Shown here: positions 1 through 64,000 of the stretch, one piece after another
Position numbering within the stretch: position 1 is the first letter of the stretch
Layout: every line of letters starts with the position of its first letter
Assembly (NCBI RefSeq): GCF_036287215.1
Contig: NZ_CP142860.1
Location: 744,001-808,000 of the forward strand
DNA: 64,000 bases
Direction of reading: 5' to 3'
Source: Caproiciproducens sp. CPB-2
GTDB lineage: Bacteria > Bacillota > Clostridia > Oscillospirales > Acutalibacteraceae
Position numbers and translations under genes: made by a program
Notes under the pieces: generated by a model
Told to the model about the DNA's origin: nothing
The model's input: the letters and a program-made list of their open reading frames with translations, nothing else
The model's database searches: none

Positions 1-2
1 AA

Positions 3-1055
3 ATGATCTCCGGCACCAAGACGAAGACCGTCGTTGCCGGAGCCTATGAAATCGGCAATACGCTGATCGGCCGCAACCCGTTCGCTATCGAAGGTATCTG
101 GGAAGAACTGTACAAGTCGTTCTTCCGGGGCGGTCCGATCAATTCCACCATTGTGTCCGGTATCGAAATGGCTTTGTGGGACATTAAAGGCAAGGCGCTG
201 AATGTGCCCGTCTATGAGCTCCTGGGAGGCGCGGCAAGAGATAAAATCAAGGTCTATTCCTGGATCGGAGGAGACCATCCGCACGACGTGGTGGCGAACG
301 CGCAGGAGCGCGTCGACGCCGGATTCGACTCCGTCAAGATGAATGCGACTTCGGAGCTGCATTATATCGATTCCTTCAAAAAGATTCAGGAAGTCCTTGA
401 CCGCGTCGGCTCGCTGCGCGACAAATTCGGATATGATCTCGGTATAGGCATCGATTTTCACGGCAGGGTCCACAAGCCGATGGCCAAGGTACTTGCAAAA
501 GAGCTGGAGCCTTACCGGCTGATGTTCCTGGAGGAGGTCGTTCTGCCGGAAAACGAAGAAGCGTTCCGTGAAGTGGCTCTGCACACATCCACACCGCTGG
601 CAACCGGCGAACGCCTGAATTCCCGCTGGGCGTTCAAGAATCTGTTCCGTGAGGGTGTCATCGACATTGTGCAGCCGGATGTCGCGCTGGTCGGAGGAAT
701 CCTGGAAACGAAGAAGATCGCGGCGATGGCCGAGGGTTTTGACATGGCCGTTGCGCCGCATGCGCCTTACGGCCCGATCGCACTGGCCGCGACGCTGCAG
801 GTGGACGCCTGCACCCCGAACGTGTTCATTCAGGAGCAATCCCTCGGTATCCACTACAATCGGGATTATGACCTGCTTGACTTTGTGAAGAACAAGGAAA
901 TCTTTCAGTACAGAGATGGATATGTCGGCCTGCCGACGAAGCCGGGGCTTGGCATCGAGCTGGACGAGGAAAAGGTCAAGAAGGTTTCCATGGACGAACT
1001 GGTCTGGACAAACCCGAAATGGAAGAACTACGACGGCACTTTTGCGGAGTGGTAA
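3..1055 (+). CDS. dgoD: D-galactonate dehydratase, enolase superfamily (5' partial)
   Basis: Dehydrates D-galactonate to 2-keto-3-deoxygalactonate in the cytoplasm. The product resembles E. coli DgoD over its whole visible length, including the C-terminal pattern WxNPxW...AEW. Visible enolase-superfamily residues are the metal-ligand/His segment DFHGRVH, the glutamates in FLEEV and ATGERL, and the catalytic His in APHAPYGP. The family is about 380 residues; only 350 are present and the window opens inside the N-terminal capping domain, so the ATG at position 3 is probably internal and about 30 residues lie upstream. An HPr-like gene follows. A related acid-sugar dehydratase is possible, but the local match favours galactonate. 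Confidence 0.85.
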   Translation: MISGTKTKTVVAGAYEIGNTLIGRNPFAIEGIWEELYKSFFRGGPINSTIVSGIEMALWDIKGKALNVPVYELLGGAARDKIKVYSWIGGDHPHDVVANAQERVDAGFDSVKMNATSELHYIDSFKKIQEVLDRVGSLRDKFGYDLGIGIDFHGRVHKPMAKVLAKELEPYRLMFLEEVVLPENEEAFREVALHTSTPLATGERLNSRWAFKNLFREGVIDIVQPDVALVGGILETKKIAAMAEGFDMAVAPHAPYGPIALAATLQVDACTPNVFIQEQSLGIHYNRDYDLLDFVKNKEIFQYRDGYVGLPTKPGLGIELDEEKVKKVSMDELVWTNPKWKNYDGTFAEW

Positions 1056-1090
1056 CCGTACTTCTCGCGTCAATATTTTGAAAGGAGCGC

Positions 1091-1126
1091 ATGATCGGCA
1101 TGCGTCCGATTGTCCCGGTCATGTAA
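1091..1126 (+). other. Possible 11-codon leader ORF in frame with the HPr gene
   Basis: An ATG directly behind an AAAGGAG motif opens an ORF of 11 codons (MIGMRPIVPVM). It ends in TAA, and the HPr ATG follows six bases later in the same frame. The HPr start has no ribosome site of its own, so translation may be coupled by reinitiation. The spacing between AGGAG and this ATG is short (3 nt), so the leader may not be translated. It could also be an N-terminal extension closed by a nonsense codon. Confidence 0.3.
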
Positions 1127-1132
1127 CATACC

Positions 1133-1390
1133 ATGAAGGAATTCACCTATAAAGTCACAGATCCCGAAGGATTTCATGCCCGCCCGGCAGGTCAGCTTGT
1201 CAAATTTGCACAGGGTCTCGATTCCGACGTAACCATTTCGCTGGACGGCAGAAAGGCCGATGCGAGGAAAATCTTCGCGATCATGGGCCTGTGCGTCAAG
1301 CAGGACAATGTTATCACCGTATCGGTATCCGGCGGCAGCGAGGAAGCGAACGCCGCTTCCCTGAAGGCTTTTCTTGAGAAAAGCGTTTAG
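1133..1390 (+). CDS. HPr-family phosphocarrier protein lacking the regulatory Ser46
   Basis: An 85-residue HPr fold, the usual length. HPr accepts phosphate from PEP/enzyme I on His15 and passes it to PTS EIIA domains. The active-site motif GFHARPAG is intact with His at residue 15 and Arg at 17. The HPr-kinase site, normally Ser46 in the K-S-I-M-G-V-M-S-L segment, reads ARKIFAIMGL here, which puts Lys at 46. The protein therefore should not be a substrate for HprK on that residue and differs from both canonical HPr and Crh (which keeps Ser46 and loses His15). It lies just downstream of dgoD, so it may be a dedicated accessory HPr rather than the housekeeping copy. Confidence 0.88.
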   Translation: MKEFTYKVTDPEGFHARPAGQLVKFAQGLDSDVTISLDGRKADARKIFAIMGLCVKQDNVITVSVSGGSEEANAASLKAFLEKSV

Positions 1391-1572
1391 GCTTCCGATC
1401 GGAAACGGCCCACACAGCCAGTTCCCCTACCTTCGGAATACCCTCCGAAGGGACTGAACACCGGACTTGTTTATTATACCGTTTCCACCAGGGTTCCTCT
1501 CCTTGTCTATTGCACGGGATTCGGTTCACTAACGTGTGGCTTTAATTTTCCATTTATCACAACAAAAAGTTG

Positions 1573-1597
1573 AAGCGGGCCGCTGTGGCCCGCTTTT
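1573..1597 (+). terminator. Intrinsic terminator
   Basis: AAGCGGGCC pairs with GGCCCGCTT around a five-base loop and is followed by TTTT. It probably ends the dgoD-HPr transcript, although it lies about 180 bp beyond the HPr stop. Confidence 0.55.
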
Positions 1598-1860
1598 GCG
1601 TATCGGCTATTATGTTCAACCCATCACAAAGCCTTTCAGGGAATCATTCAAATCGGATAGCCTGTCTATAAACCTTTCTGCGCGGAGGCGAAAGGAGAGA
1701 TCAGAAACCCTGTCACAATCAGGCCGGCGCTGCTGGAAACCGAATAGCCGGTAGCCGGCAATACCCGCCCCGGAAATAATCAGGTCTGCTGCCATGCATA
1801 TCCATTCGGTGTAGCGGCTTTGCAAGTCTTGCCCTGGCACTTCGGGCCAAGTCAGAGGGA

Positions 1861-1889
1861 TTGACAAATCCGTCTTAGTATAGTACAAT
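1861..1889 (+). promoter_or_regulatory. Sigma-A promoter of the TetR/flavodoxin operon
   Basis: TTGACA at 1861-1866 and TACAAT at 1884-1889 are separated by exactly 17 bp and lie about 60 bp upstream of the first gene of the operon. Confidence 0.8.
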
Positions 1890-1918
1890 ATGAATGAATT
1901 AAAATATATTCATTCATA
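1889..1918. promoter_or_regulatory. Probable TetR operator (11-bp inverted repeat)
   Basis: TATGAATGAAT and ATTCATTCATA form a perfect inverted repeat with an 8-bp spacer. It begins at the last base of the -10 box and covers the likely transcription start. The placement fits autorepression by the TetR-family protein encoded in the same operon (2736-3344). Confidence 0.65.
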
Positions 1919-1948
1919 AGACTTGTTCATATCCTATGGAGGTCAGCT

Positions 1949-2710
1949 ATGAAAAGGGTTATCGCATTGATCGGGAGCCAACGAAAGAAAGAAACCTACG
2001 ACGCCGTCCTCAATTTTGGTGAGTACTTAACATCGCATGGCGGGATTGAATTTGAAACCATCTTTTTGCATGATTACAACCTTGGATTTTGCACGGGCTG
2101 CAAGCTATGCTTTGACAAGGGGGAGGAATATTGCCCCCTGAAGGACGACCGGGATCTTCTGATTGAAAAAATAAGCCGGTCGGATGGCGTGATCTTTGCC
2201 TCTCCCAATTACGCATTCCATGTTTCCGCACGGATGAAGAATTTGTTTGACAGGCTGGCTTTTATCTTTCACAGACCGCGCTTCTGGGGCAAAGCCTGTA
2301 CGTCGATTGTTGCGCAAGGGATTTTTGGCGGGAACAAAATCGTGAAGTATCTGAACAGTATGGGTGAAAATTTAGGATTTCACACGTCCCGCGGCTGTGT
2401 TCTGCAAACGCTGGAGCCCACCACGGAAGCCATGCGCAGGAAAAATGACAGGGAAATACAAAGGGCGGCAACGGCTTTTTACAAAGCGCTGATGCGCAGC
2501 ACCCTGCCTCCTTCCATTTTCCGGCTGATGATGTTCCGCATTTCACGTACCAAAATACGCATGATGCTCAATGAGGAATACCGGGATTTTCGGTATTATC
2601 AGGAACACGGCTGGTTTGAGTCTGATTATTATTATGAAACTTCATTGGGGCTGCTTAAAAAGGTCATGGGAAGCTTCTTTGATTTTATAGGAAGAAAGAC
2701 GACCGTCTAA
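1949..2710 (+). CDS. Flavodoxin-fold NAD(P)H-dependent oxidoreductase
   Basis: A 253-residue protein with the N-terminal flavodoxin-like P-loop pattern LIGSQRK and the segment FASPNYAFHVSARMKNLFDRL typical of iron-sulfur/NADPH-dependent FMN reductases. A cysteine group (CTGCKLCFDKGEEYC, residues about 50-65) resembles that of the iron-sulfur flavoprotein family. It probably binds FMN and reduces small electrophiles or quinones. The C-terminal 80 residues are basic and aromatic and I do not recognise them. The start is supported by ATGGAGGTCAGCT-ATG. It is the first gene of the operon with a TetR regulator, a DUF998 protein and a second flavodoxin; the promoter carries a palindromic operator. 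Confidence 0.75.
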   Translation: MKRVIALIGSQRKKETYDAVLNFGEYLTSHGGIEFETIFLHDYNLGFCTGCKLCFDKGEEYCPLKDDRDLLIEKISRSDGVIFASPNYAFHVSARMKNLFDRLAFIFHRPRFWGKACTSIVAQGIFGGNKIVKYLNSMGENLGFHTSRGCVLQTLEPTTEAMRRKNDREIQRAATAFYKALMRSTLPPSIFRLMMFRISRTKIRMMLNEEYRDFRYYQEHGWFESDYYYETSLGLLKKVMGSFFDFIGRKTTV

Positions 2711-2735
2711 AGTCACCCACTACAGGAGGATAAAA

Positions 2736-3344
2736 ATGGACAGAAAAGCGGAAATCTATCGCTGCGGGAAGCATCTGTTCAGCCTAAAGGGATTTAAAGA
2801 CACGAATGTTGCGGAAATCACGAAAATGGCTGGAATGGCGGCGGGTACGTTTTATAATTATTATCCCTCGAAAGATGCCTTGTTCCTGGAGATTTACAAT
2901 GATGAAAATGTCGCTTTGAAAAAGAGCATTATGGAGGTCATAGATATTAATGCCGATCCTATGCTGACTATGCGGAAAATACTGGGGCTGAATTTCGAGG
3001 GTATGAAGGCCAATCCGATCTTGCGGGAATGGTACAACAGCGAGGTGTTCGGTAAAATAGAAAAAAGTTTTCGGGAAGAAAATGGGCTGGAGCATGTGGA
3101 CTTTCTCTACAGCGGCTTTATTGAGATCGTGAAAAAATGGCAGGCTGAAGGACGGATGCGGCGGGATATCGACGCCGAAATGATCATGTCGATTTTCACC
3201 GCATTGGTTGTTACGGAAACACATAAAGATGAAATCGGGCTTGATTATTTCCCGCGTCTGATTGAATACCTGGCCGAATTCACGATGAAGGGGCTTATGG
3301 ACTGCTCCGCGGACACGCCGCCAGACGCTGAGAATAAACAGTGA
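2736..3344 (+). CDS. TetR/AcrR-family transcriptional regulator
   Basis: A 202-residue protein with an N-terminal TetR helix-turn-helix (residues about 8-50: GFKDTNVAEITKMAGMAAGT, then FYNYYPSKDALFLEIY) and a helical ligand-binding C-terminus. The start follows ACAGGAGGATAAAA. It is the second gene of the operon and most likely represses it through the inverted repeat at 1889-1918, with release by a small hydrophobic or redox-active ligand; the ligand cannot be told from sequence. Confidence 0.9.
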   Translation: MDRKAEIYRCGKHLFSLKGFKDTNVAEITKMAGMAAGTFYNYYPSKDALFLEIYNDENVALKKSIMEVIDINADPMLTMRKILGLNFEGMKANPILREWYNSEVFGKIEKSFREENGLEHVDFLYSGFIEIVKKWQAEGRMRRDIDAEMIMSIFTALVVTETHKDEIGLDYFPRLIEYLAEFTMKGLMDCSADTPPDAENKQ

Positions 3345-3391
3345 AAACAAGCCGAAGGCCGGTAAATTCATGTTTTGAAGGAGAGAAAAAT

Positions 3392-4099
3392 ATGAATCAT
3401 ACGACTAATGATCATGCTCAAGGAGAAAAGCGGCAGGTATTAACCAAGCTTCAAACGGATTTGATTACCATGGGGATCGTATCCTCCATTCTTTATCTTA
3501 TCACCGTCACAACCGCATCCGCTGTGTGGAGCGATTATAGCCCCGTATCACAAACCGTCAGCGAACTAATTGCGATCGACGCGCCGACCAGATTGTATGT
3601 AGCGATGCTTTTTGTTGTTTATGACCTGCTGATCTATGCGTACGGCATTGGCATCATGCTCTCTTCAAATGGCAAACGGACGCTTAAAATAGCAGCGTTG
3701 CTGATTATCGCGAAAGAGGCCCTCGGACTTGCGGCTACACTTTTCTTTCCGATCCATCTGCGGGGCGTGGAAGCGGATTTTTCGGATACGATGCATGGAA
3801 TTCTAACAGCGGCAGGGGTTTTTCTCTGTATGTTTCCGGCGATGATAGCGGGAGCGGTATCCTTTAAAGGAAAGTTCAGGGCCTATTCGATCATTACCAT
3901 GATATTGTTTGTGATTTTCGGCATATTGGCCGGTCTGGATCAGCCGAAATACGCTTTAAATATGCCTACTCCCATGATGGGCGTTTGGGAGCGCATTAAT
4001 ATTTATGGATACATGTTATGGATTGTCGTATTCTCTATCCTGCTTCTAAGGTTGAACAGAGGGAACGAATCGGAAAAACGGATCACGGAAAATATGTAA
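3392..4099 (+). CDS. DUF998-type integral membrane protein
   Basis: About 235 residues with six or so hydrophobic helices, including a first helix after LITMGIVSSILYLIT and the conserved region SDYSPVSQTVSELIAIDAPT that marks DUF998-like proteins. The function is unknown. I chose the ATG at 3392, which follows GAAGGAGAGAAAAAT; an in-frame ATG at 3341 overlaps the tetR stop but lacks a good ribosome site. It lies in the TetR-controlled operon between tetR and a flavodoxin gene. Confidence 0.75.
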   Translation: MNHTTNDHAQGEKRQVLTKLQTDLITMGIVSSILYLITVTTASAVWSDYSPVSQTVSELIAIDAPTRLYVAMLFVVYDLLIYAYGIGIMLSSNGKRTLKIAALLIIAKEALGLAATLFFPIHLRGVEADFSDTMHGILTAAGVFLCMFPAMIAGAVSFKGKFRAYSIITMILFVIFGILAGLDQPKYALNMPTPMMGVWERINIYGYMLWIVVFSILLLRLNRGNESEKRITENM

Positions 4100-4168
4100 A
4101 ATGGTTTTATTAAAAAGGCAGTGAGTATAAAACAAAGTTAAATTTAAAACAGAACGGGGAGGATCTCG

Positions 4169-4702
4169 ATGAACATCGCGGTTGTATCGTATTCTTACAC
4201 GGGTAATAATGAAGCTCTTGCGGAAAGTGTGGCAAAAGAGTTGATGGCAAAGCATATCAAAGTCTCCGTAAAAAAACCCATAACAATGGGGAGCATCGTT
4301 ATGGATATGCTTTTTTCCCGGACGCCTAAAGTACTGCCTGCCCCGGATATTCTTCGGCAATATGATTTCATACTTTTTTTCGGGCCCGTCTGGATGGGTC
4401 AGGCAGCGTCCCCGCTTCGGGCGTACTTAGATGATCTAAAACAAAATCCGAAACCGTACGGCTTTTTATCCATCAGCGGCGGGGCCGACGGCGGAAACCC
4501 AAAGCTATCAAACGAGCTGCTGCGAAGAACGGGAAAGCAGCCCTCTATACTGATAGATCAGCATATTGCTGAATTGATTTCTCCAGACAATCCAACCTCA
4601 CGCAAGGAAACCTCCGCTTACCGGATCAATAAGAATGACGTAAACCGGCTGACTAAGGCTGCAGTAGAAAGGATCAGACAATCCTCGCTTTATAATTTAT
4701 AA
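4169..4702 (+). CDS. Flavodoxin-family protein
   Basis: 177 residues with a flavodoxin start (IAVVSYSYTGNNEALAESVA), where the S-Y-T-G-N-N loop is the FMN-phosphate binding site. FFGPVWMGQAASPLRAYLDDL forms the second FMN loop and helix. It is probably an FMN electron carrier or a small NAD(P)H-dependent reductase. The start follows GGGGAGGATCTCG. It is the last gene of the TetR operon, about 70 bp after the DUF998 gene. Confidence 0.78.
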   Translation: MNIAVVSYSYTGNNEALAESVAKELMAKHIKVSVKKPITMGSIVMDMLFSRTPKVLPAPDILRQYDFILFFGPVWMGQAASPLRAYLDDLKQNPKPYGFLSISGGADGGNPKLSNELLRRTGKQPSILIDQHIAELISPDNPTSRKETSAYRINKNDVNRLTKAAVERIRQSSLYNL

Positions 4703-4905
4703 TAGAAGCAAAACTTAAGATGCCTGTTCAGACGAGAAATCGCGGCAGTGAAGGGCCATGGACTTATAACTTTAAGCCGCTTTTTTCATCCTTCCGTGAC
4801 AATTGAAAAGCGTAGCATTTATATACGCAACCAAAACGAACATAATACGTATGCAGCAGTTGGTTGTATTCCTTGAATTTCAATTGTAATATTTAAGAGC
4901 GAGGT

Positions 4906-5382
4906 ATGAAAAGTATGAATAATCTTAAAAATAACATTGCTGCCAATCTGCGTTATCTGCGAACCCGCCGCCGCTTATCGCAAGAGGAAGTCGCCGAGCA
5001 AGTCGGCGTCACACGGCAGGCCGTGGCAAAGTGGGAAAATGGAGATTCCCTGCCCGACATCCTCAATTGTGGAGCACTGGCCGACTTATTTGATGTATCC
5101 CTAAATGACCTTGTGCGTTATGATCCTGAACAGGAGGGAATTCCTATTGGCCCTAAAAACAAGCACATCTTTGGTACGGTAACCATAGGCGAAAGAGGAC
5201 AAATCGTATTACCTAAAAAGGCGCGGGACACGTTAAAACTTCAACCCGGCGATACGCTGGTGGTTCTGGGGGACAGCGACCCGACAACCGCCGGAATTGC
5301 GTTGGTAAGCAGTAATACTTTTCTGCAGATGACCGGCAAGACTATTGATGCTTTTTTCAAGGGTAAGGAGGATAAAACTTGA
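4906..5382 (+). CDS. XRE-AbrB two-domain transcriptional regulator
   Basis: 158 residues with two DNA-binding modules: an N-terminal XRE/Cro helix-turn-helix (about residues 8-65, LSQEEVAEQVGVTRQAVAKW) and a C-terminal SpoVT/AbrB swapped-hairpin domain (about 88-135, ERGQIVLPKKARDTLKLQPG). Start at 4906 or the in-frame ATG at 4915. It overlaps the following ABC ATPase gene by four bases, so it very likely controls that transporter. XRE-AbrB fusions next to two-gene ABC exporters are a recurring Firmicutes arrangement. Confidence 0.85.
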   Translation: MKSMNNLKNNIAANLRYLRTRRRLSQEEVAEQVGVTRQAVAKWENGDSLPDILNCGALADLFDVSLNDLVRYDPEQEGIPIGPKNKHIFGTVTIGERGQIVLPKKARDTLKLQPGDTLVVLGDSDPTTAGIALVSSNTFLQMTGKTIDAFFKGKEDKT

Positions 5383-6125
5383 ATCTATTGTCTGTGCAGG
5401 GGATAACGAAGCATTATCCAGGTTTTACATTGCGTGACATTACGTTTTCACTGCCACAGGGCAGGATCATGGGGCTGATTGGAAAAAACGGCGCAGGAAA
5501 GACCACAACCTTAAAATCCACGCTGAATCTGGTGCGCCCGGACAGTGGGGTGATTGAAATGTTTGGCCGCAGCTTTGTGGAAAATGAAGAAAGCTGCAAG
5601 CAGAACATCGGTGCAGTTTTAGGCGGGATTGATTTCTACAAGCATAAAAAGTTAGCGGTTATTACGACGGTCACAAAGCGCTTTTACCGGAATTGGGACG
5701 AGGAAGCCTATCAAAAATATCTCAAGGCTTTTGCTCTCGACCCGCAAAAACGGGTGAAGGAACTTTCGTCCGGCATGAAAGTAAAATATATGTTAGCCCT
5801 TGCGCTATCCCATAATGCCAGGCTTTTGATTTTGGATGAACCCACAAGCGGGCTCGACCCGGTATCCCGTGATGATTTGCTGGGATTGTTTCGGCAGCTT
5901 GTGAAAGACGAGGAAAGGAGCATCCTTTTTTCTACCCACATTACGTCTGATCTGGAAAAATGCGCCGACGATATTACCTATATCAAAGACGGGGAACTGC
6001 TGAAAAGCGCCGAAAAATCCGTTTTTATCCGGTCGTTTCAAAACCTGAGGGAGCCGGGGGAAAACGGGGAGCTGTCTTTGGAGGAAATTATGATACGCAC
6101 CGAAAGGAGAAGCTATGATATCTAA
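5379..6125 (+). CDS. ABC transporter ATP-binding protein (ABC-2 exporter type)
   Basis: 248 residues with Walker A (GLIGKNGAGKTTT), signature (ELSSGMKVKYMLALAL), Walker B with catalytic Glu (LLILDEPTSGLD) and the switch His (FSTHIT). It starts at TTG with GGTAAGGAG eight bases upstream and shares TTGA with the preceding regulator gene. It pairs with the six-helix permease that begins within its last codons. Relatives (YtrB/EcsA-like) energise export of small molecules, peptides or antibiotics; the substrate is unknown. Confidence 0.9.
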   Translation: MNLLSVQGITKHYPGFTLRDITFSLPQGRIMGLIGKNGAGKTTTLKSTLNLVRPDSGVIEMFGRSFVENEESCKQNIGAVLGGIDFYKHKKLAVITTVTKRFYRNWDEEAYQKYLKAFALDPQKRVKELSSGMKVKYMLALALSHNARLLILDEPTSGLDPVSRDDLLGLFRQLVKDEERSILFSTHITSDLEKCADDITYIKDGELLKSAEKSVFIRSFQNLREPGENGELSLEEIMIRTERRSYDI

Positions 6126-6759
6126 TCTTCTTTACAAGGAACTGCGGCTGGCTGCCCATCCCAACCTGTATATCTTCACCCTGCTTGGTGCTCTGGTTAT
6201 CGTTCCGGCGTATCCTTATGGCATGGTGTTCCTGTTCGGCTGCCTTGCGCCGTATCTTACTTTCCTGTATGGCCGAGAAACAAACGATATTTACTATACC
6301 GCTCTGTTGCCGGTAAAAAAAAGGGATACGGTGAAATCCAAATGCCTGCTTATGGTTTTGGCCCAAATGACGCAACTTCTTATTTCCCTGCCGTTTGCCG
6401 TACTGCGTGTTCATGTTCTGCCAAATGGCAATCCGGCTGGGATTGAAGCAAATGTGGCCTACTATGGCTTTGGGCTGATGATATATGCTGTCTTCAATGT
6501 GGTTTTGCTGACACAGTTTTTCAAAACAGCCTATAAAGTGGACATGGCGTTCCTTCTTGCTATCATACCGGCTGCCATTGCAGTGATTATAATGGAGGTG
6601 CTCGTACATTTTCCGGGGTTCGAGTGGCTCGACAGCGTTATACCCAATATGATGTTGCGGCAGTTGCCCATATTGGTTGTTGGCGCGGCAGTATATATGA
6701 TTGGAATGCTGATTGCATATCTGATTTCTGCAAAGCGTTTTGAGCAGGTCGATTTGTAA
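6115..6759 (+). CDS. ABC-2 type permease subunit
   Basis: 214 residues with about six transmembrane helices and the N-terminal amphipathic LLYKELRLAAHP segment common to ABC-2 permeases (DUF3021/ABC2_membrane_5-like). Its start is embedded in the end of the ATPase gene behind GAAAGGAGAAGCT. Together they form a minimal exporter controlled by the XRE-AbrB protein. A strong terminator lies 125 bp downstream. Confidence 0.8.
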   Translation: MISNLLYKELRLAAHPNLYIFTLLGALVIVPAYPYGMVFLFGCLAPYLTFLYGRETNDIYYTALLPVKKRDTVKSKCLLMVLAQMTQLLISLPFAVLRVHVLPNGNPAGIEANVAYYGFGLMIYAVFNVVLLTQFFKTAYKVDMAFLLAIIPAAIAVIIMEVLVHFPGFEWLDSVIPNMMLRQLPILVVGAAVYMIGMLIAYLISAKRFEQVDL

Positions 6760-6883
6760 AGTTTTTGCCCGGAACTCTGAATCGCTTCTGTAGAACATTG
6801 CCCGCAGACAGACGACGCATCGCGTCCTGTGCTGCTGTTTCATTTACGGTCGCCCCATGCGGCAGGAAGTCTGATAATGATCA

Positions 6884-6936
6884 AAAACCAAGGATTCCGG
6901 CTCTCTTCAATCAAGAGCACCGGAATCCTTGGTTTT
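6884..6936 (+). terminator. Strong intrinsic terminator
   Basis: A 17-bp perfect stem (AAAACCAAGGATTCCGG and its complement) encloses a loop that itself contains CTCTT/AAGAG. It ends in TTTTC and terminates the ABC-2 operon. The stem begins with AAAA, so it would also work leftward. Confidence 0.85.
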
Positions 6937-6967
6937 CTTCTTATTTGACCACAACGGAAAACTTCAT

Positions 6968-7095
6968 TTAACTTAGCAACCGTATAACAGTGCTCTGGAT
7001 GACGCCAAATTTTTTTGCTGCGCCATGCACGGTGGTTCTGCTTCATTATGTACTCGCCGGGCCCAACGGCGCGCTCCTCAACAATATCTCTCGCT
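6968..7095 (-). pseudogene. Probable remnant of spoIIID (sporulation regulator)
   Basis: On the minus strand two adjacent frames give DIVEERAVGPGEYIMKQN and then TTVHGAAKKFGVIQSTVIRL before a stop. Read together these match the N-terminal half of SpoIIID, whose pattern is ...EERxxxIxxYIxxxxxTVRxxAKxFGVSKSTVHKD. One frameshift near 7035-7040 and a stop right after the helix-turn-helix show decay; the C-terminal part is missing. The match is by eye from memory of the family and the fragment is short. Confidence 0.5.
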
Positions 7096-7145
7096 GCTCC
7101 GCCCTATTGGTAAATAAATTATGCGCTGATTTCACTGGATGTCTA

Positions 7146-8198
7146 TCACAGGGTATCAAAATGAAAGGATATTTCCTTATGGTAGACGTCGCCGGGGAAA
7201 AGAAGAGGGGCGTCTTTTCCAAGCAGATTTGGGGCGTCCGGCGGATATTGCGCTTCCAGGGCATACGCGCTGCCGGCCGCGATTTTCTGACCGTCGGCGG
7301 TGAACCCGGCCTCTGAAAGATAACCGCCGGAATAAAAAACAAGGCATGGATAGTCCGTAGCAACGGTGACATGCCGCCCGCTTTTCGGGTCGTAAAGGGA
7401 AGCGGCGGGAAGGCATGCGTCCCTTAATACGTACGCATTGTTATACCCCCGCGCATTTTGAAGCTGGCTGTGGGCGGGAGCACTTTTCATTGCTTCTGCG
7501 ACCGGACGGGGAGAGGTGAAATCGAAAGGAGTGCCCACTGTGCTTTCGCACGAAACCGGCAGATGATCGGCGTCGTTGAAATAAACTTCCTCCGCGTTGA
7601 TCTGCAGCACTATGCTGTCACACGGTTTTGTAAAATCGCCTGTCAGATTCCAGTAAGTGTGGTTTGTCAGATTGAGAAACGTCGTTTTGTCCGTGACGGC
7701 GGTATACCGTATTTTCAGCGTATTATCGCTGGAAAGAGTATACCGTACCCCAAAGTGACGTTCGCCGGGGAATCCGTTCTGGCCATCGTTCAGGCGGGCT
7801 TTAAAAACAATGCCGGCCTCGTCCGGGCCGCAGAAGAACTCGCCGATCTCCCACAGAGAATGTCCCAGATTATTCGTTCCGCCATGCAGGGTGTTCCCGG
7901 AATCGTTTTTTTGCAGGGAATATTCCGTTCCCAGAATCGGCAAAAGGCCGTTCCGGATACGGCCGGCCGCCGGGCCGATTGTAGCGCCGCTGTAGGTGTC
8001 GCTACGGGAGTATTCCTCGTAGCTGCATAAAGAAAGCGCAATATTTATAAGGTGTCCGTTCCTGTCCGGCGTTTTTACAAAGGCAATGGCAGCACCCAAA
8101 GCTACAAAGCCAACCTCCGTGCCGAGGTCGTTCTTTAAGCAATAAACCGGATGATCCGCACGGGAGTCCTTCGAATATTGTGTAATATGCGTAAAAAT
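7146..8198 (-). CDS. galM: Aldose 1-epimerase (mutarotase)
   Basis: Interconverts alpha and beta anomers of hexoses and pentoses. Family residues visible: the first catalytic His in NTLHGG, the second in LTNHTYWNL, and the base Glu in ALEAQYPPD. About 350 residues fit the family if translation starts at 8198, an ATT codon ten bases after GAAGGGGG. The only in-frame ATG is at 8327 and would add 43 residues of unrelated basic sequence with no good ribosome site. The start is therefore uncertain. The gene is divergent from an AraFGH-like importer, which suggests it works on the imported sugar. Confidence 0.85.
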   Translation of the reverse strand: MFTHITQYSKDSRADHPVYCLKNDLGTEVGFVALGAAIAFVKTPDRNGHLINIALSLCSYEEYSRSDTYSGATIGPAAGRIRNGLLPILGTEYSLQKNDSGNTLHGGTNNLGHSLWEIGEFFCGPDEAGIVFKARLNDGQNGFPGERHFGVRYTLSSDNTLKIRYTAVTDKTTFLNLTNHTYWNLTGDFTKPCDSIVLQINAEEVYFNDADHLPVSCESTVGTPFDFTSPRPVAEAMKSAPAHSQLQNARGYNNAYVLRDACLPAASLYDPKSGRHVTVATDYPCLVFYSGGYLSEAGFTADGQKIAAGSAYALEAQYPPDAPNLLGKDAPLLFPGDVYHKEISFHFDTL

Positions 8199-8422
8199 GG
8201 GACAAGCACCCCCTTCTCTTTTTCTTCTCCATTTTAGTTTACAGATTCCTGTACGGAAAGCAATACGGAACTGTGAAAAGAGCAATTTTTTTAAATAGTT
8301 ACGCAATTTTGAAAAACAAAAACCCATTTCTTTGTGATATCATAAATATCAACATATTAACAAAAGAGTAGTCGACTCACGAATAAAATATAGCAAATTA
8401 TACGGAGAAGGAGGAGAAAGGG

Positions 8423-9928
8423 ATGGAAAGTGTACTGGAATTTAAAAATATATCCAAATATTTTCCCGGTGTCGTTGCGCTGGATGATATCAGTTTCCAG
8501 GCACACAGCGGAGAAGTATTGGCCTTCCTTGGGGAAAACGGCGCAGGAAAATCGACCCTGCTGAAGATATTGAACGGCGATTACCAGCCGGATCGGGGAG
8601 ATTACTTAATCGACGGGGTCCCTAAACACTTTCGCTCGCCTCACGAAGCAATCGAAGAGGGAATCAGCGTCATCTATCAGGAACGTCAGATTTTAATGGA
8701 GCTGACCGTTGCGGAGAACATCTATCTGGGCCGGATGCCGGCCAACAAGCTGGGAGTCATCAATAAGCGCCTTGCCAACAAAATGGCGCAGAAAATCATC
8801 AATGATTTCGGGCTGCCCATCACCCCCCAGACAAAAGTCAAGGATTTGAGTATCGCCTACCAGCAAATGGTGGAAATCATGAAGGCTTACAGCAGGGAGA
8901 ACCTCAAAGTGATCTGCTTTGACGAACCCACGGCAAGTTTGAGCGATGCCGAGATCGAGTGCCTGTTTACGATTATCCGCAAACTGAAAAGTGAAAATAA
9001 AATCATTATCTATGTCTCGCACCGGATGGAGGAACTGAGAAAGATCACGGATAAAACCGTGGTTTTCAAGGACGGCCGTTATGTCTGTACGGTTTCCACC
9101 GGAGAGGTTTCGGACAAAGAGCTGATCCGGCTGATGGTCGGCCGTGATCTGGGGGACGTTTATAAGAGCCTTGACCGGGATAAGACCATAGGGGACGTGC
9201 TTCTGGATGTCAGAAATGTTTCCTCCGATTATGTGAAGGGAAATTCCTTTCAGCTGCGGCGCGGCGAGGTGCTGGGGTTCAGCGGACTGGTGGGCGCGGG
9301 GCGGACCGAATTGATCCGTGCCATTATCGGCGCCGATCCCATACGCAGCGGAGAAATCTATCTGGAAGGCAAAAAAATCGTCAACCGCTCGCCGAAAGAC
9401 GCTATGGACAACGGCATTGTGCTGGTCCCGGAGGATCGGAAAATGCAGGGAATTCTGGCGAATTTGAGCGTAAAGGGCAACATTAATATCTCCATGCTGG
9501 ATCAAAATGCAAAAAAATTCGGGATTGTAGATAAGAACAAAGAAGACGCCGTTGCCGAGAAGGGGATTTCCGAATTCAGGATCAAAACCCCTTCCGCAGA
9601 CAAAAAGATTATCGAGCTGTCGGGCGGGAACCAGCAAAAATGCATTGTTGCGCGATGGATTGCGACCAATCCGAAGGTCCTGATTCTGGATGAACCCACC
9701 AAGGGGATCGACGTGGGCGCGAAATCCGAATTCTACCATATGATCTGCGCCTTCGCAAAACAGGGGCTTGGGGTGATTTTAATATCTTCGGAAATGCCGG
9801 AGGTCATGGGGCTCTCCGACCGGATTATTGTCATGAAATCATTAAAGATTGTCGGGGAGATATCGCACGATGAAGCAACTGAGGACAGACTCCTCAGTAT
9901 GGGAATGATAGGGGAGGATACAGAATGA
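8423..9928 (+). CDS. Sugar ABC transporter ATPase, two-domain (AraG/MglA/RbsA type)
   Basis: 501 residues with two fused nucleotide-binding domains. The first has Walker A GENGAGKSTLLK, and Walker B reads CFDEPTASL. The second is degenerate at its Walker A (GLVGAGRTELIRAI), as is usual in this family, with signature ELSGGNQQK and LILDEPTKGIDVG. It drives import of a monosaccharide with the permease and binding protein that follow (ATGA overlap with the permease gene). The binding protein looks AraF-like, so L-arabinose or a related pentose/hexose is the best guess. Confidence 0.92.
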   Translation: MESVLEFKNISKYFPGVVALDDISFQAHSGEVLAFLGENGAGKSTLLKILNGDYQPDRGDYLIDGVPKHFRSPHEAIEEGISVIYQERQILMELTVAENIYLGRMPANKLGVINKRLANKMAQKIINDFGLPITPQTKVKDLSIAYQQMVEIMKAYSRENLKVICFDEPTASLSDAEIECLFTIIRKLKSENKIIIYVSHRMEELRKITDKTVVFKDGRYVCTVSTGEVSDKELIRLMVGRDLGDVYKSLDRDKTIGDVLLDVRNVSSDYVKGNSFQLRRGEVLGFSGLVGAGRTELIRAIIGADPIRSGEIYLEGKKIVNRSPKDAMDNGIVLVPEDRKMQGILANLSVKGNINISMLDQNAKKFGIVDKNKEDAVAEKGISEFRIKTPSADKKIIELSGGNQQKCIVARWIATNPKVLILDEPTKGIDVGAKSEFYHMICAFAKQGLGVILISSEMPEVMGLSDRIIVMKSLKIVGEISHDEATEDRLLSMGMIGEDTE

Positions 9929-10941
9929 ACGAGACACCCAAACAGAAGAAGGGAATATCCGTATTGCAGGACATATTCAATATCATCGGCGGGGAAAGAC
10001 TGGTATTGATCGGCGCAATCATCGTGGTATTTATCCTTTTTTCATCCTTGAACTCAAACTTTTTCTCACTGACCAATATTGTCAACCTGCTGGTGGCGGC
10101 ATCCCTGGTCGGTCTGGTCGCCATAGGCCATACATACCTGATTATTGCCGGGCAGAACGATTTGTCGCCCGGATCTCTCGCCGCTCTTTCCGGAACGCTC
10201 TGCGCGTTACTGGTAAGCTGGAAAATCCCGCTGGTGCTGTCCATTCTGATCACCCTTGCGGTTGCGGCGGGTGTGGGTGTCTGCAATGCGACGATGGTGA
10301 ATAAGATCAAGCTCGACCCTTTTATAGCCACTCTGGTATCACAGGCGATTCTCCGCGGCTTTGCCTATATCATTTGCGACGGCAAACCGGTCGCGATCAG
10401 CAATCCGGCGTTTATTGAAATCGGGAAAACAAGGTTTGCGGGAATTCCCTTATCGGTCTGGATCATGCTTCTTTCCATCGGGATTTTCGGTTTTATTCTT
10501 GCGAAAACCAAATTCGGGCGGAGCATCTATGCAATCGGCGGAAATAAGGACGCCGCGCGTCTGGCGGGACTGAACCCCCAGAGGATTATTTTAATCTGCT
10601 TTGTGATGATGGGCCTGTTCTGCGGGATCGGCGGAATCGTTTTTGCCGCCAGAATGAACAGCGGGCAGCCCGCCGCTAACGTAAACCTTGAGTTCGACGC
10701 CATTACGGCCGTAATTTTGGGCGGCGTCTCCTTTACCGGCGGCGTCGGAAATATGGGAGGAACCGTACTCGGGATCATTTTGATCCAGGCCTTCAACACC
10801 GGGCTGATTATGGTAAACGTTCCCTCCTTCTGGCAGTATGTGGCGCGCGGCGCGTTGCTGCTGTTTGCCCTTACCACCGATTACCTGCGCAAAGAGAAAC
10901 GCAACAAGGTTTTGCTGGCGGCCAGCATGAAGAATGCGTAA
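9925..10941 (+). CDS. Sugar ABC transporter permease (AraH/RbsC type)
   Basis: 338 residues and about ten membrane helices. The family features AIGHTYLIIAGQNDLSPGS and ALGGN-like AIGGNKDAARLAGLN (EAA-type loop contacting the ATPase) are visible, as is the late GGVSFTGGVGNMGGTVLG segment. The protein forms the homodimeric channel of the importer. The start overlaps the ATPase stop in ATGA with GGGGAGGATACAG upstream. The N-terminal 25 residues precede the first helix in the cytoplasm. Confidence 0.92.
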   Translation: MNETPKQKKGISVLQDIFNIIGGERLVLIGAIIVVFILFSSLNSNFFSLTNIVNLLVAASLVGLVAIGHTYLIIAGQNDLSPGSLAALSGTLCALLVSWKIPLVLSILITLAVAAGVGVCNATMVNKIKLDPFIATLVSQAILRGFAYIICDGKPVAISNPAFIEIGKTRFAGIPLSVWIMLLSIGIFGFILAKTKFGRSIYAIGGNKDAARLAGLNPQRIILICFVMMGLFCGIGGIVFAARMNSGQPAANVNLEFDAITAVILGGVSFTGGVGNMGGTVLGIILIQAFNTGLIMVNVPSFWQYVARGALLLFALTTDYLRKEKRNKVLLAASMKNA

Positions 10942-11004
10942 TGATGATTCGTTGCTTTACATGCATCAGCATGTTTAGAAAAATGTAAAACAGGAGGATA
11001 TTGT

Positions 11005-12048
11005 ATGAAAAAGGCATTAGCATTTATTTTGTCAGTCACAATGGCCTTTGCAAGCCTGGCGGGCTGCAGCAGCGGAGACACAGGCTCCGCCGGTTCGGCC
11101 GCGGGCTCACAGGCCGCCGCGGACGCGGGGTCGAAAGGTTCCGGAAAATTGACGGTTTACGGAATCTATAAGGCCGGGGACCAAACGTGGTTCATCGATG
11201 AAGGCGCCGCCGCGAAAAAGGCGGTTGAGGCCGCGGGCGGAGAGTTTATCTATGTCGACGCCAAGATGAGCCCGGAGGAGTACCTGAAAGCGATCGACAA
11301 CGCGATCGCCAACAACGCATCCGGGGTCGTCACCTGTATTCCCGACCAGACGATGTCCCAGTCCGTCGTGGATAAGCTCGCACAGGCAAAGATCCCCGTC
11401 ATTGCGGCGGACGACGCCCTGCAGGACGGGAGCGGTAAAAAGCTGGCTCCCTGGGTCGGAATCGACGCTTATGCCATCGGAGAAACGAACGGGAAATGGC
11501 TTTCCGATTACGCAAAGAAAAACGATCTGGTTTCCAAATCCGATGTCGGCCTGCTGATTATGACCATGGATACTGTTTCCAGCTGCGTGCCGCGCGCGGA
11601 AGGGGAATATGACGCCTTTACGAAGGAATGTCCCGACTTTGCGGCAAGCAGGATTTTCAAGGCGGATTACGACGGAACGACCGATAAGGGCAACACCGCC
11701 GCCGCGACCGTGTTTACCGCTCATCCGGAAATCAAGACCTGGCTTGTGACCGGCGCGAATGAAGAAGGCACCATAGGCGCGTGCCGTGCTCTCGAGAGCG
11801 CGGGGCTCGATAAAAATGCCTGTGTGGTGGGCCTGGGCGCTTATCTCGCAAAGGACGAATTCAAGAAGTCCGGCGGTTCCCCAATGAAAGCCGCAACTTA
11901 TTTCTCCTCCGATTCGATCGGGGCCGGCTCCGTGCAGGTGCTGCTCGATACGATCGCCGGGAAAGAAGTGAAGCAGGAAACGGCAGTAAGCGCAGAAATC
12001 GTTACTCCGGAAAACTACAAAGAAGTGATGGGTGCTGCTGCAGACTAA
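11005..12048 (+). CDS. Sugar-binding lipoprotein, AraF-like
   Basis: 347 residues with a lipoprotein signal (lipobox LAGC, Cys21) and an Ala/Ser/Gly-rich linker. The mature domain is a periplasmic-binding type I fold. It shows AraF-like positions: CIPDQTMSQSVVDKL, IPVIAADD, HPEIKTWLVTGANEEGTIGACRAL and IVTPENYKE align with E. coli AraF segments. It captures the sugar outside the membrane and delivers it to the importer. Good ribosome site (CAGGAGGATATTGT). Its transcript originally ended at a terminator that an IS element has now split. Confidence 0.87.
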   Translation: MKKALAFILSVTMAFASLAGCSSGDTGSAGSAAGSQAAADAGSKGSGKLTVYGIYKAGDQTWFIDEGAAAKKAVEAAGGEFIYVDAKMSPEEYLKAIDNAIANNASGVVTCIPDQTMSQSVVDKLAQAKIPVIAADDALQDGSGKKLAPWVGIDAYAIGETNGKWLSDYAKKNDLVSKSDVGLLIMTMDTVSSCVPRAEGEYDAFTKECPDFAASRIFKADYDGTTDKGNTAAATVFTAHPEIKTWLVTGANEEGTIGACRALESAGLDKNACVVGLGAYLAKDEFKKSGGSPMKAATYFSSDSIGAGSVQVLLDTIAGKEVKQETAVSAEIVTPENYKEVMGAAAD

Positions 12049-12071
12049 GCCCTTGTGATCTTTAAAAAGTA

Positions 12072-12081
12072 AGCCGCCCTG
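12072..12081. terminator. Left arm of the araF-like/araC terminator split by the IS
   Basis: AGCCGCCCTG here is the exact complement of CAGGGCGGCT at 13830-13839, beyond the IS. Poly-A lies before the left arm and poly-T after the right arm, so the uninterrupted hairpin would have been a bidirectional terminator between the convergent genes. Confidence 0.75.
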
Positions 12082-12086
12082 TGCTT

Positions 12087-12091
12087 AGTTT
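12087..12091. repeat. Probable 5-bp target-site duplication (left copy)
   Basis: AGTTT here matches AGTTT at 13821-13825 on the other side of the element. Removing the element and one copy restores both the terminator and an araC stop codon. Confidence 0.7.
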
Positions 12092-12098
12092 GATATGC

Positions 12099-12152
12099 TA
12101 CCCCCAGATAGGACAGTGAAATAAAAAAGCACTGTTCTTCAGTCTGGGGGTA
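12099..12152 (+). promoter_or_regulatory. Hairpin near the IS left end that covers the orfA ribosome site
   Basis: TACCCCCAGA (12099-12108) pairs with TCTGGGGGTA (12143-12152), with a nested ACAGTG/CACTGT stem inside. The right arm carries the G-rich ribosome site of orfA (ATG at 12158). Transcripts entering from the flanking gene would fold and hide it, a known kind of IS protection against outside transcription. Confidence 0.5.
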
Positions 12153-12157
12153 AAATT

Positions 12158-12838
12158 ATGCCGAATAGGAAGAAGACAACAGCCGAAGAAAAGATCCGTA
12201 TTGTAGAATTGTATTTGTCAGGCAAAATTGGATACAGCGAAGCAGGAAAACAGGCGGGAGTAGATTGCAAGACGATTGCGCGTTGGGTCAGTCGGTACAA
12301 GACGGAAGGGCCTGCGGGGTTTCTGACCCACGGACACGACCGGGCATACGGCAAGGAAACGAAACTATCGGCAGTTTTGGATTATCTTGCTGGGAAAGGT
12401 TCTCTTCAGGAAATCTGCGAAAAGTACGGAATCCGTGATACCCGGCAGCTCAGGGATTGGCTGAGGGTATATAATTGTCATGAAGACTTCAGGATACATA
12501 CGGGAGGGAGTCGCATGACGAAGGGCCGGGATACAACCGCGAAAGAACGGATGGAGATCGTAAAAGCGTGTATCGTCAACGGGAATGATTACGGCGGTAC
12601 AGCGCTTAAGTATCGAGTTTCTTACCAGCAGGTTTACACCTGGACGAGGAAATACCGAAATATGGGCAGGGCGGGGCTGGAGGACCGGCGGGGACACCGG
12701 GCCGGGACGCTTCCGAGCCGGACGCCGGAAGAAGAACTCAGAGACAAGGTTGCTCAGCTTGAACGGAAAAACTATGATCTGGAAATGGAGAACGCTCTGT
12801 TAAAAAAAGTGAAGGAATTGGAGAGGAGGCGACGTTGA
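12158..12838 (+). CDS. IS3-family transposase OrfA (helix-turn-helix protein)
   Basis: 226 residues with two consecutive helix-turn-helix modules (residues about 8-50, GYSEAGKQAGVDCKTIARWV, and about 125-170, GTALKYRVSYQQVYTWTRKY) and a C-terminal coiled coil (ELRDKVAQLERKNYDLEMEN), the layout of IS150-group OrfA. It binds the IS ends. Near its end the run TTA AAA AAA G (12800-12809) followed by a GAGGAGG motif is a typical -1 frameshift signal that would fuse it to OrfB. Confidence 0.92.
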   Translation: MPNRKKTTAEEKIRIVELYLSGKIGYSEAGKQAGVDCKTIARWVSRYKTEGPAGFLTHGHDRAYGKETKLSAVLDYLAGKGSLQEICEKYGIRDTRQLRDWLRVYNCHEDFRIHTGGSRMTKGRDTTAKERMEIVKACIVNGNDYGGTALKYRVSYQQVYTWTRKYRNMGRAGLEDRRGHRAGTLPSRTPEEELRDKVAQLERKNYDLEMENALLKKVKELERRRR

Positions 12839-13737
12839 GCTTCATCAGGCATCCGGCGGCTTACGGCGCGGTAAGCACGCTGTCTGCGGAACGGGTATTC
12901 CCTGTTTGGAAACTCTGCGGCTTTCTGCACATCACGCGCTCGGCGTATTACAGATGGCTGAAGCACCCGAAAAGCAGCCGCGAGTTGGAAAACGAACTCA
13001 TCGCAGGCGAGGTCGAGAAAATCCATAGCCTGCATACGGATATGGGATACCGCAGAATACGGGATGAGTTGGACAGGCATCATGGCATTCATGTCAACGA
13101 CAAGCGAGTACTCCGCATCGACCGTGCACTTCATATTCAGTCCAGCGTCAAATACCGTCGGCACGGGTGCACAAAAAGTGCGGCATCGCCGGAATACATT
13201 GCCAAAAACTATTTGAACCGCAAATTTTATGCGGACGCTCCGAACCGAAAATGGTTGACCGATGTAACGGAATTCAAGTATTTCATCGGCCCGGAAATCC
13301 GCAAGGTTTATCTGAGCGCTATTCTGGACTTGTACGACCGGCGCATCGTTGCCTATGCCGTAGGCGATCATAATGACAACAGGTTGGTATTCAATACGCT
13401 GGATGCTGCCGTGGCCGCTAATCCGGACGCACACCCGCTATTTCACAGTGACCGGGGGTACCAGTATACCAGCCGTTCTTTTCACTCGAAATTGCATGCC
13501 GCCAAGATGAAGCAAAGCATGTCCAGAGTGGCGCACTGTATTGACAATGGGCCGATGGAAGGCTTTTGGGGTATCCTCAAACGGGAAATGTACTATGGAC
13601 GCAAATTCACCGACCGGAAACAGATCACGCAAGCCATTTCAGAGTATATTTACTTTTACAACTACCGGCGACTGCAGCGCCGATTGTCTGTTATGACACC
13701 CATGGAGTTCCATGCACAGTACGCAAAAGCTGCGTAA
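12835..13737 (+). CDS. IS3-family transposase OrfB (DDE integrase)
   Basis: 300 residues with an N-terminal HTH_21 region (TDMGYRRIRDELDRHHGIHV) and an rve integrase core. The DDE triad is visible as Asp in WLTDVTEF, Asp in FHSDRGYQY and Glu in GPMEGFWGILK. The C-terminus has YIYFYNYRRLQRRLSVMTPM, a family hallmark. It overlaps orfA by four bases (TTGA) with GAGAGGAGG upstream, and may be made alone from TTG or as an OrfAB fusion by -1 frameshifting. It catalyses excision and insertion of the element. Confidence 0.93.
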   Translation: MSFIRHPAAYGAVSTLSAERVFPVWKLCGFLHITRSAYYRWLKHPKSSRELENELIAGEVEKIHSLHTDMGYRRIRDELDRHHGIHVNDKRVLRIDRALHIQSSVKYRRHGCTKSAASPEYIAKNYLNRKFYADAPNRKWLTDVTEFKYFIGPEIRKVYLSAILDLYDRRIVAYAVGDHNDNRLVFNTLDAAVAANPDAHPLFHSDRGYQYTSRSFHSKLHAAKMKQSMSRVAHCIDNGPMEGFWGILKREMYYGRKFTDRKQITQAISEYIYFYNYRRLQRRLSVMTPMEFHAQYAKAA

Positions 13738-14697
13738 AAATTGCTGCCCGCCGGTTCCGGCGGACAGCAGTCCTAAAAATCTTTTTATTTTTTCATTGTC
13801 CTCTTGACGGGGTGCACACCAGTTTTCTGCAGGGCGGCTATTTTTTGGAATTTTTGCGGTCCTTCCCCTGTATTTCAGGGGCGTAGTGCCGGTTGCTTTC
13901 TTAAATGAGGTGCAAAAGCTGCATTCGTTGTCAAATCCGCTCCGGTAGGCGATCTCCTTAATCCGTACGTCCGTGGTGGTCAACAGGAACTTCGCAAGCT
14001 CTACGCGGACACGGATGAGATATTCGTGAGGGGTAAAACCGGTTTCTTTTTTAAATACCCTTGTAAAATAGTATGGACTCAGGGACGCGCGTTTTGCCAG
14101 CAGCTCCAGCGTCAGCGGCTGGTCGGCGTTTTCAGAAATATAGGTCATGATCTCTTCGATCACAACGCCGTTATTGTCCTTTGAAACAATTTTATTGGCG
14201 CACAATATCAGTTCGGTCAGAAGATCCGTGATGATCTTGGAAATAACGACTTCGTTTACCTTCATATGGCCGTGATAACGCTCGAATATTTTACAGATGC
14301 AGTGCTCGGCGTTATAGGGGTTCTGGGGAGTAAAAATGATGCCGTTGCGGGTCGCGGTGTTAAAATACTGCCTTGCAAGGATTCCGTCAAAGTGAACCCA
14401 ATAGATTTCCCAATCGCTCTTTGTGTAATATAAATGCGGTTTATAACAGTCAATAAACGCAAGGGAACCCTCGTGAAGCGGAATGTGACGTCCGTTTTGC
14501 TCCACAAATCCGGTCCCCTGTTTTACATAGATAATCAGAAAACTGTTGTAGCTTTGCCGGTCTACGACATAAGTGTTATCGCAGAAGTAATGCCCGGTGC
14601 AAACAGGGTAAAAGTACATTTCTTCCGCCTGTGTGCTGTGGGTATGGAAATAAAGATCAGAGGCTTCCAGAATACCGGCCTGGTCATATATTTTCAC
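13639..14697 (-). CDS. AraC-family regulator with an IS-encoded C-terminal extension
   Basis: The native part (13821-14697, about 292 residues) has an N-terminal AraC cupin-like sensing domain (FLIIYVKQGTGFVEQNGRHI) and a C-terminal double helix-turn-helix (LELLAKRASLSPYYFTRVFK; IKEIAYRSGFDNECSFCTSF). The IS at 12092-13820 entered after the codons for ...RPAEN. Without it the next codon would be TAA. The reading frame now runs into the IS right end and adds about 60 foreign residues (from WCAPRQEDNEK onward). The fold should survive, but stability or activity may change. It probably controls the adjacent AraFGH-like importer and the divergent DUF5107 gene. Confidence 0.87.
   Translation of the reverse strand: MKIYDQAGILEASDLYFHTHSTQAEEMYFYPVCTGHYFCDNTYVVDRQSYNSFLIIYVKQGTGFVEQNGRHIPLHEGSLAFIDCYKPHLYYTKSDWEIYWVHFDGILARQYFNTATRNGIIFTPQNPYNAEHCICKIFERYHGHMKVNEVVISKIITDLLTELILCANKIVSKDNNGVVIEEIMTYISENADQPLTLELLAKRASLSPYYFTRVFKKETGFTPHEYLIRVRVELAKFLLTTTDVRIKEIAYRSGFDNECSFCTSFKKATGTTPLKYRGRTAKIPKNSRPAENWCAPRQEDNEKIKRFLGLLSAGTGGQQFLRSFCVLCMELHGCHNRQSALQSPVVVKVNIL
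13821..13839. terminator. Right target duplication and right arm of the split terminator
   Basis: AGTTT (13821-13825) and CAGGGCGGCT (13830-13839) followed by ATTTTTT. It pairs with 12072-12081 once the IS is removed. Confidence 0.7.
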
Positions 14698-14829
14698 GAT
14701 AACACAACCTTTTTACTGAATAATAAGAGCTTTTCTTATATTATAAATATTTTTATTACATCCGTCAAACGGCATTGTTTCCGTGCGGGATTTGCGCGAA
14801 ACCTTATTTTACCATTAGGAGGCATCATC

Positions 14830-17800
14830 ATGAAGCATACTGAAAAACAGGTGGAAGTATGGCAGGAAAACGTAGTAATCCCCACCTATGAGGTGGGCGC
14901 CGCCGATAAGAATCCGATGTTTTTTGAGAAACGTGTTTACCAGGGCAGTTCCGGAAAAGTTTATCCGTGCCCGGTCATCGATAAAATTTATGACGAGAAA
15001 AAAGACAAGACCTATCACGCTGTTTTTTTGGAAAACGATTATCTGCGCGTAATGATTTTGCCGGAGCTGGGCGGCCGGATCCAGCGTGCGTATGATAAAA
15101 CGAACGGATATGATTTTGTTTATTATAACGAAGTCATTAAGCCCGCGCTGGTGGGACTCACGGGTCCATGGGTCAGCGGCGGAATTGAATTCAACTGGCC
15201 GCAGCACCACCGTCCGTCGACCTTCTCTCCCGTGGATTATACCATATGTGAGAATCAGGACGGAAGCAAAACCGTCCGGGTTAACGAAACGGACAGAATC
15301 AACGGGACAAAGGGAATGGCGGGCTTTACGCTTTATCCTGACAAAGCCTACATTGAAATCAAAGGTCAGCTTTACAACCCCACCGATATGCCGCAGACCT
15401 TTTTGTGGTGGGCTAATCCCGCGGTCAGCGTCAATGAGGATACCCAGTCCATTTTCCCGCCGGATGTACACGCGGTGATGGACCACGGAAAACGGGACGT
15501 TTCCAAGTTCCCCATTGCCACCGGTGTTTATTATAAACACGATTACGGCGCGGGGGTGGACATTTCACGGTATAAAAACATCCCGGTCCCGACTTCCTAT
15601 ATGGCGTACCATTCCGACTATAATTTTGTCGGCGGCTATGACTACGGAGCACAGGCCGGAATCCTGCATATTGCCGATCACCATATTTCCCCCGGGAAAA
15701 AACAGTGGACCTGGGGCAGCGGAGAATTCGGAAAGGCCTGGGACAGGAACCTGACGGATGAAAACGGCCCGTACATTGAGCTGATGACCGGAATGTTCAC
15801 CGACAACCAGCCGGATTTCACCTGGCTCAAACCGTATGAGGAAAAATGCTTTACCCAGTATTTTATGCCCTATAAAAAGGCGGGGAACGTGAAAAACGCC
15901 AGCACCGAGGTTGTGCTGAACCTGGAAACACAAGGCGATGACGTAAGCATTTGCGTGTACGCGACCGGAATCTATCCCCATGCGAAAATCGAGCTCAAAA
16001 GCGCAGCCGGTGTCCTGCTCGACACGGTTCAGACACTGTCGCCGGACGATGTTTACACCGCAAAGCTCTCTGCAAAGGGAGCAAAGCCGGAGGAACTGAC
16101 CCTGTCGGTGTATGACGGAACGGGCAGACTGATGCTGAGCTATACTTCCGCGTCAGAAAAGATCGAAAAGCTTCCGGACCCCTCGCAGCCCGCGAAGGCG
16201 CCCGCACAGATCCTGACCAATGAGGAGCTGTATTTAACCGGTCTGCATATTGAACAGTACCGCCATGCGACCTATGACCCCGACCCGTATTATCTGGAGG
16301 GATTGAGGCGCGATCCTTACGACAGCCGTATCAATAACGCCTACGGCCTGCTGTTGTTCCGCAGGGGCCTGTTTGCGGAAAGCGAGCCGTATTTCCGGAG
16401 GGCGGTCGAGCGCATCACCTGGAAAAACCCGAACCCGTATGACAGCGAGCCGTATTTCAACCTCGGACTGAGCCTGACGTATCAGGAGCGTTACGGGGAA
16501 GCTTTCGACGCTTTTTATAAAGCGACGTGGACGAATGAACAGCAGGAGATGGCATTTTACTGGCTTGCCGCCCTTGCGGCGAAGTCCGGACGCTGGACGG
16601 AAGCGCTCGGCTATGTGGAGCGCTCGCTCGTCAGGAACCTGCATCATATCAGGGCACGCGGCTTAAAGGCGCTGATCCTGCGAAAAATCGGAAAAACGGA
16701 GGAAGCAAAAGCATTTTTACAGGAAAATATCCGGCTGGATCCTTTCGATTATTTTTCGAGAATGGAGCAGGGCTATCCGGACGGTTCCGGCCGGGAGGAA
16801 ATGCTTTCCCTGATGCGCGGCGAGCCGAACACCTTTCTTGATGTTGCAGCGAATTACGCCGCGTACGGCTGCTATGACGAAGCGCTGGAGTTGCTTCGTT
16901 TATACGCGGGGAAGCACCCTATGCCCGCATATTATGCCGCCTATTACAGCGCCCTGAGCGGGAACAGGGAGGAAAGCAGGCTTGCCCTTGCGGATGCGGC
17001 AAAGCGCAGTCCGCTCTATTGTTTCCCGAATAAGCTTACCGATATCGCGGTGCTGGAATATGCCGTCCGGGTTTCCCCGGAGGACGCAAAAGCCCCCTAC
17101 TATTTGGGAAATCTCTGGTACGATAAAAAGCAGTACGCAAAAGCGCGCGGGCTTTGGGAAAAGTCCGTTTCCATAGACCGTCAGTTCCCGACCGCATGGA
17201 GAAACCTGTCCCTCGCTTACTATAATAAAGAAAAAAATCCTGAGGAAGCGCAGAAAGCGCTGGAAACAGCCTTTCTGCTGGATACGACCGACGCGCGGGT
17301 GTTTTTGGAGCTCGACCAGCTCTACAAAAAACGCGGCGTTGCTCCCGCCGAGCGGATCCGGAATTTTGACAAATACAAGTCTTTGGTTGAACAGCGCGAC
17401 GATCTGTGCGTGGAATATATTACCCTGCTGAATCTTCTGGGCCGGCATGAGGAAGCATACCGGCGCACGCAGATCAGGAAGTTCCACCCATGGGAAGGCG
17501 GGGAAGGAAAGATCACCACGCAGTATACGCTGGCGCTGGCGGAGCTGGCGCGCGGGGCTTTGCGCAGCGGGGAAGCGGCAAAAGCGAAAGAGCTGCTTCA
17601 GGAAGCGCTTGTGTTCCCGGAAAACCTGGGAGAAGGCAAGCTGGAAGGGGAAAAGGACAACAATCTTTATTATTATCTGGGGTGTGCCTGTAAAGCTCTG
17701 GACAATTCAGCGGGCGCAGAAGAAAACTGGCGGCGCGCCTCCGTCGGCGATCAGGAGCCCGCGGGAGTGATGTACTACAACGACCAGCCCGCCGATATGA

Positions 17801-18129
17801 TCTTTTATCAGGGCCTGGCCCTGCGAAAGCTCGGCCTTGAGGAAAAAGCTCTCAGTCGGTTCCACAAGCTGGTGGACTACGGTGAAAAACATATTTTTGA
17901 TACTGTTTCTATCGACTATTTTGCCGTTTCCCTGCCGGGTTTACAGCTTTTCGACGAAGATCTGAACATCCGGAACCAGGCGCACTGCCAGTACCTCATC
18001 GCACTGGGCAGTTATGGTCTGGGTGACCGTGAGCGTGCAAAAAAGGCTTGTGAAGAAACGCTGAAAATCGACTGTGCTCACGTCGGCGCGGTTCTGCATC
18101 AGAAATTGTTCCTTCAGGACGAACCATAA
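14830..18129 (+). CDS. Large DUF5107-TPR protein
   Basis: About 1,099 residues from the ATG at 14830 (TTAGGAGGCATCATC upstream); the frame is open further upstream but only as a shadow of araC. Residues about 1-340 form a DUF5107 beta-sandwich reminiscent of galactose-mutarotase folds (VWQENVVIPTYEVG, VLPELGGRIQRAYDK, HHRPSTFSPVDY). From about 380 to the end the protein is a long array of tetratricopeptide repeats (for example YGLLLFRRGLFAESEPYFRR, YNKEKNPEEAQKALETAFLL). No signal peptide is seen, so it should be cytoplasmic. The function is unknown; the mutarotase-like fold and the sugar-importer neighbourhood suggest carbohydrate binding or processing. It is divergent from araC. Confidence 0.85.
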   Translation: MKHTEKQVEVWQENVVIPTYEVGAADKNPMFFEKRVYQGSSGKVYPCPVIDKIYDEKKDKTYHAVFLENDYLRVMILPELGGRIQRAYDKTNGYDFVYYNEVIKPALVGLTGPWVSGGIEFNWPQHHRPSTFSPVDYTICENQDGSKTVRVNETDRINGTKGMAGFTLYPDKAYIEIKGQLYNPTDMPQTFLWWANPAVSVNEDTQSIFPPDVHAVMDHGKRDVSKFPIATGVYYKHDYGAGVDISRYKNIPVPTSYMAYHSDYNFVGGYDYGAQAGILHIADHHISPGKKQWTWGSGEFGKAWDRNLTDENGPYIELMTGMFTDNQPDFTWLKPYEEKCFTQYFMPYKKAGNVKNASTEVVLNLETQGDDVSICVYATGIYPHAKIELKSAAGVLLDTVQTLSPDDVYTAKLSAKGAKPEELTLSVYDGTGRLMLSYTSASEKIEKLPDPSQPAKAPAQILTNEELYLTGLHIEQYRHATYDPDPYYLEGLRRDPYDSRINNAYGLLLFRRGLFAESEPYFRRAVERITWKNPNPYDSEPYFNLGLSLTYQERYGEAFDAFYKATWTNEQQEMAFYWLAALAAKSGRWTEALGYVERSLVRNLHHIRARGLKALILRKIGKTEEAKAFLQENIRLDPFDYFSRMEQGYPDGSGREEMLSLMRGEPNTFLDVAANYAAYGCYDEALELLRLYAGKHPMPAYYAAYYSALSGNREESRLALADAAKRSPLYCFPNKLTDIAVLEYAVRVSPEDAKAPYYLGNLWYDKKQYAKARGLWEKSVSIDRQFPTAWRNLSLAYYNKEKNPEEAQKALETAFLLDTTDARVFLELDQLYKKRGVAPAERIRNFDKYKSLVEQRDDLCVEYITLLNLLGRHEEAYRRTQIRKFHPWEGGEGKITTQYTLALAELARGALRSGEAAKAKELLQEALVFPENLGEGKLEGEKDNNLYYYLGCACKALDNSAGAEENWRRASVGDQEPAGVMYYNDQPADMIFYQGLALRKLGLEEKALSRFHKLVDYGEKHIFDTVSIDYFAVSLPGLQLFDEDLNIRNQAHCQYLIALGSYGLGDRERAKKACEETLKIDCAHVGAVLHQKLFLQDEP

Positions 18130-18301
18130 AAGAAAAGCCGGGATTTTCGCTCTCCGCACAGGAATACGCGCGAATCTCCGGCTTTCGTATATTCGCTGAC
18201 ATTTGCCGCACAGCAGGGGAGAGCGGCTTCACGGCGTTTCTGAATTCCTCCATCCTATGGAGGCGCTGGAAAAGTTACATTCCATTCAATTGCGGATAAA
18301 A

Positions 18302-18333
18302 ATGCGGCCATCACAAAAAGTGATGGCCGCATT
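18302..18333 (-). terminator. Terminator of the leftward sugar-acid operon
   Basis: ATGCGGCCATCAC pairs with GTGATGGCCGCAT across a five-base loop. On the minus strand it is followed by TTTTTATCC. It lies about 50 bp after the isomerase stop codon. Confidence 0.85.
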
Positions 18334-18379
18334 CAGCTGAAATATCGAAATGTCACTATGCAGTTGGAACGTAGCTTGC

Positions 18380-19021
18380 TTATTCGCCTACGACCGATTT
18401 TACAAATGCGGTAAGAGCCTCGTCCTTGCTGTTCGCGTAGAAAAGCTCTTTAAAGTGTGCGCCGCCCAGAGCGCCCTTCAGCAGTTCCTGATCGATCCCC
18501 TTCAGGCAGGTAATGAGATCATGGAAGTTGTTTGCCCTTACGGCGTCAAGAATCTTCTTGTTGCTGCGCTCGACCTGCTGTTTTTCCTTCGGATAGCCGC
18601 CGCCGCTTTCGCAGCCGAACAGTTTTTCAAAGATATATTCCAGGTTGCACTCCGCGCCCCAGCCGAAGCCCTTTGCAAAGGGAAGGGAAATCGAGTTGCC
18701 GTCGTTGATCTGGGCAAACATGAAGGCGTCGCTCGGGTCGACCACATGACCGCAGATCACACCGGGGAAGCTGTTGAGGGCGAGCATGGCCCCTTCGCCG
18801 GTGCCGCAGCCGGTAATGACATAATCGGCCGCGCCGCTGTTCAGTAATACGGCGGCCAGAATGCCGTTCTGCACATAGGTCAGCCATTCCTTATCCGTTG
18901 CCGTATACATGCCGTAATTGTATACCGTATGACCCATTGGTTCGACTACCTTTTTCAATACGCTGCAGATCAATTCATTTTTGGAAGCCTGGCTGTTTTC
19001 GTTTATCAGTGCTATTTTCAT
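18380..19021 (-). CDS. RpiB/LacAB-family sugar isomerase, DhuI-like
   Basis: 213 residues, longer than ordinary RpiB (about 150). The start MKIALINENSQASKN, the motif GAADYVITGCGTGEGAMLAL and the segment ISLPFAKGFGWGAE are those of the RpiB-superfamily branch that includes streptococcal DhuI. DhuI isomerises 4-deoxy-L-threo-5-hexosulose uronate from unsaturated uronic acids. The catalytic Cys/Gly loop (GCGTGEG) is present. It is the last gene of an eight-gene leftward operon that also encodes an SDR (the DhuD/KduD partner type), and KDG kinase and aldolase genes lie nearby. A ketose- or pentose-phosphate isomerase role is the alternative. Confidence 0.8.
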   Translation of the reverse strand: MKIALINENSQASKNELICSVLKKVVEPMGHTVYNYGMYTATDKEWLTYVQNGILAAVLLNSGAADYVITGCGTGEGAMLALNSFPGVICGHVVDPSDAFMFAQINDGNSISLPFAKGFGWGAECNLEYIFEKLFGCESGGGYPKEKQQVERSNKKILDAVRANNFHDLITCLKGIDQELLKGALGGAHFKELFYANSKDEALTAFVKSVVGE

Positions 19022-19073
19022 GGTACCTCTCCTTTATTTCCTCGGGCCACATGATGCCGTCCGGGGGATTTTT

Positions 19074-20000
19074 TTATAAAATGGTTTTTATCTGCTTCAA
19101 TACGGAGTCAGTATCCAGACCGTATTCACGCAGAAGCTCCTCCGGTTTTCCGGATTGGCCGAAACGGTCCTGCACCCCGATCTTTTTGAACCGGAAATCG
19201 CCTTTGCCGATCAGCACGGCGGATACCGCGTCGCCTAAACCGCCGATTACGCTGTGTTCTTCAACGGTGACTGCCTTTTTGCACCGGGAGGCATAACGCA
19301 GCACGCAGTCCTCGTCGATCGGTTTGACGGTATGGATGTTGACTACAGAGGCGGATACTCCGTTTTCCGACAGCCTCGCCGCACATTCCAGCGCGGTGGC
19401 CACCATGATGCCGCAGGCGAAGAGGACAACGTCGCCGCCTTCCCGCAGAACATTGGCTTTGCCGATCTCAAACGGCATTTCCTGCTCAAATACCGGAGAC
19501 GCGGGCCTTGCGAGACGCAGATAGGCGGGGCCTTTCATAGCGGCCACCGCATTGACGGCGCGCTTCGCTTCGTTTGCGTCGCACGGTACGATCACCGTCA
19601 TGCCCGGGATCACGCGCATCAGAGCGAGGTCCTCGATTGCCTGATGGCTGCCGCCGTCCTCGCCAAGCGTGATTCCCGCGTGCGTCATGCCCAGCTTCAC
19701 GTTAAAATTCGGGTACGCAACGCTGTTGCGCACCTGCTCGTACGCGCGTCCCGCGCCGAAGATGGCGAACGTGCTGCAGAATGGGATGAAGCCCATCGTG
19801 GAAAGTCCCGCGGCCATGGAGATCATGTTTGCTTCCGCTATTCCGCCGTTAAAAAAACGCTCCGGATATTTTTCGGCGAAGCCGTTGGTCATGGTTGCGT
19901 GCGCCAGATCGGCGTCCAGAACGACGACCTTGTCGTTTTTTGCGCCAAGGTCGACCAGCGCTTCCCCGTAGGCGGCTCGTATTGCTTTTAATTCACTCAT
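19074..20000 (-). CDS. Transketolase, C-terminal subunit
   Basis: 308 residues covering the pyrimidine-binding and C-terminal domains of a split transketolase (HATMTNGFAEKYPERFFNGGIAE; GEDGGSHQAIEDLALMRVIP; EEHSVIGGLGDAVS). With the N-terminal subunit upstream it forms the full thiamine-diphosphate enzyme that moves two-carbon units between ketose and aldose phosphates. The start lies five bases after the stop of the N-terminal subunit gene. Its presence in a sugar-acid operon may adjust pentose-phosphate flux for the imported substrate. Confidence 0.93.
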   Translation of the reverse strand: MSELKAIRAAYGEALVDLGAKNDKVVVLDADLAHATMTNGFAEKYPERFFNGGIAEANMISMAAGLSTMGFIPFCSTFAIFGAGRAYEQVRNSVAYPNFNVKLGMTHAGITLGEDGGSHQAIEDLALMRVIPGMTVIVPCDANEAKRAVNAVAAMKGPAYLRLARPASPVFEQEMPFEIGKANVLREGGDVVLFACGIMVATALECAARLSENGVSASVVNIHTVKPIDEDCVLRYASRCKKAVTVEEHSVIGGLGDAVSAVLIGKGDFRFKKIGVQDRFGQSGKPEELLREYGLDTDSVLKQIKTIL

Positions 20001-20004
20001 TCTA

Positions 20005-20826
20005 TCAGCCCTTCATTTCTTCGAGCGCGGCATCCCGCTCGGCGGGAGACGGTGCTTTCCCGTGCCAGCCCACTTGATTTTCCATAAAGGAAACACCTTT
20101 TCCTTTGACCGTATGCGCCAGAATGCATTTCGGCTTTCCCGGCCTTGCGGGGATTTTTAGCGCGTTGATCACCTGGCCGATCTCGTTGCCGTCCGCCAGC
20201 TCGATCACGTCGAACCCAAACGCTTCGAAGCGGTCCCGCAGATTGCCCAAAGCCATGACCTGATCGTTGGTGCCGTCGATCTGCAGCCCGTTGTTATCGA
20301 CCATCACCGTAAGATTGTCCAGCTTGTAGTGGGCGGCCGCGGTGCATGCTTCCCAGACCTGCCCTTCCTGCAGTTCGCCGTCGCCGAGGATCGTATAGAC
20401 CTTCTGGGGGCCTTTCGAAGCTTTGGCTCCCAGCGCCATCCCTACGGCGATGGAAACGCCCTGGCCGAGCGAGCCGGTCGAAGCGTCCACGCCGGGGACT
20501 TTTTTTGCGTCCGGATGGCCCTGAAGAATGCTGTGAAGCTGGCGGAAATTTTTGAATTCCGCCTTGTCGAAAAATCCCATTTCACCCAGGACGGCATAGT
20601 AACAGGGAGCCGCGTGCCCTTTGCTGAGCACAAACCGGTCCCGCGCCGGGTCGTTTGGATTTTTGGGATCCACTCTCATCTGTGTGCAGTATGTCGCGGC
20701 GAGCAGCTCCACCATGGAAAGCGAGCCGCCCGGATGCCCGCTGGCCGCGCCGGCGATCATTTCAATGATGTCGCGGCGCAGCTGTGTGCATAGGGAAACA
20801 AGTTGTTCATTGTCCAGTCTTTTCAT
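20005..20826 (-). CDS. Transketolase, N-terminal subunit
   Basis: 273 residues with the thiamine-diphosphate motif GDGELQEGQVWEA...NNGLQIDG and substrate-side histidines in SGHPGGSLSMVELLA and LSKGHAAP. It is the partner of the adjacent C-terminal subunit; split transketolases are common in Firmicutes catabolic operons. The gene lies between the ABC permease and the second transketolase gene in the leftward operon. Confidence 0.94.
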   Translation of the reverse strand: MKRLDNEQLVSLCTQLRRDIIEMIAGAASGHPGGSLSMVELLAATYCTQMRVDPKNPNDPARDRFVLSKGHAAPCYYAVLGEMGFFDKAEFKNFRQLHSILQGHPDAKKVPGVDASTGSLGQGVSIAVGMALGAKASKGPQKVYTILGDGELQEGQVWEACTAAAHYKLDNLTVMVDNNGLQIDGTNDQVMALGNLRDRFEAFGFDVIELADGNEIGQVINALKIPARPGKPKCILAHTVKGKGVSFMENQVGWHGKAPSPAERDAALEEMKG

Positions 20827-20848
20827 CTAAGATACCTTGTTCCGTTTC

Positions 20849-21847
20849 TTATTTTTTCAGGGTACGGGCTTTTTTCAGAAAATCGATATAGACCGCTCCC
20901 AAAATGACACATCCTCTTACAACGAACTGCCAGTAGCTGTTGATGCGGAGAAGATTCATGCCGTTGTTTAAGACGCCGATGATCAGGGCGCCGATAACCG
21001 TGCCGCCAAGAGTACCGACACCGCCGTTAAAGCTTGTACCGCCCAGAACCGACGCGGCGATCGCGTCGCGCTCAAAGCCCTCGCCGACGGACGGCTGGCC
21101 GGAATAGAGGCGTGCCGCAAGAACCACACCGGCAAGAGCGGCTAAAATACCGCTCATCATGAAAACGCGCATCTGAACCGATTTGGTGTTGACGCCGGCA
21201 TATTTCGCAGCTTCCGCGTTTCCGCCCGTGGCGTAAACGTGGCGTCCGAATCCAGTGCGGTTCATAATAAAGAACAGGACGATGAAAACAAAAGCGACCA
21301 CAAATACCGGGGTCGGAATTCCGAACAGATCGCCGGTGCCGATCAGGTTAAATGTCTCGTTGGTGCATTGGGTGGGCTGGCCGCCGGTTACGACATAGCC
21401 GACGCCGCGCACAATGATCTGTGTGGAAAGAGTTACGATAAAGGCCGGGATCGTGGTATGTGAAATGACATATCCGTTGAAGAGCCCGAGCAGCGCGCCG
21501 AAAACAAGCGCGGTCAGAATGCACACTACCAGCGGAAGCCCGGCGTTTGCCAGACGTACCGTGATAACGCCGGAAGCGGCGGCGCACGAACCGACGGACA
21601 AATCGATTCCGCCGCAGATCAGGACACAGGTAATTCCGAATGCGATTAAAACGTTTACACAGGACTGCCGCAGCAAGCTCAGCAGATTTGTAGAAACAAG
21701 GAAAGTATTTGTAGTGATGGAAAGCGCGATACAGAGTCCCAGCACCGCAGCAATCGCAGCCAGGTTGCGTCTCAGCCAGTTTACTGCTACGCTTCCCGCC
21801 GCGCCGCCTTTCAATGCCGCGGATTCCGGATGGTTAGTATTACCCAT
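20849..21847 (-). CDS. Sugar ABC transporter permease (RbsC family)
   Basis: 332 residues and about ten hydrophobic helices. The family loop ATGGNAEAAKYAGVN and the segment GGTSFNGGVGTLGGTVIGAL are visible, as is LICGGIDLSVGSCAAASGVI. It is the channel subunit of the second sugar importer of the window. The start codon lies one base after the ATPase stop on the minus strand. The substrate is unknown; the operon context points to a uronate-derived sugar or another sugar acid rather than ribose. Confidence 0.92.
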   Translation of the reverse strand: MGNTNHPESAALKGGAAGSVAVNWLRRNLAAIAAVLGLCIALSITTNTFLVSTNLLSLLRQSCVNVLIAFGITCVLICGGIDLSVGSCAAASGVITVRLANAGLPLVVCILTALVFGALLGLFNGYVISHTTIPAFIVTLSTQIIVRGVGYVVTGGQPTQCTNETFNLIGTGDLFGIPTPVFVVAFVFIVLFFIMNRTGFGRHVYATGGNAEAAKYAGVNTKSVQMRVFMMSGILAALAGVVLAARLYSGQPSVGEGFERDAIAASVLGGTSFNGGVGTLGGTVIGALIIGVLNNGMNLLRINSYWQFVVRGCVILGAVYIDFLKKARTLKK

Positions 21848-21848
21848 T

Positions 21849-23351
21849 TTATTTGTTTCCTCCTTCCACTGCGTAGGACATGATAATCTCCTGAGAGATT
21901 TCGTCTACATCAGGGTCTAATATTTTAACAAGTCTGCCTTCGCTCATAACCGCAATACGACTGGAGTTATTAATGATCTCAGGCAATTCGGACGAGATCA
22001 TGATAATAGATACCCCTTCTTTGCTCAGGTCGCTCATCAGCTTGTAGATTTCCGCCTTTGCGCCCACGTCGATGCCGCGGGTCGGTTCATCCAGGATCAG
22101 AACCTTTGGCTTAGACGCCAGCCATTTTGAAATTACAACTTTCTGCTGGTTACCGCCGGACAGCTCGCCCACCAGCTGGTTGACGGATGCCATGCGTATC
22201 GAAAGTTTATTCTGATATGTGGAGATCAAATTCGCTTCTTTTTTACGATTGATTCTGAGATTGTAGATAAATTCTTTCAAAACCTGAAAAGTAAGGTTCA
22301 CCGCGATGCTGTGGCCCAAAAAGAGCCCCTGCCCTTTACGGTCTTCGGGAACCAGTGCGATGCCCGCGCGGATTGCTTCCGTCGGATTGGAGATAGATAC
22401 TTTTTTTCCTTCGATCCATACTTCGCCGGAGTGGATTTTATCGATTCCGAACAGCGCAAGAGCCGTTTCCGTACGACCCGCACCCACGAGTCCGGCAAAG
22501 CCCAGGATCTCGCCCTTTTTCAGGTCGAAGCTGACATCCTTCACAGCCCTGCTGCACAGCCCTTTTACCTGCATCAGCGTCTCGCCGCCCACAGCGCGCT
22601 CCTGTCCGTAGATCTCGTCGAACTTGCGGCCGACCATCATGCTGATCAGCTCTTTTTCGGTTGCTTCCGCCGTGTTTTTCGTACCGATAAATTTACCGTC
22701 GCGCAGCACGGTAACCGTGTCGCAGACAAGGAAGGTTTCCTCCATACGGTGTGAAATGTATATGATGGCTACGTCTTTTTCCTTCAGCATTTTTACCTGC
22801 CGGAAAAGGTCTTCAACCTCGGCGTTGGCCAGCGAAGCGGTAGGCTCGTCCATAATAATCACTTTTGCGTTTTCATTGATGGCGCGCGCGATTTCCAGCA
22901 TCTGCTGCTTTGCGATCGACAGGCCCGTGATCAGACGGTTTGTCGGCAGATCGATTCCCATCAGGTCCAGCGCGGCGCGGGTTTCGCGGTGCATTCTGCG
23001 CTGGTCGATCAGCCCCGCTTTTGTCTTGGGTTCCTTGCCAAGGAAAAAGTTTTCAGCGATTGTCATACTGGGAACATTGCTGATTTCCTGATGGATAAAG
23101 CTGATGCCGTAACGGCGGGCGTCATCCACAGTGTTAATCTGTACCGTTTCCCCGTCTATCTTGATATTGCCTTGATCGGCATGGTAAATACCGCCGAGAA
23201 TCTTCATCAAAGTGGATTTTCCGGCACCGTTTTCCCCCATCAAAGCACGTACTTCTCCCGGTTTAATGGAGATCGATACGTCATCCAGGACTTTGTTGGA
23301 GCCAAATGACTTAAAAATGTTATTCATCTCAAGGGTATACTCACTTGGCAT
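21849..23351 (-). CDS. Sugar ABC transporter ATPase, two-domain (RbsA family)
   Basis: About 500 residues from the ATG at 23351 (AAAGGAAGTGATTCA upstream); an in-frame ATG at 23393 would add 14 residues. The first domain has Walker A GENGAGKSTLMK and VIIMDEPTASL. The second has GLVGAGRTE, the signature ELSGGNQQKVVISKW and LILDEPTRGIDVG. It energises the importer encoded by its neighbours on both sides (permease downstream, binding protein upstream). Confidence 0.92.
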   Translation of the reverse strand: MPSEYTLEMNNIFKSFGSNKVLDDVSISIKPGEVRALMGENGAGKSTLMKILGGIYHADQGNIKIDGETVQINTVDDARRYGISFIHQEISNVPSMTIAENFFLGKEPKTKAGLIDQRRMHRETRAALDLMGIDLPTNRLITGLSIAKQQMLEIARAINENAKVIIMDEPTASLANAEVEDLFRQVKMLKEKDVAIIYISHRMEETFLVCDTVTVLRDGKFIGTKNTAEATEKELISMMVGRKFDEIYGQERAVGGETLMQVKGLCSRAVKDVSFDLKKGEILGFAGLVGAGRTETALALFGIDKIHSGEVWIEGKKVSISNPTEAIRAGIALVPEDRKGQGLFLGHSIAVNLTFQVLKEFIYNLRINRKKEANLISTYQNKLSIRMASVNQLVGELSGGNQQKVVISKWLASKPKVLILDEPTRGIDVGAKAEIYKLMSDLSKEGVSIIMISSELPEIINNSSRIAVMSEGRLVKILDPDVDEISQEIIMSYAVEGGNK

Positions 23352-23501
23352 TGAATCACTTCCTTTTACTGCTTGCCGCCTGAAAGACGGCATTTACTTT
23401 GGAAACAGGCAAATGAATTTCGCGAATTAGTTGTGTAACCGGCCGCCAATCCGCAAAGAGGCGGCCGATCACACTTCAATTCATATCTGAAAATCTGTTT
23501 T

Positions 23502-24506
23502 TTATTTGTCTACGTTGCTGGCGTCAATAATGGACATCGGCATAATGATGTTTGCTTCCACTTTTTGGCCGGCGATCAGTTTGTATGCGGTTCCCACTGT
23601 GGTGCTGCCGATGCCGGTCGGGTCCTGGGCGGCGGAAGCGACCATTTCACCCGCACGGATAAAGCCTTTTCCTTCATCGGAGCCGTCGACGGACACAACC
23701 TTGACATCCTTGATTTTTCCCGCCTCCTTCAGTGCCGAAATAGCGCCGCGGGCGGTAGGATCGTTAATGGTGAAAACGCCGTCAAGATCCGGATAGGCAT
23801 TGATAAAGTCGACCATGATCGGCTGTGAGTAGTCTGCGGTTGCTTTTTCCACGTCCTTGCTCTGAAGGATCTTGATATCCGGATAGTTGGCCTTGATTTC
23901 ATCTTCAAAACCCTTCTGGCGGGCATAGCAGGTGGTGGTGGTGCTGAAAGTGACTTCAACAACGTTGCCCTTGTTGTTCAGTGCCTTTGCCAGGGCCTGT
24001 GCGCACATATGTCCGGATGCCTCGTTGTCGGAAACGATCGTGCTGGCGACAAGCTCGGGGTTTTTAACGCCTACGTTAAAAGCGATGACCGGAACGCCGG
24101 CCTTCTGGCAGGTTTCAAGGGTTGCGCGGACGCCGTCCGAGTTGATGGGGGACAGGCCGATTACGTTACAGCCCTGGTTGATCAGATCGATTACGTCGTT
24201 CATCTGCTTGTTCTGATCTCCCTGGGAGTCCATCACCACAAGGCTGTCTTCCGGGCTTTTGAGCGCCTTCTGCATGCCGTCTTTGATCTGTACAAAAAAG
24301 ACGTTTGTGAGGTTCGGTACGGAAATACCGAGTTTGAGAGGTTTGTCGGTAGCTGTGCCCGATGCAGTGCTCTCAGCCGCACTGCCCGCCGCACTAGCCG
24401 CCTGTGAAGAGGCCGTACTGCTGTTTCCGCAGGCCGCCAGAGACAAAACCATAGCCAGAACCAGAATGATTGCACCTAATTTTTTCATTTTGAAGCTCCT
24501 TTTCAT
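23502..24506 (-). CDS. Sugar-binding lipoprotein (RbsB family)
   Basis: 334 residues with a lipoprotein signal (LAAC) and a Ser/Ala-rich linker, then a periplasmic-binding type I domain (LKLGISVPNLTNVFFVQIKD, GCNVIGLSPINSDGVRATLE, DGVFTINDPTARGAISALKE, KVVSVDGSDEGKGFIRAGEM). Two starts are possible: ATG at 24506 behind AAGGAGGAG and ATG at 24488 behind AAAAGGAG. Both have good ribosome sites; the second gives the more usual signal-peptide start MKKLGAI. It determines substrate capture for the RbsA/RbsC-type importer. Confidence 0.9.
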   Translation of the reverse strand: MKRSFKMKKLGAIILVLAMVLSLAACGNSSTASSQAASAAGSAAESTASGTATDKPLKLGISVPNLTNVFFVQIKDGMQKALKSPEDSLVVMDSQGDQNKQMNDVIDLINQGCNVIGLSPINSDGVRATLETCQKAGVPVIAFNVGVKNPELVASTIVSDNEASGHMCAQALAKALNNKGNVVEVTFSTTTTCYARQKGFEDEIKANYPDIKILQSKDVEKATADYSQPIMVDFINAYPDLDGVFTINDPTARGAISALKEAGKIKDVKVVSVDGSDEGKGFIRAGEMVASAAQDPTGIGSTTVGTAYKLIAGQKVEANIIMPMSIIDASNVDK

Positions 24507-24562
24507 TTTTAGTTTCTCCTCCTTGCAAATTATAATTATCCGGCAGGACGATCAATCATAAA

Positions 24563-25321
24563 TCAGCAGCCAAGGTAACCGCCGTCTACCGGAATAATTG
24601 CGCCACTAAGATAATCGGATGCATGAGAAGCCAGAAAGATCGTCACGCCCTTGACATCGTCCGGCGTGCCCCAGCGCCGTGCCGGGATGCGGTTTGTGAT
24701 TTCAGTGTTGCGGGTTTCGTCCTCAATGATTTTTGTATTCATCTGTGTAGCCATGTAACCCGGCGCAATCGCGTTTACATTAATTCCCTCGCGGGCCCAC
24801 TCGTTGGAGAGCGCTTTGGTGATTTGGGCGACGCCGCCTTTGCTGGCAGCGTAGGCCGGGACGGTGTAGCCGCCGAAGAAGCTGAGCATGGAAGCGATAT
24901 TGATGATTTTTCCGCTCTTCTGTTTGAGCATTTCGCGTCCCGCAAGCTGGCAGAGCATGAAAACGGCGGACAGGTTGATGTTCAGGACCAAATCCCAGTC
25001 TTCTATCGAAAAATCCTCTGACTTGCTGCGGCGCTGAATGCCCGCGGCCGGAACAAGGATATCGATTTTCCCGCCAAGCTTTTCCAGCGCTTCATGAAAC
25101 GCACGGTTCAGCTCGTCACGGTTGCCGAGGTTGGCGCGGACGGCATGGGCTTTGAATCCCCGCTCGCAGAATTCTTTCGCGGCCGCTTCCGTGCCGGCTG
25201 AAATGTCGATGATCGCCACTTCAGCGCCCGATTCCATCAAGCCTTCGGCTATTCCGTGGGCCAGACCCGAAGCGGCGCCCGTTACGATCGCTTTTTTTCC
25301 CGTTAAATCGAATAAGTTCAT
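24563..25321 (-). CDS. SDR-family oxidoreductase, KduD/DhuD-like
   Basis: 252 residues from the ATG at 25321 (AGGAAGGAAAAAAT upstream); the open frame continues 101 codons further up without any SDR sequence. Motifs: cofactor loop TGAASGLAHG, structural VPAAGIQ where most SDRs have NNAG, the catalytic Ser in INIASMLSFFGG and YAASKGG with Tyr and Lys. It most resembles gluconate 5-dehydrogenase or 2-deoxy-D-gluconate 3-dehydrogenase. With the DhuI-like isomerase it could reduce 2,5-diketo-3-deoxygluconate to KDG. Exact substrate unproven. Confidence 0.85.
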   Translation of the reverse strand: MNLFDLTGKKAIVTGAASGLAHGIAEGLMESGAEVAIIDISAGTEAAAKEFCERGFKAHAVRANLGNRDELNRAFHEALEKLGGKIDILVPAAGIQRRSKSEDFSIEDWDLVLNINLSAVFMLCQLAGREMLKQKSGKIINIASMLSFFGGYTVPAYAASKGGVAQITKALSNEWAREGINVNAIAPGYMATQMNTKIIEDETRNTEITNRIPARRWGTPDDVKGVTIFLASHASDYLSGAIIPVDGGYLGC

Positions 25322-25425
25322 ATTTTTTCCTTCCTTTTCTGTTAGGCCTAAGAGTATTTCCCGTTTTTCAGAGGAAAGGATCCTTCGTCGGCCGACGGAG
25401 AAACCACGCAGAATCAAAACGCTAA

Positions 25426-26397
25426 TTACTTTCCGGCAGCTGCGTTGACAACATTGAGCAGGGGCTGATCCAGAGCGCCCCGAACGGCCTCTTCCGCCAC
25501 CTTGCGCTCCAGTTCGATTGCGGACTCTTCCGAGTACCAGGCGATATGCGGAGTGGCAAGAAAGTTCGGAAGGCTCAGAAGGGGGTTGTCCTTCGCAATC
25601 GGTTCCGGGCTGAAGACATCGCATGCAGCGCCGGCGATTTCCTTGTCGGAAAGGGCGTTGAACAGGTCCCGCTCATTGATGATGCCGCCGCGGGACACGT
25701 TGATGAGATAGGCGCTTTCTTTCATTTTCTTTAACTGCGGGGCCGCAATCAGATCACGGTTCCCGTCCAGCGGGCAATGTACGGAAATAATGTCGGAACG
25801 CTTTAGCAGCTCGTCCAGGCTGACCATTTTCATATAGTCCTTCGTGCGGCCGGCCTTTTGTGCGTATTCATCATAGGCAAGGACCTTCATTCCAAAGGCT
25901 TTGGCTCTTTCCGCGAAAGCGGTGCCGATCCGTCCTACGCCGATCACGCCGACCGTCTGAGTGGACAACCTGTAAATGGGAATCGCTTTCTGATATTCCC
26001 AGACGCCGCTTTTTACATTGTCGTTGTTTAGAACAATTTTTCTGGCAAGGGCCAAAGCAAGCGCCATTGCATGATCCGCCACTTCGTACATCCCGTAGTC
26101 CGGCACATTGCAGACTTTAACGCCGTGCTTTGTGGCGGCCGTCAGATCAATATTATCCACACCCACGCCGTAACGCACAATCACCTTGAGGTCCGGCAGA
26201 TTGTCAAACACCTTTTCTGTGAAGGGGGCATACTGGTTAATCACTGACTTGAATCCTACGCATTCACGAATCAGGTCGTCTTCCGTCTTACATTGGAGCC
26301 AGGGCGCTTCCAATCCGGCCGCTTTCAGCACTCCGGCTTCCACCGTGATGCTGTCATGGTCACAGTCTGTAATCGCCACAAGATTCCGGTTGACCAT
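25426..26397 (-). CDS. D-2-hydroxyacid dehydrogenase family protein
   Basis: 323 residues in the phosphoglycerate-dehydrogenase/CtBP-like group. NAD site GVGRIGTAF, catalytic Arg in INVSRGGIINE, a Glu nearby (FSPEPIAKDNPL) and the catalytic His in ATPHIAWYSEES. It probably interconverts a 2-keto acid and a D-2-hydroxyacid with NAD(P)H. It is the first gene of the leftward operon, with a consensus-like promoter about 50 bp upstream (26449-26477). The physiological acid may be a sugar acid rather than 3-phosphoglycerate. Confidence 0.88.
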   Translation of the reverse strand: MVNRNLVAITDCDHDSITVEAGVLKAAGLEAPWLQCKTEDDLIRECVGFKSVINQYAPFTEKVFDNLPDLKVIVRYGVGVDNIDLTAATKHGVKVCNVPDYGMYEVADHAMALALALARKIVLNNDNVKSGVWEYQKAIPIYRLSTQTVGVIGVGRIGTAFAERAKAFGMKVLAYDEYAQKAGRTKDYMKMVSLDELLKRSDIISVHCPLDGNRDLIAAPQLKKMKESAYLINVSRGGIINERDLFNALSDKEIAGAACDVFSPEPIAKDNPLLSLPNFLATPHIAWYSEESAIELERKVAEEAVRGALDQPLLNVVNAAAGK

Positions 26398-26448
26398 TCG
26401 CTACACTTCCTTTTTGAATTTTAAATCTAAAATTTGATTTCGATCTAT

Positions 26449-26477
26449 ATTATATAGGTGCGCCGATTATTACGCAA
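26449..26477 (-). promoter_or_regulatory. Promoter of the leftward sugar-acid operon
   Basis: On the minus strand TTGCGT (26477-26472) and TATAAT (26454-26449) are separated by 17 bp, about 50 bp before the hydroxyacid dehydrogenase start. Confidence 0.6.
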
Positions 26478-26715
26478 TAGTGAAAATCAATGAATAAATT
26501 TTGTATATTATAGTCATTTTATCTAAAAAAATTATGAATATACACTTAAAATAGCTTTATAATTCGCTAATTTATATAATATAATGAAAAACTGCGTTTT
26601 TATTTATATTAAACATTTTGCTGGAAATATAGCAAATAAATACTTGATTTTTATAGAAATCATTTATATAATAGATTTGGATATTGAATATAATATTTTA
26701 TATTTGATGGATTAC

Positions 26716-26792
26716 TTAACAACTATTTATAAAATATCTATATTTTTTGATGACATTCTGTTTTGTTTGTGATAAAATAAACAAGTTGTTAA
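26716..26792. promoter_or_regulatory. GntR promoter bracketed by an inverted repeat
   Basis: ATGACA (26750-26755) and TAAAAT (26773-26778), 17 bp apart, form the probable gntR promoter. TTAACAACT (26716-26724) and AGTTGTTAA (26784-26792) are exact inverted copies on either side; the right copy contains the small palindrome AACAAGTTGTT at the likely start of transcription. They are candidate GntR operators. Confidence 0.4.
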
Positions 26793-26896
26793 TCATCGTT
26801 ATTATTTTCAGACAGGCTGTTGACAGCCATTTCAGTCTAAAAGGAATGCGAAAAAATTGGATGAGCTTCTGCGCTGTCGTCCATAGGAGGTCAAGT

Positions 26897-27586
26897 ATGG
26901 AAAAGCAACCCCTTTCTTTATTGGAATGGGCTTATGCCCAGATCAGGGACCAAATTATGTCCGGCGAAATGGAGCCGGGCAAAAAAGTCGTTGTCAATCA
27001 AATTGCCGAAAGTCTTTCGATCAGTCCCACCCCCGTCAAAGAAGCGATGAATCGTTTGGTGGCGGAGGGGTTAATGGACATGCTGCCCCGCCGGGGCTTT
27101 GTTGTAAAACAGTTAAGCATGGACGAAATCCGAAATATCATGGACTGCCGTATTATGATGGAAACCTTTGCGGCAATACCGGCAGCGAAAAATTTTCACG
27201 TGCACCCTGAAATTCAGGTGAAAATGCGCGAGGTATTAAGAAAAATGGCTGATGTTCAGGCAAATGACTATGTTACGGCCAACCAGTATGAACAGATTTA
27301 TCACGGAAGCATTATCCGCCTGACGGAAAACCAGAAGCTGACGGAGCTTTACGATATGCTGATGGGCGTAAGCTTCTCCTTCCTTGTCTATGCTTCCTCC
27401 AGGCATCCTATGGAACGGCACGAAGCCGCCCATCAGGAACACAAGCTGATGTATGAATGTCTGGAAGAGGGAGAGGGCAAAAAGCTGGAGATCCTGATCC
27501 GCACGCATCTGGAAAACACGATGAAGCTTTATGAGACGTTTTTACCGGCTTATACAAAAAAAGATACCAATATATCCGCATTTTAA
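26897..27586 (+). CDS. GntR-family regulator (FCD subfamily)
   Basis: 229 residues from ATG 26897, behind CATAGGAGGTCAAGT. Winged helix at residues about 8-75 (VVNQIAESLSISPTPVKEAM, RLVAEGLMDMLPRRGFVVKQ) and a helical FCD-type effector domain with metal-site histidines. It lies between a leftward sugar-acid operon and rightward KDG kinase and aldolase genes. It probably controls both arms, with an acid sugar as effector. Confidence 0.9.
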   Translation: MEKQPLSLLEWAYAQIRDQIMSGEMEPGKKVVVNQIAESLSISPTPVKEAMNRLVAEGLMDMLPRRGFVVKQLSMDEIRNIMDCRIMMETFAAIPAAKNFHVHPEIQVKMREVLRKMADVQANDYVTANQYEQIYHGSIIRLTENQKLTELYDMLMGVSFSFLVYASSRHPMERHEAAHQEHKLMYECLEEGEGKKLEILIRTHLENTMKLYETFLPAYTKKDTNISAF

Positions 27587-27667
27587 TTTTGCATGTCCTG
27601 CCGGCTGCGGTTTGGGCAAATCACGTTCAATATTTTCATTGAATTTCAGAAAGGACTTTATTTTAAA

Positions 27668-28609
27668 ATGTCAAAAGGTATGATGCTGATCGGGGAACCA
27701 ATGGGGCTGTTTATCGCGCAGTCCGAGGGCCGTCTGGAAGATATCCCCGGCTTCTCCTGCGCCGTTGCGGGGGCCGAGTTCAATGTTGCGGTGGGAATGA
27801 CCAGGCTGGAGCTTTCCGCAAGCTATCTTACAAAACTGGGACGGGACCCTTTCGGGAAACAGATCGTAAAGGCGATGGAACGCAACGGGATCGACACCAA
27901 TCTGGTTTCCTGGAGCGAGGACCACAGCACCGGCTTCATGATGAAATCCATGGTTTCCTCCGGCGATCCCGACATCTTTTACTTCCGTAAAAATTCCGCG
28001 GCGTCTACTTTGAGCGCCGAAGATATTGCCCGGGTGGACTTTTCAGCCTATCAGTGGGTGCATGTTACCGGAATCCTGCCGGCGCTTTCCCAGTCCACCA
28101 GAGAAGCGACGATGTTTTTGCTGGAAAAGGCCCGCGAAAACGGGCTGACCGTTTCTTTCGACCCGAATCTGCGGCCTCAGCTTTGGGCCAGTCAGCAGGA
28201 AATGGTAAGGGTTTTGAATGAAATAGCGGCAAAAAGCGACATTGTTCTTCCCGGCGATTCGGAGGGCCTTATCCTTACCGGAAGCAGGGAGCCGGAAGCC
28301 ATCGCCGAATTCTACCTGAAGCGGGGAGCCAAAACCGTGGTAGTCAAGCAGGGGCCGAAGGGCGCCTATGCCGCGCGTGCGGAAGAACGCTTCTTCGTTC
28401 CGGGATTCCCTGTGGAAAAGGTGGTTGACACAGTCGGCGCGGGTGACGGGTTTGCCGTGGGCATCATCAGCGCGTTAATGGAAAACCTGCCGCTGAGGGA
28501 GGCGGTGCGCCGCGGAAACGCGATCGGCGCCATTCAGGTCATGTCCCGCGGCGACAATGAAGGACTGCCGACCAGGGAACAGCTGCAGCATTTTATGCAG
28601 GCAAAATAA
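27668..28609 (+). CDS. kdgK: 2-keto-3-deoxygluconate kinase, PfkB family
   Basis: 313 residues from ATG 27668; upstream in-frame codons are non-coding in character. PfkB hallmarks: the substrate-side region GAEFNVAVGMTRLEL and the ATP/catalytic motif DTVGAGDGFAVG, where the Asp is the base. It should phosphorylate KDG (or KDGal) at O6 to feed the KDPG aldolase encoded 28 bp downstream. Another sugar kinase of the family is possible, but the KDPG-aldolase partner favours KdgK. Confidence 0.85.
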   Translation: MSKGMMLIGEPMGLFIAQSEGRLEDIPGFSCAVAGAEFNVAVGMTRLELSASYLTKLGRDPFGKQIVKAMERNGIDTNLVSWSEDHSTGFMMKSMVSSGDPDIFYFRKNSAASTLSAEDIARVDFSAYQWVHVTGILPALSQSTREATMFLLEKARENGLTVSFDPNLRPQLWASQQEMVRVLNEIAAKSDIVLPGDSEGLILTGSREPEAIAEFYLKRGAKTVVVKQGPKGAYAARAEERFFVPGFPVEKVVDTVGAGDGFAVGIISALMENLPLREAVRRGNAIGAIQVMSRGDNEGLPTREQLQHFMQAK

Positions 28610-28637
28610 AATATTACAATAAAGAGAGGGACCGATC

Positions 28638-29600
28638 ATGAAGAACCTGATGGATATTATCACGGGCGCCGCCCTGGTGCCGGTGGTTGTTATTGACGAC
28701 CATACCAAATCCGCGGATCTGGGAAAGGCACTGTGCGCCGGGGGGATTCCCATGGCCGAGATTACCTTCCGCACGGATTCCGCACGGCAGGCAGTGCGGG
28801 AGATGGCTGAAAAGGTGCCGGAAATCACTGTCGGAGCCGGTACCATCCATACAGTGGAGCAGGCGAAAAGTGCCGTGGACGCCGGGGCGAAATTTATCGT
28901 GACGCCGGGTTTTATCCCCGCCGTTGTGGAGTGGTGCCTGAAAAACGATATTCCGGTGATCCCCGGCTGTTCCAATGCGACCGATCTGGAAGCGGCTCTC
29001 CGTTTTGGCCTGGATACCGTTAAGTTTTTCCCGGCCGAGGCCAGCGGCGGAATCAAGGCGCTGAAATCGTTCGCGGGTCCTTACAAAGGGCTCCGGTTTA
29101 TCCCCACAGGTGGAATCAGTGAAAACAATGTGGAAGAGTATCTTTCCCTTTCCAACGTCGCCGCATGCGGCGGTTCCTGGATGGTGCCGAAAGATTTGGT
29201 CGAAGCGGGAGATTTCAGCCGGATTGTCAGCCTGTGCAAGGAGGCCGTGCGCAGGGCGTTCGGATTTGAGTTGCTGCATGTCGGTGTCAACACAAAGGAT
29301 GCTCAGGACGCGTCCAACGTGGCGAACAGCTTTGCCGGACTTCTTTCCATTCCGGTCATGGAGTTCCCGGGCGCTTATTTTGCCGGGACCATGTTTGAAA
29401 TCGTGAAGGGTCCGTTCCTGGGCGAAAACGGGCATATCGCCATTCAGACCAGCGATATCGAGCGCGCGGTCCATCATTTCGAGTGCATGGGAGCGGAGCT
29501 GGATAAAAGTTCGGCGGTGCGCGACGAAAACGGCGGTCTGATCGCAATTTACTTCAAACAGACGATCGGCGGCTTTGCCATCCATTTGAGAAGGAAATAA
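28638..29600 (+). CDS. KDPG/KHG aldolase with a C-terminal VOC-like domain
   Basis: 320 residues; classical Eda is about 210. Residues 1-210 hold the class I aldolase: the catalytic Glu in AEITFRTDSA, GAGTIHTVEQA, and the Schiff-base Lys in DTVKFFPAEASGG. Residues about 215-320 form a glyoxalase/VOC-like domain (ELLHVGVNTKDAQDASNVAN, GHIAIQTSDIERAVHHFE, GGFAIHLRRK). It splits KDPG to pyruvate and glyceraldehyde 3-phosphate. The tail may be structural or may handle a reactive product. It ends the gntR-kdgK-eda rightward unit. Confidence 0.88.
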   Translation: MKNLMDIITGAALVPVVVIDDHTKSADLGKALCAGGIPMAEITFRTDSARQAVREMAEKVPEITVGAGTIHTVEQAKSAVDAGAKFIVTPGFIPAVVEWCLKNDIPVIPGCSNATDLEAALRFGLDTVKFFPAEASGGIKALKSFAGPYKGLRFIPTGGISENNVEEYLSLSNVAACGGSWMVPKDLVEAGDFSRIVSLCKEAVRRAFGFELLHVGVNTKDAQDASNVANSFAGLLSIPVMEFPGAYFAGTMFEIVKGPFLGENGHIAIQTSDIERAVHHFECMGAELDKSSAVRDENGGLIAIYFKQTIGGFAIHLRRK

Positions 29601-29700
29601 GCTGTTTCGGCGAAAAAGTATCCGGCGGCCCGAACGGCGTGCGGGAAACGCCGCCGAACAGAATCATTCTTCTATGAACGGAATCAGAAAAATATTGAAA

Positions 29701-29741
29701 AATCCCCCAATCGTAGTTTGATTGTCTACGATTGGGGGATT
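29701..29741. terminator. Bidirectional terminator between eda and the chemotaxis gene
   Basis: A 15-bp perfect stem (AATCCCCCAATCGTA and its complement) with an 11-base loop. The minus strand continues into TTTTTC, so it mainly serves the leftward chemoreceptor gene. Confidence 0.8.
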
Positions 29742-29791
29742 CGTCTTGTCGGCGGGCCGGCCTGAAATGATCCGGATCGATGCCTGCGATA

Positions 29792-31497
29792 TTACGCAGA
29801 CTCTGCTTTATCTGCCGTGATGGATTTCAGTGTAAACTGGCCGGCCAGTTTTTTCAGCGATTGCGCCTGTGCGGACAGTTCCTCACTTTCCGCGGCGCTT
29901 TCCTGCGCCGTTGCGGAGTTCGTCTGTACCACGTCCGAAATTTGCCCCACGCCCAGCGTTACCTGTGCGATCGCAGCCGATTGCTGGTTGGTGGCGTCGG
30001 AAATTTTTTCAATGGTACCGGTGACTTCTTTCGCGCTTTTCACGACCCGGAGCAGGGACTTTGCCGTTTCGTCGGCAATTTTGGTACCGTGTTCCACCTG
30101 CTCCATGGAGCCCGCGATTAAGGCAGTCGTGTCTTTTGCGGCCCGGGCGCTTTTGCTTGCCAGATTCCTCACCTCGTCGGCCACCACGGAAAAGCCCTTT
30201 CCTGCCGCGCCCGCTCTCGCCGCTTCCACAGCGGCGTTCAGGGCGAGAATATTGGTCTGAAAGGCGATATCCTCAATGGTCTGAATGATTTTCCCGATCT
30301 GACCGGAGGACTCGCTGATCCGCCCCATGGCCGCGACCATTTCCTCCATATGCCGATTGCTTGTTTCGATCTCAAAAAGAACCGTATTCACATTTTTACT
30401 GGCGCCGTCGGCCTGTTCCGCGTTCGACCGGATATTTTCCGATATTTCCGCAATCGTCGCGGTGAGCTCCTCCACTGAGCTCGCCTGTTCGGCCGCTCCC
30501 TGCGCCAGGGCCTGGGCTCCTTGCGGAACCTGTCCCGCTCCGGTGGAAACCTGTTCCGCCGCCTGGTCGATTTGCCCGAGAGTATCGTTCAGGGAAATCA
30601 GAATGCTGTGAAACGATTGCTTTATTTCAATGTAGTCTCCGATGTACTCCAGCTCAGTGCCGACGGCAAGATTCCCGCGTCCCATTTCGCAGAGCATCCG
30701 TTTGATGTCGGCAATATATTCCCGGATTGTTCCGGCCGATTTTTCAAAGGCTGCGCCGAGCTGTCCGATCTCGTCGTTCGATCTCTGCTGAATGGGAAAG
30801 CTCAGATTGCCTTCCGACATTTTTTCTGCGGCGTCCGCCATTTCTTTCAGCGGTCTTCGGATGCTTCGGCCCATTTTCAGCGTAATGATAAGGGACAGCA
30901 GGACCGCCAGAAAAATGACCGCCAGAATGCTTCCCTTCGCCGCGGAGGACTGTGCGGCAAGGCTGGCGGATACCTTGCGGCCGCTCTCCGTTTTTTCGCT
31001 GATCAGAGCGCTGGTATCGGAGAAAATTTTGTTGGAAAGCGGTGTCGCCTGCTTGCTCAGAATATTCTGAGCAAGCAGGCGACACCGCTTTTTACAAGCT
31101 CGACGATCTGCGACCGCAGCTTTTCATAATTGGCCAGATTATCCTGAATGTCGCTGTACAGGCCCAGCTCCCTGCTGCCGGCCATACTCTTTTCCATGCC
31201 GGAAAAGAAGGTGTTCACCTGCCCGTTTGATTTTTCCAGTTGAGTCGCGTACGAATTCCGGTCCCTGACATCCGTTGTGTAAAGCATATCGCGGAGCACA
31301 GCGCTGTTGTCTTTGAACTCCGAGTTGAACAGGCCGATCTCTCCCTGCGCAAAGCCGAAATCCACCAGAGCCGCACTGTACTTTGTCTCCATATCGGACA
31401 TTACGATAAACCCGGCAATGCCGCCGATGCTGCAGATGACAATGACAAAAATAAAAGAAAGCGCCAATTTTGTGCCGATCTTCTTATTTTTCAACAT
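29792..31497 (-). pseudogene. Methyl-accepting chemotaxis protein gene, frameshifted at a palindrome
   Basis: The 5' part (31497 to about 31064) encodes an N-terminal helix, MLKNKKIGTKLALSFIFVI, and a four-helix-bundle sensor, then stops (TGA) just inside a 56-bp palindrome. The rest continues in another frame: ILSKQATPLSNKIFSD, a second membrane helix (SILAVIFLAVLLSLIITLKM), HAMP, and the signalling domain with the hairpin tip AFQTNILALNAAVEAARAG. The whole span is 1,706 nt, close to a normal 568-codon receptor, so only one or two bases separate it from an intact gene. It may be a real pseudogene or a sequencing or assembly error at the hairpin. Confidence 0.82.
31036..31091. repeat. 56-bp perfect palindrome inside the chemoreceptor gene
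   Basis: Two 28-bp arms with no spacer, centred between 31063 and 31064; each arm contains GTCGCCTGCTTGCTCAGAAT or its complement. The right arm matches the expected coding sequence (LSKQATPL on the minus strand), while the left arm is its inverted copy and carries the frameshift. Confidence 0.95.
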
Positions 31498-31561
31498 CTT
31501 CCCATACCCTCCTCAATTGTGTTTCACACCTACCGGCCGGAACGCGGTATCCGAATCGAAA

Positions 31562-32974
31562 TCAAAGCCCCAGAAAATCACGGAATACCCGGCTGATGCG
31601 CGCGGCCTCAGCCGCATTTTCCATTTCGCTGAAAATACGGAGCACCGGTTCCGTTCCTGAAAAACGGCAGATAATCCATCCTCCGTTTTTGAAATAAACC
31701 TTGCATCCGTCCATGTAGGAGATCTTTTCGATTTTCAGGTCAAACCGCGGCGTTTTTTTCTCCTCAAAAAGGAGATGCTGCAATTCTTCCTTGCGTTCGC
31801 CGGTCATGCGGCAGTCGAACTCGTCCATGACGAAATTGCCGAACTTTCGGTGGATTTCGTCGAGAATGTCCCGCAAAGATTTGCCGATCACGCTGATCAT
31901 CTCCACCAGCAGGGAACCGGCATAAACGCCGTCCTTTCCGTGAATATGGCCGCGCACGGTCAGCCCGCCGGAGGACTCGCCGCCGATCAGGGCGTCGGTT
32001 TCCTCCATTTTGGCGGAAATATACTTGAAGCCGACCGGGACCTCATAGCAGGCTTCCCCAAAGCTTTCCGCCATCCGGTCGAGGCAGTGGGTCGTGGCGA
32101 TATTACGCACCGCGGCGCCCTTCCAGCCTTTATATTCATGCAGGTAATAGTAAAGCAGCACGAGGATATCGTTGGGGTGGATAAAGCTTCCGCTGGAATC
32201 GATCAGGCCGATGCGGTCGGCGTCGCCGTCCGTGGCGATGCCCAGATCGTAGCCGTTCTGGACGACCATCTGGGCCAGATGGGACAGCGTCGAGCTGTTC
32301 GGGGCGGGAAGCCTTCCCCCGAACAGGGTGTCGTGCCGGTCGTGGATGACCTCGACGCTGCAGCGGCAGGTGAGCAGAATCGTCTGCAGGGTCGTTTTGC
32401 TGACTCCGAACATGGGGTCAAGAAGGATTTTCAGATTTTTTCTCTTAATGGCTTCGGTATCAATTACATTCAGAATACTGTCGATATAATGGTTCTGTGG
32501 GTCAATCTCCAGAATCAGCCCGCCCGCGGCGGCTTCTTCATATTCCATCGTGCGGATTTCGGCCGGATTCATCAATGCGATTTCTTTTTCCAGACGGTCG
32601 GTTACTTCTTCGACCGCGTCCCTTCCGCCGGACGTAAAAAGCTTGACCCCGTTGTATTCCGCCGGGTTATGGCTCGCCGTGACCGCCATCCCGTAAGCGG
32701 CGGCTTCCTTCAGCACCTGAAACATAATCAGGGGCGTCGGCGCGTCGTGGTTGATGAGATGTACCCTGACGCCCTCGGCCGCAAGGGTGCACGCAATCCA
32801 CTTTGCACCGAAATCGGACAGAAACCTGCGGTCGTATCCAATGACGACCGGAAGGTTTTCGGCATGGTCCTTTTTTATCATTTTTGCCAATGCGGCGGAG
32901 AGCAGCTCCAGATTGCCCCGTGTAAAATCCTCTCCGATAATTGCGCGGAATCCGCCGGTACCAAATTTAATCAT
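31562..32974 (-). CDS. Phosphoglucomutase/phosphomannomutase
   Basis: 470 residues of the alpha-D-phosphohexomutase family. N-terminal FGTGGFRAIIGEDF, phosphoserine loop TASHNPAEYNG, metal loop DGDADRIGL, sugar loop GGESSGGL and phosphate-binding RFSGTEP are all intact. It interconverts hexose 1- and 6-phosphates for glycogen, envelope or sugar use. Monocistronic, leftward, and about 65 bp from the chemoreceptor gene. The C-terminal domain is slightly short. Confidence 0.93.
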   Translation of the reverse strand: MIKFGTGGFRAIIGEDFTRGNLELLSAALAKMIKKDHAENLPVVIGYDRRFLSDFGAKWIACTLAAEGVRVHLINHDAPTPLIMFQVLKEAAAYGMAVTASHNPAEYNGVKLFTSGGRDAVEEVTDRLEKEIALMNPAEIRTMEYEEAAAGGLILEIDPQNHYIDSILNVIDTEAIKRKNLKILLDPMFGVSKTTLQTILLTCRCSVEVIHDRHDTLFGGRLPAPNSSTLSHLAQMVVQNGYDLGIATDGDADRIGLIDSSGSFIHPNDILVLLYYYLHEYKGWKGAAVRNIATTHCLDRMAESFGEACYEVPVGFKYISAKMEETDALIGGESSGGLTVRGHIHGKDGVYAGSLLVEMISVIGKSLRDILDEIHRKFGNFVMDEFDCRMTGERKEELQHLLFEEKKTPRFDLKIEKISYMDGCKVYFKNGGWIICRFSGTEPVLRIFSEMENAAEAARISRVFRDFLGL

Positions 32975-33221
32975 ATTCCATCCCTCCCGTAGAATCTGGG
33001 GCTATTTTAGCATTCTGAATTTTCATTTTCAAGCTTGGATGACTGCGAATTGCACAGTTTTGACGTAAAAATATACCGGATTTCGTGAATATGTTAGAAT
33101 CCTCTACAAAAGTACAGGATCGTCACATTGTATTTGCCCGGCCAAGATGTAATAATGAAATCACAACAACGCGGGGCAAGGCCCCCGGAATTCAAATTTT
33201 AACGAACTGAGGGGAAGAGTT

Positions 33222-34277
33222 ATGAAAAAGTTTGTCAGCGCACTTTTGGCGATCACCATGCTCGCCGGCGTGTTAGCCGGATGCGGAAGCACGCAGAGCG
33301 CATCGTCACAGGCCAATACGGACGCCAGCCAGGCTGCGGAGCAGACGCCGAATTCCAAGCATGTCACGGTTTATTCGCCACATCCGGCGGACCCGCTGAA
33401 CGCAGGAATCAAGGAGTTCCAGGAGAAGACCGGAATTACGGTGGACCTTGTCGCCGCGGGAACCGGCGAACTGCTCAAGCGTATCGAGGCGGAAAGCGAC
33501 AGCCCGCAATGCGATGTGTTCTGGGGCGGCGGAGCGGATTCCCTTGCAGCCTACAGCAAATATTTCGACAAGTTTACGCCCGCCGATCTTGACAGCATCG
33601 ATAAGGAGTATGTCAGCAAGGACGGCCTCTGGACCGGGGAATCCCCGCTGCCGATGGTCATTATGTACAACAAAAAGCTGGTCGGGGAAAGCGACGTCCC
33701 GAAGGGCTGGGGCGATCTGATCGACGCGAAGTTCAAGGGAAAAATTGCGTACGCGGACCCGGCGAAATCCGGTTCCTCCTACACCATCCTGTGCACGATG
33801 CTGACCGCGTTCGGTAAGGACGACGGCAAGGGCTGGGAGTTCATTCAGAAATTTGTCGCCAATCTGGACGGAAAAATTCTCGGTTCCTCCGGCGACGTCT
33901 ACAAGAAGGTATCCGACGGCGAATACAGCGTCGGCTTGACGCTCGAAAAAGAAGCCATTAAATATGTTCAGGCCGGTGCGGACGTCGGCATCATTTATCC
34001 GTCGGAAGGCACCTCCGCGGTTCCGGACGGCATTGCGCTGGTCAAGGGCTGCAAAAACAGGGAAAATGCCGAAACCTTCATAAATTTTGTTCTGAGCAAG
34101 GAATGCCAGACCATGATGGCGACCGATTTTGCCAGAAGAGGCGTCAGACTGGACACCCAGGTTCCGAAGGATCTTCCGGAAATGAAGGACGTGAAGCTGG
34201 TAAACTACGACTTTGACTGGGCGTCTTCCCAGAAAACACAGATCATGGAAAAGTGGAAAGAGGTCATCGTCGGTTAA
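33222..34277 (+). CDS. Fe(III)/AfuA-type substrate-binding lipoprotein
   Basis: 351 residues with a lipobox (LAGC, Cys21) and a Ser/Gln/Ala linker. The domain is a type II binding fold of the Fe(III)/phosphonate/hexose-phosphate group (VTVYSPHPADPLNAGIKEFQ, GELLKRIEAESDSPQCDVFW, then GGGADSL, and PSEGTSAVPDGIALVKG). It lacks an obvious tyrosine iron-binding pair, so iron is less likely than a phosphorylated sugar or a phosphonate. It is the first gene of a five-gene locus with ATPase, permease, sensor kinase and response regulator. An extended -10 (TGTTAGAAT, 33092-33100) may be the promoter. Confidence 0.85.
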   Translation: MKKFVSALLAITMLAGVLAGCGSTQSASSQANTDASQAAEQTPNSKHVTVYSPHPADPLNAGIKEFQEKTGITVDLVAAGTGELLKRIEAESDSPQCDVFWGGGADSLAAYSKYFDKFTPADLDSIDKEYVSKDGLWTGESPLPMVIMYNKKLVGESDVPKGWGDLIDAKFKGKIAYADPAKSGSSYTILCTMLTAFGKDDGKGWEFIQKFVANLDGKILGSSGDVYKKVSDGEYSVGLTLEKEAIKYVQAGADVGIIYPSEGTSAVPDGIALVKGCKNRENAETFINFVLSKECQTMMATDFARRGVRLDTQVPKDLPEMKDVKLVNYDFDWASSQKTQIMEKWKEVIVG

Positions 34278-34449
34278 CCGCAGGGCGTCAAAGCGGTTCT
34301 GACAGATTCCACGCAATCAAGGAGTCTTTGCGTGCAGGCGTGAAAAGCAGATGAGCGCCTGCACGCTTTCTATTAAGGCGGTTGGCCGGCGCCTGTTCCT
34401 GCTCTCGGAACGCGTGGGCGACAGTGTGAGTTTAAAGGGGTTGAACAGA

Positions 34450-35535
34450 TTGAGCCATGGAGTAAAAATTTGTAATGTGGTGAAGCGGTACGACGATTTT
34501 ACCGCGGTAAACGATATTTCATGCGATATCCGGCAAGGGGAGTTTTTTACGCTGCTGGGGCCTTCCGGCTGCGGAAAGACCACATTGCTCCGGATGATCG
34601 CGGGGTTTAATACGATTGACGGTGGAAAAATTTATTTTGACGACAAAGTAATTAACGATATAGAAGCTTATCAGCGCGATATCGGCATGGTGTTTCAGAA
34701 TTATGCCATTTTTCCCCATATGACGGTTTTTGACAACGTCGCTTACGGGCTGAAGGCGCGCAAGCTGCCGAAAAACGAGATTGAGCCGAGGGTGCTGGAG
34801 GCGCTCGAGCTTGTACAGATCAAAGATCTGAAAGACAGAAAGCCCTCCGAACTGTCCGGCGGCCAGCAGCAGCGCGTCGCCCTTGCCCGGGCGATCGTAA
34901 TCAAGCCGGGCGTCCTTCTGATGGACGAACCGCTTTCCAACCTGGACGCAAAGCTGAGGGTTCAGATGCGCACCATTATCCGCAAGCTGCAGAAGGATCT
35001 GAACATCACCACCATTTATGTCACGCACGATCAGGAAGAGGCGCTTGCCATTTCGGACCGGATCGCCATTATCAACGCGGGCCGGATCATGCAGATCGAC
35101 ACGCCGTCCACCATTTATAAAAAGCCGCAGAATTCTTTTGTCGCGGGATTTATCGGGACCTCCAACTTTATGGAGGGACAGATCGAGCAGCTTGACCCCG
35201 ACAAAATCGCGCGCGTGAGGCTGGACGCCGGTTTTGAATTTTCCGTAAAGCTGAAGAAAGGTCTTGAGGGAAGAATCAGGGCTTCGGTCCGCCCGGAGCA
35301 GTTCCTCATGGACGACGAGAGCGGAACCGGAATTTCAGGCGAAATCCAGATGTACACCTTCCTCGGCGACTTCGCCAGCTATGAGGTCAAGCTAAAAAAC
35401 GGTCAGGTCGTACAGGCGAACGAATACACGAAGGATATTGATTTTGTCCGCGATATCGGCCATAAGGTGCGCCTAAGCTTCCGTCCGGAGAAAATCAGCG
35501 TGTTCAGCGAAGACGGAACCGAGGTGTTCTCATGA
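34450..35535 (+). CDS. ABC transporter ATPase (AfuC/FbpC/PotA type)
   Basis: About 361 residues from TTG 34450 (AAAGGGG nine bases upstream); an ATG at 34351 would add 33 residues outside the family. Walker A GPSGCGKTTLLR, Q-loop VFQNYAIFPHMTV, signature ELSGGQQQRVALAR, Walker B LLMDEPLSNLD, switch His TIYVTHDQEEAL. The C-terminal part is a TOBE regulatory domain (GRIRASVRPEQFLMDD). It powers the importer with the fused permease, whose start overlaps its stop. Confidence 0.92.
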   Translation: MSHGVKICNVVKRYDDFTAVNDISCDIRQGEFFTLLGPSGCGKTTLLRMIAGFNTIDGGKIYFDDKVINDIEAYQRDIGMVFQNYAIFPHMTVFDNVAYGLKARKLPKNEIEPRVLEALELVQIKDLKDRKPSELSGGQQQRVALARAIVIKPGVLLMDEPLSNLDAKLRVQMRTIIRKLQKDLNITTIYVTHDQEEALAISDRIAIINAGRIMQIDTPSTIYKKPQNSFVAGFIGTSNFMEGQIEQLDPDKIARVRLDAGFEFSVKLKKGLEGRIRASVRPEQFLMDDESGTGISGEIQMYTFLGDFASYEVKLKNGQVVQANEYTKDIDFVRDIGHKVRLSFRPEKISVFSEDGTEVFS

Positions 35536-37202
35536 ACGCTGAGAGGACTTCCCACAGAAATTTTGCGAAATACTTCAGTTTCTGGAATCTGGTAAAATAC
35601 GGCTCCATGCTGCTGCTGCTGGTGTTTCTGGTCTATCCGTTTTTCTCCATTATCTTCCACAGCTTTCTCAGCGGCGACGGAAAATTTACTTTGGAATTTT
35701 ATAAGATTTTCTTTACCAAGCAGTACTATTACCGCACCCTGTGGAACAGCCTCGCAACTTCCGGAATCTCCACCGTTTTTGCGGTCATCATCGGCGTTCC
35801 GCTCGCTTACATAACCAGCCGCTTCAACGTGTACTGGAAAAAATGCATCAATATGCTGATCATCATGTCCCTGATGTCGCCTCCGTTTATCGGCGCGTAT
35901 TCCTGGATCATGCTGCTCGGCAGAAACGGCCTGTTTACGAACGCGCTTGCGAAAATCGGCATTATCACTCCGCCGATTTACGGCTTTGGCGGAATCGTTC
36001 TGGTGTTTACCCTGAAATTTTTCCCCTATGTTTATTTATACGTTTCGGGAGCCATGTCGAGCATCGACCGCTCTCTGGAGGAAGCGGCCGAAAACCTCGG
36101 TTCCAGCAAGCTGAGAAGAGTGATGACGATTACCATGCCGGTGATCATGCCGACGCTCGCGGCAGGCGCGATTATGGCGTTCATGTCGTCGCTGGCGGAC
36201 TTCGGCACCCCCATGCTGATCGGCGAAGGCTACAAGGTCCTTCCCGTCCTCGTATATGAGGAGTACATGAGCGAGATGGGCGGCAACGCCAACATGGCCG
36301 GAGCGCTCAGCGTCGTGATCATCTGCTGCTCCACCGCGGTGCTCCTGATTCAGAAATATGTGGTGGCGCGCAAGAATTACGTCATGACCGCGCTTCGCCC
36401 CCCGGTTGTGGAAGAGCTTTCCAGGGGAAAGAGGATCCTTCTGACCGCGCTTTGCATGTTCGTCGCGTCCGTCGCTTTTTTACCGCAGATCGTTGTGATC
36501 TTTACGTCTTTTATCAAGACAAACGGGCCGATCTTTGTGAAGGGATTCAGTCTGGAAAGCTATGAAAAAATCTTCTATAAGCTGTCCAAAAATATCACGA
36601 ATACGTTTATGTTCTCCTTCATAGCAATTATCATCATTATTATCTTCGGAATGCTTCTTTCCTACCTTGTCGTGAAAAAGAAGAGCAAAATCAGCAGCAC
36701 GCTGGATTTGCTGTTGATGTTCCCCTATGTGATCCCCGGCGCCGTGCTCGGCATCAGCATGCTCGTTGCGTTCAATAAGCCCCCGCTCATGCTGTCCGGC
36801 ACCGCCGTCATTATGATTATTGCCTATGTCATCCGGAAAATGCCCTATACGATCCGTTCCAGCAGCGCGCTGCTGTACCAGATCGACCCCAGCATTGAGG
36901 AGGCCTCCATCAACCTCGGCGTATCCCCAATGCGCACCTTCTTTAAAATAACGGCGAGAATGATGGCGCCCGGCGTTTTGTCCGGCGCGATCCTGAGCTG
37001 GATTACCACAATCAACGAACTGAGCTCCAGCATTATGCTGTACAGCGGGAAAACCGCGACGATCTCGGTAGCGATCTATACCGAAGTGGTCCGTTCCAGC
37101 TTTGGAACCGCCGCGGCGCTGGCGTCCATTCTGACGGTTGCCACCATTTTGTCCCTGCTGCTGTTCAACTGGGTCAGCAAGGGCAGGGTTTCCGTGGTCT
37201 GA
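35532..37202 (+). CDS. Fused ABC transporter permease (AfuB/FbpB type)
   Basis: 556 residues made of two permease halves of about six helices each. The two EAA loops, EEAAENLGSSKLRRVMTITM (about residue 185) and EEASINLGVSPMRTFFKITA (about residue 455), are both conserved. Such fused permeases serve Fe(III), thiamine, hexose-phosphate or 2-aminoethylphosphonate importers. It overlaps the ATPase gene in ATGA and is followed by a terminator-like hairpin before the sensor kinase gene. Confidence 0.92.
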   Translation: MNAERTSHRNFAKYFSFWNLVKYGSMLLLLVFLVYPFFSIIFHSFLSGDGKFTLEFYKIFFTKQYYYRTLWNSLATSGISTVFAVIIGVPLAYITSRFNVYWKKCINMLIIMSLMSPPFIGAYSWIMLLGRNGLFTNALAKIGIITPPIYGFGGIVLVFTLKFFPYVYLYVSGAMSSIDRSLEEAAENLGSSKLRRVMTITMPVIMPTLAAGAIMAFMSSLADFGTPMLIGEGYKVLPVLVYEEYMSEMGGNANMAGALSVVIICCSTAVLLIQKYVVARKNYVMTALRPPVVEELSRGKRILLTALCMFVASVAFLPQIVVIFTSFIKTNGPIFVKGFSLESYEKIFYKLSKNITNTFMFSFIAIIIIIIFGMLLSYLVVKKKSKISSTLDLLLMFPYVIPGAVLGISMLVAFNKPPLMLSGTAVIMIIAYVIRKMPYTIRSSSALLYQIDPSIEEASINLGVSPMRTFFKITARMMAPGVLSGAILSWITTINELSSSIMLYSGKTATISVAIYTEVVRSSFGTAAALASILTVATILSLLLFNWVSKGRVSVV

Positions 37203-37215
37203 CGGAACGAAAAAA

Positions 37216-37250
37216 GGGAGCGGACAGAAACTGTCGGCTCCCCTGTTTTC
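37216..37250 (+). terminator. Probable terminator or attenuator after the permease gene
   Basis: GGGAGCGGACAG pairs with CTGTCGGCTCCC (one mismatch) around a three-base loop, followed by CTGTTTTCG. It would separate transporter and two-component transcripts. Confidence 0.6.
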
Positions 37251-37308
37251 GTAATGGGCTTTTCGGATCCCGGCAACCATTGTATAATGGAATAGGGATG
37301 GTGATCAT

Positions 37309-39096
37309 ATGAGTTCTGAAAAAAAGGGTAAGATCAGTTTTTTTGCACGGCTGTTTATTTGCTTTGCCGTTATCAGCATCGTTCCCGTTGCGATCCTGGG
37401 GACGCTTACCTACACCATCTCTTCCAATATCTCCATGGGAAATGTGGAGTACCAGTCCTCCAAAACGGTGAACAACGCGGCGGTGAGCCTGGAGCAGACC
37501 ATCGGCGAATACCGGTCCGCCCTGTCCTATTTCTGCGAGGACGACGACACGATTCAGAAAATCGGCGCTCCCGCGATCACCCCGTCGGACAGCACAAGCC
37601 TCTACCAGAAAATGTATATTTTACTGGCGGGAAAATCGACCAACGTGGCCATGCACTTGATCAAGGCGGACGGGTCGTTCGGGATTTCCACCTCCGTGAT
37701 ACCGGAAGCCTATCATGTCCGGAACCACGGCGACTGGGGGATTTTCCGCGAAATGAATGCATCCTACGGCACCGTCCTGTACTCCAATCATTATGTTTCA
37801 CAGGAAGGGAAAAACTACTGTATCGCGGTGGGAGACAGTATCCGGAAGGACGGCCGGATCATTGCCTATGCGGTGATCGATATTCCGTCCGACGTCTTTC
37901 AGACGGCGCTCGACTCGGTCAACGTATCGCTTCCGGTCCGGTACGCCGTTGTGGATCAGAACAACTATATTCTGTATGATGAAATCTTCAGCGGACAGAA
38001 CCGGATTTTTATGGATACGGACTTCCGCGATCAAATGCTTCAGGCCGGGGAAAGCAAAAAGTTTTATTTAGAAAAACCGAAACGCATCATTACGTGGGAA
38101 ACGACCCCGGGCGGATATCCCCTCCGGGTGATTTCCTCGGTTCCGGTCGAGCTGGTTGTCATCAACAGCAACTATATTATGGATACCGCCATCGCGGTCG
38201 CGCTGGGTTCCATTTTCCTATGCGTGCTGATTTCACCCATGCTGGTGCGCAGCCTGACCAAACCGCTGAACGCCATTGTCCACACGATGAACAAGGTCCA
38301 GAACGGCGACACCAGCGCGCGCGTCGACGTACGCAACGACGATGAATTCGGCTATATCGGCCGGAGCTTGAACTCCATGCTGGACCGCTTGAACGAACTG
38401 TTTGCCACCAATCTGGAAAAGCAGAACCGGCTGCGCCTGGCGGAGCTGAAATCGCTGTATTCGCAGATCAATCCCCATTTTCTGTACAACACTCTGGATT
38501 CCATCAAATGGCTCGCCAAGCTGAACGGGGTGGACGATATCGTGCTGATTGTCTCCCAGCTTGGGAAGCTTCTGAAAAACAGTATCCGCAACGAAAAGGA
38601 ATCCGTTCAGATTTCAGAGGAAATCGGGCTGGTCGGGAGCTATCTGTCCATCCAGAAAATACGGTATGACGACAAGTTCGACGCCGCCGTACGGGTGGAC
38701 GACGACATTATGGACTGTTATGTGCCGAAATTCATCATCCAGCCGATCGTCGAAAATGCGATTATTCATGGAATCGAGGATAAAATCGGGAAAGCGCATT
38801 TAGTTATCCGCGGCTGGCGTCAGGATGACAAAATCATCTTCGAGGTGGAAGACGACGGCGTGGGAATCAGTGAAGAAAAGCTGAGCAGCATCCGGCGGTC
38901 CGCCCGCGCGAAAGCACTCGACAGCGACAGCATTGGAATTGCAAATGTAGATAAACGGATCAAACTGTACTACGGCGAAGAGTATGGGCTGGAAATTCAA
39001 AGCGAAGAGAATATCGGTACGATCACACGGATCACGATGCCCTTTTCAACTTTACCGCTTGGAAACGAGAATCTGGGGGGGTTCGGTAATGATTAA
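37309..39096 (+). CDS. Sensor histidine kinase, YesM/LytS-like
   Basis: 595 residues: an N-terminal helix (residues about 10-35), an extracellular sensing domain of about 250 residues, a second helix (about 287-310), HAMP (about 311-365), a His_kinase domain with the phosphorylation motif YSQINPHFLYNTLDSI, and a HATPase_c domain with the N box IVENAIIHGIEDK and DDGVGISEEKL. It probably senses the substrate of the upstream importer and phosphorylates the response regulator encoded next (genes overlap by 8 bp). Confidence 0.93.
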   Translation: MSSEKKGKISFFARLFICFAVISIVPVAILGTLTYTISSNISMGNVEYQSSKTVNNAAVSLEQTIGEYRSALSYFCEDDDTIQKIGAPAITPSDSTSLYQKMYILLAGKSTNVAMHLIKADGSFGISTSVIPEAYHVRNHGDWGIFREMNASYGTVLYSNHYVSQEGKNYCIAVGDSIRKDGRIIAYAVIDIPSDVFQTALDSVNVSLPVRYAVVDQNNYILYDEIFSGQNRIFMDTDFRDQMLQAGESKKFYLEKPKRIITWETTPGGYPLRVISSVPVELVVINSNYIMDTAIAVALGSIFLCVLISPMLVRSLTKPLNAIVHTMNKVQNGDTSARVDVRNDDEFGYIGRSLNSMLDRLNELFATNLEKQNRLRLAELKSLYSQINPHFLYNTLDSIKWLAKLNGVDDIVLIVSQLGKLLKNSIRNEKESVQISEEIGLVGSYLSIQKIRYDDKFDAAVRVDDDIMDCYVPKFIIQPIVENAIIHGIEDKIGKAHLVIRGWRQDDKIIFEVEDDGVGISEEKLSSIRRSARAKALDSDSIGIANVDKRIKLYYGEEYGLEIQSEENIGTITRITMPFSTLPLGNENLGGFGND

Positions 39097-39877
39097 AGTA
39101 GTCGTTGTTGAGGATGAAGTTCTGGTCAAGAAGGGCCTGATCCTGACCACGGACTGGCAGAAGTATGGCTGTGAAGTCGTGGGGGAAGCCTCCAATGGGA
39201 TGGAGGGAGTCCGTGAGATCGCCCGTATCCGGCCCGATATCGTGATCACGGATGTCCGCATGCCCGGCCTCGACGGAATCAGCATGATCGAACAGATTAA
39301 GGCAGGCGGCATCAAGCCGGAGTTTGTTATCATCTCCGGCTACAGCGAATTCGAGTATGCCCGGCAGGCGGTAAAGCTTGGCGTCCGCGATTTCCTGATT
39401 AAGCCGATTGACGACGACGATCTGGACGCCGCGCTGAAAAGCACCTGTGAAGCGGTGCACGATAAGCAGCGCATCCACAAAATACAGGATAAAATGAACG
39501 ATATTTCGGACAGCCGCGTCATGCTGTTTAAGGAATACCTGCTGGATGAAAAAAAGGATAACGACTATGTTGCTCTGGCTGTCAAGCATATCAGTGCCAA
39601 CTACCAGAAGGACATCAGCGTGAAGAGCGTCGCGGACAGCCTTTTTATCAGCGAAAGCTACCTGAGCCGCCTTTTTAAAAATACGGTAGGGCAGACCTTC
39701 GGGGATTATCTGACCTATTACCGCATCAAAAAAGCCTGTGAGCTGCTGAAGAAACCAAATGGGAAAATCTATGAAGTCGCCAATCTGATCGGCTACAAGG
39801 ATCAGCGCTATTTCAGCATGATCTTTAAAAAACTGGTGGGAGTCACTCCAAAAGAATTTCGTGAAAGACTGGAATAA
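39089..39877 (+). CDS. Response regulator with AraC-type output (YesN-like)
   Basis: About 262 residues from ATG 39089. Receiver domain at 1-120 (VVVEDEVLVKKGL, phospho-Asp in IVITDVRMPGLDG, switch Lys in FLIKPIDDDD) joined directly to an AraC double helix-turn-helix (about 165-262, KSVADSLFISESYLSRLFKN, EVANLIGYKDQRYFSMIFKK). Shorter than typical YesN proteins because the central linker domain is missing. It most likely activates the upstream ABC operon. Confidence 0.93.
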   Translation: MIKVVVVEDEVLVKKGLILTTDWQKYGCEVVGEASNGMEGVREIARIRPDIVITDVRMPGLDGISMIEQIKAGGIKPEFVIISGYSEFEYARQAVKLGVRDFLIKPIDDDDLDAALKSTCEAVHDKQRIHKIQDKMNDISDSRVMLFKEYLLDEKKDNDYVALAVKHISANYQKDISVKSVADSLFISESYLSRLFKNTVGQTFGDYLTYYRIKKACELLKKPNGKIYEVANLIGYKDQRYFSMIFKKLVGVTPKEFRERLE

Positions 39878-39916
39878 GTCCTACGACAGTTCCAATTGAT
39901 TCTGCAGTAAGGCTGC

Positions 39917-39947
39917 GTTTCTCCCCCGCCAAGGGCGGGGGAGAAAC
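39917..39947 (+). terminator. Intrinsic terminator after the response regulator
   Basis: A 14-bp perfect stem (GTTTCTCCCCCGCC and its complement) with a three-base AAG loop, followed by ATATTTTGTCT. Confidence 0.85.
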
Positions 39948-40009
39948 ATATTTTGTCTCGCAAATTGAAATGGAATTACTGTAAATCATTTTGAAAGGCA
40001 TGATAACCG

Positions 40010-40609
40010 ATGATAAAGAACATTGTATTTGATATGGGAAACGTTCTGCTGGCCTATACTCCGGAGGAATACATCAAGACGATCACACAGGATGAGGCCG
40101 CGGCGGCCGCCGTGCTGAAAGAACTGTTTCAATCCGGGGAATGGCGGCAGCTGGACGCCGGCACCATTACGGAGGAGGCCGCGGTCGCCCGGGTTTGCGC
40201 GAGAATTCCTCAATATACCGCGGAAGTGAAAAAAGCAATGGACAACTGGCACTCCGACTTGACGCCCATGCCGGGCATGCCTGAAATCGTGACCCGGCTC
40301 AAGAAAAAGGGCTATCAAATTTATCTCCTCTCCAATACGAGCCTGCGCTTCTTTCAATATCGGGATAAGGTGGAAATGTTCCGCAGCTTTGACGGCTTTA
40401 TTGTCTCCGCAAAAGAAAAGCTGGTAAAACCGGATGCCGCCATCTTTGAATGCCTCTGCAGGAGGTACGGCCTTGTCAGCGGCGAATGCCTTTTTATCGA
40501 CGACCTGCAGCAGAACATTGCCGGAGCCGAAAAAGCGGGATTTCACGGGCACCTTTTCCGTGGGGCGGAGGAGCTTTCCCGATATCTTGAAGCAAATCAC
40601 ATCCTTTAA
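40010..40609 (+). CDS. HAD-family phosphatase (YihX-like)
   Basis: 199 residues. HAD motif I VFDMGNVLL (the second acid of D-x-D is replaced by Gly, as in the YihX/epoxide-hydrolase-like branch), motif II LLSNTS, motif III Lys in KLVKPD and motif IV FIDDLQQN. It is probably a small-molecule phosphatase, for example on alpha-glucose 1-phosphate as in YihX. Monocistronic, with its own terminator directly at the stop codon. Confidence 0.85.
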   Translation: MIKNIVFDMGNVLLAYTPEEYIKTITQDEAAAAAVLKELFQSGEWRQLDAGTITEEAAVARVCARIPQYTAEVKKAMDNWHSDLTPMPGMPEIVTRLKKKGYQIYLLSNTSLRFFQYRDKVEMFRSFDGFIVSAKEKLVKPDAAIFECLCRRYGLVSGECLFIDDLQQNIAGAEKAGFHGHLFRGAEELSRYLEANHIL

Positions 40610-40653
40610 AAATATCCCTTCGGAGAGCGCTCAGCTTTCCGAAGGGATATTTT
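40609..40653. terminator. Intrinsic terminator at the HAD gene stop
   Basis: AAAATATCCCTTCGGA pairs perfectly with TCCGAAGGGATATTTT around a 13-base loop. It starts at the last base of the stop codon, and the symmetrical A/T tails allow termination in both directions, so it also serves the leftward Nudix gene. Confidence 0.85.
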
Positions 40654-40694
40654 ATGTATGCGGCTTCTATGCTTTGTTCTGTAATCCTATCTTT

Positions 40695-41321
40695 TTATGG
40701 TTCTTCGTTATATTCATAATAGATTTCAATCTTATCCGGGGAAGAAATTGCTTTTTTGGGGCTCAATCGCCCGACTTCCCGCGGGGTAAAGTTTTGACAG
40801 AACAGATTGTAAGGAGCCTGGTCTTTCTTAAGAGTCTCTTTTAAAAAGATACAGCCGTTTTTCATAAAAATAAAAACCACCTGAAAACGGTCGTCACGGT
40901 AAAGCTTCTGGTGCTTCGGGACATTCGATATGCTGATTTGCGGAAGGCGGTTCGCTATCGTGTCTTTGTATCCGACCGGCATGTTCAAGTTCTCTATGTC
41001 CGCTTCCTCTATCCAATCCAATTGGCCTCCGTCTTCATCAAACAGGACTTCAGGGATATATTCAGCCGTGCAGACATAGGGCACGATGAGCGTCTGCTCC
41101 CTGCCGATTTTGTAAAGCCATGGATGCCTTAATTCCTGTACCGCTATCCCGATACCGGACTCTTCCTTATATTCCTGTATCAGCCTTTCAACGGTCGACT
41201 GATCGGTTCGTTCCAGCTTTCCGCCTAACAGTTCATATTCCTCTCTTCTGTTTTTTCTTAGAAGATATTTGCCGTTTCTATTGAATACACCTTTTACAGA
41301 TACGGAAATTTCCAAATTCAT
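40695..41321 (-). CDS. Nudix-domain protein with a degenerate Nudix box
   Basis: 208 residues from ATG 41321, just after GAAAGGAATGG; an upstream in-frame ATG at 41417 would add 32 unrelated residues. The N-terminal part has the fold start KGVFNRNGKYLLRKNRREEY followed by ELLGGKLE. The box continues RLIQEYKEESGIGI, so the usual RE dipeptide is QE and the spacing is one residue long. It hydrolyses an unknown nucleotide-linked diphosphate or acts as a sensor. The C-terminal 70 residues are not recognised. Confidence 0.75.
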   Translation of the reverse strand: MNLEISVSVKGVFNRNGKYLLRKNRREEYELLGGKLERTDQSTVERLIQEYKEESGIGIAVQELRHPWLYKIGREQTLIVPYVCTAEYIPEVLFDEDGGQLDWIEEADIENLNMPVGYKDTIANRLPQISISNVPKHQKLYRDDRFQVVFIFMKNGCIFLKETLKKDQAPYNLFCQNFTPREVGRLSPKKAISSPDKIEIYYEYNEEP

Positions 41322-41490
41322 CCATTCCTTTCGCGGGTATAAATTCCATATTTTAATCGTATATAGGAAAAATGTAAAAGTCAATGAAATTCTGAAATAA
41401 TAAACACATAGGCGCAAGAATTCCCTCGGTACGCCGTGAAAGTGAAAAAATCAAAGGGCCTCAGTCCTCCATAAAACATAATATTTTGAT

Positions 41491-41535
41491 AAAGGGCCCG
41501 TTCTCTTTCCCTGTTAGGAAGAGAACGGGTCCTTT
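41491..41535 (+). terminator. Orphan terminator-like hairpin
   Basis: A 17-bp stem (AAAGGGCCCGTTCTCTT with its near-complement, one G-T pair) followed by GTTGTTTCGGTTTTTT. No gene ends just upstream, so it may insulate the downstream promoter. Confidence 0.6.
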
Positions 41536-41602
41536 GTTGTTTCGGTTTTTTCCCTGTTGCTTTACAGGAGCTGTCCATAAAATGCAGCTTATAATTTTAG
41601 TT

Positions 41603-41626
41603 AATATTGAAATATATTTCAATATT
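41603..41626. promoter_or_regulatory. 24-bp palindromic operator (probable SorC site), copy 1
   Basis: AATATTGAAATA followed directly by its exact complement TATTTCAATATT. It is centred about 45 bp before the presumed transcription start set by TATAAT at 41648-41653. The -35 region is poor, which fits an activator site. The SorC-family regulator encoded at 46163 is the obvious candidate. Confidence 0.6.
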
Positions 41627-41647
41627 TTCTTATGATTTTTAGGCAGT

Positions 41648-41653
41648 TATAAT
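41648..41653 (+). promoter_or_regulatory. -10 box of RuBisCO-like gene copy 1
   Basis: TATAAT with no clear -35 hexamer 17 bp upstream. The same box lies at 47458-47463 before copy 2. Confidence 0.55.
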
Positions 41654-41704
41654 AGGGCCATAGGAAATAACTTAGCCAAAGAAAACAAAGAAGGAGTGGA
41701 CATC

Positions 41705-43024
41705 GTGTATATCGATCCTATTATCATTCAATACCCGGAAGGGCTGGAAAAAGACCGTTTCGTCATCGCAACCTATTACTGCGGAACCAAACGGAACACG
41801 AATATGATGAAGTTCGCCGCTGCTCTGGCGTGCGAGCAGACCTGCGGAACCTGGATCCAGGTACCCCAGGAAACCGCCGAGGTGCGTGAGAAATGCATCG
41901 GCAGAGTCGTCGGCGTTTATGAAGCGCCTTCCTACCAGATCGAGCTTCCGAAGGAAGTTGAGGAAAGAAACTTTATCGTCCGTATCGCCTATCCGTGGGC
42001 CAACTTCGGCGAAGCGCATTTCGCGATGATGCTGAGCGCCGTGATCGGCAATATCTCCAGTTCCGGCAAGGTCAAGCTGATCGATCTGGAATTCCCGGAT
42101 TCCTTCCTGAACCAGTTCCAGGGCCCGAAGTTCGGCGTCAAGGGCATCCGCGACCTCCTCGGCGTTTACGACCGCCCGCTGCTGAACAACATGATCAAGC
42201 CCTGCACGGGCCTTTCGCCGGAAGCGACGGCCGCGCTGGCTTTTGAATCCGCCGTCGGCGGCGTGGACGTCATCAAGGACGACGAACTGATCTCCAACCC
42301 GGTCCACTGTCCGCTGGTGAAAAGAGTTAAGGCGGTCATGGCCGCTCTGAAACGCGCGGACGAGGAGAAGGGCGAAAAGACGCTCTATGCCTTTAACATA
42401 ACAGACAGGACGGAGAACCTGAAGGACAACGCTTACAAAGCGCTGGAAGCGGGAGCCAACTGCCTGATGGTGAACTACAACACGATCGGTCTGGACGCGA
42501 CGAGAATGCTCGCGGAGGACAAGGATATCAACGTTCCGATTCTGGGACACTCGGATTATACGGGAGCGCTGTACGAGTCCCCGTGGTCGGGCGTGAGCGC
42601 GGGCCTGATCGGCGCGAAGCTGCCGAGGCTGGCCGGTGTGGATATGATCATCGCCCTGACGCCTTACGGCAAGTTCCCGATGATGATGGATACGTTTGTG
42701 GACAGCGGATACCGGATGCTGTCCCCTCTGGGCAACATCAAGCCGGTGTTCCCGATGCCGGGCGGCGGCACGACGCAGGGTCACGTGGAAGACGTCGTCA
42801 AGAAGTTCGGCAACGACGTGATGATCGCGAGCGGCGCGGGCATTCACGGCCATCCGATGGGGCCGAGGGCCGGGGCAATCGCCTTCCGTCAGGCCATCGA
42901 CGCCGCTGTTTCCGGGCAGAACATGCTGGAAGCGGCAAAGCAGCATAAGGAGCTGCAGGCGGCGTTTGACGCGTGGGGCTACTATCAGGAAGGCAAGACC
43001 GGCATCTTTGATCTGAAGGGCTGA
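41705..43024 (+). CDS. RuBisCO-like protein (form IV-type), copy 1
   Basis: About 439 residues. GTG 41705 is the best start, eight bases after AAGGAG; GTG 41696 overlaps that ribosome site. N-terminal RuBisCO domain (RFVIATYYCG, EQTCGTWIQVP, SAVIGN) and C-terminal TIM barrel. By eye the following RuBisCO positions are kept: Glu60, Thr65, Asn123, Lys175 (MIKPC), carbamylated Lys201 with Asp203/Glu204 (IKDDE), His294 and Lys334 (PYGK). Lys177, Arg295, His327 and Ser379 are changed. It should do enolase, isomerase or decarboxylase chemistry on a phosphorylated ketose rather than CO2 fixation. It heads a unit with an FGGY kinase and an unknown membrane protein. Confidence 0.92.
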   Translation: MYIDPIIIQYPEGLEKDRFVIATYYCGTKRNTNMMKFAAALACEQTCGTWIQVPQETAEVREKCIGRVVGVYEAPSYQIELPKEVEERNFIVRIAYPWANFGEAHFAMMLSAVIGNISSSGKVKLIDLEFPDSFLNQFQGPKFGVKGIRDLLGVYDRPLLNNMIKPCTGLSPEATAALAFESAVGGVDVIKDDELISNPVHCPLVKRVKAVMAALKRADEEKGEKTLYAFNITDRTENLKDNAYKALEAGANCLMVNYNTIGLDATRMLAEDKDINVPILGHSDYTGALYESPWSGVSAGLIGAKLPRLAGVDMIIALTPYGKFPMMMDTFVDSGYRMLSPLGNIKPVFPMPGGGTTQGHVEDVVKKFGNDVMIASGAGIHGHPMGPRAGAIAFRQAIDAAVSGQNMLEAAKQHKELQAAFDAWGYYQEGKTGIFDLKG

Positions 43025-43415
43025 TTGTTTTTCAGGAATTTTAAAAGAATTGAGATGTTAAAAGCAGTTGAATGTACGCATGCGTACATTCAACTGCTCC
43101 ATTTAAGAACTTTATTTTCCAATACAAACTAATAAAATATTCAGAATCTTGAATTAAAAACAGGTTTCTTCCCGTATTGCGTAAAAGGACGCCAATAGGG
43201 GGAGTGCCTTTTCCTTATATTTGTTTATGAACTGCCCGGTTTCTTTTCCAGTGCGATTGTCTGGTTCCGAAACCGCCCGCAGCCGATTGAGGGCCGCGGA
43301 CGGATCAATAGATTCGGAGAAAAGTTTTTTGAAAGGGTTGGAGTTGATTGCAGAAATCTTCCTGGCAGGGTCAGAACCAGGAAGTGCAGTAAAACAAATT
43401 ACGGGAGGAATTGTA
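43025..43415. other. 391-bp gap between RuBisCO-like copy 1 and kinase 1
   Basis: Begins with the end of the direct repeat and a 36-bp palindrome (43063-43098). An open frame from 43221 runs into the kinase but its first 65 codons do not resemble the family. Nothing else supported. Confidence 0.5.
43063..43098 (+). terminator. Hairpin after RuBisCO-like copy 1
   Basis: A perfect palindrome with 18-bp arms (AGCAGTTGAATGTACGCA and its complement). No strong T run follows, so it may be a weak terminator or an mRNA-stabilising structure. Confidence 0.55.
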
Positions 43416-44981
43416 TTGAAACAGAAAAAGTATGTGGTTGGAGTGGACTGTGGAACAACAAGCAGCAAATCGTTTGTCTTTGACCTGGAAGGGAACTGCC
43501 TCGGTTCTGGACAGATCATGAACCCGCTGACGTACCCCGCGGTCGGACGGGTGGAGTGCGACGGAGAGGAACTGATTAAGGTCCTGCATGAGACGACCCG
43601 CCTCGCTATTAAGAACAGCGGGGTGGACCCGGAGGAAATTGCCGGGGTAAGCTTCGACATGTTCCGCTGCACTATGGTGACTCGCGATCGGGACGGCGGG
43701 TTTACCACGCCGATTATTATCTGGCAGGATCTGCGCAGCGCCGAAATGCTCCCGAAAATGAAGGAGCAGCTTGCGGCGGCGGGAATGACGCCGGGTGACC
43801 TTTACGACATGTGCGGAATGCCGCTGGGCGGCGTCAACCCATCCGGAAAATTGCAGTGGGTAAAGGAAAAGAAACCCGAGGCGTATCAGAATGCCGTCAG
43901 AATCCACACTATGATGGGACTTTTGACCAAAGCCTACGGCGCCGACGACTACTACGACGATATCAACGACACGCCGTGGCTTCAGCTGAACGGGCCGGAT
44001 TTCAAGTACAGCGAAAAGCTGTGCAAGGTATTCGGGGTGGATATCGACAAGCTGGCTCCTCTGAAAACGACGGGAACGATCATCGGAAAAGTATCTCCCG
44101 AAATCGCGGAAAAGACCGGGCTTGCGGTCGGGACTCCACTGGTCATGGGTACGGGCGACCAGCAGGCGGGATGCCTCGGCTGCGGCTGTGTCAAGGAAGG
44201 CACGGGCTATGCCTGCGGCGGTACGGCGGGCATTACGGCCGGAAAATCCACCAGGCTGCTGAGGGACCCGGCGAAGAAATGCTACATATTGGGAACGCCC
44301 GACGGAGCATGGGTCATGGAAGGGCAGGCGAATGCCGCGGGCAGCGCCTTTAAGTGGTTCAAGGGAGAATTCTGCGATGTGGAAAGCATGACCGCGAAGT
44401 ACTTGGGGCTGGAGGCATATGACTTTCTGACGAAAGCGGCCCAGAAGTCCAGCCCGGGTGCGAACGGATGTTTTTTCCTTCCCTATCTGCAGGGGGCGAA
44501 CACGCCTAATTACAACGCGGATGCGCGCGGCACTTACATAGGGATGACCTTCGCCCACACGAGGAACGATCTTGTCCGCGCGACGATGGAGGGAATCTGC
44601 TTCGATATCCGCGATATGCTTGAAGCAATGGTAAAAGGAAATGTTCCCAATTTTGATGTTGTCCGGCTGACCGGAGGAGTCGCCAGGTCCGGTTTCTGGT
44701 GCCAGATGCAGGCCGATATTTACAACAGACCCTGTGAAACCGTGGCGGTGGAGGAAGCCACGGGACTTGGGTGTGCCATGGTCGCTGCCGTCGGCGTCGG
44801 AATCTATCAGGACTTTGAGGAAGCCGCCGCGCACATGGTTAAGGTCACAAAACGCTATGAACCGAATCCCAAAAATGTTCCCATTTATGAAGATGCTTAC
44901 CAGACCTGGAGAAAAGTGTATCAGGCGCTCAACGGGGAAGCCTATTCCGCTGTTACGGCGTTCCAGGAGAAATACCGCTGA
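43416..44981 (+). CDS. FGGY-family carbohydrate kinase 1
   Basis: About 521 residues from TTG 43416, behind ACGGGAGGAATTGTA. N-terminal phosphate loop GVDCGTTSSKSFVFD; the presumed catalytic Asp is in IIWQDLRSAEM; ATP-side motifs are GTGDQQAGCLGCG and RLTGGVARSGFWCQMQADIY. Closest in feel to xylulokinases but clearly diverged from the second FGGY kinase (52495). It phosphorylates an unknown ketose or polyol, presumably the substrate precursor of the RuBisCO-like protein. Confidence 0.9.
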   Translation: MKQKKYVVGVDCGTTSSKSFVFDLEGNCLGSGQIMNPLTYPAVGRVECDGEELIKVLHETTRLAIKNSGVDPEEIAGVSFDMFRCTMVTRDRDGGFTTPIIIWQDLRSAEMLPKMKEQLAAAGMTPGDLYDMCGMPLGGVNPSGKLQWVKEKKPEAYQNAVRIHTMMGLLTKAYGADDYYDDINDTPWLQLNGPDFKYSEKLCKVFGVDIDKLAPLKTTGTIIGKVSPEIAEKTGLAVGTPLVMGTGDQQAGCLGCGCVKEGTGYACGGTAGITAGKSTRLLRDPAKKCYILGTPDGAWVMEGQANAAGSAFKWFKGEFCDVESMTAKYLGLEAYDFLTKAAQKSSPGANGCFFLPYLQGANTPNYNADARGTYIGMTFAHTRNDLVRATMEGICFDIRDMLEAMVKGNVPNFDVVRLTGGVARSGFWCQMQADIYNRPCETVAVEEATGLGCAMVAAVGVGIYQDFEEAAAHMVKVTKRYEPNPKNVPIYEDAYQTWRKVYQALNGEAYSAVTAFQEKYR

Positions 44982-45082
44982 GCGATCCGTAGGAACCGAC
45001 GGGAGTTTCCCGCAGTTTGTAAGGATCGCGCGGAAGCTTCCTTATACGGATTTTATAAATCTATATTACAGGAGGAATGAAA

Positions 45083-45919
45083 ATGGTAAACGCTGTTAGT
45101 GTGATAGGAGCATTTGCAGGAGGATGTATTGGAGCGCTGGTCGGAGGAAACCCGGCTTTTGTCATCGCGGGTATTGTCGGGGTCATTTTTCTTTCCATGG
45201 GAAACGTGCCGGCTGCAGCGGTTCTGCAGCAGACTGTGGAATACACGCTGTTCACCCCGTGCATCTGTTTTGCAGGCGGCGTGGCTGCGCTGGCTTTTGC
45301 CGCCAACAAAAGGAAATACGATATTAACGGCTTGAACCTCAATAAAGCGCTGGGTTTTACAAAGGACCCGATGACGGTTTTGGTCGGGGGGATTTTCGGC
45401 CTGTTCGGTTTTCTGTGCCTGAACCTGGCCGTCTATTTCAAGCTGCCGCTGGACGCGGGCGCCTTGACGGTGATGCTTTCCGGATTTATCGTCAGGCTGC
45501 TGTTCGGCAACCGGACAATCGTGAATCCCAAATTAAACGAAAATCTTCTTTTTCATAAGGATGGCATCCCGCACTGGGCCTTTAAAATACTGGTCGGTCT
45601 GGTGGTTGCGACGGTAGCGGCCTATGCCGTTCATCTGACGGGCATTGCAACGACCGGGTTTTACATCAGTGCCCTTTCTCTCATCTTTTTCCTCAGGGAC
45701 GGCGATTTTCCCGTTACCCACCATGTTACCCTGATCGCGGGCTACGCGACGCTTCGCTCCGGCAGCGTGCTGACAGGCATCCTGTTCGGGGTGCTTGCCT
45801 GCATTGTGTTTGAACTGTATCAGAATATCATCAATTCCAATGTGGACTCCCATATTGACGCTCCCGCGTCCACCATTGCCACTTTAAGTCTCGTTATATT
45901 CACTGTCTTCCCCGCCTGA
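45083..45919 (+). CDS. Polytopic membrane protein of unknown function
   Basis: About 278 residues from ATG 45083 (ACAGGAGGAATGAAA upstream; ATG 45077 is too close to the site). About eight hydrophobic segments, Gly-rich in the first (GAFAGGCIGALVGGNPAFVI) and ending with HIDAPASTIATLSLVIF. A charged loop around residues 160-175 (NPKLNENLLFHKDGIPHWAF) separates two halves. I do not recognise the family. Placed after a kinase gene and before a SorC regulator gene, it is the best transporter candidate of the locus, since no ABC or PTS genes are present here. Confidence 0.75.
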   Translation: MVNAVSVIGAFAGGCIGALVGGNPAFVIAGIVGVIFLSMGNVPAAAVLQQTVEYTLFTPCICFAGGVAALAFAANKRKYDINGLNLNKALGFTKDPMTVLVGGIFGLFGFLCLNLAVYFKLPLDAGALTVMLSGFIVRLLFGNRTIVNPKLNENLLFHKDGIPHWAFKILVGLVVATVAAYAVHLTGIATTGFYISALSLIFFLRDGDFPVTHHVTLIAGYATLRSGSVLTGILFGVLACIVFELYQNIINSNVDSHIDAPASTIATLSLVIFTVFPA

Positions 45920-46162
45920 GCGGAAACGCCGGGCATTCAGCTTATACCGCCTCACCGGCCGTTGGCCGGCGGGGCGGCAGAAAATAAGAAAAAATCAAAT
46001 TGTCCCCGGGGCTGTGAAGTATGATTCATGAAATTAAGATTTTTCCCAAAATTCAGACATGGTTGTCATTATACAATAATTGATAGATATAATGAAAGTG
46101 GACGCTGTTCAATACATGATGGTGAATTTTATGTGCCGACATCACTATGGGAGGAAAGAGTA

Positions 46163-47134
46163 ATGAAAAGCGAAGTGTACAATCAGTCTGTTTGCATTAT
46201 GGATTCTGTCGCGTATCTGTACTACATTGAAAAAAGGACTCTTGCAGAAATTTCGCAGGATTTAGGCATTTCCAAGCCTACCGTCTCGCGGCTTCTGAAG
46301 AGAGCGGTAGAGGAAGGCGTTGTCGAATTCAAAATTTCCAAGCCGTTTGCGGACTGCATTGATCTGGAAAAGAAGATTATGAGCCGCTATGATCTGAAAT
46401 CGGTGATTGTCGTCCCGGTATTGGAGCCGGAAAAGCTGCTGAATCCCGAAGAGACCAAGAAAAGGGTTGCGCTGGAAGGGGCCCGCTATGTACAGCGGAT
46501 CGTTACGGACGACGATATCCTCGGTTTGACCTGGGGTGGTACGATGTATCATCTGATCCAGTATCTGAACCCCTGCCGGAAGGTGAACGCCAAAGTCATC
46601 ACGATGCACGGCAGCATTGCCGACTGTGACGAAAAGCTGGCGGTCAACAACCTTGTACGGCGCGCCGCCATGGCTTTCGGCGGAAAAAATGTGTCGATCT
46701 GCGCGAACGGCCTTGCTGACAGCAGGGAACACTGCCGTCAGATTCAGGATGACACGAAATTCCAGAAAATATTTTCCCTGCTGAAATACATCAATATTTC
46801 CGTAAGCGGGGTCGGGGTGTTTTATCCCAGCGTGGATTCCCTGCTGGCTTCCTCCGGCTATCTGAAGCCCCATGAAATGAAGGAGCTGATCGAGCAGAAG
46901 GTGTGCTGCGATTTCTCCCTCCGTTTCATTAACAGGGACGGCCAGGAGTGCGAAAGCAGCCTGAAGGACCGGACCCTTTCCATCGGACTCGATACATACA
47001 GGCAGATTCCCTGCAAAATCGTGGTGGCCTCCGGCAGCAAAAAGGCGCATGCCATCCGCGCTCTGCTGAAAGGAAATCTGGTCGACGTCCTTGTTATTGA
47101 CTATTATCTTGCAAGTGCCCTGTACGCGCTTTGA
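46163..47134 (+). CDS. SorC/DeoR-family sugar-responsive regulator
   Basis: 323 residues from ATG 46163, behind GGGAGGAAAGAGTA. N-terminal helix-turn-helix (AEISQDLGISKPTVSRLLKR) and a C-terminal phosphosugar-binding domain of the SorC type (GLTWGGTMYHLIQYL, NVSICANGLADS, a late region ASGSKKAHAIRALLKGNLVD followed by VLVIDY). SorC proteins respond to phosphorylated sugars. Its likely sites are the matching palindromes before both RuBisCO-like gene copies. It lies between the two modules, so it can couple them. Confidence 0.88.
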   Translation: MKSEVYNQSVCIMDSVAYLYYIEKRTLAEISQDLGISKPTVSRLLKRAVEEGVVEFKISKPFADCIDLEKKIMSRYDLKSVIVVPVLEPEKLLNPEETKKRVALEGARYVQRIVTDDDILGLTWGGTMYHLIQYLNPCRKVNAKVITMHGSIADCDEKLAVNNLVRRAAMAFGGKNVSICANGLADSREHCRQIQDDTKFQKIFSLLKYINISVSGVGVFYPSVDSLLASSGYLKPHEMKELIEQKVCCDFSLRFINRDGQECESSLKDRTLSIGLDTYRQIPCKIVVASGSKKAHAIRALLKGNLVDVLVIDYYLASALYAL

Positions 47135-47271
47135 AAGCGGTCGGAAACGGGTGCGGGTACCTCCCTTCTCAACTGGTACCCGCGGCTGTTTATATATAGA
47201 TGATGTTTTGAAATATTGGTTGAAACACCTTCCCATGAAACGTAAGACCTCCTTTGAAACATCCTTGCGAT

Positions 47272-47310
47272 ATTGCGGGTTTTCTGAAACGAAATCAGAA
47301 AGCCCGCAAT
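47272..47310 (+). terminator. Terminator-like hairpin after the SorC gene
   Basis: ATTGCGGGTTTTCTGA pairs with TCAGAAAGCCCGCAAT around a seven-base loop. The U run after it is weak (TCGTTATC). Confidence 0.5.
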
Positions 47311-47412
47311 TCGTTATCGGGAATTCCCCGGACTGACGCAGGTCATTTCCAGCGTCTTATACTCCTGCGGCGCAGACGGTAAACAGGATGGGATAAGCCT
47401 ATAATTTTAGTT

Positions 47413-47436
47413 AATATTGAAATATTTTTCAATATT
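47413..47436. promoter_or_regulatory. Palindromic operator (probable SorC site), copy 2
   Basis: Same site as at 41603-41626 but with T at 47426, which creates one mismatch next to the centre. The -10 TATAAT is at 47458-47463. Confidence 0.58.
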
Positions 47437-47514
47437 TTCTTATGATTTTTAGGCAGTTATAATAGGGCCATAGGAAATAACTTAGCCAAAGAAAACAAAG
47501 AAGGAGTGGACATC

Positions 47515-48834
47515 GTGTATATCGATCCTATTATCATTCAATACCCGGAAGGGCTGGAAAAAGACCGTTTCGTCATCGCAACCTATTACTGCGGAACCAA
47601 ACGGAACACGAATATGATGAAGTTCGCCGCTGCTCTGGCGTGCGAGCAGACCTGCGGAACCTGGATCCAGGTACCCCAGGAAACCGCCGAGGTGCGTGAG
47701 AAATGCATCGGCAGAGTCGTCGGCGTTTATGAAGCGCCTTCCTACCAGATCGAGCTTCCGAAGGAAGTTGAGGAAAGAAACTTTATCGTCCGTATCGCCT
47801 ATCCGTGGGCCAACTTCGGCGAAGCGCATTTCGCGATGATGCTGAGCGCCGTGATCGGCAATATCTCCAGTTCCGGCAAGGTCAAGCTGATCGATCTGGA
47901 ATTCCCGGATTCCTTCCTGAACCAGTTCCAGGGCCCGAAGTTCGGCGTCAAGGGCATCCGCGACCTCCTCGGCGTTTACGACCGCCCGCTGCTGAACAAC
48001 ATGATCAAGCCCTGCACGGGCCTTTCGCCGGAAGCGACGGCCGCGCTGGCTTTTGAATCCGCCGTCGGCGGCGTGGACGTCATCAAGGACGACGAACTGA
48101 TCTCCAACCCGGTCCACTGTCCGCTGGTGAAAAGAGTTAAGGCGGTCATGGCCGCTCTGAAACGCGCGGACGAGGAGAAGGGCGAAAAGACGCTCTATGC
48201 CTTTAACATAACAGACAGGACGGAGAACCTGAAGGACAACGCTTACAAAGCGCTGGAAGCGGGAGCCAACTGCCTGATGGTGAACTACAACACGATCGGT
48301 CTGGACGCGACGAGAATGCTCGCGGAGGACAAGGATATCAACGTTCCGATTCTGGGACACTCGGATTATACGGGAGCGCTGTACGAGTCCCCGTGGTCGG
48401 GCGTGAGCGCGGGCCTGATCGGCGCGAAGCTGCCGAGGCTGGCCGGTGTGGATATGATCATCGCCCTGACGCCTTACGGCAAGTTCCCGATGATGATGGA
48501 TACGTTTGTGGACAGCGGATACCGGATGCTGTCCCCTCTGGGCAACATCAAGCCGGTGTTCCCGATGCCGGGCGGCGGCACGACGCAGGGTCACGTGGAA
48601 GACGTCGTCAAGAAGTTCGGCAACGACGTGATGATCGCGAGCGGCGCGGGCATTCACGGCCATCCGATGGGGCCGAGGGCCGGGGCAATCGCCTTCCGTC
48701 AGGCCATCGACGCCGCTGTTTCCGGGCAGAACATGCTGGAAGCGGCAAAGCAGCATAAGGAGCTGCAGGCGGCGTTTGACGCGTGGGGCTACTATCAGGA
48801 AGGCAAGACCGGCATCTTTGATCTGAAGGGCTGA
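47515..48834 (+). CDS. RuBisCO-like protein (form IV-type), copy 2
   Basis: Identical in protein sequence to the copy at 41705-43024, with the same GTG start and ribosome site. It heads the second module (GlpA/GlpB-like dehydrogenase, DUF1667, FGGY kinase 2, AraM-like dehydrogenase, HAD phosphatases). Having the same enzyme at the head of two units under one type of operator would supply it whichever module is induced, or simply raise its dose. Confidence 0.92.
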   Translation: MYIDPIIIQYPEGLEKDRFVIATYYCGTKRNTNMMKFAAALACEQTCGTWIQVPQETAEVREKCIGRVVGVYEAPSYQIELPKEVEERNFIVRIAYPWANFGEAHFAMMLSAVIGNISSSGKVKLIDLEFPDSFLNQFQGPKFGVKGIRDLLGVYDRPLLNNMIKPCTGLSPEATAALAFESAVGGVDVIKDDELISNPVHCPLVKRVKAVMAALKRADEEKGEKTLYAFNITDRTENLKDNAYKALEAGANCLMVNYNTIGLDATRMLAEDKDINVPILGHSDYTGALYESPWSGVSAGLIGAKLPRLAGVDMIIALTPYGKFPMMMDTFVDSGYRMLSPLGNIKPVFPMPGGGTTQGHVEDVVKKFGNDVMIASGAGIHGHPMGPRAGAIAFRQAIDAAVSGQNMLEAAKQHKELQAAFDAWGYYQEGKTGIFDLKG

Positions 48835-48874
48835 TTGTTTTTCAGGAATTTTAAAAGAATTGAGATGTTAAAAG

Positions 48875-48906
48875 CAGTTGAATGTGCCGATGCGCACATT
48901 CAACTG
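48875..48906 (+). terminator. Hairpin after RuBisCO-like copy 2
   Basis: CAGTTGAATGTGC pairs with GCACATTCAACTG around a six-base loop. Compared with the copy 1 hairpin the inner bases differ, yet pairing is kept. Confidence 0.55.
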
Positions 48907-49062
48907 TCAGATTTAAAGAGATATTTTACCAATGAAGAATTATTTATTGCCTTCTATCTTGGGGCAATAGAGGTCCCGTTTACCCAAATTTTCGGTGTTG
49001 GCTTTGATTCATAAGCTTTCCTGGTCTGCTTATGAGACGAAAAGGACGGAGGAGTAATCATA

Positions 49063-50505
49063 ATGTATGATGTTGTAATCATCGGCGCCGGGGTTACCGG
49101 GTGCTGTATTGCAAGGGAATTATCACGGTATCAGCTGAACGCGTGTGTGGTGGAAAAGGGCGATGATGTCGCTTCCGGCACTTCAAAAGCGAACAGCGGA
49201 GTCATTCATTCGGGGTTTGACGCGAAGCCTGGGTCGCTGATGGCGAAATTAAATGTGGAAGGCAACGCTCTTCTCTGGAAACTGGCGGAAGAACTGGATT
49301 TTCCGGTGAAAAAGAACGGCGCTCTGGTGGTTGCCACCGACGAGGAGGAAGTAAAGCATCTGGAACTTCTGCTCGATCAGGCCCGTCAAAACGGGGTTCC
49401 GGGCGTACGGATCCTTTCCCGTGAGGAAGTCATGAACATGGAACCCAACCTTACGGATAAAACGGTGGCGGCTCTTTACGCACCCACGGGCGGAGTGATC
49501 GACCCGTTCAACCTTGCCATTGCCATGGGGGAAAACGCCAACGTGAACGGGGTGGAGTTCCGGTTTGAGACGGAAGTCCTGCAGATCCGTAAAAAGAACG
49601 GAAAATACGAGCTGGAAACCAATCACGGAACCATTGAGACGAAATGCGTCGTCAATGCAGCCGGTGTTTATGCGGATAAATTCCACAACATGGTGAGCGA
49701 AGAAAAAATACATATTACCGCGCGCAAAGGAGAATATCTGCTGTTTGACAAAACGGTGGGGGACCTTTTCACCGCTTCCGTTTTCCCGGTTCCGGGAAAA
49801 ATGGGAAAGGGGATTCTCATTGCGCCCACTGTCCATGGAAATTTATATGTCGGCCCCACCGCCAACGACGTGGAGGATAAGGAATCAACCAATACCACGC
49901 AGGATATCCTGCAGGTTCTGACGGAAAAGGCAAAGGCCAATCATCTGTCAAAACGGGTGATTCCCATGAATAAGGTGATTACCTCTTTCGCGGGCCTGCG
50001 TGCGCATCAGGACAAACATGATTTTATTGTGCAGGAGGTTCCGGACGCCGAGTACTTCTTCGACGCCGCGGGAATCGAATCCCCCGGACTGACCAGTTCG
50101 CCCGCGATCGGGGTGATGATGGCGAAGATGGTTTCGGAAAAACTGAAGCTGAAAGAAAAAACTGGTTTTGTTTCTGCCAGAAAAGGGGTTTTAAAGCCCG
50201 AAAAACTCACGGATGAGGAAAGAAACGAACTGATTAAGAAAAATCCGGCGTACGGCAATATCATCTGCCGTTGTGAAATGATTACCGAAGGGGAAATTGT
50301 GGACGCGATTCACCGGCCTTTGGGGGCAAAATCCATGGACAGTATCAAAAGAAGAACCCGCGCGGGCATGGGCAGGTGTCAGGCCGGCTTCTGCACGCCC
50401 AGAACGATGGAGATCCTTTCCAGGGAACTGCGGATCGATATGACCGAAATCACCAAAAAGGGCGGCGGTTCCCGGCTCGTTGTCGGCAAAACCAAAGAAC
50501 TGTAA
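49063..50505 (+). CDS. GlpA-like FAD-dependent glycerol-3-phosphate dehydrogenase family protein
   Basis: 480 residues. N-terminal FAD site VIIGAGVTGCCIARELSRY, DAO-type core (ANSGVIHSGFDAKPGSL), and a C-terminal BFD-type [2Fe-2S] domain with the four-cysteine pattern CRC...RCQAGFC. Family members oxidise glycerol 3-phosphate or related polyol phosphates. It forms a set with the GlpB-like and DUF1667 genes downstream (gaps of 29 and 8 bp). Next to an FGGY kinase the set resembles the kinase-dehydrogenase pair of glycerol or erythritol catabolism. Good ribosome site (GGAGGAGTAATCATA). Confidence 0.88.
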   Translation: MYDVVIIGAGVTGCCIARELSRYQLNACVVEKGDDVASGTSKANSGVIHSGFDAKPGSLMAKLNVEGNALLWKLAEELDFPVKKNGALVVATDEEEVKHLELLLDQARQNGVPGVRILSREEVMNMEPNLTDKTVAALYAPTGGVIDPFNLAIAMGENANVNGVEFRFETEVLQIRKKNGKYELETNHGTIETKCVVNAAGVYADKFHNMVSEEKIHITARKGEYLLFDKTVGDLFTASVFPVPGKMGKGILIAPTVHGNLYVGPTANDVEDKESTNTTQDILQVLTEKAKANHLSKRVIPMNKVITSFAGLRAHQDKHDFIVQEVPDAEYFFDAAGIESPGLTSSPAIGVMMAKMVSEKLKLKEKTGFVSARKGVLKPEKLTDEERNELIKKNPAYGNIICRCEMITEGEIVDAIHRPLGAKSMDSIKRRTRAGMGRCQAGFCTPRTMEILSRELRIDMTEITKKGGGSRLVVGKTKEL

Positions 50506-50534
50506 AAGGTTTACATGGAAGAAAGGCATGATGA

Positions 50535-51809
50535 ATGATGAAGTCATATGAAATTGTTATTATCGGCGGGGGACCCGCCGGGCTTGCGGCGGCTTTGGCG
50601 GCGAAGGAATCGGGCGTCGGCAGCATCCTGATTCTCGAAAGGGACAGGGAACTCGGCGGGATTCTGAACCAGTGCATCCACAACGGCTTCGGACTGCATA
50701 CCTTCAAGGAGGAGCTGACCGGACCGGAATATGCCTATCGGTTTATTGAGAAGGTTCTTGAACAGAAGATAGAGTATAAGCTGAATACCATGGTCATGGA
50801 TATTACGCAGTCCAAAATCGTCACCTATATGAACAGGACGGAGGGCATGGTACATATTCAGGCAAAAGCGATCATATTGGCGATGGGCTGCCGGGAAAGG
50901 CCCAGAGGGGCGCTGAACATCCCCGGCTTCCGGCCGGCCGGCATTTTCTCCGCGGGCACCGCCCAGCGGCTTGTCAATATGGAGGGCTATATGCCCGGCC
51001 GGGAGGTCGTTATTTTGGGTTCGGGGGACATCGGCCTGATTATGGCGCGCAGAATGACGCTGGAGGGTGCCCATGTCAAGGTGGTCGCCGAAATTATGCC
51101 GTATTCGGGCGGACTCAAGCGGAACATCGTGCAGTGCCTCGACGATTTCGGGATCCCTCTCCGGTTAAGCCATACCATTGTGGATATCCGGGGGGTTGAA
51201 CGTGTGGAAGGGGTCACCATCGCGCAGGTGGATGAGCACATGAAGCCTGTTCCGGGAACCGAGGAGGATTACGACTGTGATACCATCCTGCTTTCCGTGG
51301 GCCTGATCCCGGAAAACGAGCTGTCGAACAAGATAAACGTTCAGATGAACGCCGTCACCAGCGGGCCGGTCGTCAACGAAAGCCTTGAAACCAATGTCGA
51401 GGGGGTATTCGCCTGCGGGAACGTCCTTCATGTGCACGATCTGGTGGATTATGTTTCCGAAGAAGCCGCTCTGGCGGGAAAGAACGCCGCAAAATACGTG
51501 CTCGGAAAATTCAGCGGTCAGGAAAATTCCGCACATACCATTACGCTGGAAGCGGTTGACGGGGTCCGCTACACCGTGCCGAAAACCGTGAATATCGGCC
51601 GGATGGAGGACACGGTCAAGGTGCGTTTCCGTGTCGGGAATGTCTTTAAGGACAGCTATGTCAGCGTTTACTATGACGATGAGCGGGTGCTGCACCGCAA
51701 AAAAATCATTATGGCCCCCGGGGAAATGGAGGATATCACCCTCGACAGGAAAAAGCTGCTGGGATATCCCGATTTGAAGAAAATTACCGTTAAGATCGAA
51801 AAGGAGTAA
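50535..51809 (+). CDS. GlpB-like FAD/NAD(P)-dependent oxidoreductase
   Basis: 424 residues of the pyridine nucleotide-disulfide type: FAD site VIIGGGPAGLAAALAAKESG, second Rossmann motif ILGSGDIGLIMARR, and FACGNVLHVHDLVDYVSEEA near the C-terminus. No redox-active CxxC is seen at the usual place; CRERPRGA follows the sheet instead. It probably passes electrons from the GlpA-like subunit to NAD(P) or a carrier. Start at 50535 or the next ATG at 50538. Confidence 0.88.
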   Translation: MMKSYEIVIIGGGPAGLAAALAAKESGVGSILILERDRELGGILNQCIHNGFGLHTFKEELTGPEYAYRFIEKVLEQKIEYKLNTMVMDITQSKIVTYMNRTEGMVHIQAKAIILAMGCRERPRGALNIPGFRPAGIFSAGTAQRLVNMEGYMPGREVVILGSGDIGLIMARRMTLEGAHVKVVAEIMPYSGGLKRNIVQCLDDFGIPLRLSHTIVDIRGVERVEGVTIAQVDEHMKPVPGTEEDYDCDTILLSVGLIPENELSNKINVQMNAVTSGPVVNESLETNVEGVFACGNVLHVHDLVDYVSEEAALAGKNAAKYVLGKFSGQENSAHTITLEAVDGVRYTVPKTVNIGRMEDTVKVRFRVGNVFKDSYVSVYYDDERVLHRKKIIMAPGEMEDITLDRKKLLGYPDLKKITVKIEKE

Positions 51810-51817
51810 GGAGCATC

Positions 51818-52192
51818 ATGGAGAAGAGAGAACTGATCTGTATCGGCTGCCCGCTCGGCTGCATGATTACCGTAGATATGCAGGACGGTAAAGTGGTGAA
51901 GGTGACCGGGAATACCTGCCCGCGCGGAGAAAAGTACGCTGTAAAAGAAGTTACATGTCCCACAAGGATCGTAACCTCTTCGGTAAGGGTCTCCGGCGGG
52001 GATATTCATGTGTTGTCCGTGAAAACAAGGGAAGCGGTTCCCAAAGAAAAAATATTTGACTGTGCAAATGCTCTGAAAACCGTCAAGGTGGCCGCTCCGG
52101 TCAGAATCGGAGACATCATCTTAAAGGACGCGGCGGGAACGGGGATTCCTTTTGTGGCCACCAAAAATGTGAAATTCCGAAGCTCCCTCTGA
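51818..52192 (+). CDS. DUF1667 cysteine-rich protein
   Basis: 124 residues with an N-terminal cysteine group (LICIGCPLGCMITVD, then GNTCPRGEKYAVKEVTCPTR) suitable for an iron-sulfur cluster, and a small C-terminal beta domain. DUF1667 proteins regularly follow GlpA/GlpB-like genes in Clostridia and probably form a third subunit for electron transfer. The start is behind AGTAAGGAGCATC, eight bases after the GlpB-like stop. Confidence 0.87.
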   Translation: MEKRELICIGCPLGCMITVDMQDGKVVKVTGNTCPRGEKYAVKEVTCPTRIVTSSVRVSGGDIHVLSVKTREAVPKEKIFDCANALKTVKVAAPVRIGDIILKDAAGTGIPFVATKNVKFRSSL

Positions 52193-52494
52193 GAAAATTT
52201 GGTTATCTCCCGTTTTTTCACTGCGCGCAGGGGCGCGCACCGTGTGATTTTTCCTCAGCCTTATTACAGATCTTTTATTGGACACAGCGATCGTTGTACA
52301 AAGAAATATGCAACGTTCCACTCGGGGAATAAACCTGACGGCAGGTTTTATATGGGTTGGAATCGGTTACAGCGGAGCTTTTCGGTTGGGTCAGGACTAA
52401 AAGCTGTGTAAATTTTTAAGGCGAAGCATCAAATGCCGCGGTCATTGTGACTGCGGGAAAAGTATTGAAAAGGCTTATAAAGGGAGGAAAAACA
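52193..52494. other. 302-bp gap before FGGY kinase 2
   Basis: I see no gene, promoter consensus or strong hairpin. The frame upstream of the kinase start is open for 16 more codons only. Confidence 0.5.
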
Positions 52495-54054
52495 ATGGCA
52501 AAGTATTTGATTGGTCTGGACAGCGGGACAACGGGACTCAGGAGCAAAATTTATGATTTGAGCGGGAACGTAATTGCGCAGGGATACCGCGAGTATGACT
52601 GCGTTTACTACAAGCCCGGATGGATCGACCAGGACATCAACATGATGGTCGAGGCGATGTACGACTCGCTGGCGGAGGTTGTGGCAAAGGGGAAAAAGGC
52701 CGGTGTGGATCCCAATGAAATCGCGTCCATCGGCTTATCCACCCAGCGTATCCTGCATATGTACGTCGATCAGGACGGCAATGTCATGCGCAACGGCATG
52801 GGGATTTCCTGGCAGGATTCCCGCTGCGAGGCCGAAGCGAAATGGATGAGTGAATTCGGCGACGAATACACTCAGATCACGGGCCTTCCCGTGGGTACCG
52901 CCTGGGGAAGCGGCAAAGTAAAATGGGTTTTGAATAATGAGCGGGAGACCTATGAGAGGGCCTCCAAAATTCTGACCACGCAGGAATATTTCCTGTATAA
53001 GCTCGGTGCGAGGGACGGCTGGTTCCAGGATTGGTCGAACGCCTCTTATTTCGGACTGCTCGATGTGCAGACCATGGAATTCAGCGATCCGCTCCTGAAA
53101 CGGTTTGGCATCAGCAAGGATAAGCTGCCCAGCCTGGTCGGTTCCGGCTGGCAGGTGGGAACGATCGACAAATACGCGAGCGAGCGCACCGGGCTGCCGG
53201 TCGGCATGCCGGTCTGTACCGGCGGCGGCGACCAGCAGTGTGCCGGAATCGGCGCGGGCGTTATACGCGAGGGCCTGTGCGAGGTGACCTTCGGAACCTC
53301 CGGAGTCAGTCTGGCCGCTCTCGACACACCTAAACACGATCCCAATAAGAAGGTTTCCCTTTCGGCCGCCGCTTTCCCGGAAAAGGCGTGGGAGTCCGAA
53401 GGACTGCAGATGGCGGCCGCCAGCAGCTACCGTTGGTTCCGCGACACCGTCGGGCAGGTATGCAAGATGATCGAACCGATTACGCAGACCAGCCCTTACC
53501 AGATTCTCGACAGGCATGCGGAAAAGGCGCCTGTCGGCAGCAACGGCGTCATCTTCCAGCCGTATCTGGCCGGGTCCAACTGCCCGAACTACGACGGCAC
53601 GGCCCGCGGCGCTTTCCTCGGGCTCAGCTTCAAGAGCGATTTTGCGTCTCTGGCGCGCTCGGTGCTGGAAGGCGTAACTCTGGAAGCCAGAAGTGTTCTG
53701 GAAGCGTTCTATTCCTTTATTGATATCGACGAAATCATCCTGAGCGGCGGCGCGACCAATTCCAAGTTGTGGTGCCAGATTCAGGCGGACGTTTACAACC
53801 GTCCCGCAACGATGCTCAGGGAAGGCGAATGCACGGTCATGGGTGCGGCCATTTTGGGCGGCGTAGGCGCCGGCGTGTTCAAGAGCGTGCAGGAAGGCGT
53901 GGACACGATGGTCAAGAAGGTAAGCACCTACGAGCCGAATCCGAAGACGGTACCGCAGTATAACGAACTGTACGATTTATTCAAGACCGCCTACAGCTCG
54001 CTTGCGCAGGGAGATTTCTATAAAAAACTGAACAATTTTACTGAAAATCATTAA
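52495..54054 (+). CDS. FGGY-family carbohydrate kinase 2
   Basis: 519 residues from ATG 52495, behind AAAGGGAGGAAAAACA. Phosphate loop GLDSGTTGLRSKIYD, presumed catalytic Asp in GISWQDSRCEAEA, GGGDQQCAGIGAG and LSGGATNSKLWCQIQADVYN. Same length and end pattern (YEPNPKTVPQYNELY) as kinase 1 but far from identical, so the two may act on different sugars or on consecutive intermediates. It belongs with the dehydrogenase set and the AraM-like gene. Confidence 0.9.
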   Translation: MAKYLIGLDSGTTGLRSKIYDLSGNVIAQGYREYDCVYYKPGWIDQDINMMVEAMYDSLAEVVAKGKKAGVDPNEIASIGLSTQRILHMYVDQDGNVMRNGMGISWQDSRCEAEAKWMSEFGDEYTQITGLPVGTAWGSGKVKWVLNNERETYERASKILTTQEYFLYKLGARDGWFQDWSNASYFGLLDVQTMEFSDPLLKRFGISKDKLPSLVGSGWQVGTIDKYASERTGLPVGMPVCTGGGDQQCAGIGAGVIREGLCEVTFGTSGVSLAALDTPKHDPNKKVSLSAAAFPEKAWESEGLQMAAASSYRWFRDTVGQVCKMIEPITQTSPYQILDRHAEKAPVGSNGVIFQPYLAGSNCPNYDGTARGAFLGLSFKSDFASLARSVLEGVTLEARSVLEAFYSFIDIDEIILSGGATNSKLWCQIQADVYNRPATMLREGECTVMGAAILGGVGAGVFKSVQEGVDTMVKKVSTYEPNPKTVPQYNELYDLFKTAYSSLAQGDFYKKLNNFTENH

Positions 54055-54064
54055 CAGCATTCCC

Positions 54065-54097
54065 GGTTGCGAAAGCCTGAGAAGGGCTTTCGCAACC
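54065..54097 (+). other. Intercistronic hairpin before the AraM-like gene
   Basis: GGTTGCGAAAGCC pairs perfectly with GGCTTTCGCAACC around a seven-base loop, 12 bp after the kinase stop and just before the ribosome site AAGGAAGGAG. No U run follows, so an mRNA processing or stability role is more likely than termination. Confidence 0.6.
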
Positions 54098-54120
54098 CCG
54101 CAAAAAGGAAGGAGTTCATC

Positions 54121-55632
54121 ATGTTAAACCGGTTAATGCCTCCCGTATTCAAGTACGACGTTGGCAATATGAAGGATTTGAATGAACGGATTAAACGCTG
54201 GTCGGATTACGATCAGATTCCCAAAATAGAACTGGAGGACGTGATCGTCGGCAGGGACGCCATCGAGCGGCTTCCCGAGGCGCTGCAGTCCCTGAATGTC
54301 CGGGCCGGGCGCAGGGTGCTCGCGGTCATGGACGAGACGGTCATTCTCCGCAAAGGCGAAAAGCTGAAGGAGCAGGTGCAGGCGCTGCTGACCCGGGCGG
54401 GTTACGCCGTGGAAAAGCTCGTCCTCAAGGGAGACGAGTACGGGGTCGTTCACGCGGACGCAAAGCAGGTGGAAACGGTTCAGTCCCGTCTGGACAAAAC
54501 CTGCGCGGTCATTTCCGTCGGATCAGGAACCGTTACGGATATTGCAAAGCACGCATGCTTCCTCTATCAGAATGAAAACGATTGCGAACGCATCCCGCTG
54601 ATTTCCTTTATGACGGCCAATACGGTACCTGCCTACACGTCCCGTTCCTCCATTATTTCCAAGGACGGCGTCAAGCGGACATGGCCTTCCCGTACGCCGA
54701 ATATTGTCCTGATGGACGTGCAGACCCTGATGGACTGCCCGCTGCACTATACGGTGGGGGGAGTAGGCGACCTTTTCCCGGTGTTCGACGCTTTCGCGGA
54801 CTGGTATCTGGCCGACTGCATGGGCACCGCAACGGTATTAGACGCCTGCTGGCGCATTGTGGACGACATCAAGGACCTTTTGATCCCGTATATGGAAGAA
54901 GTGGCCAACCGGACTTCCGCCGGAATGGAAGTGCTGGGGAAATGCCTGCTGGTGACCGGGCTCACCATGACGTTTGCGCAGGACTCCGTGCCGGTTTCCG
55001 GCTATGAGCATGTCATCAGCCATCTGCTGGACATGACTGCGGATTACGACAAAAGAAAGACGGGGGTGCACGGTCAGCAGGTGGGTGAATCGGTGCTCCT
55101 TGCTCTGATCAATATGGAAAAGCTCGTCGCCCGCCTTGACAAGGAGCTGGCGGACGGCGGAATCGATATCGGCAATTGCTATCCTTCGGAGGAAGAAATG
55201 CAGAAAAAGGTTCTGGATACGTTCCGGCCGATCGACCCCACGGGGAAAATGGGCCGCGAATGCTGGAACGATTACAGCCAGAAGCTGAAAAAATGGAACG
55301 ATAACCGTCCGAAGTTCGAAGCGTTCCTGAAGGAGTGGCCCGAACACCGCGCCGTCCTCAAAGAACTTCTTCCGCACACGGCGCTTGCCTGCGCGCGGGC
55401 GCTGAACAAAGCGGAGCATCCTCTGCTGTTCGGCGAGCTGGACGCCCCTGTCACGGAAGAGCGCTTCCGCTGGGCCATGCGCTTCGCCAATCTGATGCGC
55501 AAGCGGTTTACTTCCGCCGATTTGACCTATTTCCTGGGGTGGTATGATATGGATTGGGAAAATGACATTATCAGCCGATATTATGAAATAGTGAGAACCG
55601 TGCGCGCTGAGAATTCATCAGCGGCCCGCTAA
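54121..55632 (+). CDS. AraM/EgsA-like iron-type polyol-phosphate dehydrogenase (enlarged)
   Basis: 503 residues from ATG 54121 (AAAAAGGAAGGAGTTCATC upstream). NAD site ISVGSGTVTDIAKHA and presumed metal ligands Asp in GGVGDLFPVF, His in GYEHVISHLLD and His in GVHGQQVGESVL are those of sn-glycerol-1-phosphate dehydrogenases. Ordinary AraM/EgsA is about 390 residues; here roughly 100 extra residues form a C-terminal helical extension (after LKKWNDNRPKFEAFLKEWPE). It may reduce or oxidise a polyol phosphate or a non-phosphorylated polyol. The next gene is AraL-like, recalling the araL-araM pair of Bacillus. Confidence 0.85.
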   Translation: MLNRLMPPVFKYDVGNMKDLNERIKRWSDYDQIPKIELEDVIVGRDAIERLPEALQSLNVRAGRRVLAVMDETVILRKGEKLKEQVQALLTRAGYAVEKLVLKGDEYGVVHADAKQVETVQSRLDKTCAVISVGSGTVTDIAKHACFLYQNENDCERIPLISFMTANTVPAYTSRSSIISKDGVKRTWPSRTPNIVLMDVQTLMDCPLHYTVGGVGDLFPVFDAFADWYLADCMGTATVLDACWRIVDDIKDLLIPYMEEVANRTSAGMEVLGKCLLVTGLTMTFAQDSVPVSGYEHVISHLLDMTADYDKRKTGVHGQQVGESVLLALINMEKLVARLDKELADGGIDIGNCYPSEEEMQKKVLDTFRPIDPTGKMGRECWNDYSQKLKKWNDNRPKFEAFLKEWPEHRAVLKELLPHTALACARALNKAEHPLLFGELDAPVTEERFRWAMRFANLMRKRFTSADLTYFLGWYDMDWENDIISRYYEIVRTVRAENSSAAR

Positions 55633-55684
55633 TAAAATCAGACTTCTTGACGCGGGGGAAAGAGGGAGTCTTTGGAGGTTAACC

Positions 55685-56503
55685 ATGAGCGACAATCGTA
55701 TTAAGGTAAACGCGGACCCCGACCGTCTTTTGGACAGAATCAAATGCTTTGCGCTGGATATGGATGGGACGATCTATCTGGGGGAGCAGTGGATAGACGG
55801 GGCAAGGGACTTTTTGAAACGGGTGGAGGAGACCGGGAGAAAATATGTTTTCATGACCAACAACTCTTCCAAAAGCGCGGATGTATACTATGACAAGCTG
55901 GAGCGGATGGGGCTGAAGATCCGTCCCGAGCAGCTGATTACCTCCGGTCACGCGACCGTCGATTACCTGAAAAAGAATTTTCCTGGCAAAAAAGTTTTCC
56001 TGCTGGGGAACCCCATGCTGACCGCGGAATTTGAAAAAATGGGAATCCCGCTGGACGACGAGCATCCGGACCTTGTCATCACCGCATTCGACACCTCTCT
56101 GGATTATAAAAAAATGTGCAAGGTCTGCGATTTCGTCAGGGAGGGACTTCCGTACATAGCGACGCATCCGGACTTTAATTGCCCGACGGAAACCGGGTTT
56201 ATTCCGGACGCCGGCTCCATCCACGCTTTTATAGAAGCGTCCACCAAACGCCGACCCGACAAGGTGATCGGAAAACCGAACCGTGAGATTGTGGCGTATA
56301 CGCTGAAAATGACCCACTGTACGGAAGAAGAGACCGCCATGGTGGGTGACCGCCTGTATACGGACATCGCGGCCGGGGTCAACAACGGGCTCACGGGAAT
56401 CTTTGTCCTCAGCGGCGAGGCACAGCTGAAGGACCTTCCGGATTCGGATGTCAAGCCTCATCTGATTTTTGATTCCGTTAAGCAAATCATTCCCTATCTG
56501 TAA
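55685..56503 (+). CDS. HAD-IIA phosphatase, NagD/AraL-like
   Basis: 272 residues: motif I ALDMDGTIYLGE, motif II FMTNNSSKS, Lys in VIGKPNREIV, and motif IV MVGDRLYTDIAAGVNNG. AraL and NagD dephosphorylate sugar phosphates that build up as by-products. Start behind TTTGGAGGTTAACC. It lies directly after the AraM-like gene. Confidence 0.9.
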   Translation: MSDNRIKVNADPDRLLDRIKCFALDMDGTIYLGEQWIDGARDFLKRVEETGRKYVFMTNNSSKSADVYYDKLERMGLKIRPEQLITSGHATVDYLKKNFPGKKVFLLGNPMLTAEFEKMGIPLDDEHPDLVITAFDTSLDYKKMCKVCDFVREGLPYIATHPDFNCPTETGFIPDAGSIHAFIEASTKRRPDKVIGKPNREIVAYTLKMTHCTEEETAMVGDRLYTDIAAGVNNGLTGIFVLSGEAQLKDLPDSDVKPHLIFDSVKQIIPYL

Positions 56504-56546
56504 AATCGGTCCTTGTCATACATTACTGAAAAAGGGGGACGGAGGA

Positions 56547-57353
56547 ATGTCCATCAGACTGATTGCACTGGACGTGGACGGTACCCTGACCGATGAAGAG
56601 GGCAGAATCAGCGCGGAAAATGCTTCCGCGGTCAAAGCGGCCATGGAATCCGGAATTCAGGTGATCCTGGCTACGGGCAGGCCGCTCCAGGGAGTGGAAT
56701 CCATCTGCCGGGAGCTGGGAATGAACGGGCCGCTGATTCTGGGAAACGGGGCTCTGGTCCTGTCGGGGGACGAAGTGTGGTATCAGGATTTTCTGGACCC
56801 GGAGGATTTGCGCGCCGTTTACGAACAAGGAATAACGGTCGGCGGCATCTCCATGCTGGCCTTCCAGCCCGAGGTCATCCCCTACTGGTTCCCGCAGGAC
56901 ATGGACAAAAACTGGCTGTCGGATATTCTGGATTCGTTCCGGCTTTATAAGCGGTTCGACGTCCCTGCGGCGGCCGACCTGCCGCTTGAGCGGGTGAACA
57001 AGGTCATGTTTCTGGGCGATGCTCAGTCGGTCGCACAGGCGCTGGCCACATGGCCGGAGAAGATCGGGCATCTTGCAACGGGGCGCTCCTACCCCTATCT
57101 GGGAGAGGTCAATACGCCGACGGCCAACAAGGGCAAAGCGCTTTCCATTGTGTGCGGGCGGCTGGGGCTTTCTCCGGAGGAGGTCATGGCGGTCGGGGAC
57201 GGTGAAACGGATTTGCCCATGCTTGATTTTGCAGGGACGGCGGTGTTTGTTCGCCGGGGCTCCGCAATTCCGAAGCTGCCTGGCGGCGCGCTTGTGGTTC
57301 CGACGGAAGAGCGCGACCGCGGCGTCGCCTGGGCGCTGACGCACTGTATGTGA
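56547..57353 (+). CDS. HAD-family Cof-type sugar phosphatase
   Basis: 268 residues from ATG 56547 (GGACGGAGGA upstream); an earlier in-frame ATG lies inside the preceding gene. Motif I ALDVDGTLTDEEG, Thr in LATGRPLQGV, and motif IV VGDGETDLPMLDFAG with a large C2 cap domain between. It removes phosphate from a sugar phosphate or related metabolite. Last gene of module 2, followed by a strong terminator. Confidence 0.9.
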   Translation: MSIRLIALDVDGTLTDEEGRISAENASAVKAAMESGIQVILATGRPLQGVESICRELGMNGPLILGNGALVLSGDEVWYQDFLDPEDLRAVYEQGITVGGISMLAFQPEVIPYWFPQDMDKNWLSDILDSFRLYKRFDVPAAADLPLERVNKVMFLGDAQSVAQALATWPEKIGHLATGRSYPYLGEVNTPTANKGKALSIVCGRLGLSPEEVMAVGDGETDLPMLDFAGTAVFVRRGSAIPKLPGGALVVPTEERDRGVAWALTHCM

Positions 57354-57699
57354 TTTTGGGCTTTCTCAGGCAGTCGTAAATTTTGCACCCTTCATCCTGA
57401 TTTTTCATCTTTTTACAGAATTTACGCACTGTCCTTTATTTTTAGCAGGCTGCCGGTTCGCTCGTAAGAGCGAACCGGCAGCCTGCTTTTTACGAAAGTG
57501 CCCGCGAAAAAATATCTACGGAGAGGAAAAATATATCGAACCAGATATATTCCAAATTCATAGAATGATAGTGAATATATTGAAAGCCTGAAAGAAAACA
57601 GGCCCGTATTTTTGCGGATCAGAGCCCGTCTCAGGACGAAAGCTGTACGCAAATCCCGTTTTTAGTCATTTTCAGTAATCCACAGGGAGTGATGCAGAT
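57354..57699. other. 346-bp intergenic region
   Basis: Holds a very strong terminator (57444-57487). The AT-rich stretch 57530-57640 probably contains the promoter of the next gene, but no clear consensus was found. Confidence 0.5.
57444..57487. terminator. Strong bidirectional terminator ending module 2
   Basis: A 20-bp perfect stem (AGCAGGCTGCCGGTTCGCTC and its complement) with a GTAA loop and TTTT after it; AAAA-complement runs lie on the other side as well. Confidence 0.9.
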
Positions 57700-59520
57700 A
57701 TGGGTCGTAAAAGAACTCTCAGCCTGTGTGTAATTGTGCAAGAGGAAGAAAGCGCTGTAGAAGAATGTCTTGAGAGCGTGGGGGATGCCGCCGACGAGAT
57801 TATTCTTGTCGATATCGGTTCAGCCGGGAAAATTGCGGAAACCGCAGAAAAATTCGGAGCAAAGGTTTATTCCTTTCCGTGGAACGGCAGTATCAGCGAC
57901 GTCAGAAATTATTCCATCGGCAAGGCGGGAGGAAAATGGGTCCTGCTGATGGACGACTGCGAGGTGTTTGAAAAGAGCGGCCGCGAAGCCCTTGTGGACT
58001 ACGTTCAGCACTCCAGAAACCATGGATGCCATTTTACCGTCCTCAGTCCTGCGGAAAATCCCGAAGGCGGACCGTGCTATACAATGCCCAATACCCTGCG
58101 CCTGCTGCGCAACGACGGACTTTACTGTTTTCGGGGGAAGGTGCGGGAGCAGCTTTGCAGAAAGGACGGCAAAAAGGTCGCGAAGGGATTGTTTGAGCGA
58201 AGGGATTTCAGAATTTACCGCTTCAGCCGCTTTGAGGAAGCCGCGAAGGAACGCCAAAAGAGAAAAGAGAATTGCGCGGCCCTTCTGAAAGAGCTCGAAG
58301 AAGAGCCGGAAAATTCATTCCTTCAGTTCCATCTGGGCAATGAGTATCTGTCGGATTCCGATTATAAGAACGCGGCCTGCTTTTATGACAGGGCATACGC
58401 CAATATGGATGAGACGCAGCCTTACGCGCCCCATCTGGTTTACCGGCGCGCAATCGCGTATGATCACTTGAAGCAGTATGAGCGCTCCCTGAAAGCGATT
58501 GAAGAGGCGCTCGCCGTTTATCCTCAGTGTACGGATCTGGAACTGCTCCGGGGTGCGGTTTATTCGGAGTGGGGAAGATATACGCTGGCAATTGACAGCT
58601 TTCAGCGATGTATGCGGATGGGCGATCCTCCGCCCGAACTGAGGCTGGCCGGGGACGGTCCGGCCGGGCCGCTTTTGCTTCTTGCGGATCTGTACGTCCG
58701 GCTCTGCGATTACGAAAGAGCTTTCCAATGCTACAAGCAGGCGGTCGTGCAGGAACCCTTCCACTACCAGACCCTTTATTCCGTCGGGCATGTCCTCAAC
58801 CAGATGTATGAGGATAAACGGACAGCCGTCGCGAAGCTGACGGCGTTCTTTTCCAATCTGGAGGACCCGCCCAACCTCATCGTGCTCACGGATATTCTGA
58901 TCGAGGAAAAGCTTTACGCTTACGGCGTGGTTTACTGGGATATTCTGGCGAAGCAGCCCGAATACGAACCGGACAAAACTTTTCTGCGGGCGAAGCTGTA
59001 TTTTTATACGCGGGAGTATGAAAAGGCATGGAAACTGTTTGAACCGCTGGCGGCCGCGCGCCCCGCGGGCGCCGTTTTGCGGCAGGCCGGCAGGGAGAGC
59101 GCGGAGTACCTGTATCTTTTATCCCTGATTCTGGACAACGGAAAAACAGGAGAGTGTATCCGTCTGGCAAAAGGCGGCTGCGGCGAAACAACCGTCCGTA
59201 CCTTCCGGCAGATTTGGAACGTATACCGGGGGAACGGCGAGCTTGCTTTCCGAAAGGATGAAAACTGGAAGAGAGTTTTAAATGCAGTGACGGTCCTTTT
59301 TGACAGATTGATCCGCGCGAGGGAGTTTGATCTGTTTCAGAAGCTGCTGTATGTTTTAAACGACATAAACAGTCCCGCGGCGTTGACTGCTTTGGCCGGC
59401 GTGTATTTCAGCAACGGATACGATACGCTGGCGGCTGACCAGATTGTGCGTTCTGTCAGAGAGCTGAATTATCTGGACGACGCAGGACTGAATATTCTGC
59501 TCCGCACAAGCAGAAAATAG
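57700..59520 (+). CDS. TPR protein with an N-terminal glycosyltransferase-2-like domain
   Basis: 606 residues. Residues about 5-110 look like GT2 enzymes of the SunS/TPR type (LSLCVIVQEEESAVEECLES, DEIILVDIGSAGKIAETAEK, FPWNGSISDVRNYSI). Where active members have a DADE-like metal motif this protein has MDDCEVF, so transferase activity is uncertain. Residues about 205-600 hold TPR-like repeats (FLQFHLGNEYLSDSDYKNAA, YERSLKAIEEALAVYPQCTD). It could glycosylate a peptide or act as a scaffold. No bacteriocin-like gene is seen next to it. Start behind ACAGGGAGTGATGCAGAT. Confidence 0.78.
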   Translation: MGRKRTLSLCVIVQEEESAVEECLESVGDAADEIILVDIGSAGKIAETAEKFGAKVYSFPWNGSISDVRNYSIGKAGGKWVLLMDDCEVFEKSGREALVDYVQHSRNHGCHFTVLSPAENPEGGPCYTMPNTLRLLRNDGLYCFRGKVREQLCRKDGKKVAKGLFERRDFRIYRFSRFEEAAKERQKRKENCAALLKELEEEPENSFLQFHLGNEYLSDSDYKNAACFYDRAYANMDETQPYAPHLVYRRAIAYDHLKQYERSLKAIEEALAVYPQCTDLELLRGAVYSEWGRYTLAIDSFQRCMRMGDPPPELRLAGDGPAGPLLLLADLYVRLCDYERAFQCYKQAVVQEPFHYQTLYSVGHVLNQMYEDKRTAVAKLTAFFSNLEDPPNLIVLTDILIEEKLYAYGVVYWDILAKQPEYEPDKTFLRAKLYFYTREYEKAWKLFEPLAAARPAGAVLRQAGRESAEYLYLLSLILDNGKTGECIRLAKGGCGETTVRTFRQIWNVYRGNGELAFRKDENWKRVLNAVTVLFDRLIRAREFDLFQKLLYVLNDINSPAALTALAGVYFSNGYDTLAADQIVRSVRELNYLDDAGLNILLRTSRK

Positions 59521-59537
59521 AAATCTTCTAAGAAATG

Positions 59538-59577
59538 CGATAGCCGGGCGCGGATGCGGCCGGCTATCGTGCTTTTT
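59538..59577 (+). terminator. Intrinsic terminator
   Basis: CGATAGCCGG pairs with CCGGCTATCG over a 12-base loop, followed by TGCTTTTTTT. It ends the TPR-glycosyltransferase transcript. Confidence 0.85.
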
Positions 59578-59589
59578 TTAGCTTTAACA

Positions 59590-59634
59590 GCAAAAAAAGA
59601 ACCGAAGAAGCAAATTTTTTTGCCCGTTCGGTTC
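59590..59634 (-). terminator. Intrinsic terminator of the DUF1540 gene
   Basis: On the minus strand GAACCGAA...GCAAA pairs with TTTGC...TTCGGTTC and is followed by a run of T (plus-strand A run at 59592-59598). Confidence 0.7.
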
Positions 59635-59652
59635 GTAATGATTTCGTTTTAA

Positions 59653-59829
59653 TTACTGTTTGCGCTGAAAGGACTCACAGTCCGTGCACTCTTCCATTGT
59701 CGGGTTAGCCTCGTGGGTACCGACCTGGATGCAGTCCAGACTACAGTAGTCCTGGCTCTGGCAGTGATATTCACACTGGTCAACAGAACATTTTATACTT
59801 TCATTGGCTTTTTTTCCATTGTTCATCAT
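59653..59829 (-). CDS. DUF1540 small cysteine-rich protein
   Basis: 58 residues from ATG 59829, nine bases after the very strong site AAAGGAGGT. Cysteine pattern IKCSVDQCEYHC...YCSLDCIQVG...ECTDCESF is that of DUF1540 proteins, which are common in Clostridia and probably bind metal. The function is unknown. Monocistronic with its own terminator. Confidence 0.88.
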   Translation of the reverse strand: MMNNGKKANESIKCSVDQCEYHCQSQDYCSLDCIQVGTHEANPTMEECTDCESFQRKQ

Positions 59830-59915
59830 TTTAAAAGACCTCCTTTCCAACAGCTATTTTGTCCATGAAAATGCAAAATATCATTGGAAAGAGTTTGAAC
59901 TTGCAAAACAAAAAA

Positions 59916-60713
59916 TTAAAAAGGATGAATATGGAAATGCTGATGACCGCTTCCCGGGTGCCTGTGGTAGTATTCGTCGATCAGATTTGCTTTTTTCAGA
60001 AGCTCTGTGTCCTCCAGCAGTTCCTGAGCCGGCTTGTCGGCGGCAATGGTGTGGTTTTCGTCAAACAGGACCGCTCTGCCCGCGATCTCCTGCACCATCT
60101 CCAGGTCATGCGTGGAGGAGATCAGCGTTTTTCCGGACTCGTGCAGCTGGATCAGGAAAGACACGAACCACCGCTGTGTCCGCGGGTCAAGCCCGTTCAG
60201 CGGCTCGTCGAAAACAAGGATCTCGGGGTTCAGCGCCAGCACACAGGCAATGGCCACTTTTTTCTTTTCGCCGCCGCTCAGATGATACGGCTGGCGGTGG
60301 CGGAAATCCCGGATGTTCAGGAGTGCGAGGCAATCGTCCACCCTTTTTTCGACTTCGCTTTCGTCCATGCCCATCTGACGCGGACCGAAGGCGATTTCGT
60401 CATACACGTCGGAACAGAACAGCTGTGTGTCCGAATTCTGAAACACGAAGCCGACCCGCTGATGAAAGCGCTTGGAAAACACGGGATCCTGCATTTTTTT
60501 CCGTGTAATGCTTTCCCCCGCGAACCGGTATTCTCCGCCGTCGGGGAAGATAATGCCGTTCAAAAGCTTTAAGAGGGTGGATTTCCCGCTTCCGTTCACG
60601 CCCATCAGCACGACGGACTCGCCTTTTTCGATACGCAGGCCGATATGCTTCAGCGCGGGAATTCCCTCGTAGGAATACGATACGTCGTTTAATTTAATCA
60701 TTGATTTCTTCAT
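59916..60713 (-). CDS. cbiO: Cobalt/nickel ECF transporter ATPase CbiO
   Basis: 265 residues from ATG 60713, which overlaps the cbiQ stop in ATGA; an upstream in-frame ATG lies inside cbiQ. Walker A LMGVNGSGKSTLLK, Q-loop GFVFQNSDTQLFCSDVYDEI, signature HLSGGEKKKVAIA, Walker B ILVFDEPLNGLD, switch His LISSTHDLEM. The C-terminus is His-rich (YYHRHPGSGHQHFHIHPF), which may bind the metal. It energises Co/Ni uptake with CbiM and CbiQ. Confidence 0.93.
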   Translation of the reverse strand: MKKSMIKLNDVSYSYEGIPALKHIGLRIEKGESVVLMGVNGSGKSTLLKLLNGIIFPDGGEYRFAGESITRKKMQDPVFSKRFHQRVGFVFQNSDTQLFCSDVYDEIAFGPRQMGMDESEVEKRVDDCLALLNIRDFRHRQPYHLSGGEKKKVAIACVLALNPEILVFDEPLNGLDPRTQRWFVSFLIQLHESGKTLISSTHDLEMVQEIAGRAVLFDENHTIAADKPAQELLEDTELLKKANLIDEYYHRHPGSGHQHFHIHPF

Positions 60714-61498
60714 CCTAAATAAACAAAAATGGCGATGAACGCGGCATGGACCATGACATACAGAAAATCCGCCGCCGTAAAACGGAAACGCCGCCGGACG
60801 CGGTAGCTGCCGGTAAAGCCCCTGCATTCCATCGCGGAGTACATGTCCTCCGCCATTTCCTTCGAGCGGAGGAACAGGGTCCCGGCGATCCCCGAAAGGG
60901 AGGAGTATTTTCCCGTGTTTTTTCCCACCGATCTCAGCTTCAGCGAATAAAACAGGTCCAGCGACAACTCGCCCAGCAGGACGATGTACTTAATGGTAAT
61001 ATCCAGAACAAAAATGAAAATATCCGGAATAAAGAAGCTTTTCAGCGCGCCGGTGACACAGTGCCAGCCCGTGGTGTGGGAAAGAATGCCGACCGCCGTG
61101 ACGGTCGCGAGCGTTTTCAGGGGGATCATCACCAGGCTGTACCGGTTCCCCATAAAAAACGACGGAAGGAGGATCAGAAACGAAAAGAAGGAAATGACCA
61201 GTCCCGTTTTTAAAATGCGGAGAATCCTTTCGGCGGGCATCAGGCTTAAAGCCGCCAGCAGATACGCCCCGACGGCGGCGAGAAACCAGATATTTCTGGA
61301 AAGGGAAAGCAGCACGATCAGCAGAAACGTACCGGCAACCTTCCAGAGCGCGTGTACGCCGTGTTTTCCGCCGACATAGCCGCTTTGCGCCCGGATGCGC
61401 GACAGGATGCGCAGCAGGGAGAGAATACTTTTATCGATAAAGGTGTCCCTGTCGGGAAGCAGTTGGTAATTTTCATCCTTCAGCAGCCATTCGGGCAT
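60710..61498 (-). CDS. cbiQ: Cobalt/nickel ECF transporter transmembrane protein CbiQ
   Basis: 262 residues, about five hydrophobic helices, and the coupling motif region around AEDMYSAMECRGFTGSY (A-R-G type, here ECRG) near the C-terminus that contacts CbiO. Middle gene of the cbiMQO operon: 22 bp after cbiM and overlapping cbiO by four bases. Confidence 0.9.
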   Translation of the reverse strand: MPEWLLKDENYQLLPDRDTFIDKSILSLLRILSRIRAQSGYVGGKHGVHALWKVAGTFLLIVLLSLSRNIWFLAAVGAYLLAALSLMPAERILRILKTGLVISFFSFLILLPSFFMGNRYSLVMIPLKTLATVTAVGILSHTTGWHCVTGALKSFFIPDIFIFVLDITIKYIVLLGELSLDLFYSLKLRSVGKNTGKYSSLSGIAGTLFLRSKEMAEDMYSAMECRGFTGSYRVRRRFRFTAADFLYVMVHAAFIAIFVYLG

Positions 61499-61520
61499 AT
61501 CTTACGGTTTCCTTCCAAAT

Positions 61521-62519
61521 TTATTCGTGAACGCCGTGATTGTTCTTTTTGAGGGAAGATACGATTTTAAATACGATCAGCAAAACGGCGACGCCGGCGA
61601 CTGCCGAAAGGATGTATCCCGCGACTTCGGGGATGCCGCCGACCGAATAGTCGGGCATCATCGCTTCAAAGCTGAAGCCGTTTTGCATTCCCTGAGGGAT
61701 AAAGCCGAGCGCCCTGCCGTTGGAGACGACCTCCCCGATTTCGTCGGCGCCCCATTCGCCCCAGGCGGTTCCGGTGGCGAGCAGGCCGAGCGGCGTCAGC
61801 AGAATCAAAGCGGCAAGCAGCCCGTATACGGCTTTGCTTTTTTCTTTTGCCCCTTTGTATATCGTGCCCGGGGAAACCTTTTTAATGAATGCGAAAATGG
61901 CGGCGGTGAAGGCCGCTTCCACAACGCCGGCAACCAGAAGGTGGGGAATCAGCATGGCCGGGATGGCGACGGACAGGGGATAAGGGCTGTAAAGCGCCTG
62001 ACCGGCGGCGTCCCGGAACAGAAGCGGCTGAATGCCGAACTCAATCGCGGCGCACAGCGCGGCGGTGTTGATGCCTATGTACGAACCGATGACAATTCCG
62101 AGATATTCGCCTTTTTCGGAACGCACCCTGTCCCTGATGAACTTATAAATGAAATACCCTACAAACGGTAACACGAACGCCATGTTGAAGCAGTTTGCGC
62201 CGAAGGAAAGGATTCCGCCGTCGCCGAAAAACAGGGCCTGTATCAGCAGCGCCACCGAAACGGAAATACAGGCCGAAAACGGCCCCAGAAGGATCGCCAG
62301 AAGGGTCCCGCCCACCGCGTGGCCGGTTGTGCCGCCCGGAAGCGGAACATTGAACATCATCATTAAAAAGGAAAAGGAAGCGCCGATCCCCAGCAGGGGC
62401 ATTTTGGCCCTGGTGATTTCCTTTTTCACCTTTTTTACGGAAACCGCCCAGAACGGAACGACGGCCGCGCCCAAAGCGGCGCAGGTGGCGGGGCTCAGAT
62501 AATTGTCGGGAATATGCAT
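61521..62519 (-). CDS. cbiM: Cobalt/nickel transporter substrate-binding subunit CbiM with a CbiN/PDGLE-like tail
   Basis: 332 residues. The N-terminal MHIPDNYLSP supplies the metal-binding His2 as in CbiM/NikM. The core has about seven helices with LPGGTTGHAVGGTLLAILLG typical of the family. The last 70 residues (MMPDYSVGGIPEVAGYILSA) match the PDGLE/CbiN-like region, so a separate cbiN is not needed. First gene of the operon; its leader ends in a terminator hairpin just before the start codon, implying metal- or cofactor-controlled readthrough. Confidence 0.92.
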   Translation of the reverse strand: MHIPDNYLSPATCAALGAAVVPFWAVSVKKVKKEITRAKMPLLGIGASFSFLMMMFNVPLPGGTTGHAVGGTLLAILLGPFSACISVSVALLIQALFFGDGGILSFGANCFNMAFVLPFVGYFIYKFIRDRVRSEKGEYLGIVIGSYIGINTAALCAAIEFGIQPLLFRDAAGQALYSPYPLSVAIPAMLIPHLLVAGVVEAAFTAAIFAFIKKVSPGTIYKGAKEKSKAVYGLLAALILLTPLGLLATGTAWGEWGADEIGEVVSNGRALGFIPQGMQNGFSFEAMMPDYSVGGIPEVAGYILSAVAGVAVLLIVFKIVSSLKKNNHGVHE

Positions 62520-62548
62520 GTTACAACCTCTCCAATCACAAAAAATAA

Positions 62549-62587
62549 CCCAAAAAGAACTACTTCAGTAGCTGCTTTTTGGGTTCA
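62549..62587 (-). promoter_or_regulatory. Attenuator: intrinsic terminator in the cbiM leader
   Basis: On the minus strand AACCCAAAAAG...CTAC pairs with GTAG...CTTTTTGGGTT around a TGAA loop. It is followed by ATTTTTTG and, 12 bases later, by the ribosome site GGAGAGG of cbiM. A terminator in this place must be conditionally bypassed. Confidence 0.7.
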
Positions 62588-62639
62588 TCAAATTCAAAAG
62601 AAATGTTTGATTGCGGCCTTCATGGCTTATATTGACATC

Positions 62640-62668
62640 ATTTTACCACAGCACAGGACTTTTGTCAA
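62640..62668 (-). promoter_or_regulatory. cbiMQO promoter
   Basis: On the minus strand TTGACA (62668-62663) and TAAAAT (62645-62640), with a 17-bp spacer. Confidence 0.75.
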
Positions 62669-62732
62669 TTAAGGAACGGCGCGGTATTCCTGAAAACGGA
62701 TGGAAAATATTTCAAAATTCCTCATATTATTA

Positions 62733-62761
62733 TTGACATTACGACGATCAGGAGTCATAAT
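62733..62761 (+). promoter_or_regulatory. Promoter of the flavodoxin-fold gene
   Basis: TTGACA (62733-62738), a 17-bp spacer and CATAAT (62756-62761). Confidence 0.65.
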
Positions 62762-62823
62762 TTAATCGGAATAGATCGTTGACGTATTGCGTTTTGAAAA
62801 TTCAGTCTGTATTCCTGTGTGCA

Positions 62824-62864
62824 GATCAGACCGGGCCGGTTGCTGTAACCGGCCCGGTCTGATC
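62824..62864 (+). other. GC-rich leader hairpin
   Basis: An 18-bp perfect stem (GATCAGACCGGGCCGGTT and its complement) with a five-base loop. It lacks a U run, so it is not a typical terminator. A second stem, AACCTCTCCGC/GCGGAGAGGTT, lies at 62906-62932. Confidence 0.6.
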
Positions 62865-62962
62865 ACCTTACGGGCCGGATCGCTGTTCCCGGAAATTTTG
62901 AAGAGAACCTCTCCGCCGCCTGCGGAGAGGTTGAAAATATGATAAAGTATGGAGGGTTCAAA

Positions 62963-63589
62963 ATGAAAGTCATGCTGATCAACGGAAGTCCTCATGAAAA
63001 AGGCTGCACGTATACGGCCTTGTGCGAGGTTGCCGGAGAGCTTGAAAAAGCCGGAGTGGAAACCGAGATTTTTCAGGTCGGCCAGCAGCCGATCCGCGGC
63101 TGTATCGGCTGCGGCTTCTGCAAGAAGAACAAGGGCAACAAATGCGTGTTCGGCAACGACCCCGTGAACCACGCGCTGGAAAAGGCCAAAGAAACGGACG
63201 GCTTTATTTTCGGCTCTCCCGTCCACTACGCGGCGGCGTCCGGAATGCTGACGTCTTTTCTGGATCGGTTTTTCTATGCGGGAACCGCCCTGAAGTACAA
63301 GCCGGGCGCGTCCGTTGTAAGCTGCCGACGCGGCGGGGCAGCCGCCGCGTTTGACCAGCTGAACAAATACTTTACCATTTCGAGCATGCCGGTTGTTTCC
63401 TCTCAGTACTGGAACATGGTGCACGGGAATACGCCCGAGGAAGTGCGTCAGGACCTGGAGGGGATGCAGACCATGAGGACTCTGGGCAGAAACATGGCCT
63501 GGCTTTTAAAGTCCATTGAGGCCGGAAAACAGGCGGGCATTTCCATTCCGGAGGCGGAAGAGCCGCAGGTCACGAATTTTATCCGGTAA
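62963..63589 (+). CDS. Flavodoxin-fold NAD(P)H-dependent reductase with a cysteine motif
   Basis: 208 residues from ATG 62963, behind ATGGAGGGTTCAA. The FMN loop MLINGSPHEKGCTYTAL and the cysteine group RGCIGCGFCKKNKGNKC (about residues 45-62) mark the iron-sulfur-flavoprotein/NADPH:FMN-reductase group, as does FGSPVHYAAASGMLTSFLDR. It transfers electrons or reduces quinone- or nitro-type compounds. It has a long structured leader. Confidence 0.85.
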   Translation: MKVMLINGSPHEKGCTYTALCEVAGELEKAGVETEIFQVGQQPIRGCIGCGFCKKNKGNKCVFGNDPVNHALEKAKETDGFIFGSPVHYAAASGMLTSFLDRFFYAGTALKYKPGASVVSCRRGGAAAAFDQLNKYFTISSMPVVSSQYWNMVHGNTPEEVRQDLEGMQTMRTLGRNMAWLLKSIEAGKQAGISIPEAEEPQVTNFIR

Positions 63590-63661
63590 AAGCCTGCCGG
63601 GGCAAAACCGACAGAAAAAAACTGTCCGTTCCCTTTCGGAGCGGGCAGTTTTTTATGAAGA

Positions 63662-64000
63662 TTATTTTCCAGCCAGAAGGAAATACAGGACAACCACCAC
63701 TCCCAGGACAATCCGATAATAACCGAACGCCTTGAAATCGTGCTTTTTGATATACCCCATCAGGAACTTGATGGCAAAGACCGAGACGATGAACGCCGTG
63801 ATCATTCCGGTCGCTAAAATCATCCCTTCCGCGGGGGTAAAGGCGAATCCGAATTTCAGCATCTTGATCAAGCTGGCGCCGAACATCACGGGGATCGCAA
63901 GGAAAAAGGTAAATTCCGCCGCGATGCTTCTGGAGGTCCCGATCAGCATGGCGCCGACGATGGTGGCCCCGGAACGGGAGGTCCCGGGAATCAGCGCCAG
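63662..64000 (-). CDS. uppP: Undecaprenyl-diphosphatase UppP/BacA (5' end outside the window)
   Basis: The last 112 codons of an integral-membrane phosphatase that recycles undecaprenyl diphosphate for cell-wall synthesis and gives bacitracin tolerance. The catalytic motif [20 protein letters not shown] reads through from the window edge (on the minus strand) and is followed by helices [20 protein letters not shown] and [18 protein letters not shown]. The N-terminal half lies beyond 64000. Confidence 0.92.

What the first reader, a model, noticed from the sequence alone, without database searches (positions are those of the whole stretch)
41590..57353. Candidate uncharacterised RuBisCO-like catabolic pathway in two modules
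Two modules, each headed by the same RuBisCO-like gene, combine FGGY kinases, a GlpA/GlpB/DUF1667 flavin dehydrogenase, an AraM-like polyol-phosphate dehydrogenase, AraL/NagD- and Cof-type phosphatases, an unknown membrane protein and a SorC regulator. Known RuBisCO-like routes (methionine salvage, apionate/3-oxo-isoapionate use) do not, to my knowledge, use this partner set. A kinase plus GlpD-like dehydrogenase is the logic of glycerol and erythritol catabolism. My inference is that a polyol or branched sugar is phosphorylated, oxidised to a keto-phosphate and then isomerised or decarboxylated by the RuBisCO-like protein.
Basis: partly seen in the sequence, partly recalled or inferred. Interest (0 to 1): 0.85.

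Follow-up and report, generated by a model that had tools for sequence, protein, structure and literature searches.

The report
RuBisCO-like sugar-alcohol catabolism gene cluster
A Caproiciproducens-like bacterium carries a two-part gene cluster in which a relative of the CO2-fixing enzyme RuBisCO seems to work with a sugar kinase and a glycerol-phosphate-type dehydrogenase to break down a still unidentified sugar alcohol, a setting in which I know of no characterised RuBisCO relative.

Summary
Two near-identical RuBisCO-like (RLP) genes head FGGY kinases, a GlpA/GlpB/DUF1667 flavoprotein, a glycerol-1-phosphate-dehydrogenase-like protein, two HAD phosphatases, a DUF7973 membrane protein and a SorC regulator. 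The RLP misses the NCBI cut-offs for MtnW, OiaX and RuBisCO. In 80 loci (79 of the closest relatives plus the window) the gene lies near an FGGY kinase (22), a galactitol-type PTS permease (10), or UPF0261/PEP-hydrolase-like genes (35), never two of these; 13 have none. RLPs up to 88% identical sit in different contexts, which suggests one RLP reaction with interchangeable front ends. A palindrome (TATTGAAA-N4-TTTCAATA) precedes both RLP copies and, in some relatives, also glpA, the kinase gene or araM, so the parts look like one SorC regulon. Best reading: a polyol is phosphorylated, oxidised next to the phosphate to a ketose-1-phosphate, and the RLP moves the carbonyl, taking the place of EryC in an erythritol-type pathway. 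Substrate and reaction are inferred, not shown. Decarboxylation is disfavoured because residues that acid-sugar RLPs keep are lost. The R. rubrum isomerase clade was not compared. New variant of a known kind.

The parts
41590..43075 (+). Duplicated block, copy 1 (upstream region, operator and RLP gene); copy 2 is 47400-48885
   Evidence: exact run 41617-43075 repeated at +5810, one mismatch at 41616
41603..41626 (.). Palindromic candidate SorC operator AATATTGAAATATATTTCAATATT
   Evidence: two such sites in the genome at up to 3 mismatches; similar sites upstream of RLPs in relatives
41705..43024 (+). RuBisCO-like protein, copy 1
   Evidence: PF00016 186 bits, PF02788 54 bits; below MtnW and OiaX cut-offs
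43221..44981 (+). FGGY carbohydrate kinase 1 (FGGY domain starts near 43431; the real start is probably near there)
   Evidence: with seven others from RLP loci it forms one group, support 100
45077..45919 (+). DUF7973 membrane protein, candidate small-solute facilitator
46028..47134 (+). SorC/DeoR-type regulator with sugar-binding domain
   Evidence: PF04198 173 bits
47413..47436 (.). Second copy of the palindromic operator
47515..48834 (+). RuBisCO-like protein, copy 2 (identical protein)
49063..50505 (+). GlpA-like FAD dehydrogenase with BFD-type [2Fe-2S] domain
   Evidence: DAO 255 bits, Fer2_BFD; type-2 G3P oxidase model 311 bits, below its cut-off 460; 7-row group
50535..51809 (+). GlpB-like flavoprotein
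   Evidence: Pyr_redox_2 117 bits
51818..52192 (+). DUF1667 third subunit
   Evidence: PF07892 113 bits
52447..54054 (+). FGGY carbohydrate kinase 2
   Evidence: groups with FGGY genes of the RLP loci L006 and L011, support 99
54067..55632 (+). AraM/glycerol-1-phosphate-dehydrogenase-like protein with long C-terminal extension
   Evidence: Fe-ADH_2; aligns to G1PDH 9h4x with its Asp and two His motifs retained (their metal-binding role is recalled)
55685..56503 (+). NagD/AraL-type HAD phosphatase
   Evidence: Hydrolase_6 98 bits
56469..57353 (+). Cof-type HAD phosphatase
   Evidence: Hydrolase_3 142 bits

Best explanation
This is a SorC-controlled catabolic regulon for a small neutral polyol (or closely related sugar). 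Proposed steps: uptake, perhaps through the DUF7973 protein; phosphorylation of a terminal hydroxyl by the FGGY kinase; oxidation of the carbon next to the phosphate by the GlpA/GlpB/DUF1667 flavoprotein, giving a ketose-1-phosphate with a DHAP-like head; then enolisation and carbonyl migration or epimerisation by the RLP, giving a ketose phosphate that enters the pentose-phosphate pathway or, in some relatives, an aldolase. FGGY2, AraM and the NagD/Cof phosphatases would serve a second branch or substrate, or recycle dead-end phosphates. Seen in sequence here: gene content, recurrence, a shared operator in some relatives, and the active-site pattern. Inferred: substrate, order of steps, SorC binding and the RLP reaction.
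For: FGGY1-type kinases of 8 RLP loci and GlpA of 7 form well-supported groups apart from the genome's own GlpK and other GlpA copies. Two Eubacterium loci and one Acetobacterium locus carry RLP, SorC, FGGY1 and GlpA/B/DUF1667 without FGGY2, AraM, NagD, Cof or DUF7973. In other lineages a PTS stands where the kinase is, in 3 of 10 PTS loci with a GlpA- or GlpD-like oxidase. The operator also precedes glpA (L020, L021, L027) and FGGY1 (L036), and lies between SorC and araM in L032; with up to 2 mismatches it occurs 33 times within 250 nt upstream of RLPs, against 0 for each of 12 permuted patterns. The RLP keeps the equivalents of RuBisCO N123, K175, K201, D203, E204, H294 and K334 but not R295, H327 and S379, which fits a monophosphate with an uncharged tail (residue roles recalled). 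The R. rubrum RLP makes a methylthioxylulose-5-phosphate from a methylthioribulose-1-phosphate (methods passage of PMC4958253).
Against: No substrate, activity or expression data. 35 of 80 loci have a UPF0261/PEP-hydrolase-like set and no FGGY kinase or PTS permease, and 13 have none of the three, so kinase plus GlpA is not universal for this RLP; GlpA/GlpD-like genes are in 12 of 80. L006 and L011 have FGGY2, AraM and NagD without GlpABC. L020 and L021 also have a class II aldolase-like gene and L018 a second GlpA-like gene, so the compact sets may not be complete. In the window's genome both operators lie in the duplicated block, so they are not independent evidence, and no site with up to 2 mismatches precedes the kinase or glpA genes there. 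19 of the 43 loci with SorC lack the site within 250 nt of the RLP. The reciprocal test from the kinase side did not complete (and repeats).
Confidence: 0.5

Rival explanations
1. The RLP decarboxylates or transcarboxylates a phosphorylated keto-acid, as in OiaX-type acid-sugar pathways; the kinase and flavoprotein act on an aldonate or another hydroxy acid.
For: The loop-6 lysine (K326 = RuBisCO K334) is kept, as in OiaX and the other acid-sugar-linked RLPs and unlike MtnW. The GlpA-like protein also scores against L-2-hydroxyglutarate oxidase (166 bits, cut-off 299) and FGGY1 against gluconokinase (258 bits, cut-off 648.55).
Against: Equivalents of R295 and H327 are absent in every clade row, while the seven acid-sugar-linked RLPs there keep Arg and His or Gln. 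No DUF1537-type kinase family was hit by the window proteins scanned. OiaX score 216.6 against cut-off 700.
Confidence: 0.2
2. A variant of methionine, 5-deoxyribose or methylthioribose salvage: the RLP is a 5-substituted-ribulose-1-phosphate isomerase or DK-MTP-1-P enolase homologue.
For: The nearest characterised relatives by score are MtnW (361 bits to NF007095; PDB 2oek). Absence of R295 and H327 equivalents is shared with the one MtnW. The R. rubrum RLP acts on methylthioribulose-1-phosphate (PMC4958253 passages), and its clade was not compared here.
Against: Below both MtnW cut-offs. MtnW has Lys where the clade has Asn (Glu in one row), and Ser where the clade has the loop-6 Lys. The families hit by the cluster genes are not ones I know from salvage pathways (recalled).
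Confidence: 0.12
3. The RLP makes an intermediate shared by several pathways, and the kinase/GlpABC sets are only neighbours regulated by the same signal, serving a parallel pathway that converges later.
For: RLPs 83 to 88% identical sit in kinase, PTS or UPF0261/PEP-hydrolase contexts, so the RLP may be a common downstream step rather than the direct next enzyme.
Against: The same operator precedes RLP and kinase or glpA genes in some relatives; two Eubacterium loci and one Acetobacterium locus have this set without the window's other partners.
Confidence: 0.15

Closest known systems
eryABCD erythritol catabolism (Rhizobiales; Brucella)
   Same: A kinase (EryA), a dehydrogenase (EryB), an isomerase/epimerase-type step (EryC) and a regulator (EryD). 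That eryABCD are the core genes is from passages of PMC3599248; that they are FGGY, GlpD-like, TIM-barrel and DeoR/SorC-family proteins is recalled (the paper's text does not hold the words SorC, epimerase or glycerol-3-phosphate dehydrogenase)
   Different: The isomerase position is held by an RLP; the dehydrogenase is a GlpA/GlpB/DUF1667 type; substrate unknown
MtnW, DK-MTP-1-P enolase of methionine salvage
   Same: Nearest characterised family by score; 39.5% identity to the Priestia MtnW; R295 and H327 equivalents also absent
   Different: Below cut-off; N119 and loop-6 K326 where MtnW has Lys and Ser; different partners
R. rubrum RLP, MTRu-1-P isomerase
   Same: Proposed chemistry: carbonyl migration in a ketose-1-phosphate (PMC4958253 passages)
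   Different: Not compared at sequence level here; its pathway is MTA recycling, not polyol use
OiaX and other RLPs beside four-carbon acid-sugar kinases
   Same: RLP beside a sugar kinase in a catabolic locus
   Different: DUF1537-type kinase (equivalence of that name recalled) instead of FGGY; 31% (OiaX) and 36% (Cupriavidus) identity; Arg and His/Gln at R295/H327; separate group in the tree
RLP of 'Candidatus Hakubanella' (Actinobacteria, PMC7325909)
   Same: Form IV RLP of unknown function that its authors suggest may be a sugar epimerase because of its neighbours (passage); four actinobacterial loci in our set have an FGGY kinase nearby (L074, L077, L079, L080)
   Different: That exact protein was not compared here; the four loci show no GlpABC

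Membership tests
MtnW (DK-MTP-1-P enolase) | Score above the curated equivalog cut-offs | tested here: not met
   NF007095 361.2 < 409; TIGR03332 313 < 513.6
MtnW (DK-MTP-1-P enolase) | Catalytic Lys98 (role recalled from Imker et al. 2007) | tested here: not met
   Asn119 at that column in the window RLP; Lys in the Priestia MtnW and in the five PDB sequences shown
OiaX (3-oxo-isoapionate-4-phosphate decarboxylase) | Score above the curated cut-off | tested here: not met
   NF042437 216.6 < 700
OiaX (3-oxo-isoapionate-4-phosphate decarboxylase) | Four-carbon acid-sugar (DUF1537-type) kinase partner | tested here: not met
   Pfam scans of the window cluster find FGGY kinases; the OiaX locus fetched and six related RLP loci have the acid-sugar kinase next to the RLP
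True RuBisCO (forms I to III) | R295, H327, S379 (roles recalled) | tested here: not met
   S286, I319 and G356 at these columns; form III model 268 < 497
True RuBisCO (forms I to III) | Carbamylated lysine and metal ligands (K201, D203, E204; roles recalled) | tested here: met
   K194, D196, E197, the same in all 94 rows
R. rubrum-type MTRu-1-P isomerase | Sequence clade and activity on ketose-1-phosphate | not tested
   No sequence of that enzyme was fetched here
eryABCD-like polyol pathway | FGGY kinase plus glycerol-phosphate-dehydrogenase-type flavoprotein plus SorC/DeoR regulator in one locus | tested here: met
eryABCD-like polyol pathway | EryC-type isomerase | tested here: not met
   No other isomerase-type family was hit by the cluster proteins; no EryC sequence was compared
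eryABCD-like polyol pathway | Growth on erythritol or another polyol | not testable with these tools
   needs culture
Glycerol operon | Kinase above the GlpK cut-off (TIGR01311) | tested here: not met
   FGGY1 204 and FGGY2 215 against 590.35; a separate GlpK (744 bits) with GlpABC and a MIP-family channel is at about 3.12-3.13 Mb

The most novel reading that the evidence does not exclude
This RLP clade is a general ketose-1-phosphate isomerase that serves as a common exit step for three unrelated front ends in anaerobes: FGGY kinase plus GlpA-type oxidation, galactitol-type PTS, and a UPF0261/PEP-hydrolase-like module of unknown chemistry. It would be the first RuBisCO-fold enzyme in ordinary sugar-alcohol fermentation that I know of, and it would give a handle on the function of UPF0261 (Tm-1-like) and PF09370.
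Probability: 0.33. Interest if true: 0.85.

Novelty: new variant of a known kind. Interest (0 to 1): 0.64.

Why it matters
The physiological roles of RLPs that I could name are methionine or MTA salvage and acid-sugar degradation. A clade found in cultivated anaerobes, with a recurrent operator and a short list of candidate substrates, is directly testable by growth, expression and enzyme assay. It would add a catabolic pathway to the RuBisCO superfamily. The swap of front ends around nearly identical RLPs also offers a route to the function of two uncharacterised families (UPF0261, PF09370).

Tried and rejected

Literature: searched the held open library. No row that I saw shows an RLP together with an FGGY kinase, GlpABC or a polyol pathway. 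For some searches only 20 of 1,048, 20 of 766 and 15 of 27 matching papers were listed; one search was badly framed and is uninformative; most listed papers were not opened. Three look-ups of RLP papers (Zhang 2016, Tabita 2007, Imker 2008) found them not held, and Carter 2018 and Imker 2007 were not looked up, so statements resting on them are recalled or second-hand. Papers seen as passages only: PMC6302742, PMC7325909, PMC4958253, PMC3599248. A supplementary legend in PMC4958253 names the R. rubrum products as MTXu-1P and MTRu-5P (3:1), its methods text says MTXu-5P; I follow the latter.

The reciprocal test (do close FGGY1 homologues have an RLP neighbour?) could not be run. An indirect sign: 4 of the 120 listed FGGY1 homologues (P0153, P0155, P0159, P0170) have a longest contig of the same length as a listed RLP homologue (P0037, P0020, P0051, P0045). 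The lists were compared by eye, so 4 is a lower bound, and shared contigs are only implied.
Full report
WHAT IS THERE. The window is bases 744001-808000 of a single-contig 3.45-Mb genome. Between 41590 and 57353 the + strand carries, in order: RLP, FGGY kinase, DUF7973 membrane protein, SorC regulator, RLP again, GlpA-like FAD protein with a BFD-type iron-sulfur domain, GlpB-like flavoprotein, DUF1667, a second FGGY kinase, an AraM/G1PDH-like protein, a NagD-type HAD and a Cof-type HAD. The two RLP genes, with about 115 nt of upstream DNA, lie in a 1.49-kb block repeated at +5810 with a single mismatch. A PF00016 search finds no other RuBisCO-family gene in the genome. Caproiciproducens faecalis (L005) has the same two-copy layout; its own two copies are nearly identical, while its RLP is 90% identical to the window's. 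That is what gene conversion within each genome would give, though recent independent duplication is not excluded.

WHICH RLP. The best homologue in the protein search is from Caproiciproducens faecalis, 90%. NCBIfam scores are below cut-off for MtnW (361.2 against 409; 313 against 513.6), OiaX (216.6 against 700) and form III RuBisCO (268 against 497). In an alignment of 94 sequences, nine of them references (one MtnW, one OiaX, six further RLPs beside a four-carbon acid-sugar kinase, one form I RuBisCO), the window RLP keeps the equivalents of RuBisCO N123, K175, K201, D203, E204, H294 and K334, and has Ser, Ile and Gly at R295, H327 and S379. The MtnW has Lys at N123 and Ser at K334. OiaX and the six further RLPs keep Arg at 295 and His or Gln at 327. 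The RuBisCO numbering and residue roles are recalled. In a quick tree (20 of 88 inner branches under 80) the window clade is separate from the OiaX/acid-sugar group; the long MtnW branch falls inside, beside a divergent second RLP of L024 and L046, a join that the program flags as possibly false. The reference set lacks the R. rubrum and Chlorobium RLPs, so membership of the clades named in the literature is untested.

NEIGHBOURHOODS. A scan of one genome per species found 386 relatives, of which the best 80 were returned. After leaving out L003 (same species as the window by its 99% RLP), 79 loci plus the window were scored with profiles within 8 kb of the RLP. FGGY kinase: 22 of 80; galactitol-type PTS permease: 10 of 80; UPF0261 and/or PEP-hydrolase-like PF09370: 35 of 80; none of the three: 13 of 80. 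No locus has two of these three. Against strict exclusion: L028, a UPF0261-type locus, has a PTS enzyme I gene, and L047, counted under 'none', has PTS enzyme I and a LevR-like regulator. Some contigs are short, so absences are weaker than presences, and related genomes are not independent. GlpA- or GlpD-like oxidases are in 12 of 80: 8 with FGGY, 3 with PTS, 1 with neither. AraM is in 7, all with FGGY. SorC is in 43. Eubacterium barkeri, E. aggregans and an Acetobacterium wieringae MAG have RLP, SorC, FGGY1, GlpA, GlpB and DUF1667 without the window's other partners; the first two also have a class II aldolase-like gene in the fetched stretch and the third a second GlpA-like gene. Two Propionibacteriaceae MAGs (L006, L011) have RLP, NagD, AraM and an FGGY gene that groups with the window's FGGY2. 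The window thus combines both sets. FGGY1-type genes of 8 RLP loci form one group (support 100) and GlpA genes of 7 loci another (99), apart from the genome's own GlpK and GlpA paralogues; the GlpA genes of L024, L031 and L046 form a separate group.

FRONT ENDS SWAP AROUND THE SAME RLP. On the quick RLP tree the context label (FGGY, PTS, UPF0261 type) changes at least 8 times over 68 labelled rows; no shuffled control was run. RLPs 83% identical sit in UPF0261 and FGGY contexts (L029, L036), and RLPs 88% identical in PEP-hydrolase and PTS contexts (L030, L024). Proteins that alike usually catalyse the same reaction, so the RLP step is probably common and the enzymes feeding it interchangeable. 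This is inference. L030 is a 6.8-kb contig without a UPF0261 hit, so that example is the weaker one.

REGULATION. A palindrome TATTGAAA-N4-TTTCAATA lies about 100 nt (start to start) upstream of both RLP copies. The 24-nt form occurs only at these two places in the genome with up to 3 mismatches; because both are inside the duplicated block this alone proves little. Across the loci, with up to 3 mismatches, there are 49 sites within 250 nt upstream of RLP starts (2.19 per kb) and 43 elsewhere (0.032 per kb) (L003 included). With up to 2 mismatches in the 80-locus set there are 33 near RLPs and 16 elsewhere; the 33 lie in 26 loci, 24 of them with a SorC gene within 8 kb. Twelve permuted half-sites gave 0 near RLPs each, and 0 to 3 elsewhere. 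By context, 10 of 22 FGGY, 9 of 35 UPF0261-type, 2 of 10 PTS and 5 of 13 other loci have such a site; 19 of the 43 loci with SorC do not, so the motif is not universal. In relatives the site also precedes glpA (L020, L021, L027, one mismatch) and FGGY1 (L036, perfect), lies between SorC and araM in L032 (two mismatches, a small ORF in between), and precedes the PEP-hydrolase operon in L029 and SorC-RLP in L040 and L041. This supports one SorC regulon of kinase, dehydrogenase and RLP; in the window itself the kinase and glpA genes would have to be read through from the RLP promoters.

HOW IT MAY WORK. A FGGY kinase followed by a GlpA-type oxidation yields a ketone next to a phosphorylated carbon, as in glycerol to DHAP (established chemistry). 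Known RLPs act on such phosphorylated ketones; the R. rubrum RLP is used to make methylthioxylulose-5-phosphate from methylthioribulose-1-phosphate (methods passage of PMC4958253). The residue pattern suggests a single phosphate and an uncharged tail. Hence the proposal that the RLP moves the carbonyl of a ketose-1-phosphate. In erythritol catabolism the core genes are eryABCD (PMC3599248, passages); from recall, EryA is an FGGY kinase, EryB a GlpD-like dehydrogenase and EryC the following isomerase, so the RLP would stand in EryC's place. DUF7973 could be a channel: a paralogue (98 bits) lies about 4 kb from a GlpABC/GlpK-type set at about 2.49 Mb, and its model weakly resembles urea and ammonium channels. 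The AraM-like protein keeps the Asp and His motifs of G1PDH, so a NAD(P)-linked polyol-phosphate dehydrogenase or ketose-phosphate reductase is likely. Some relatives add aldolases: class II aldolase-like genes within 8 kb in 6 of 80 loci, and two aldolase families in L033.

LIMITS. No experiment, no substrate. The reciprocal neighbourhood test from the kinase side did not complete by the server in nine attempts. The literature check covers only the held open library and mostly listings, so a published assignment of this clade could have been missed.

Noticed in passing
L048-L051, L057-L064, L066, L068 (e.g. L060 9968-15205): Conserved order RLP, PEP-hydrolase-like (PF09370), ComB-like phosphatase (PF04029), UPF0261, second PF09370, mostly in Syntrophomonadaceae and other Bacillota MAGs; function unknown.
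   Followed up: partly
window 41590-43075 and 47400-48885: RLP copies identical within the genome, while the pair in C. faecalis is also nearly identical: looks like concerted evolution, perhaps for dosage or shared control.
   Followed up: partly
window 43067-43094 and about 48875-48906: A perfect hairpin follows each RLP gene; the stems differ between the copies yet pairing is kept (GTTGAATGTACGC... against GTTGAATGTGCC...), no clear T-run after the first.
   Followed up: no
G000:C1 258736, 795920, 1395776, 2492233, 3123027: Five DUF1667 genes, each with GlpA- and GlpB-like neighbours; one set with GlpK and a MIP-family channel, one with a GlpK-type kinase, a GlcD-like protein and a DUF7973 paralogue, one next to a LarA-like protein.
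   Followed up: partly
L024 15894-17210, L046: A second, divergent RLP (361-363 bits to the window RLP) near PTS genes in the same locus as a close RLP; a Cof-type HAD follows it in L024.
   Followed up: no
L072, L074, L076, L078, L080, L082: Archaeal and actinobacterial members with FGGY kinase and a saccharopine-dehydrogenase-like protein nearby.
   Followed up: no
window 33222-39877: ABC transporter (solute-binding protein, ATPase, permease) followed by a sensor kinase (His_kinase family) and an AraC-type response regulator, upstream of the cluster.
   Followed up: no
window 59916-62519 (- strand): Cobalt/nickel-type CbiM-CbiQ-ATPase transporter with PDGLE domain.
   Followed up: no
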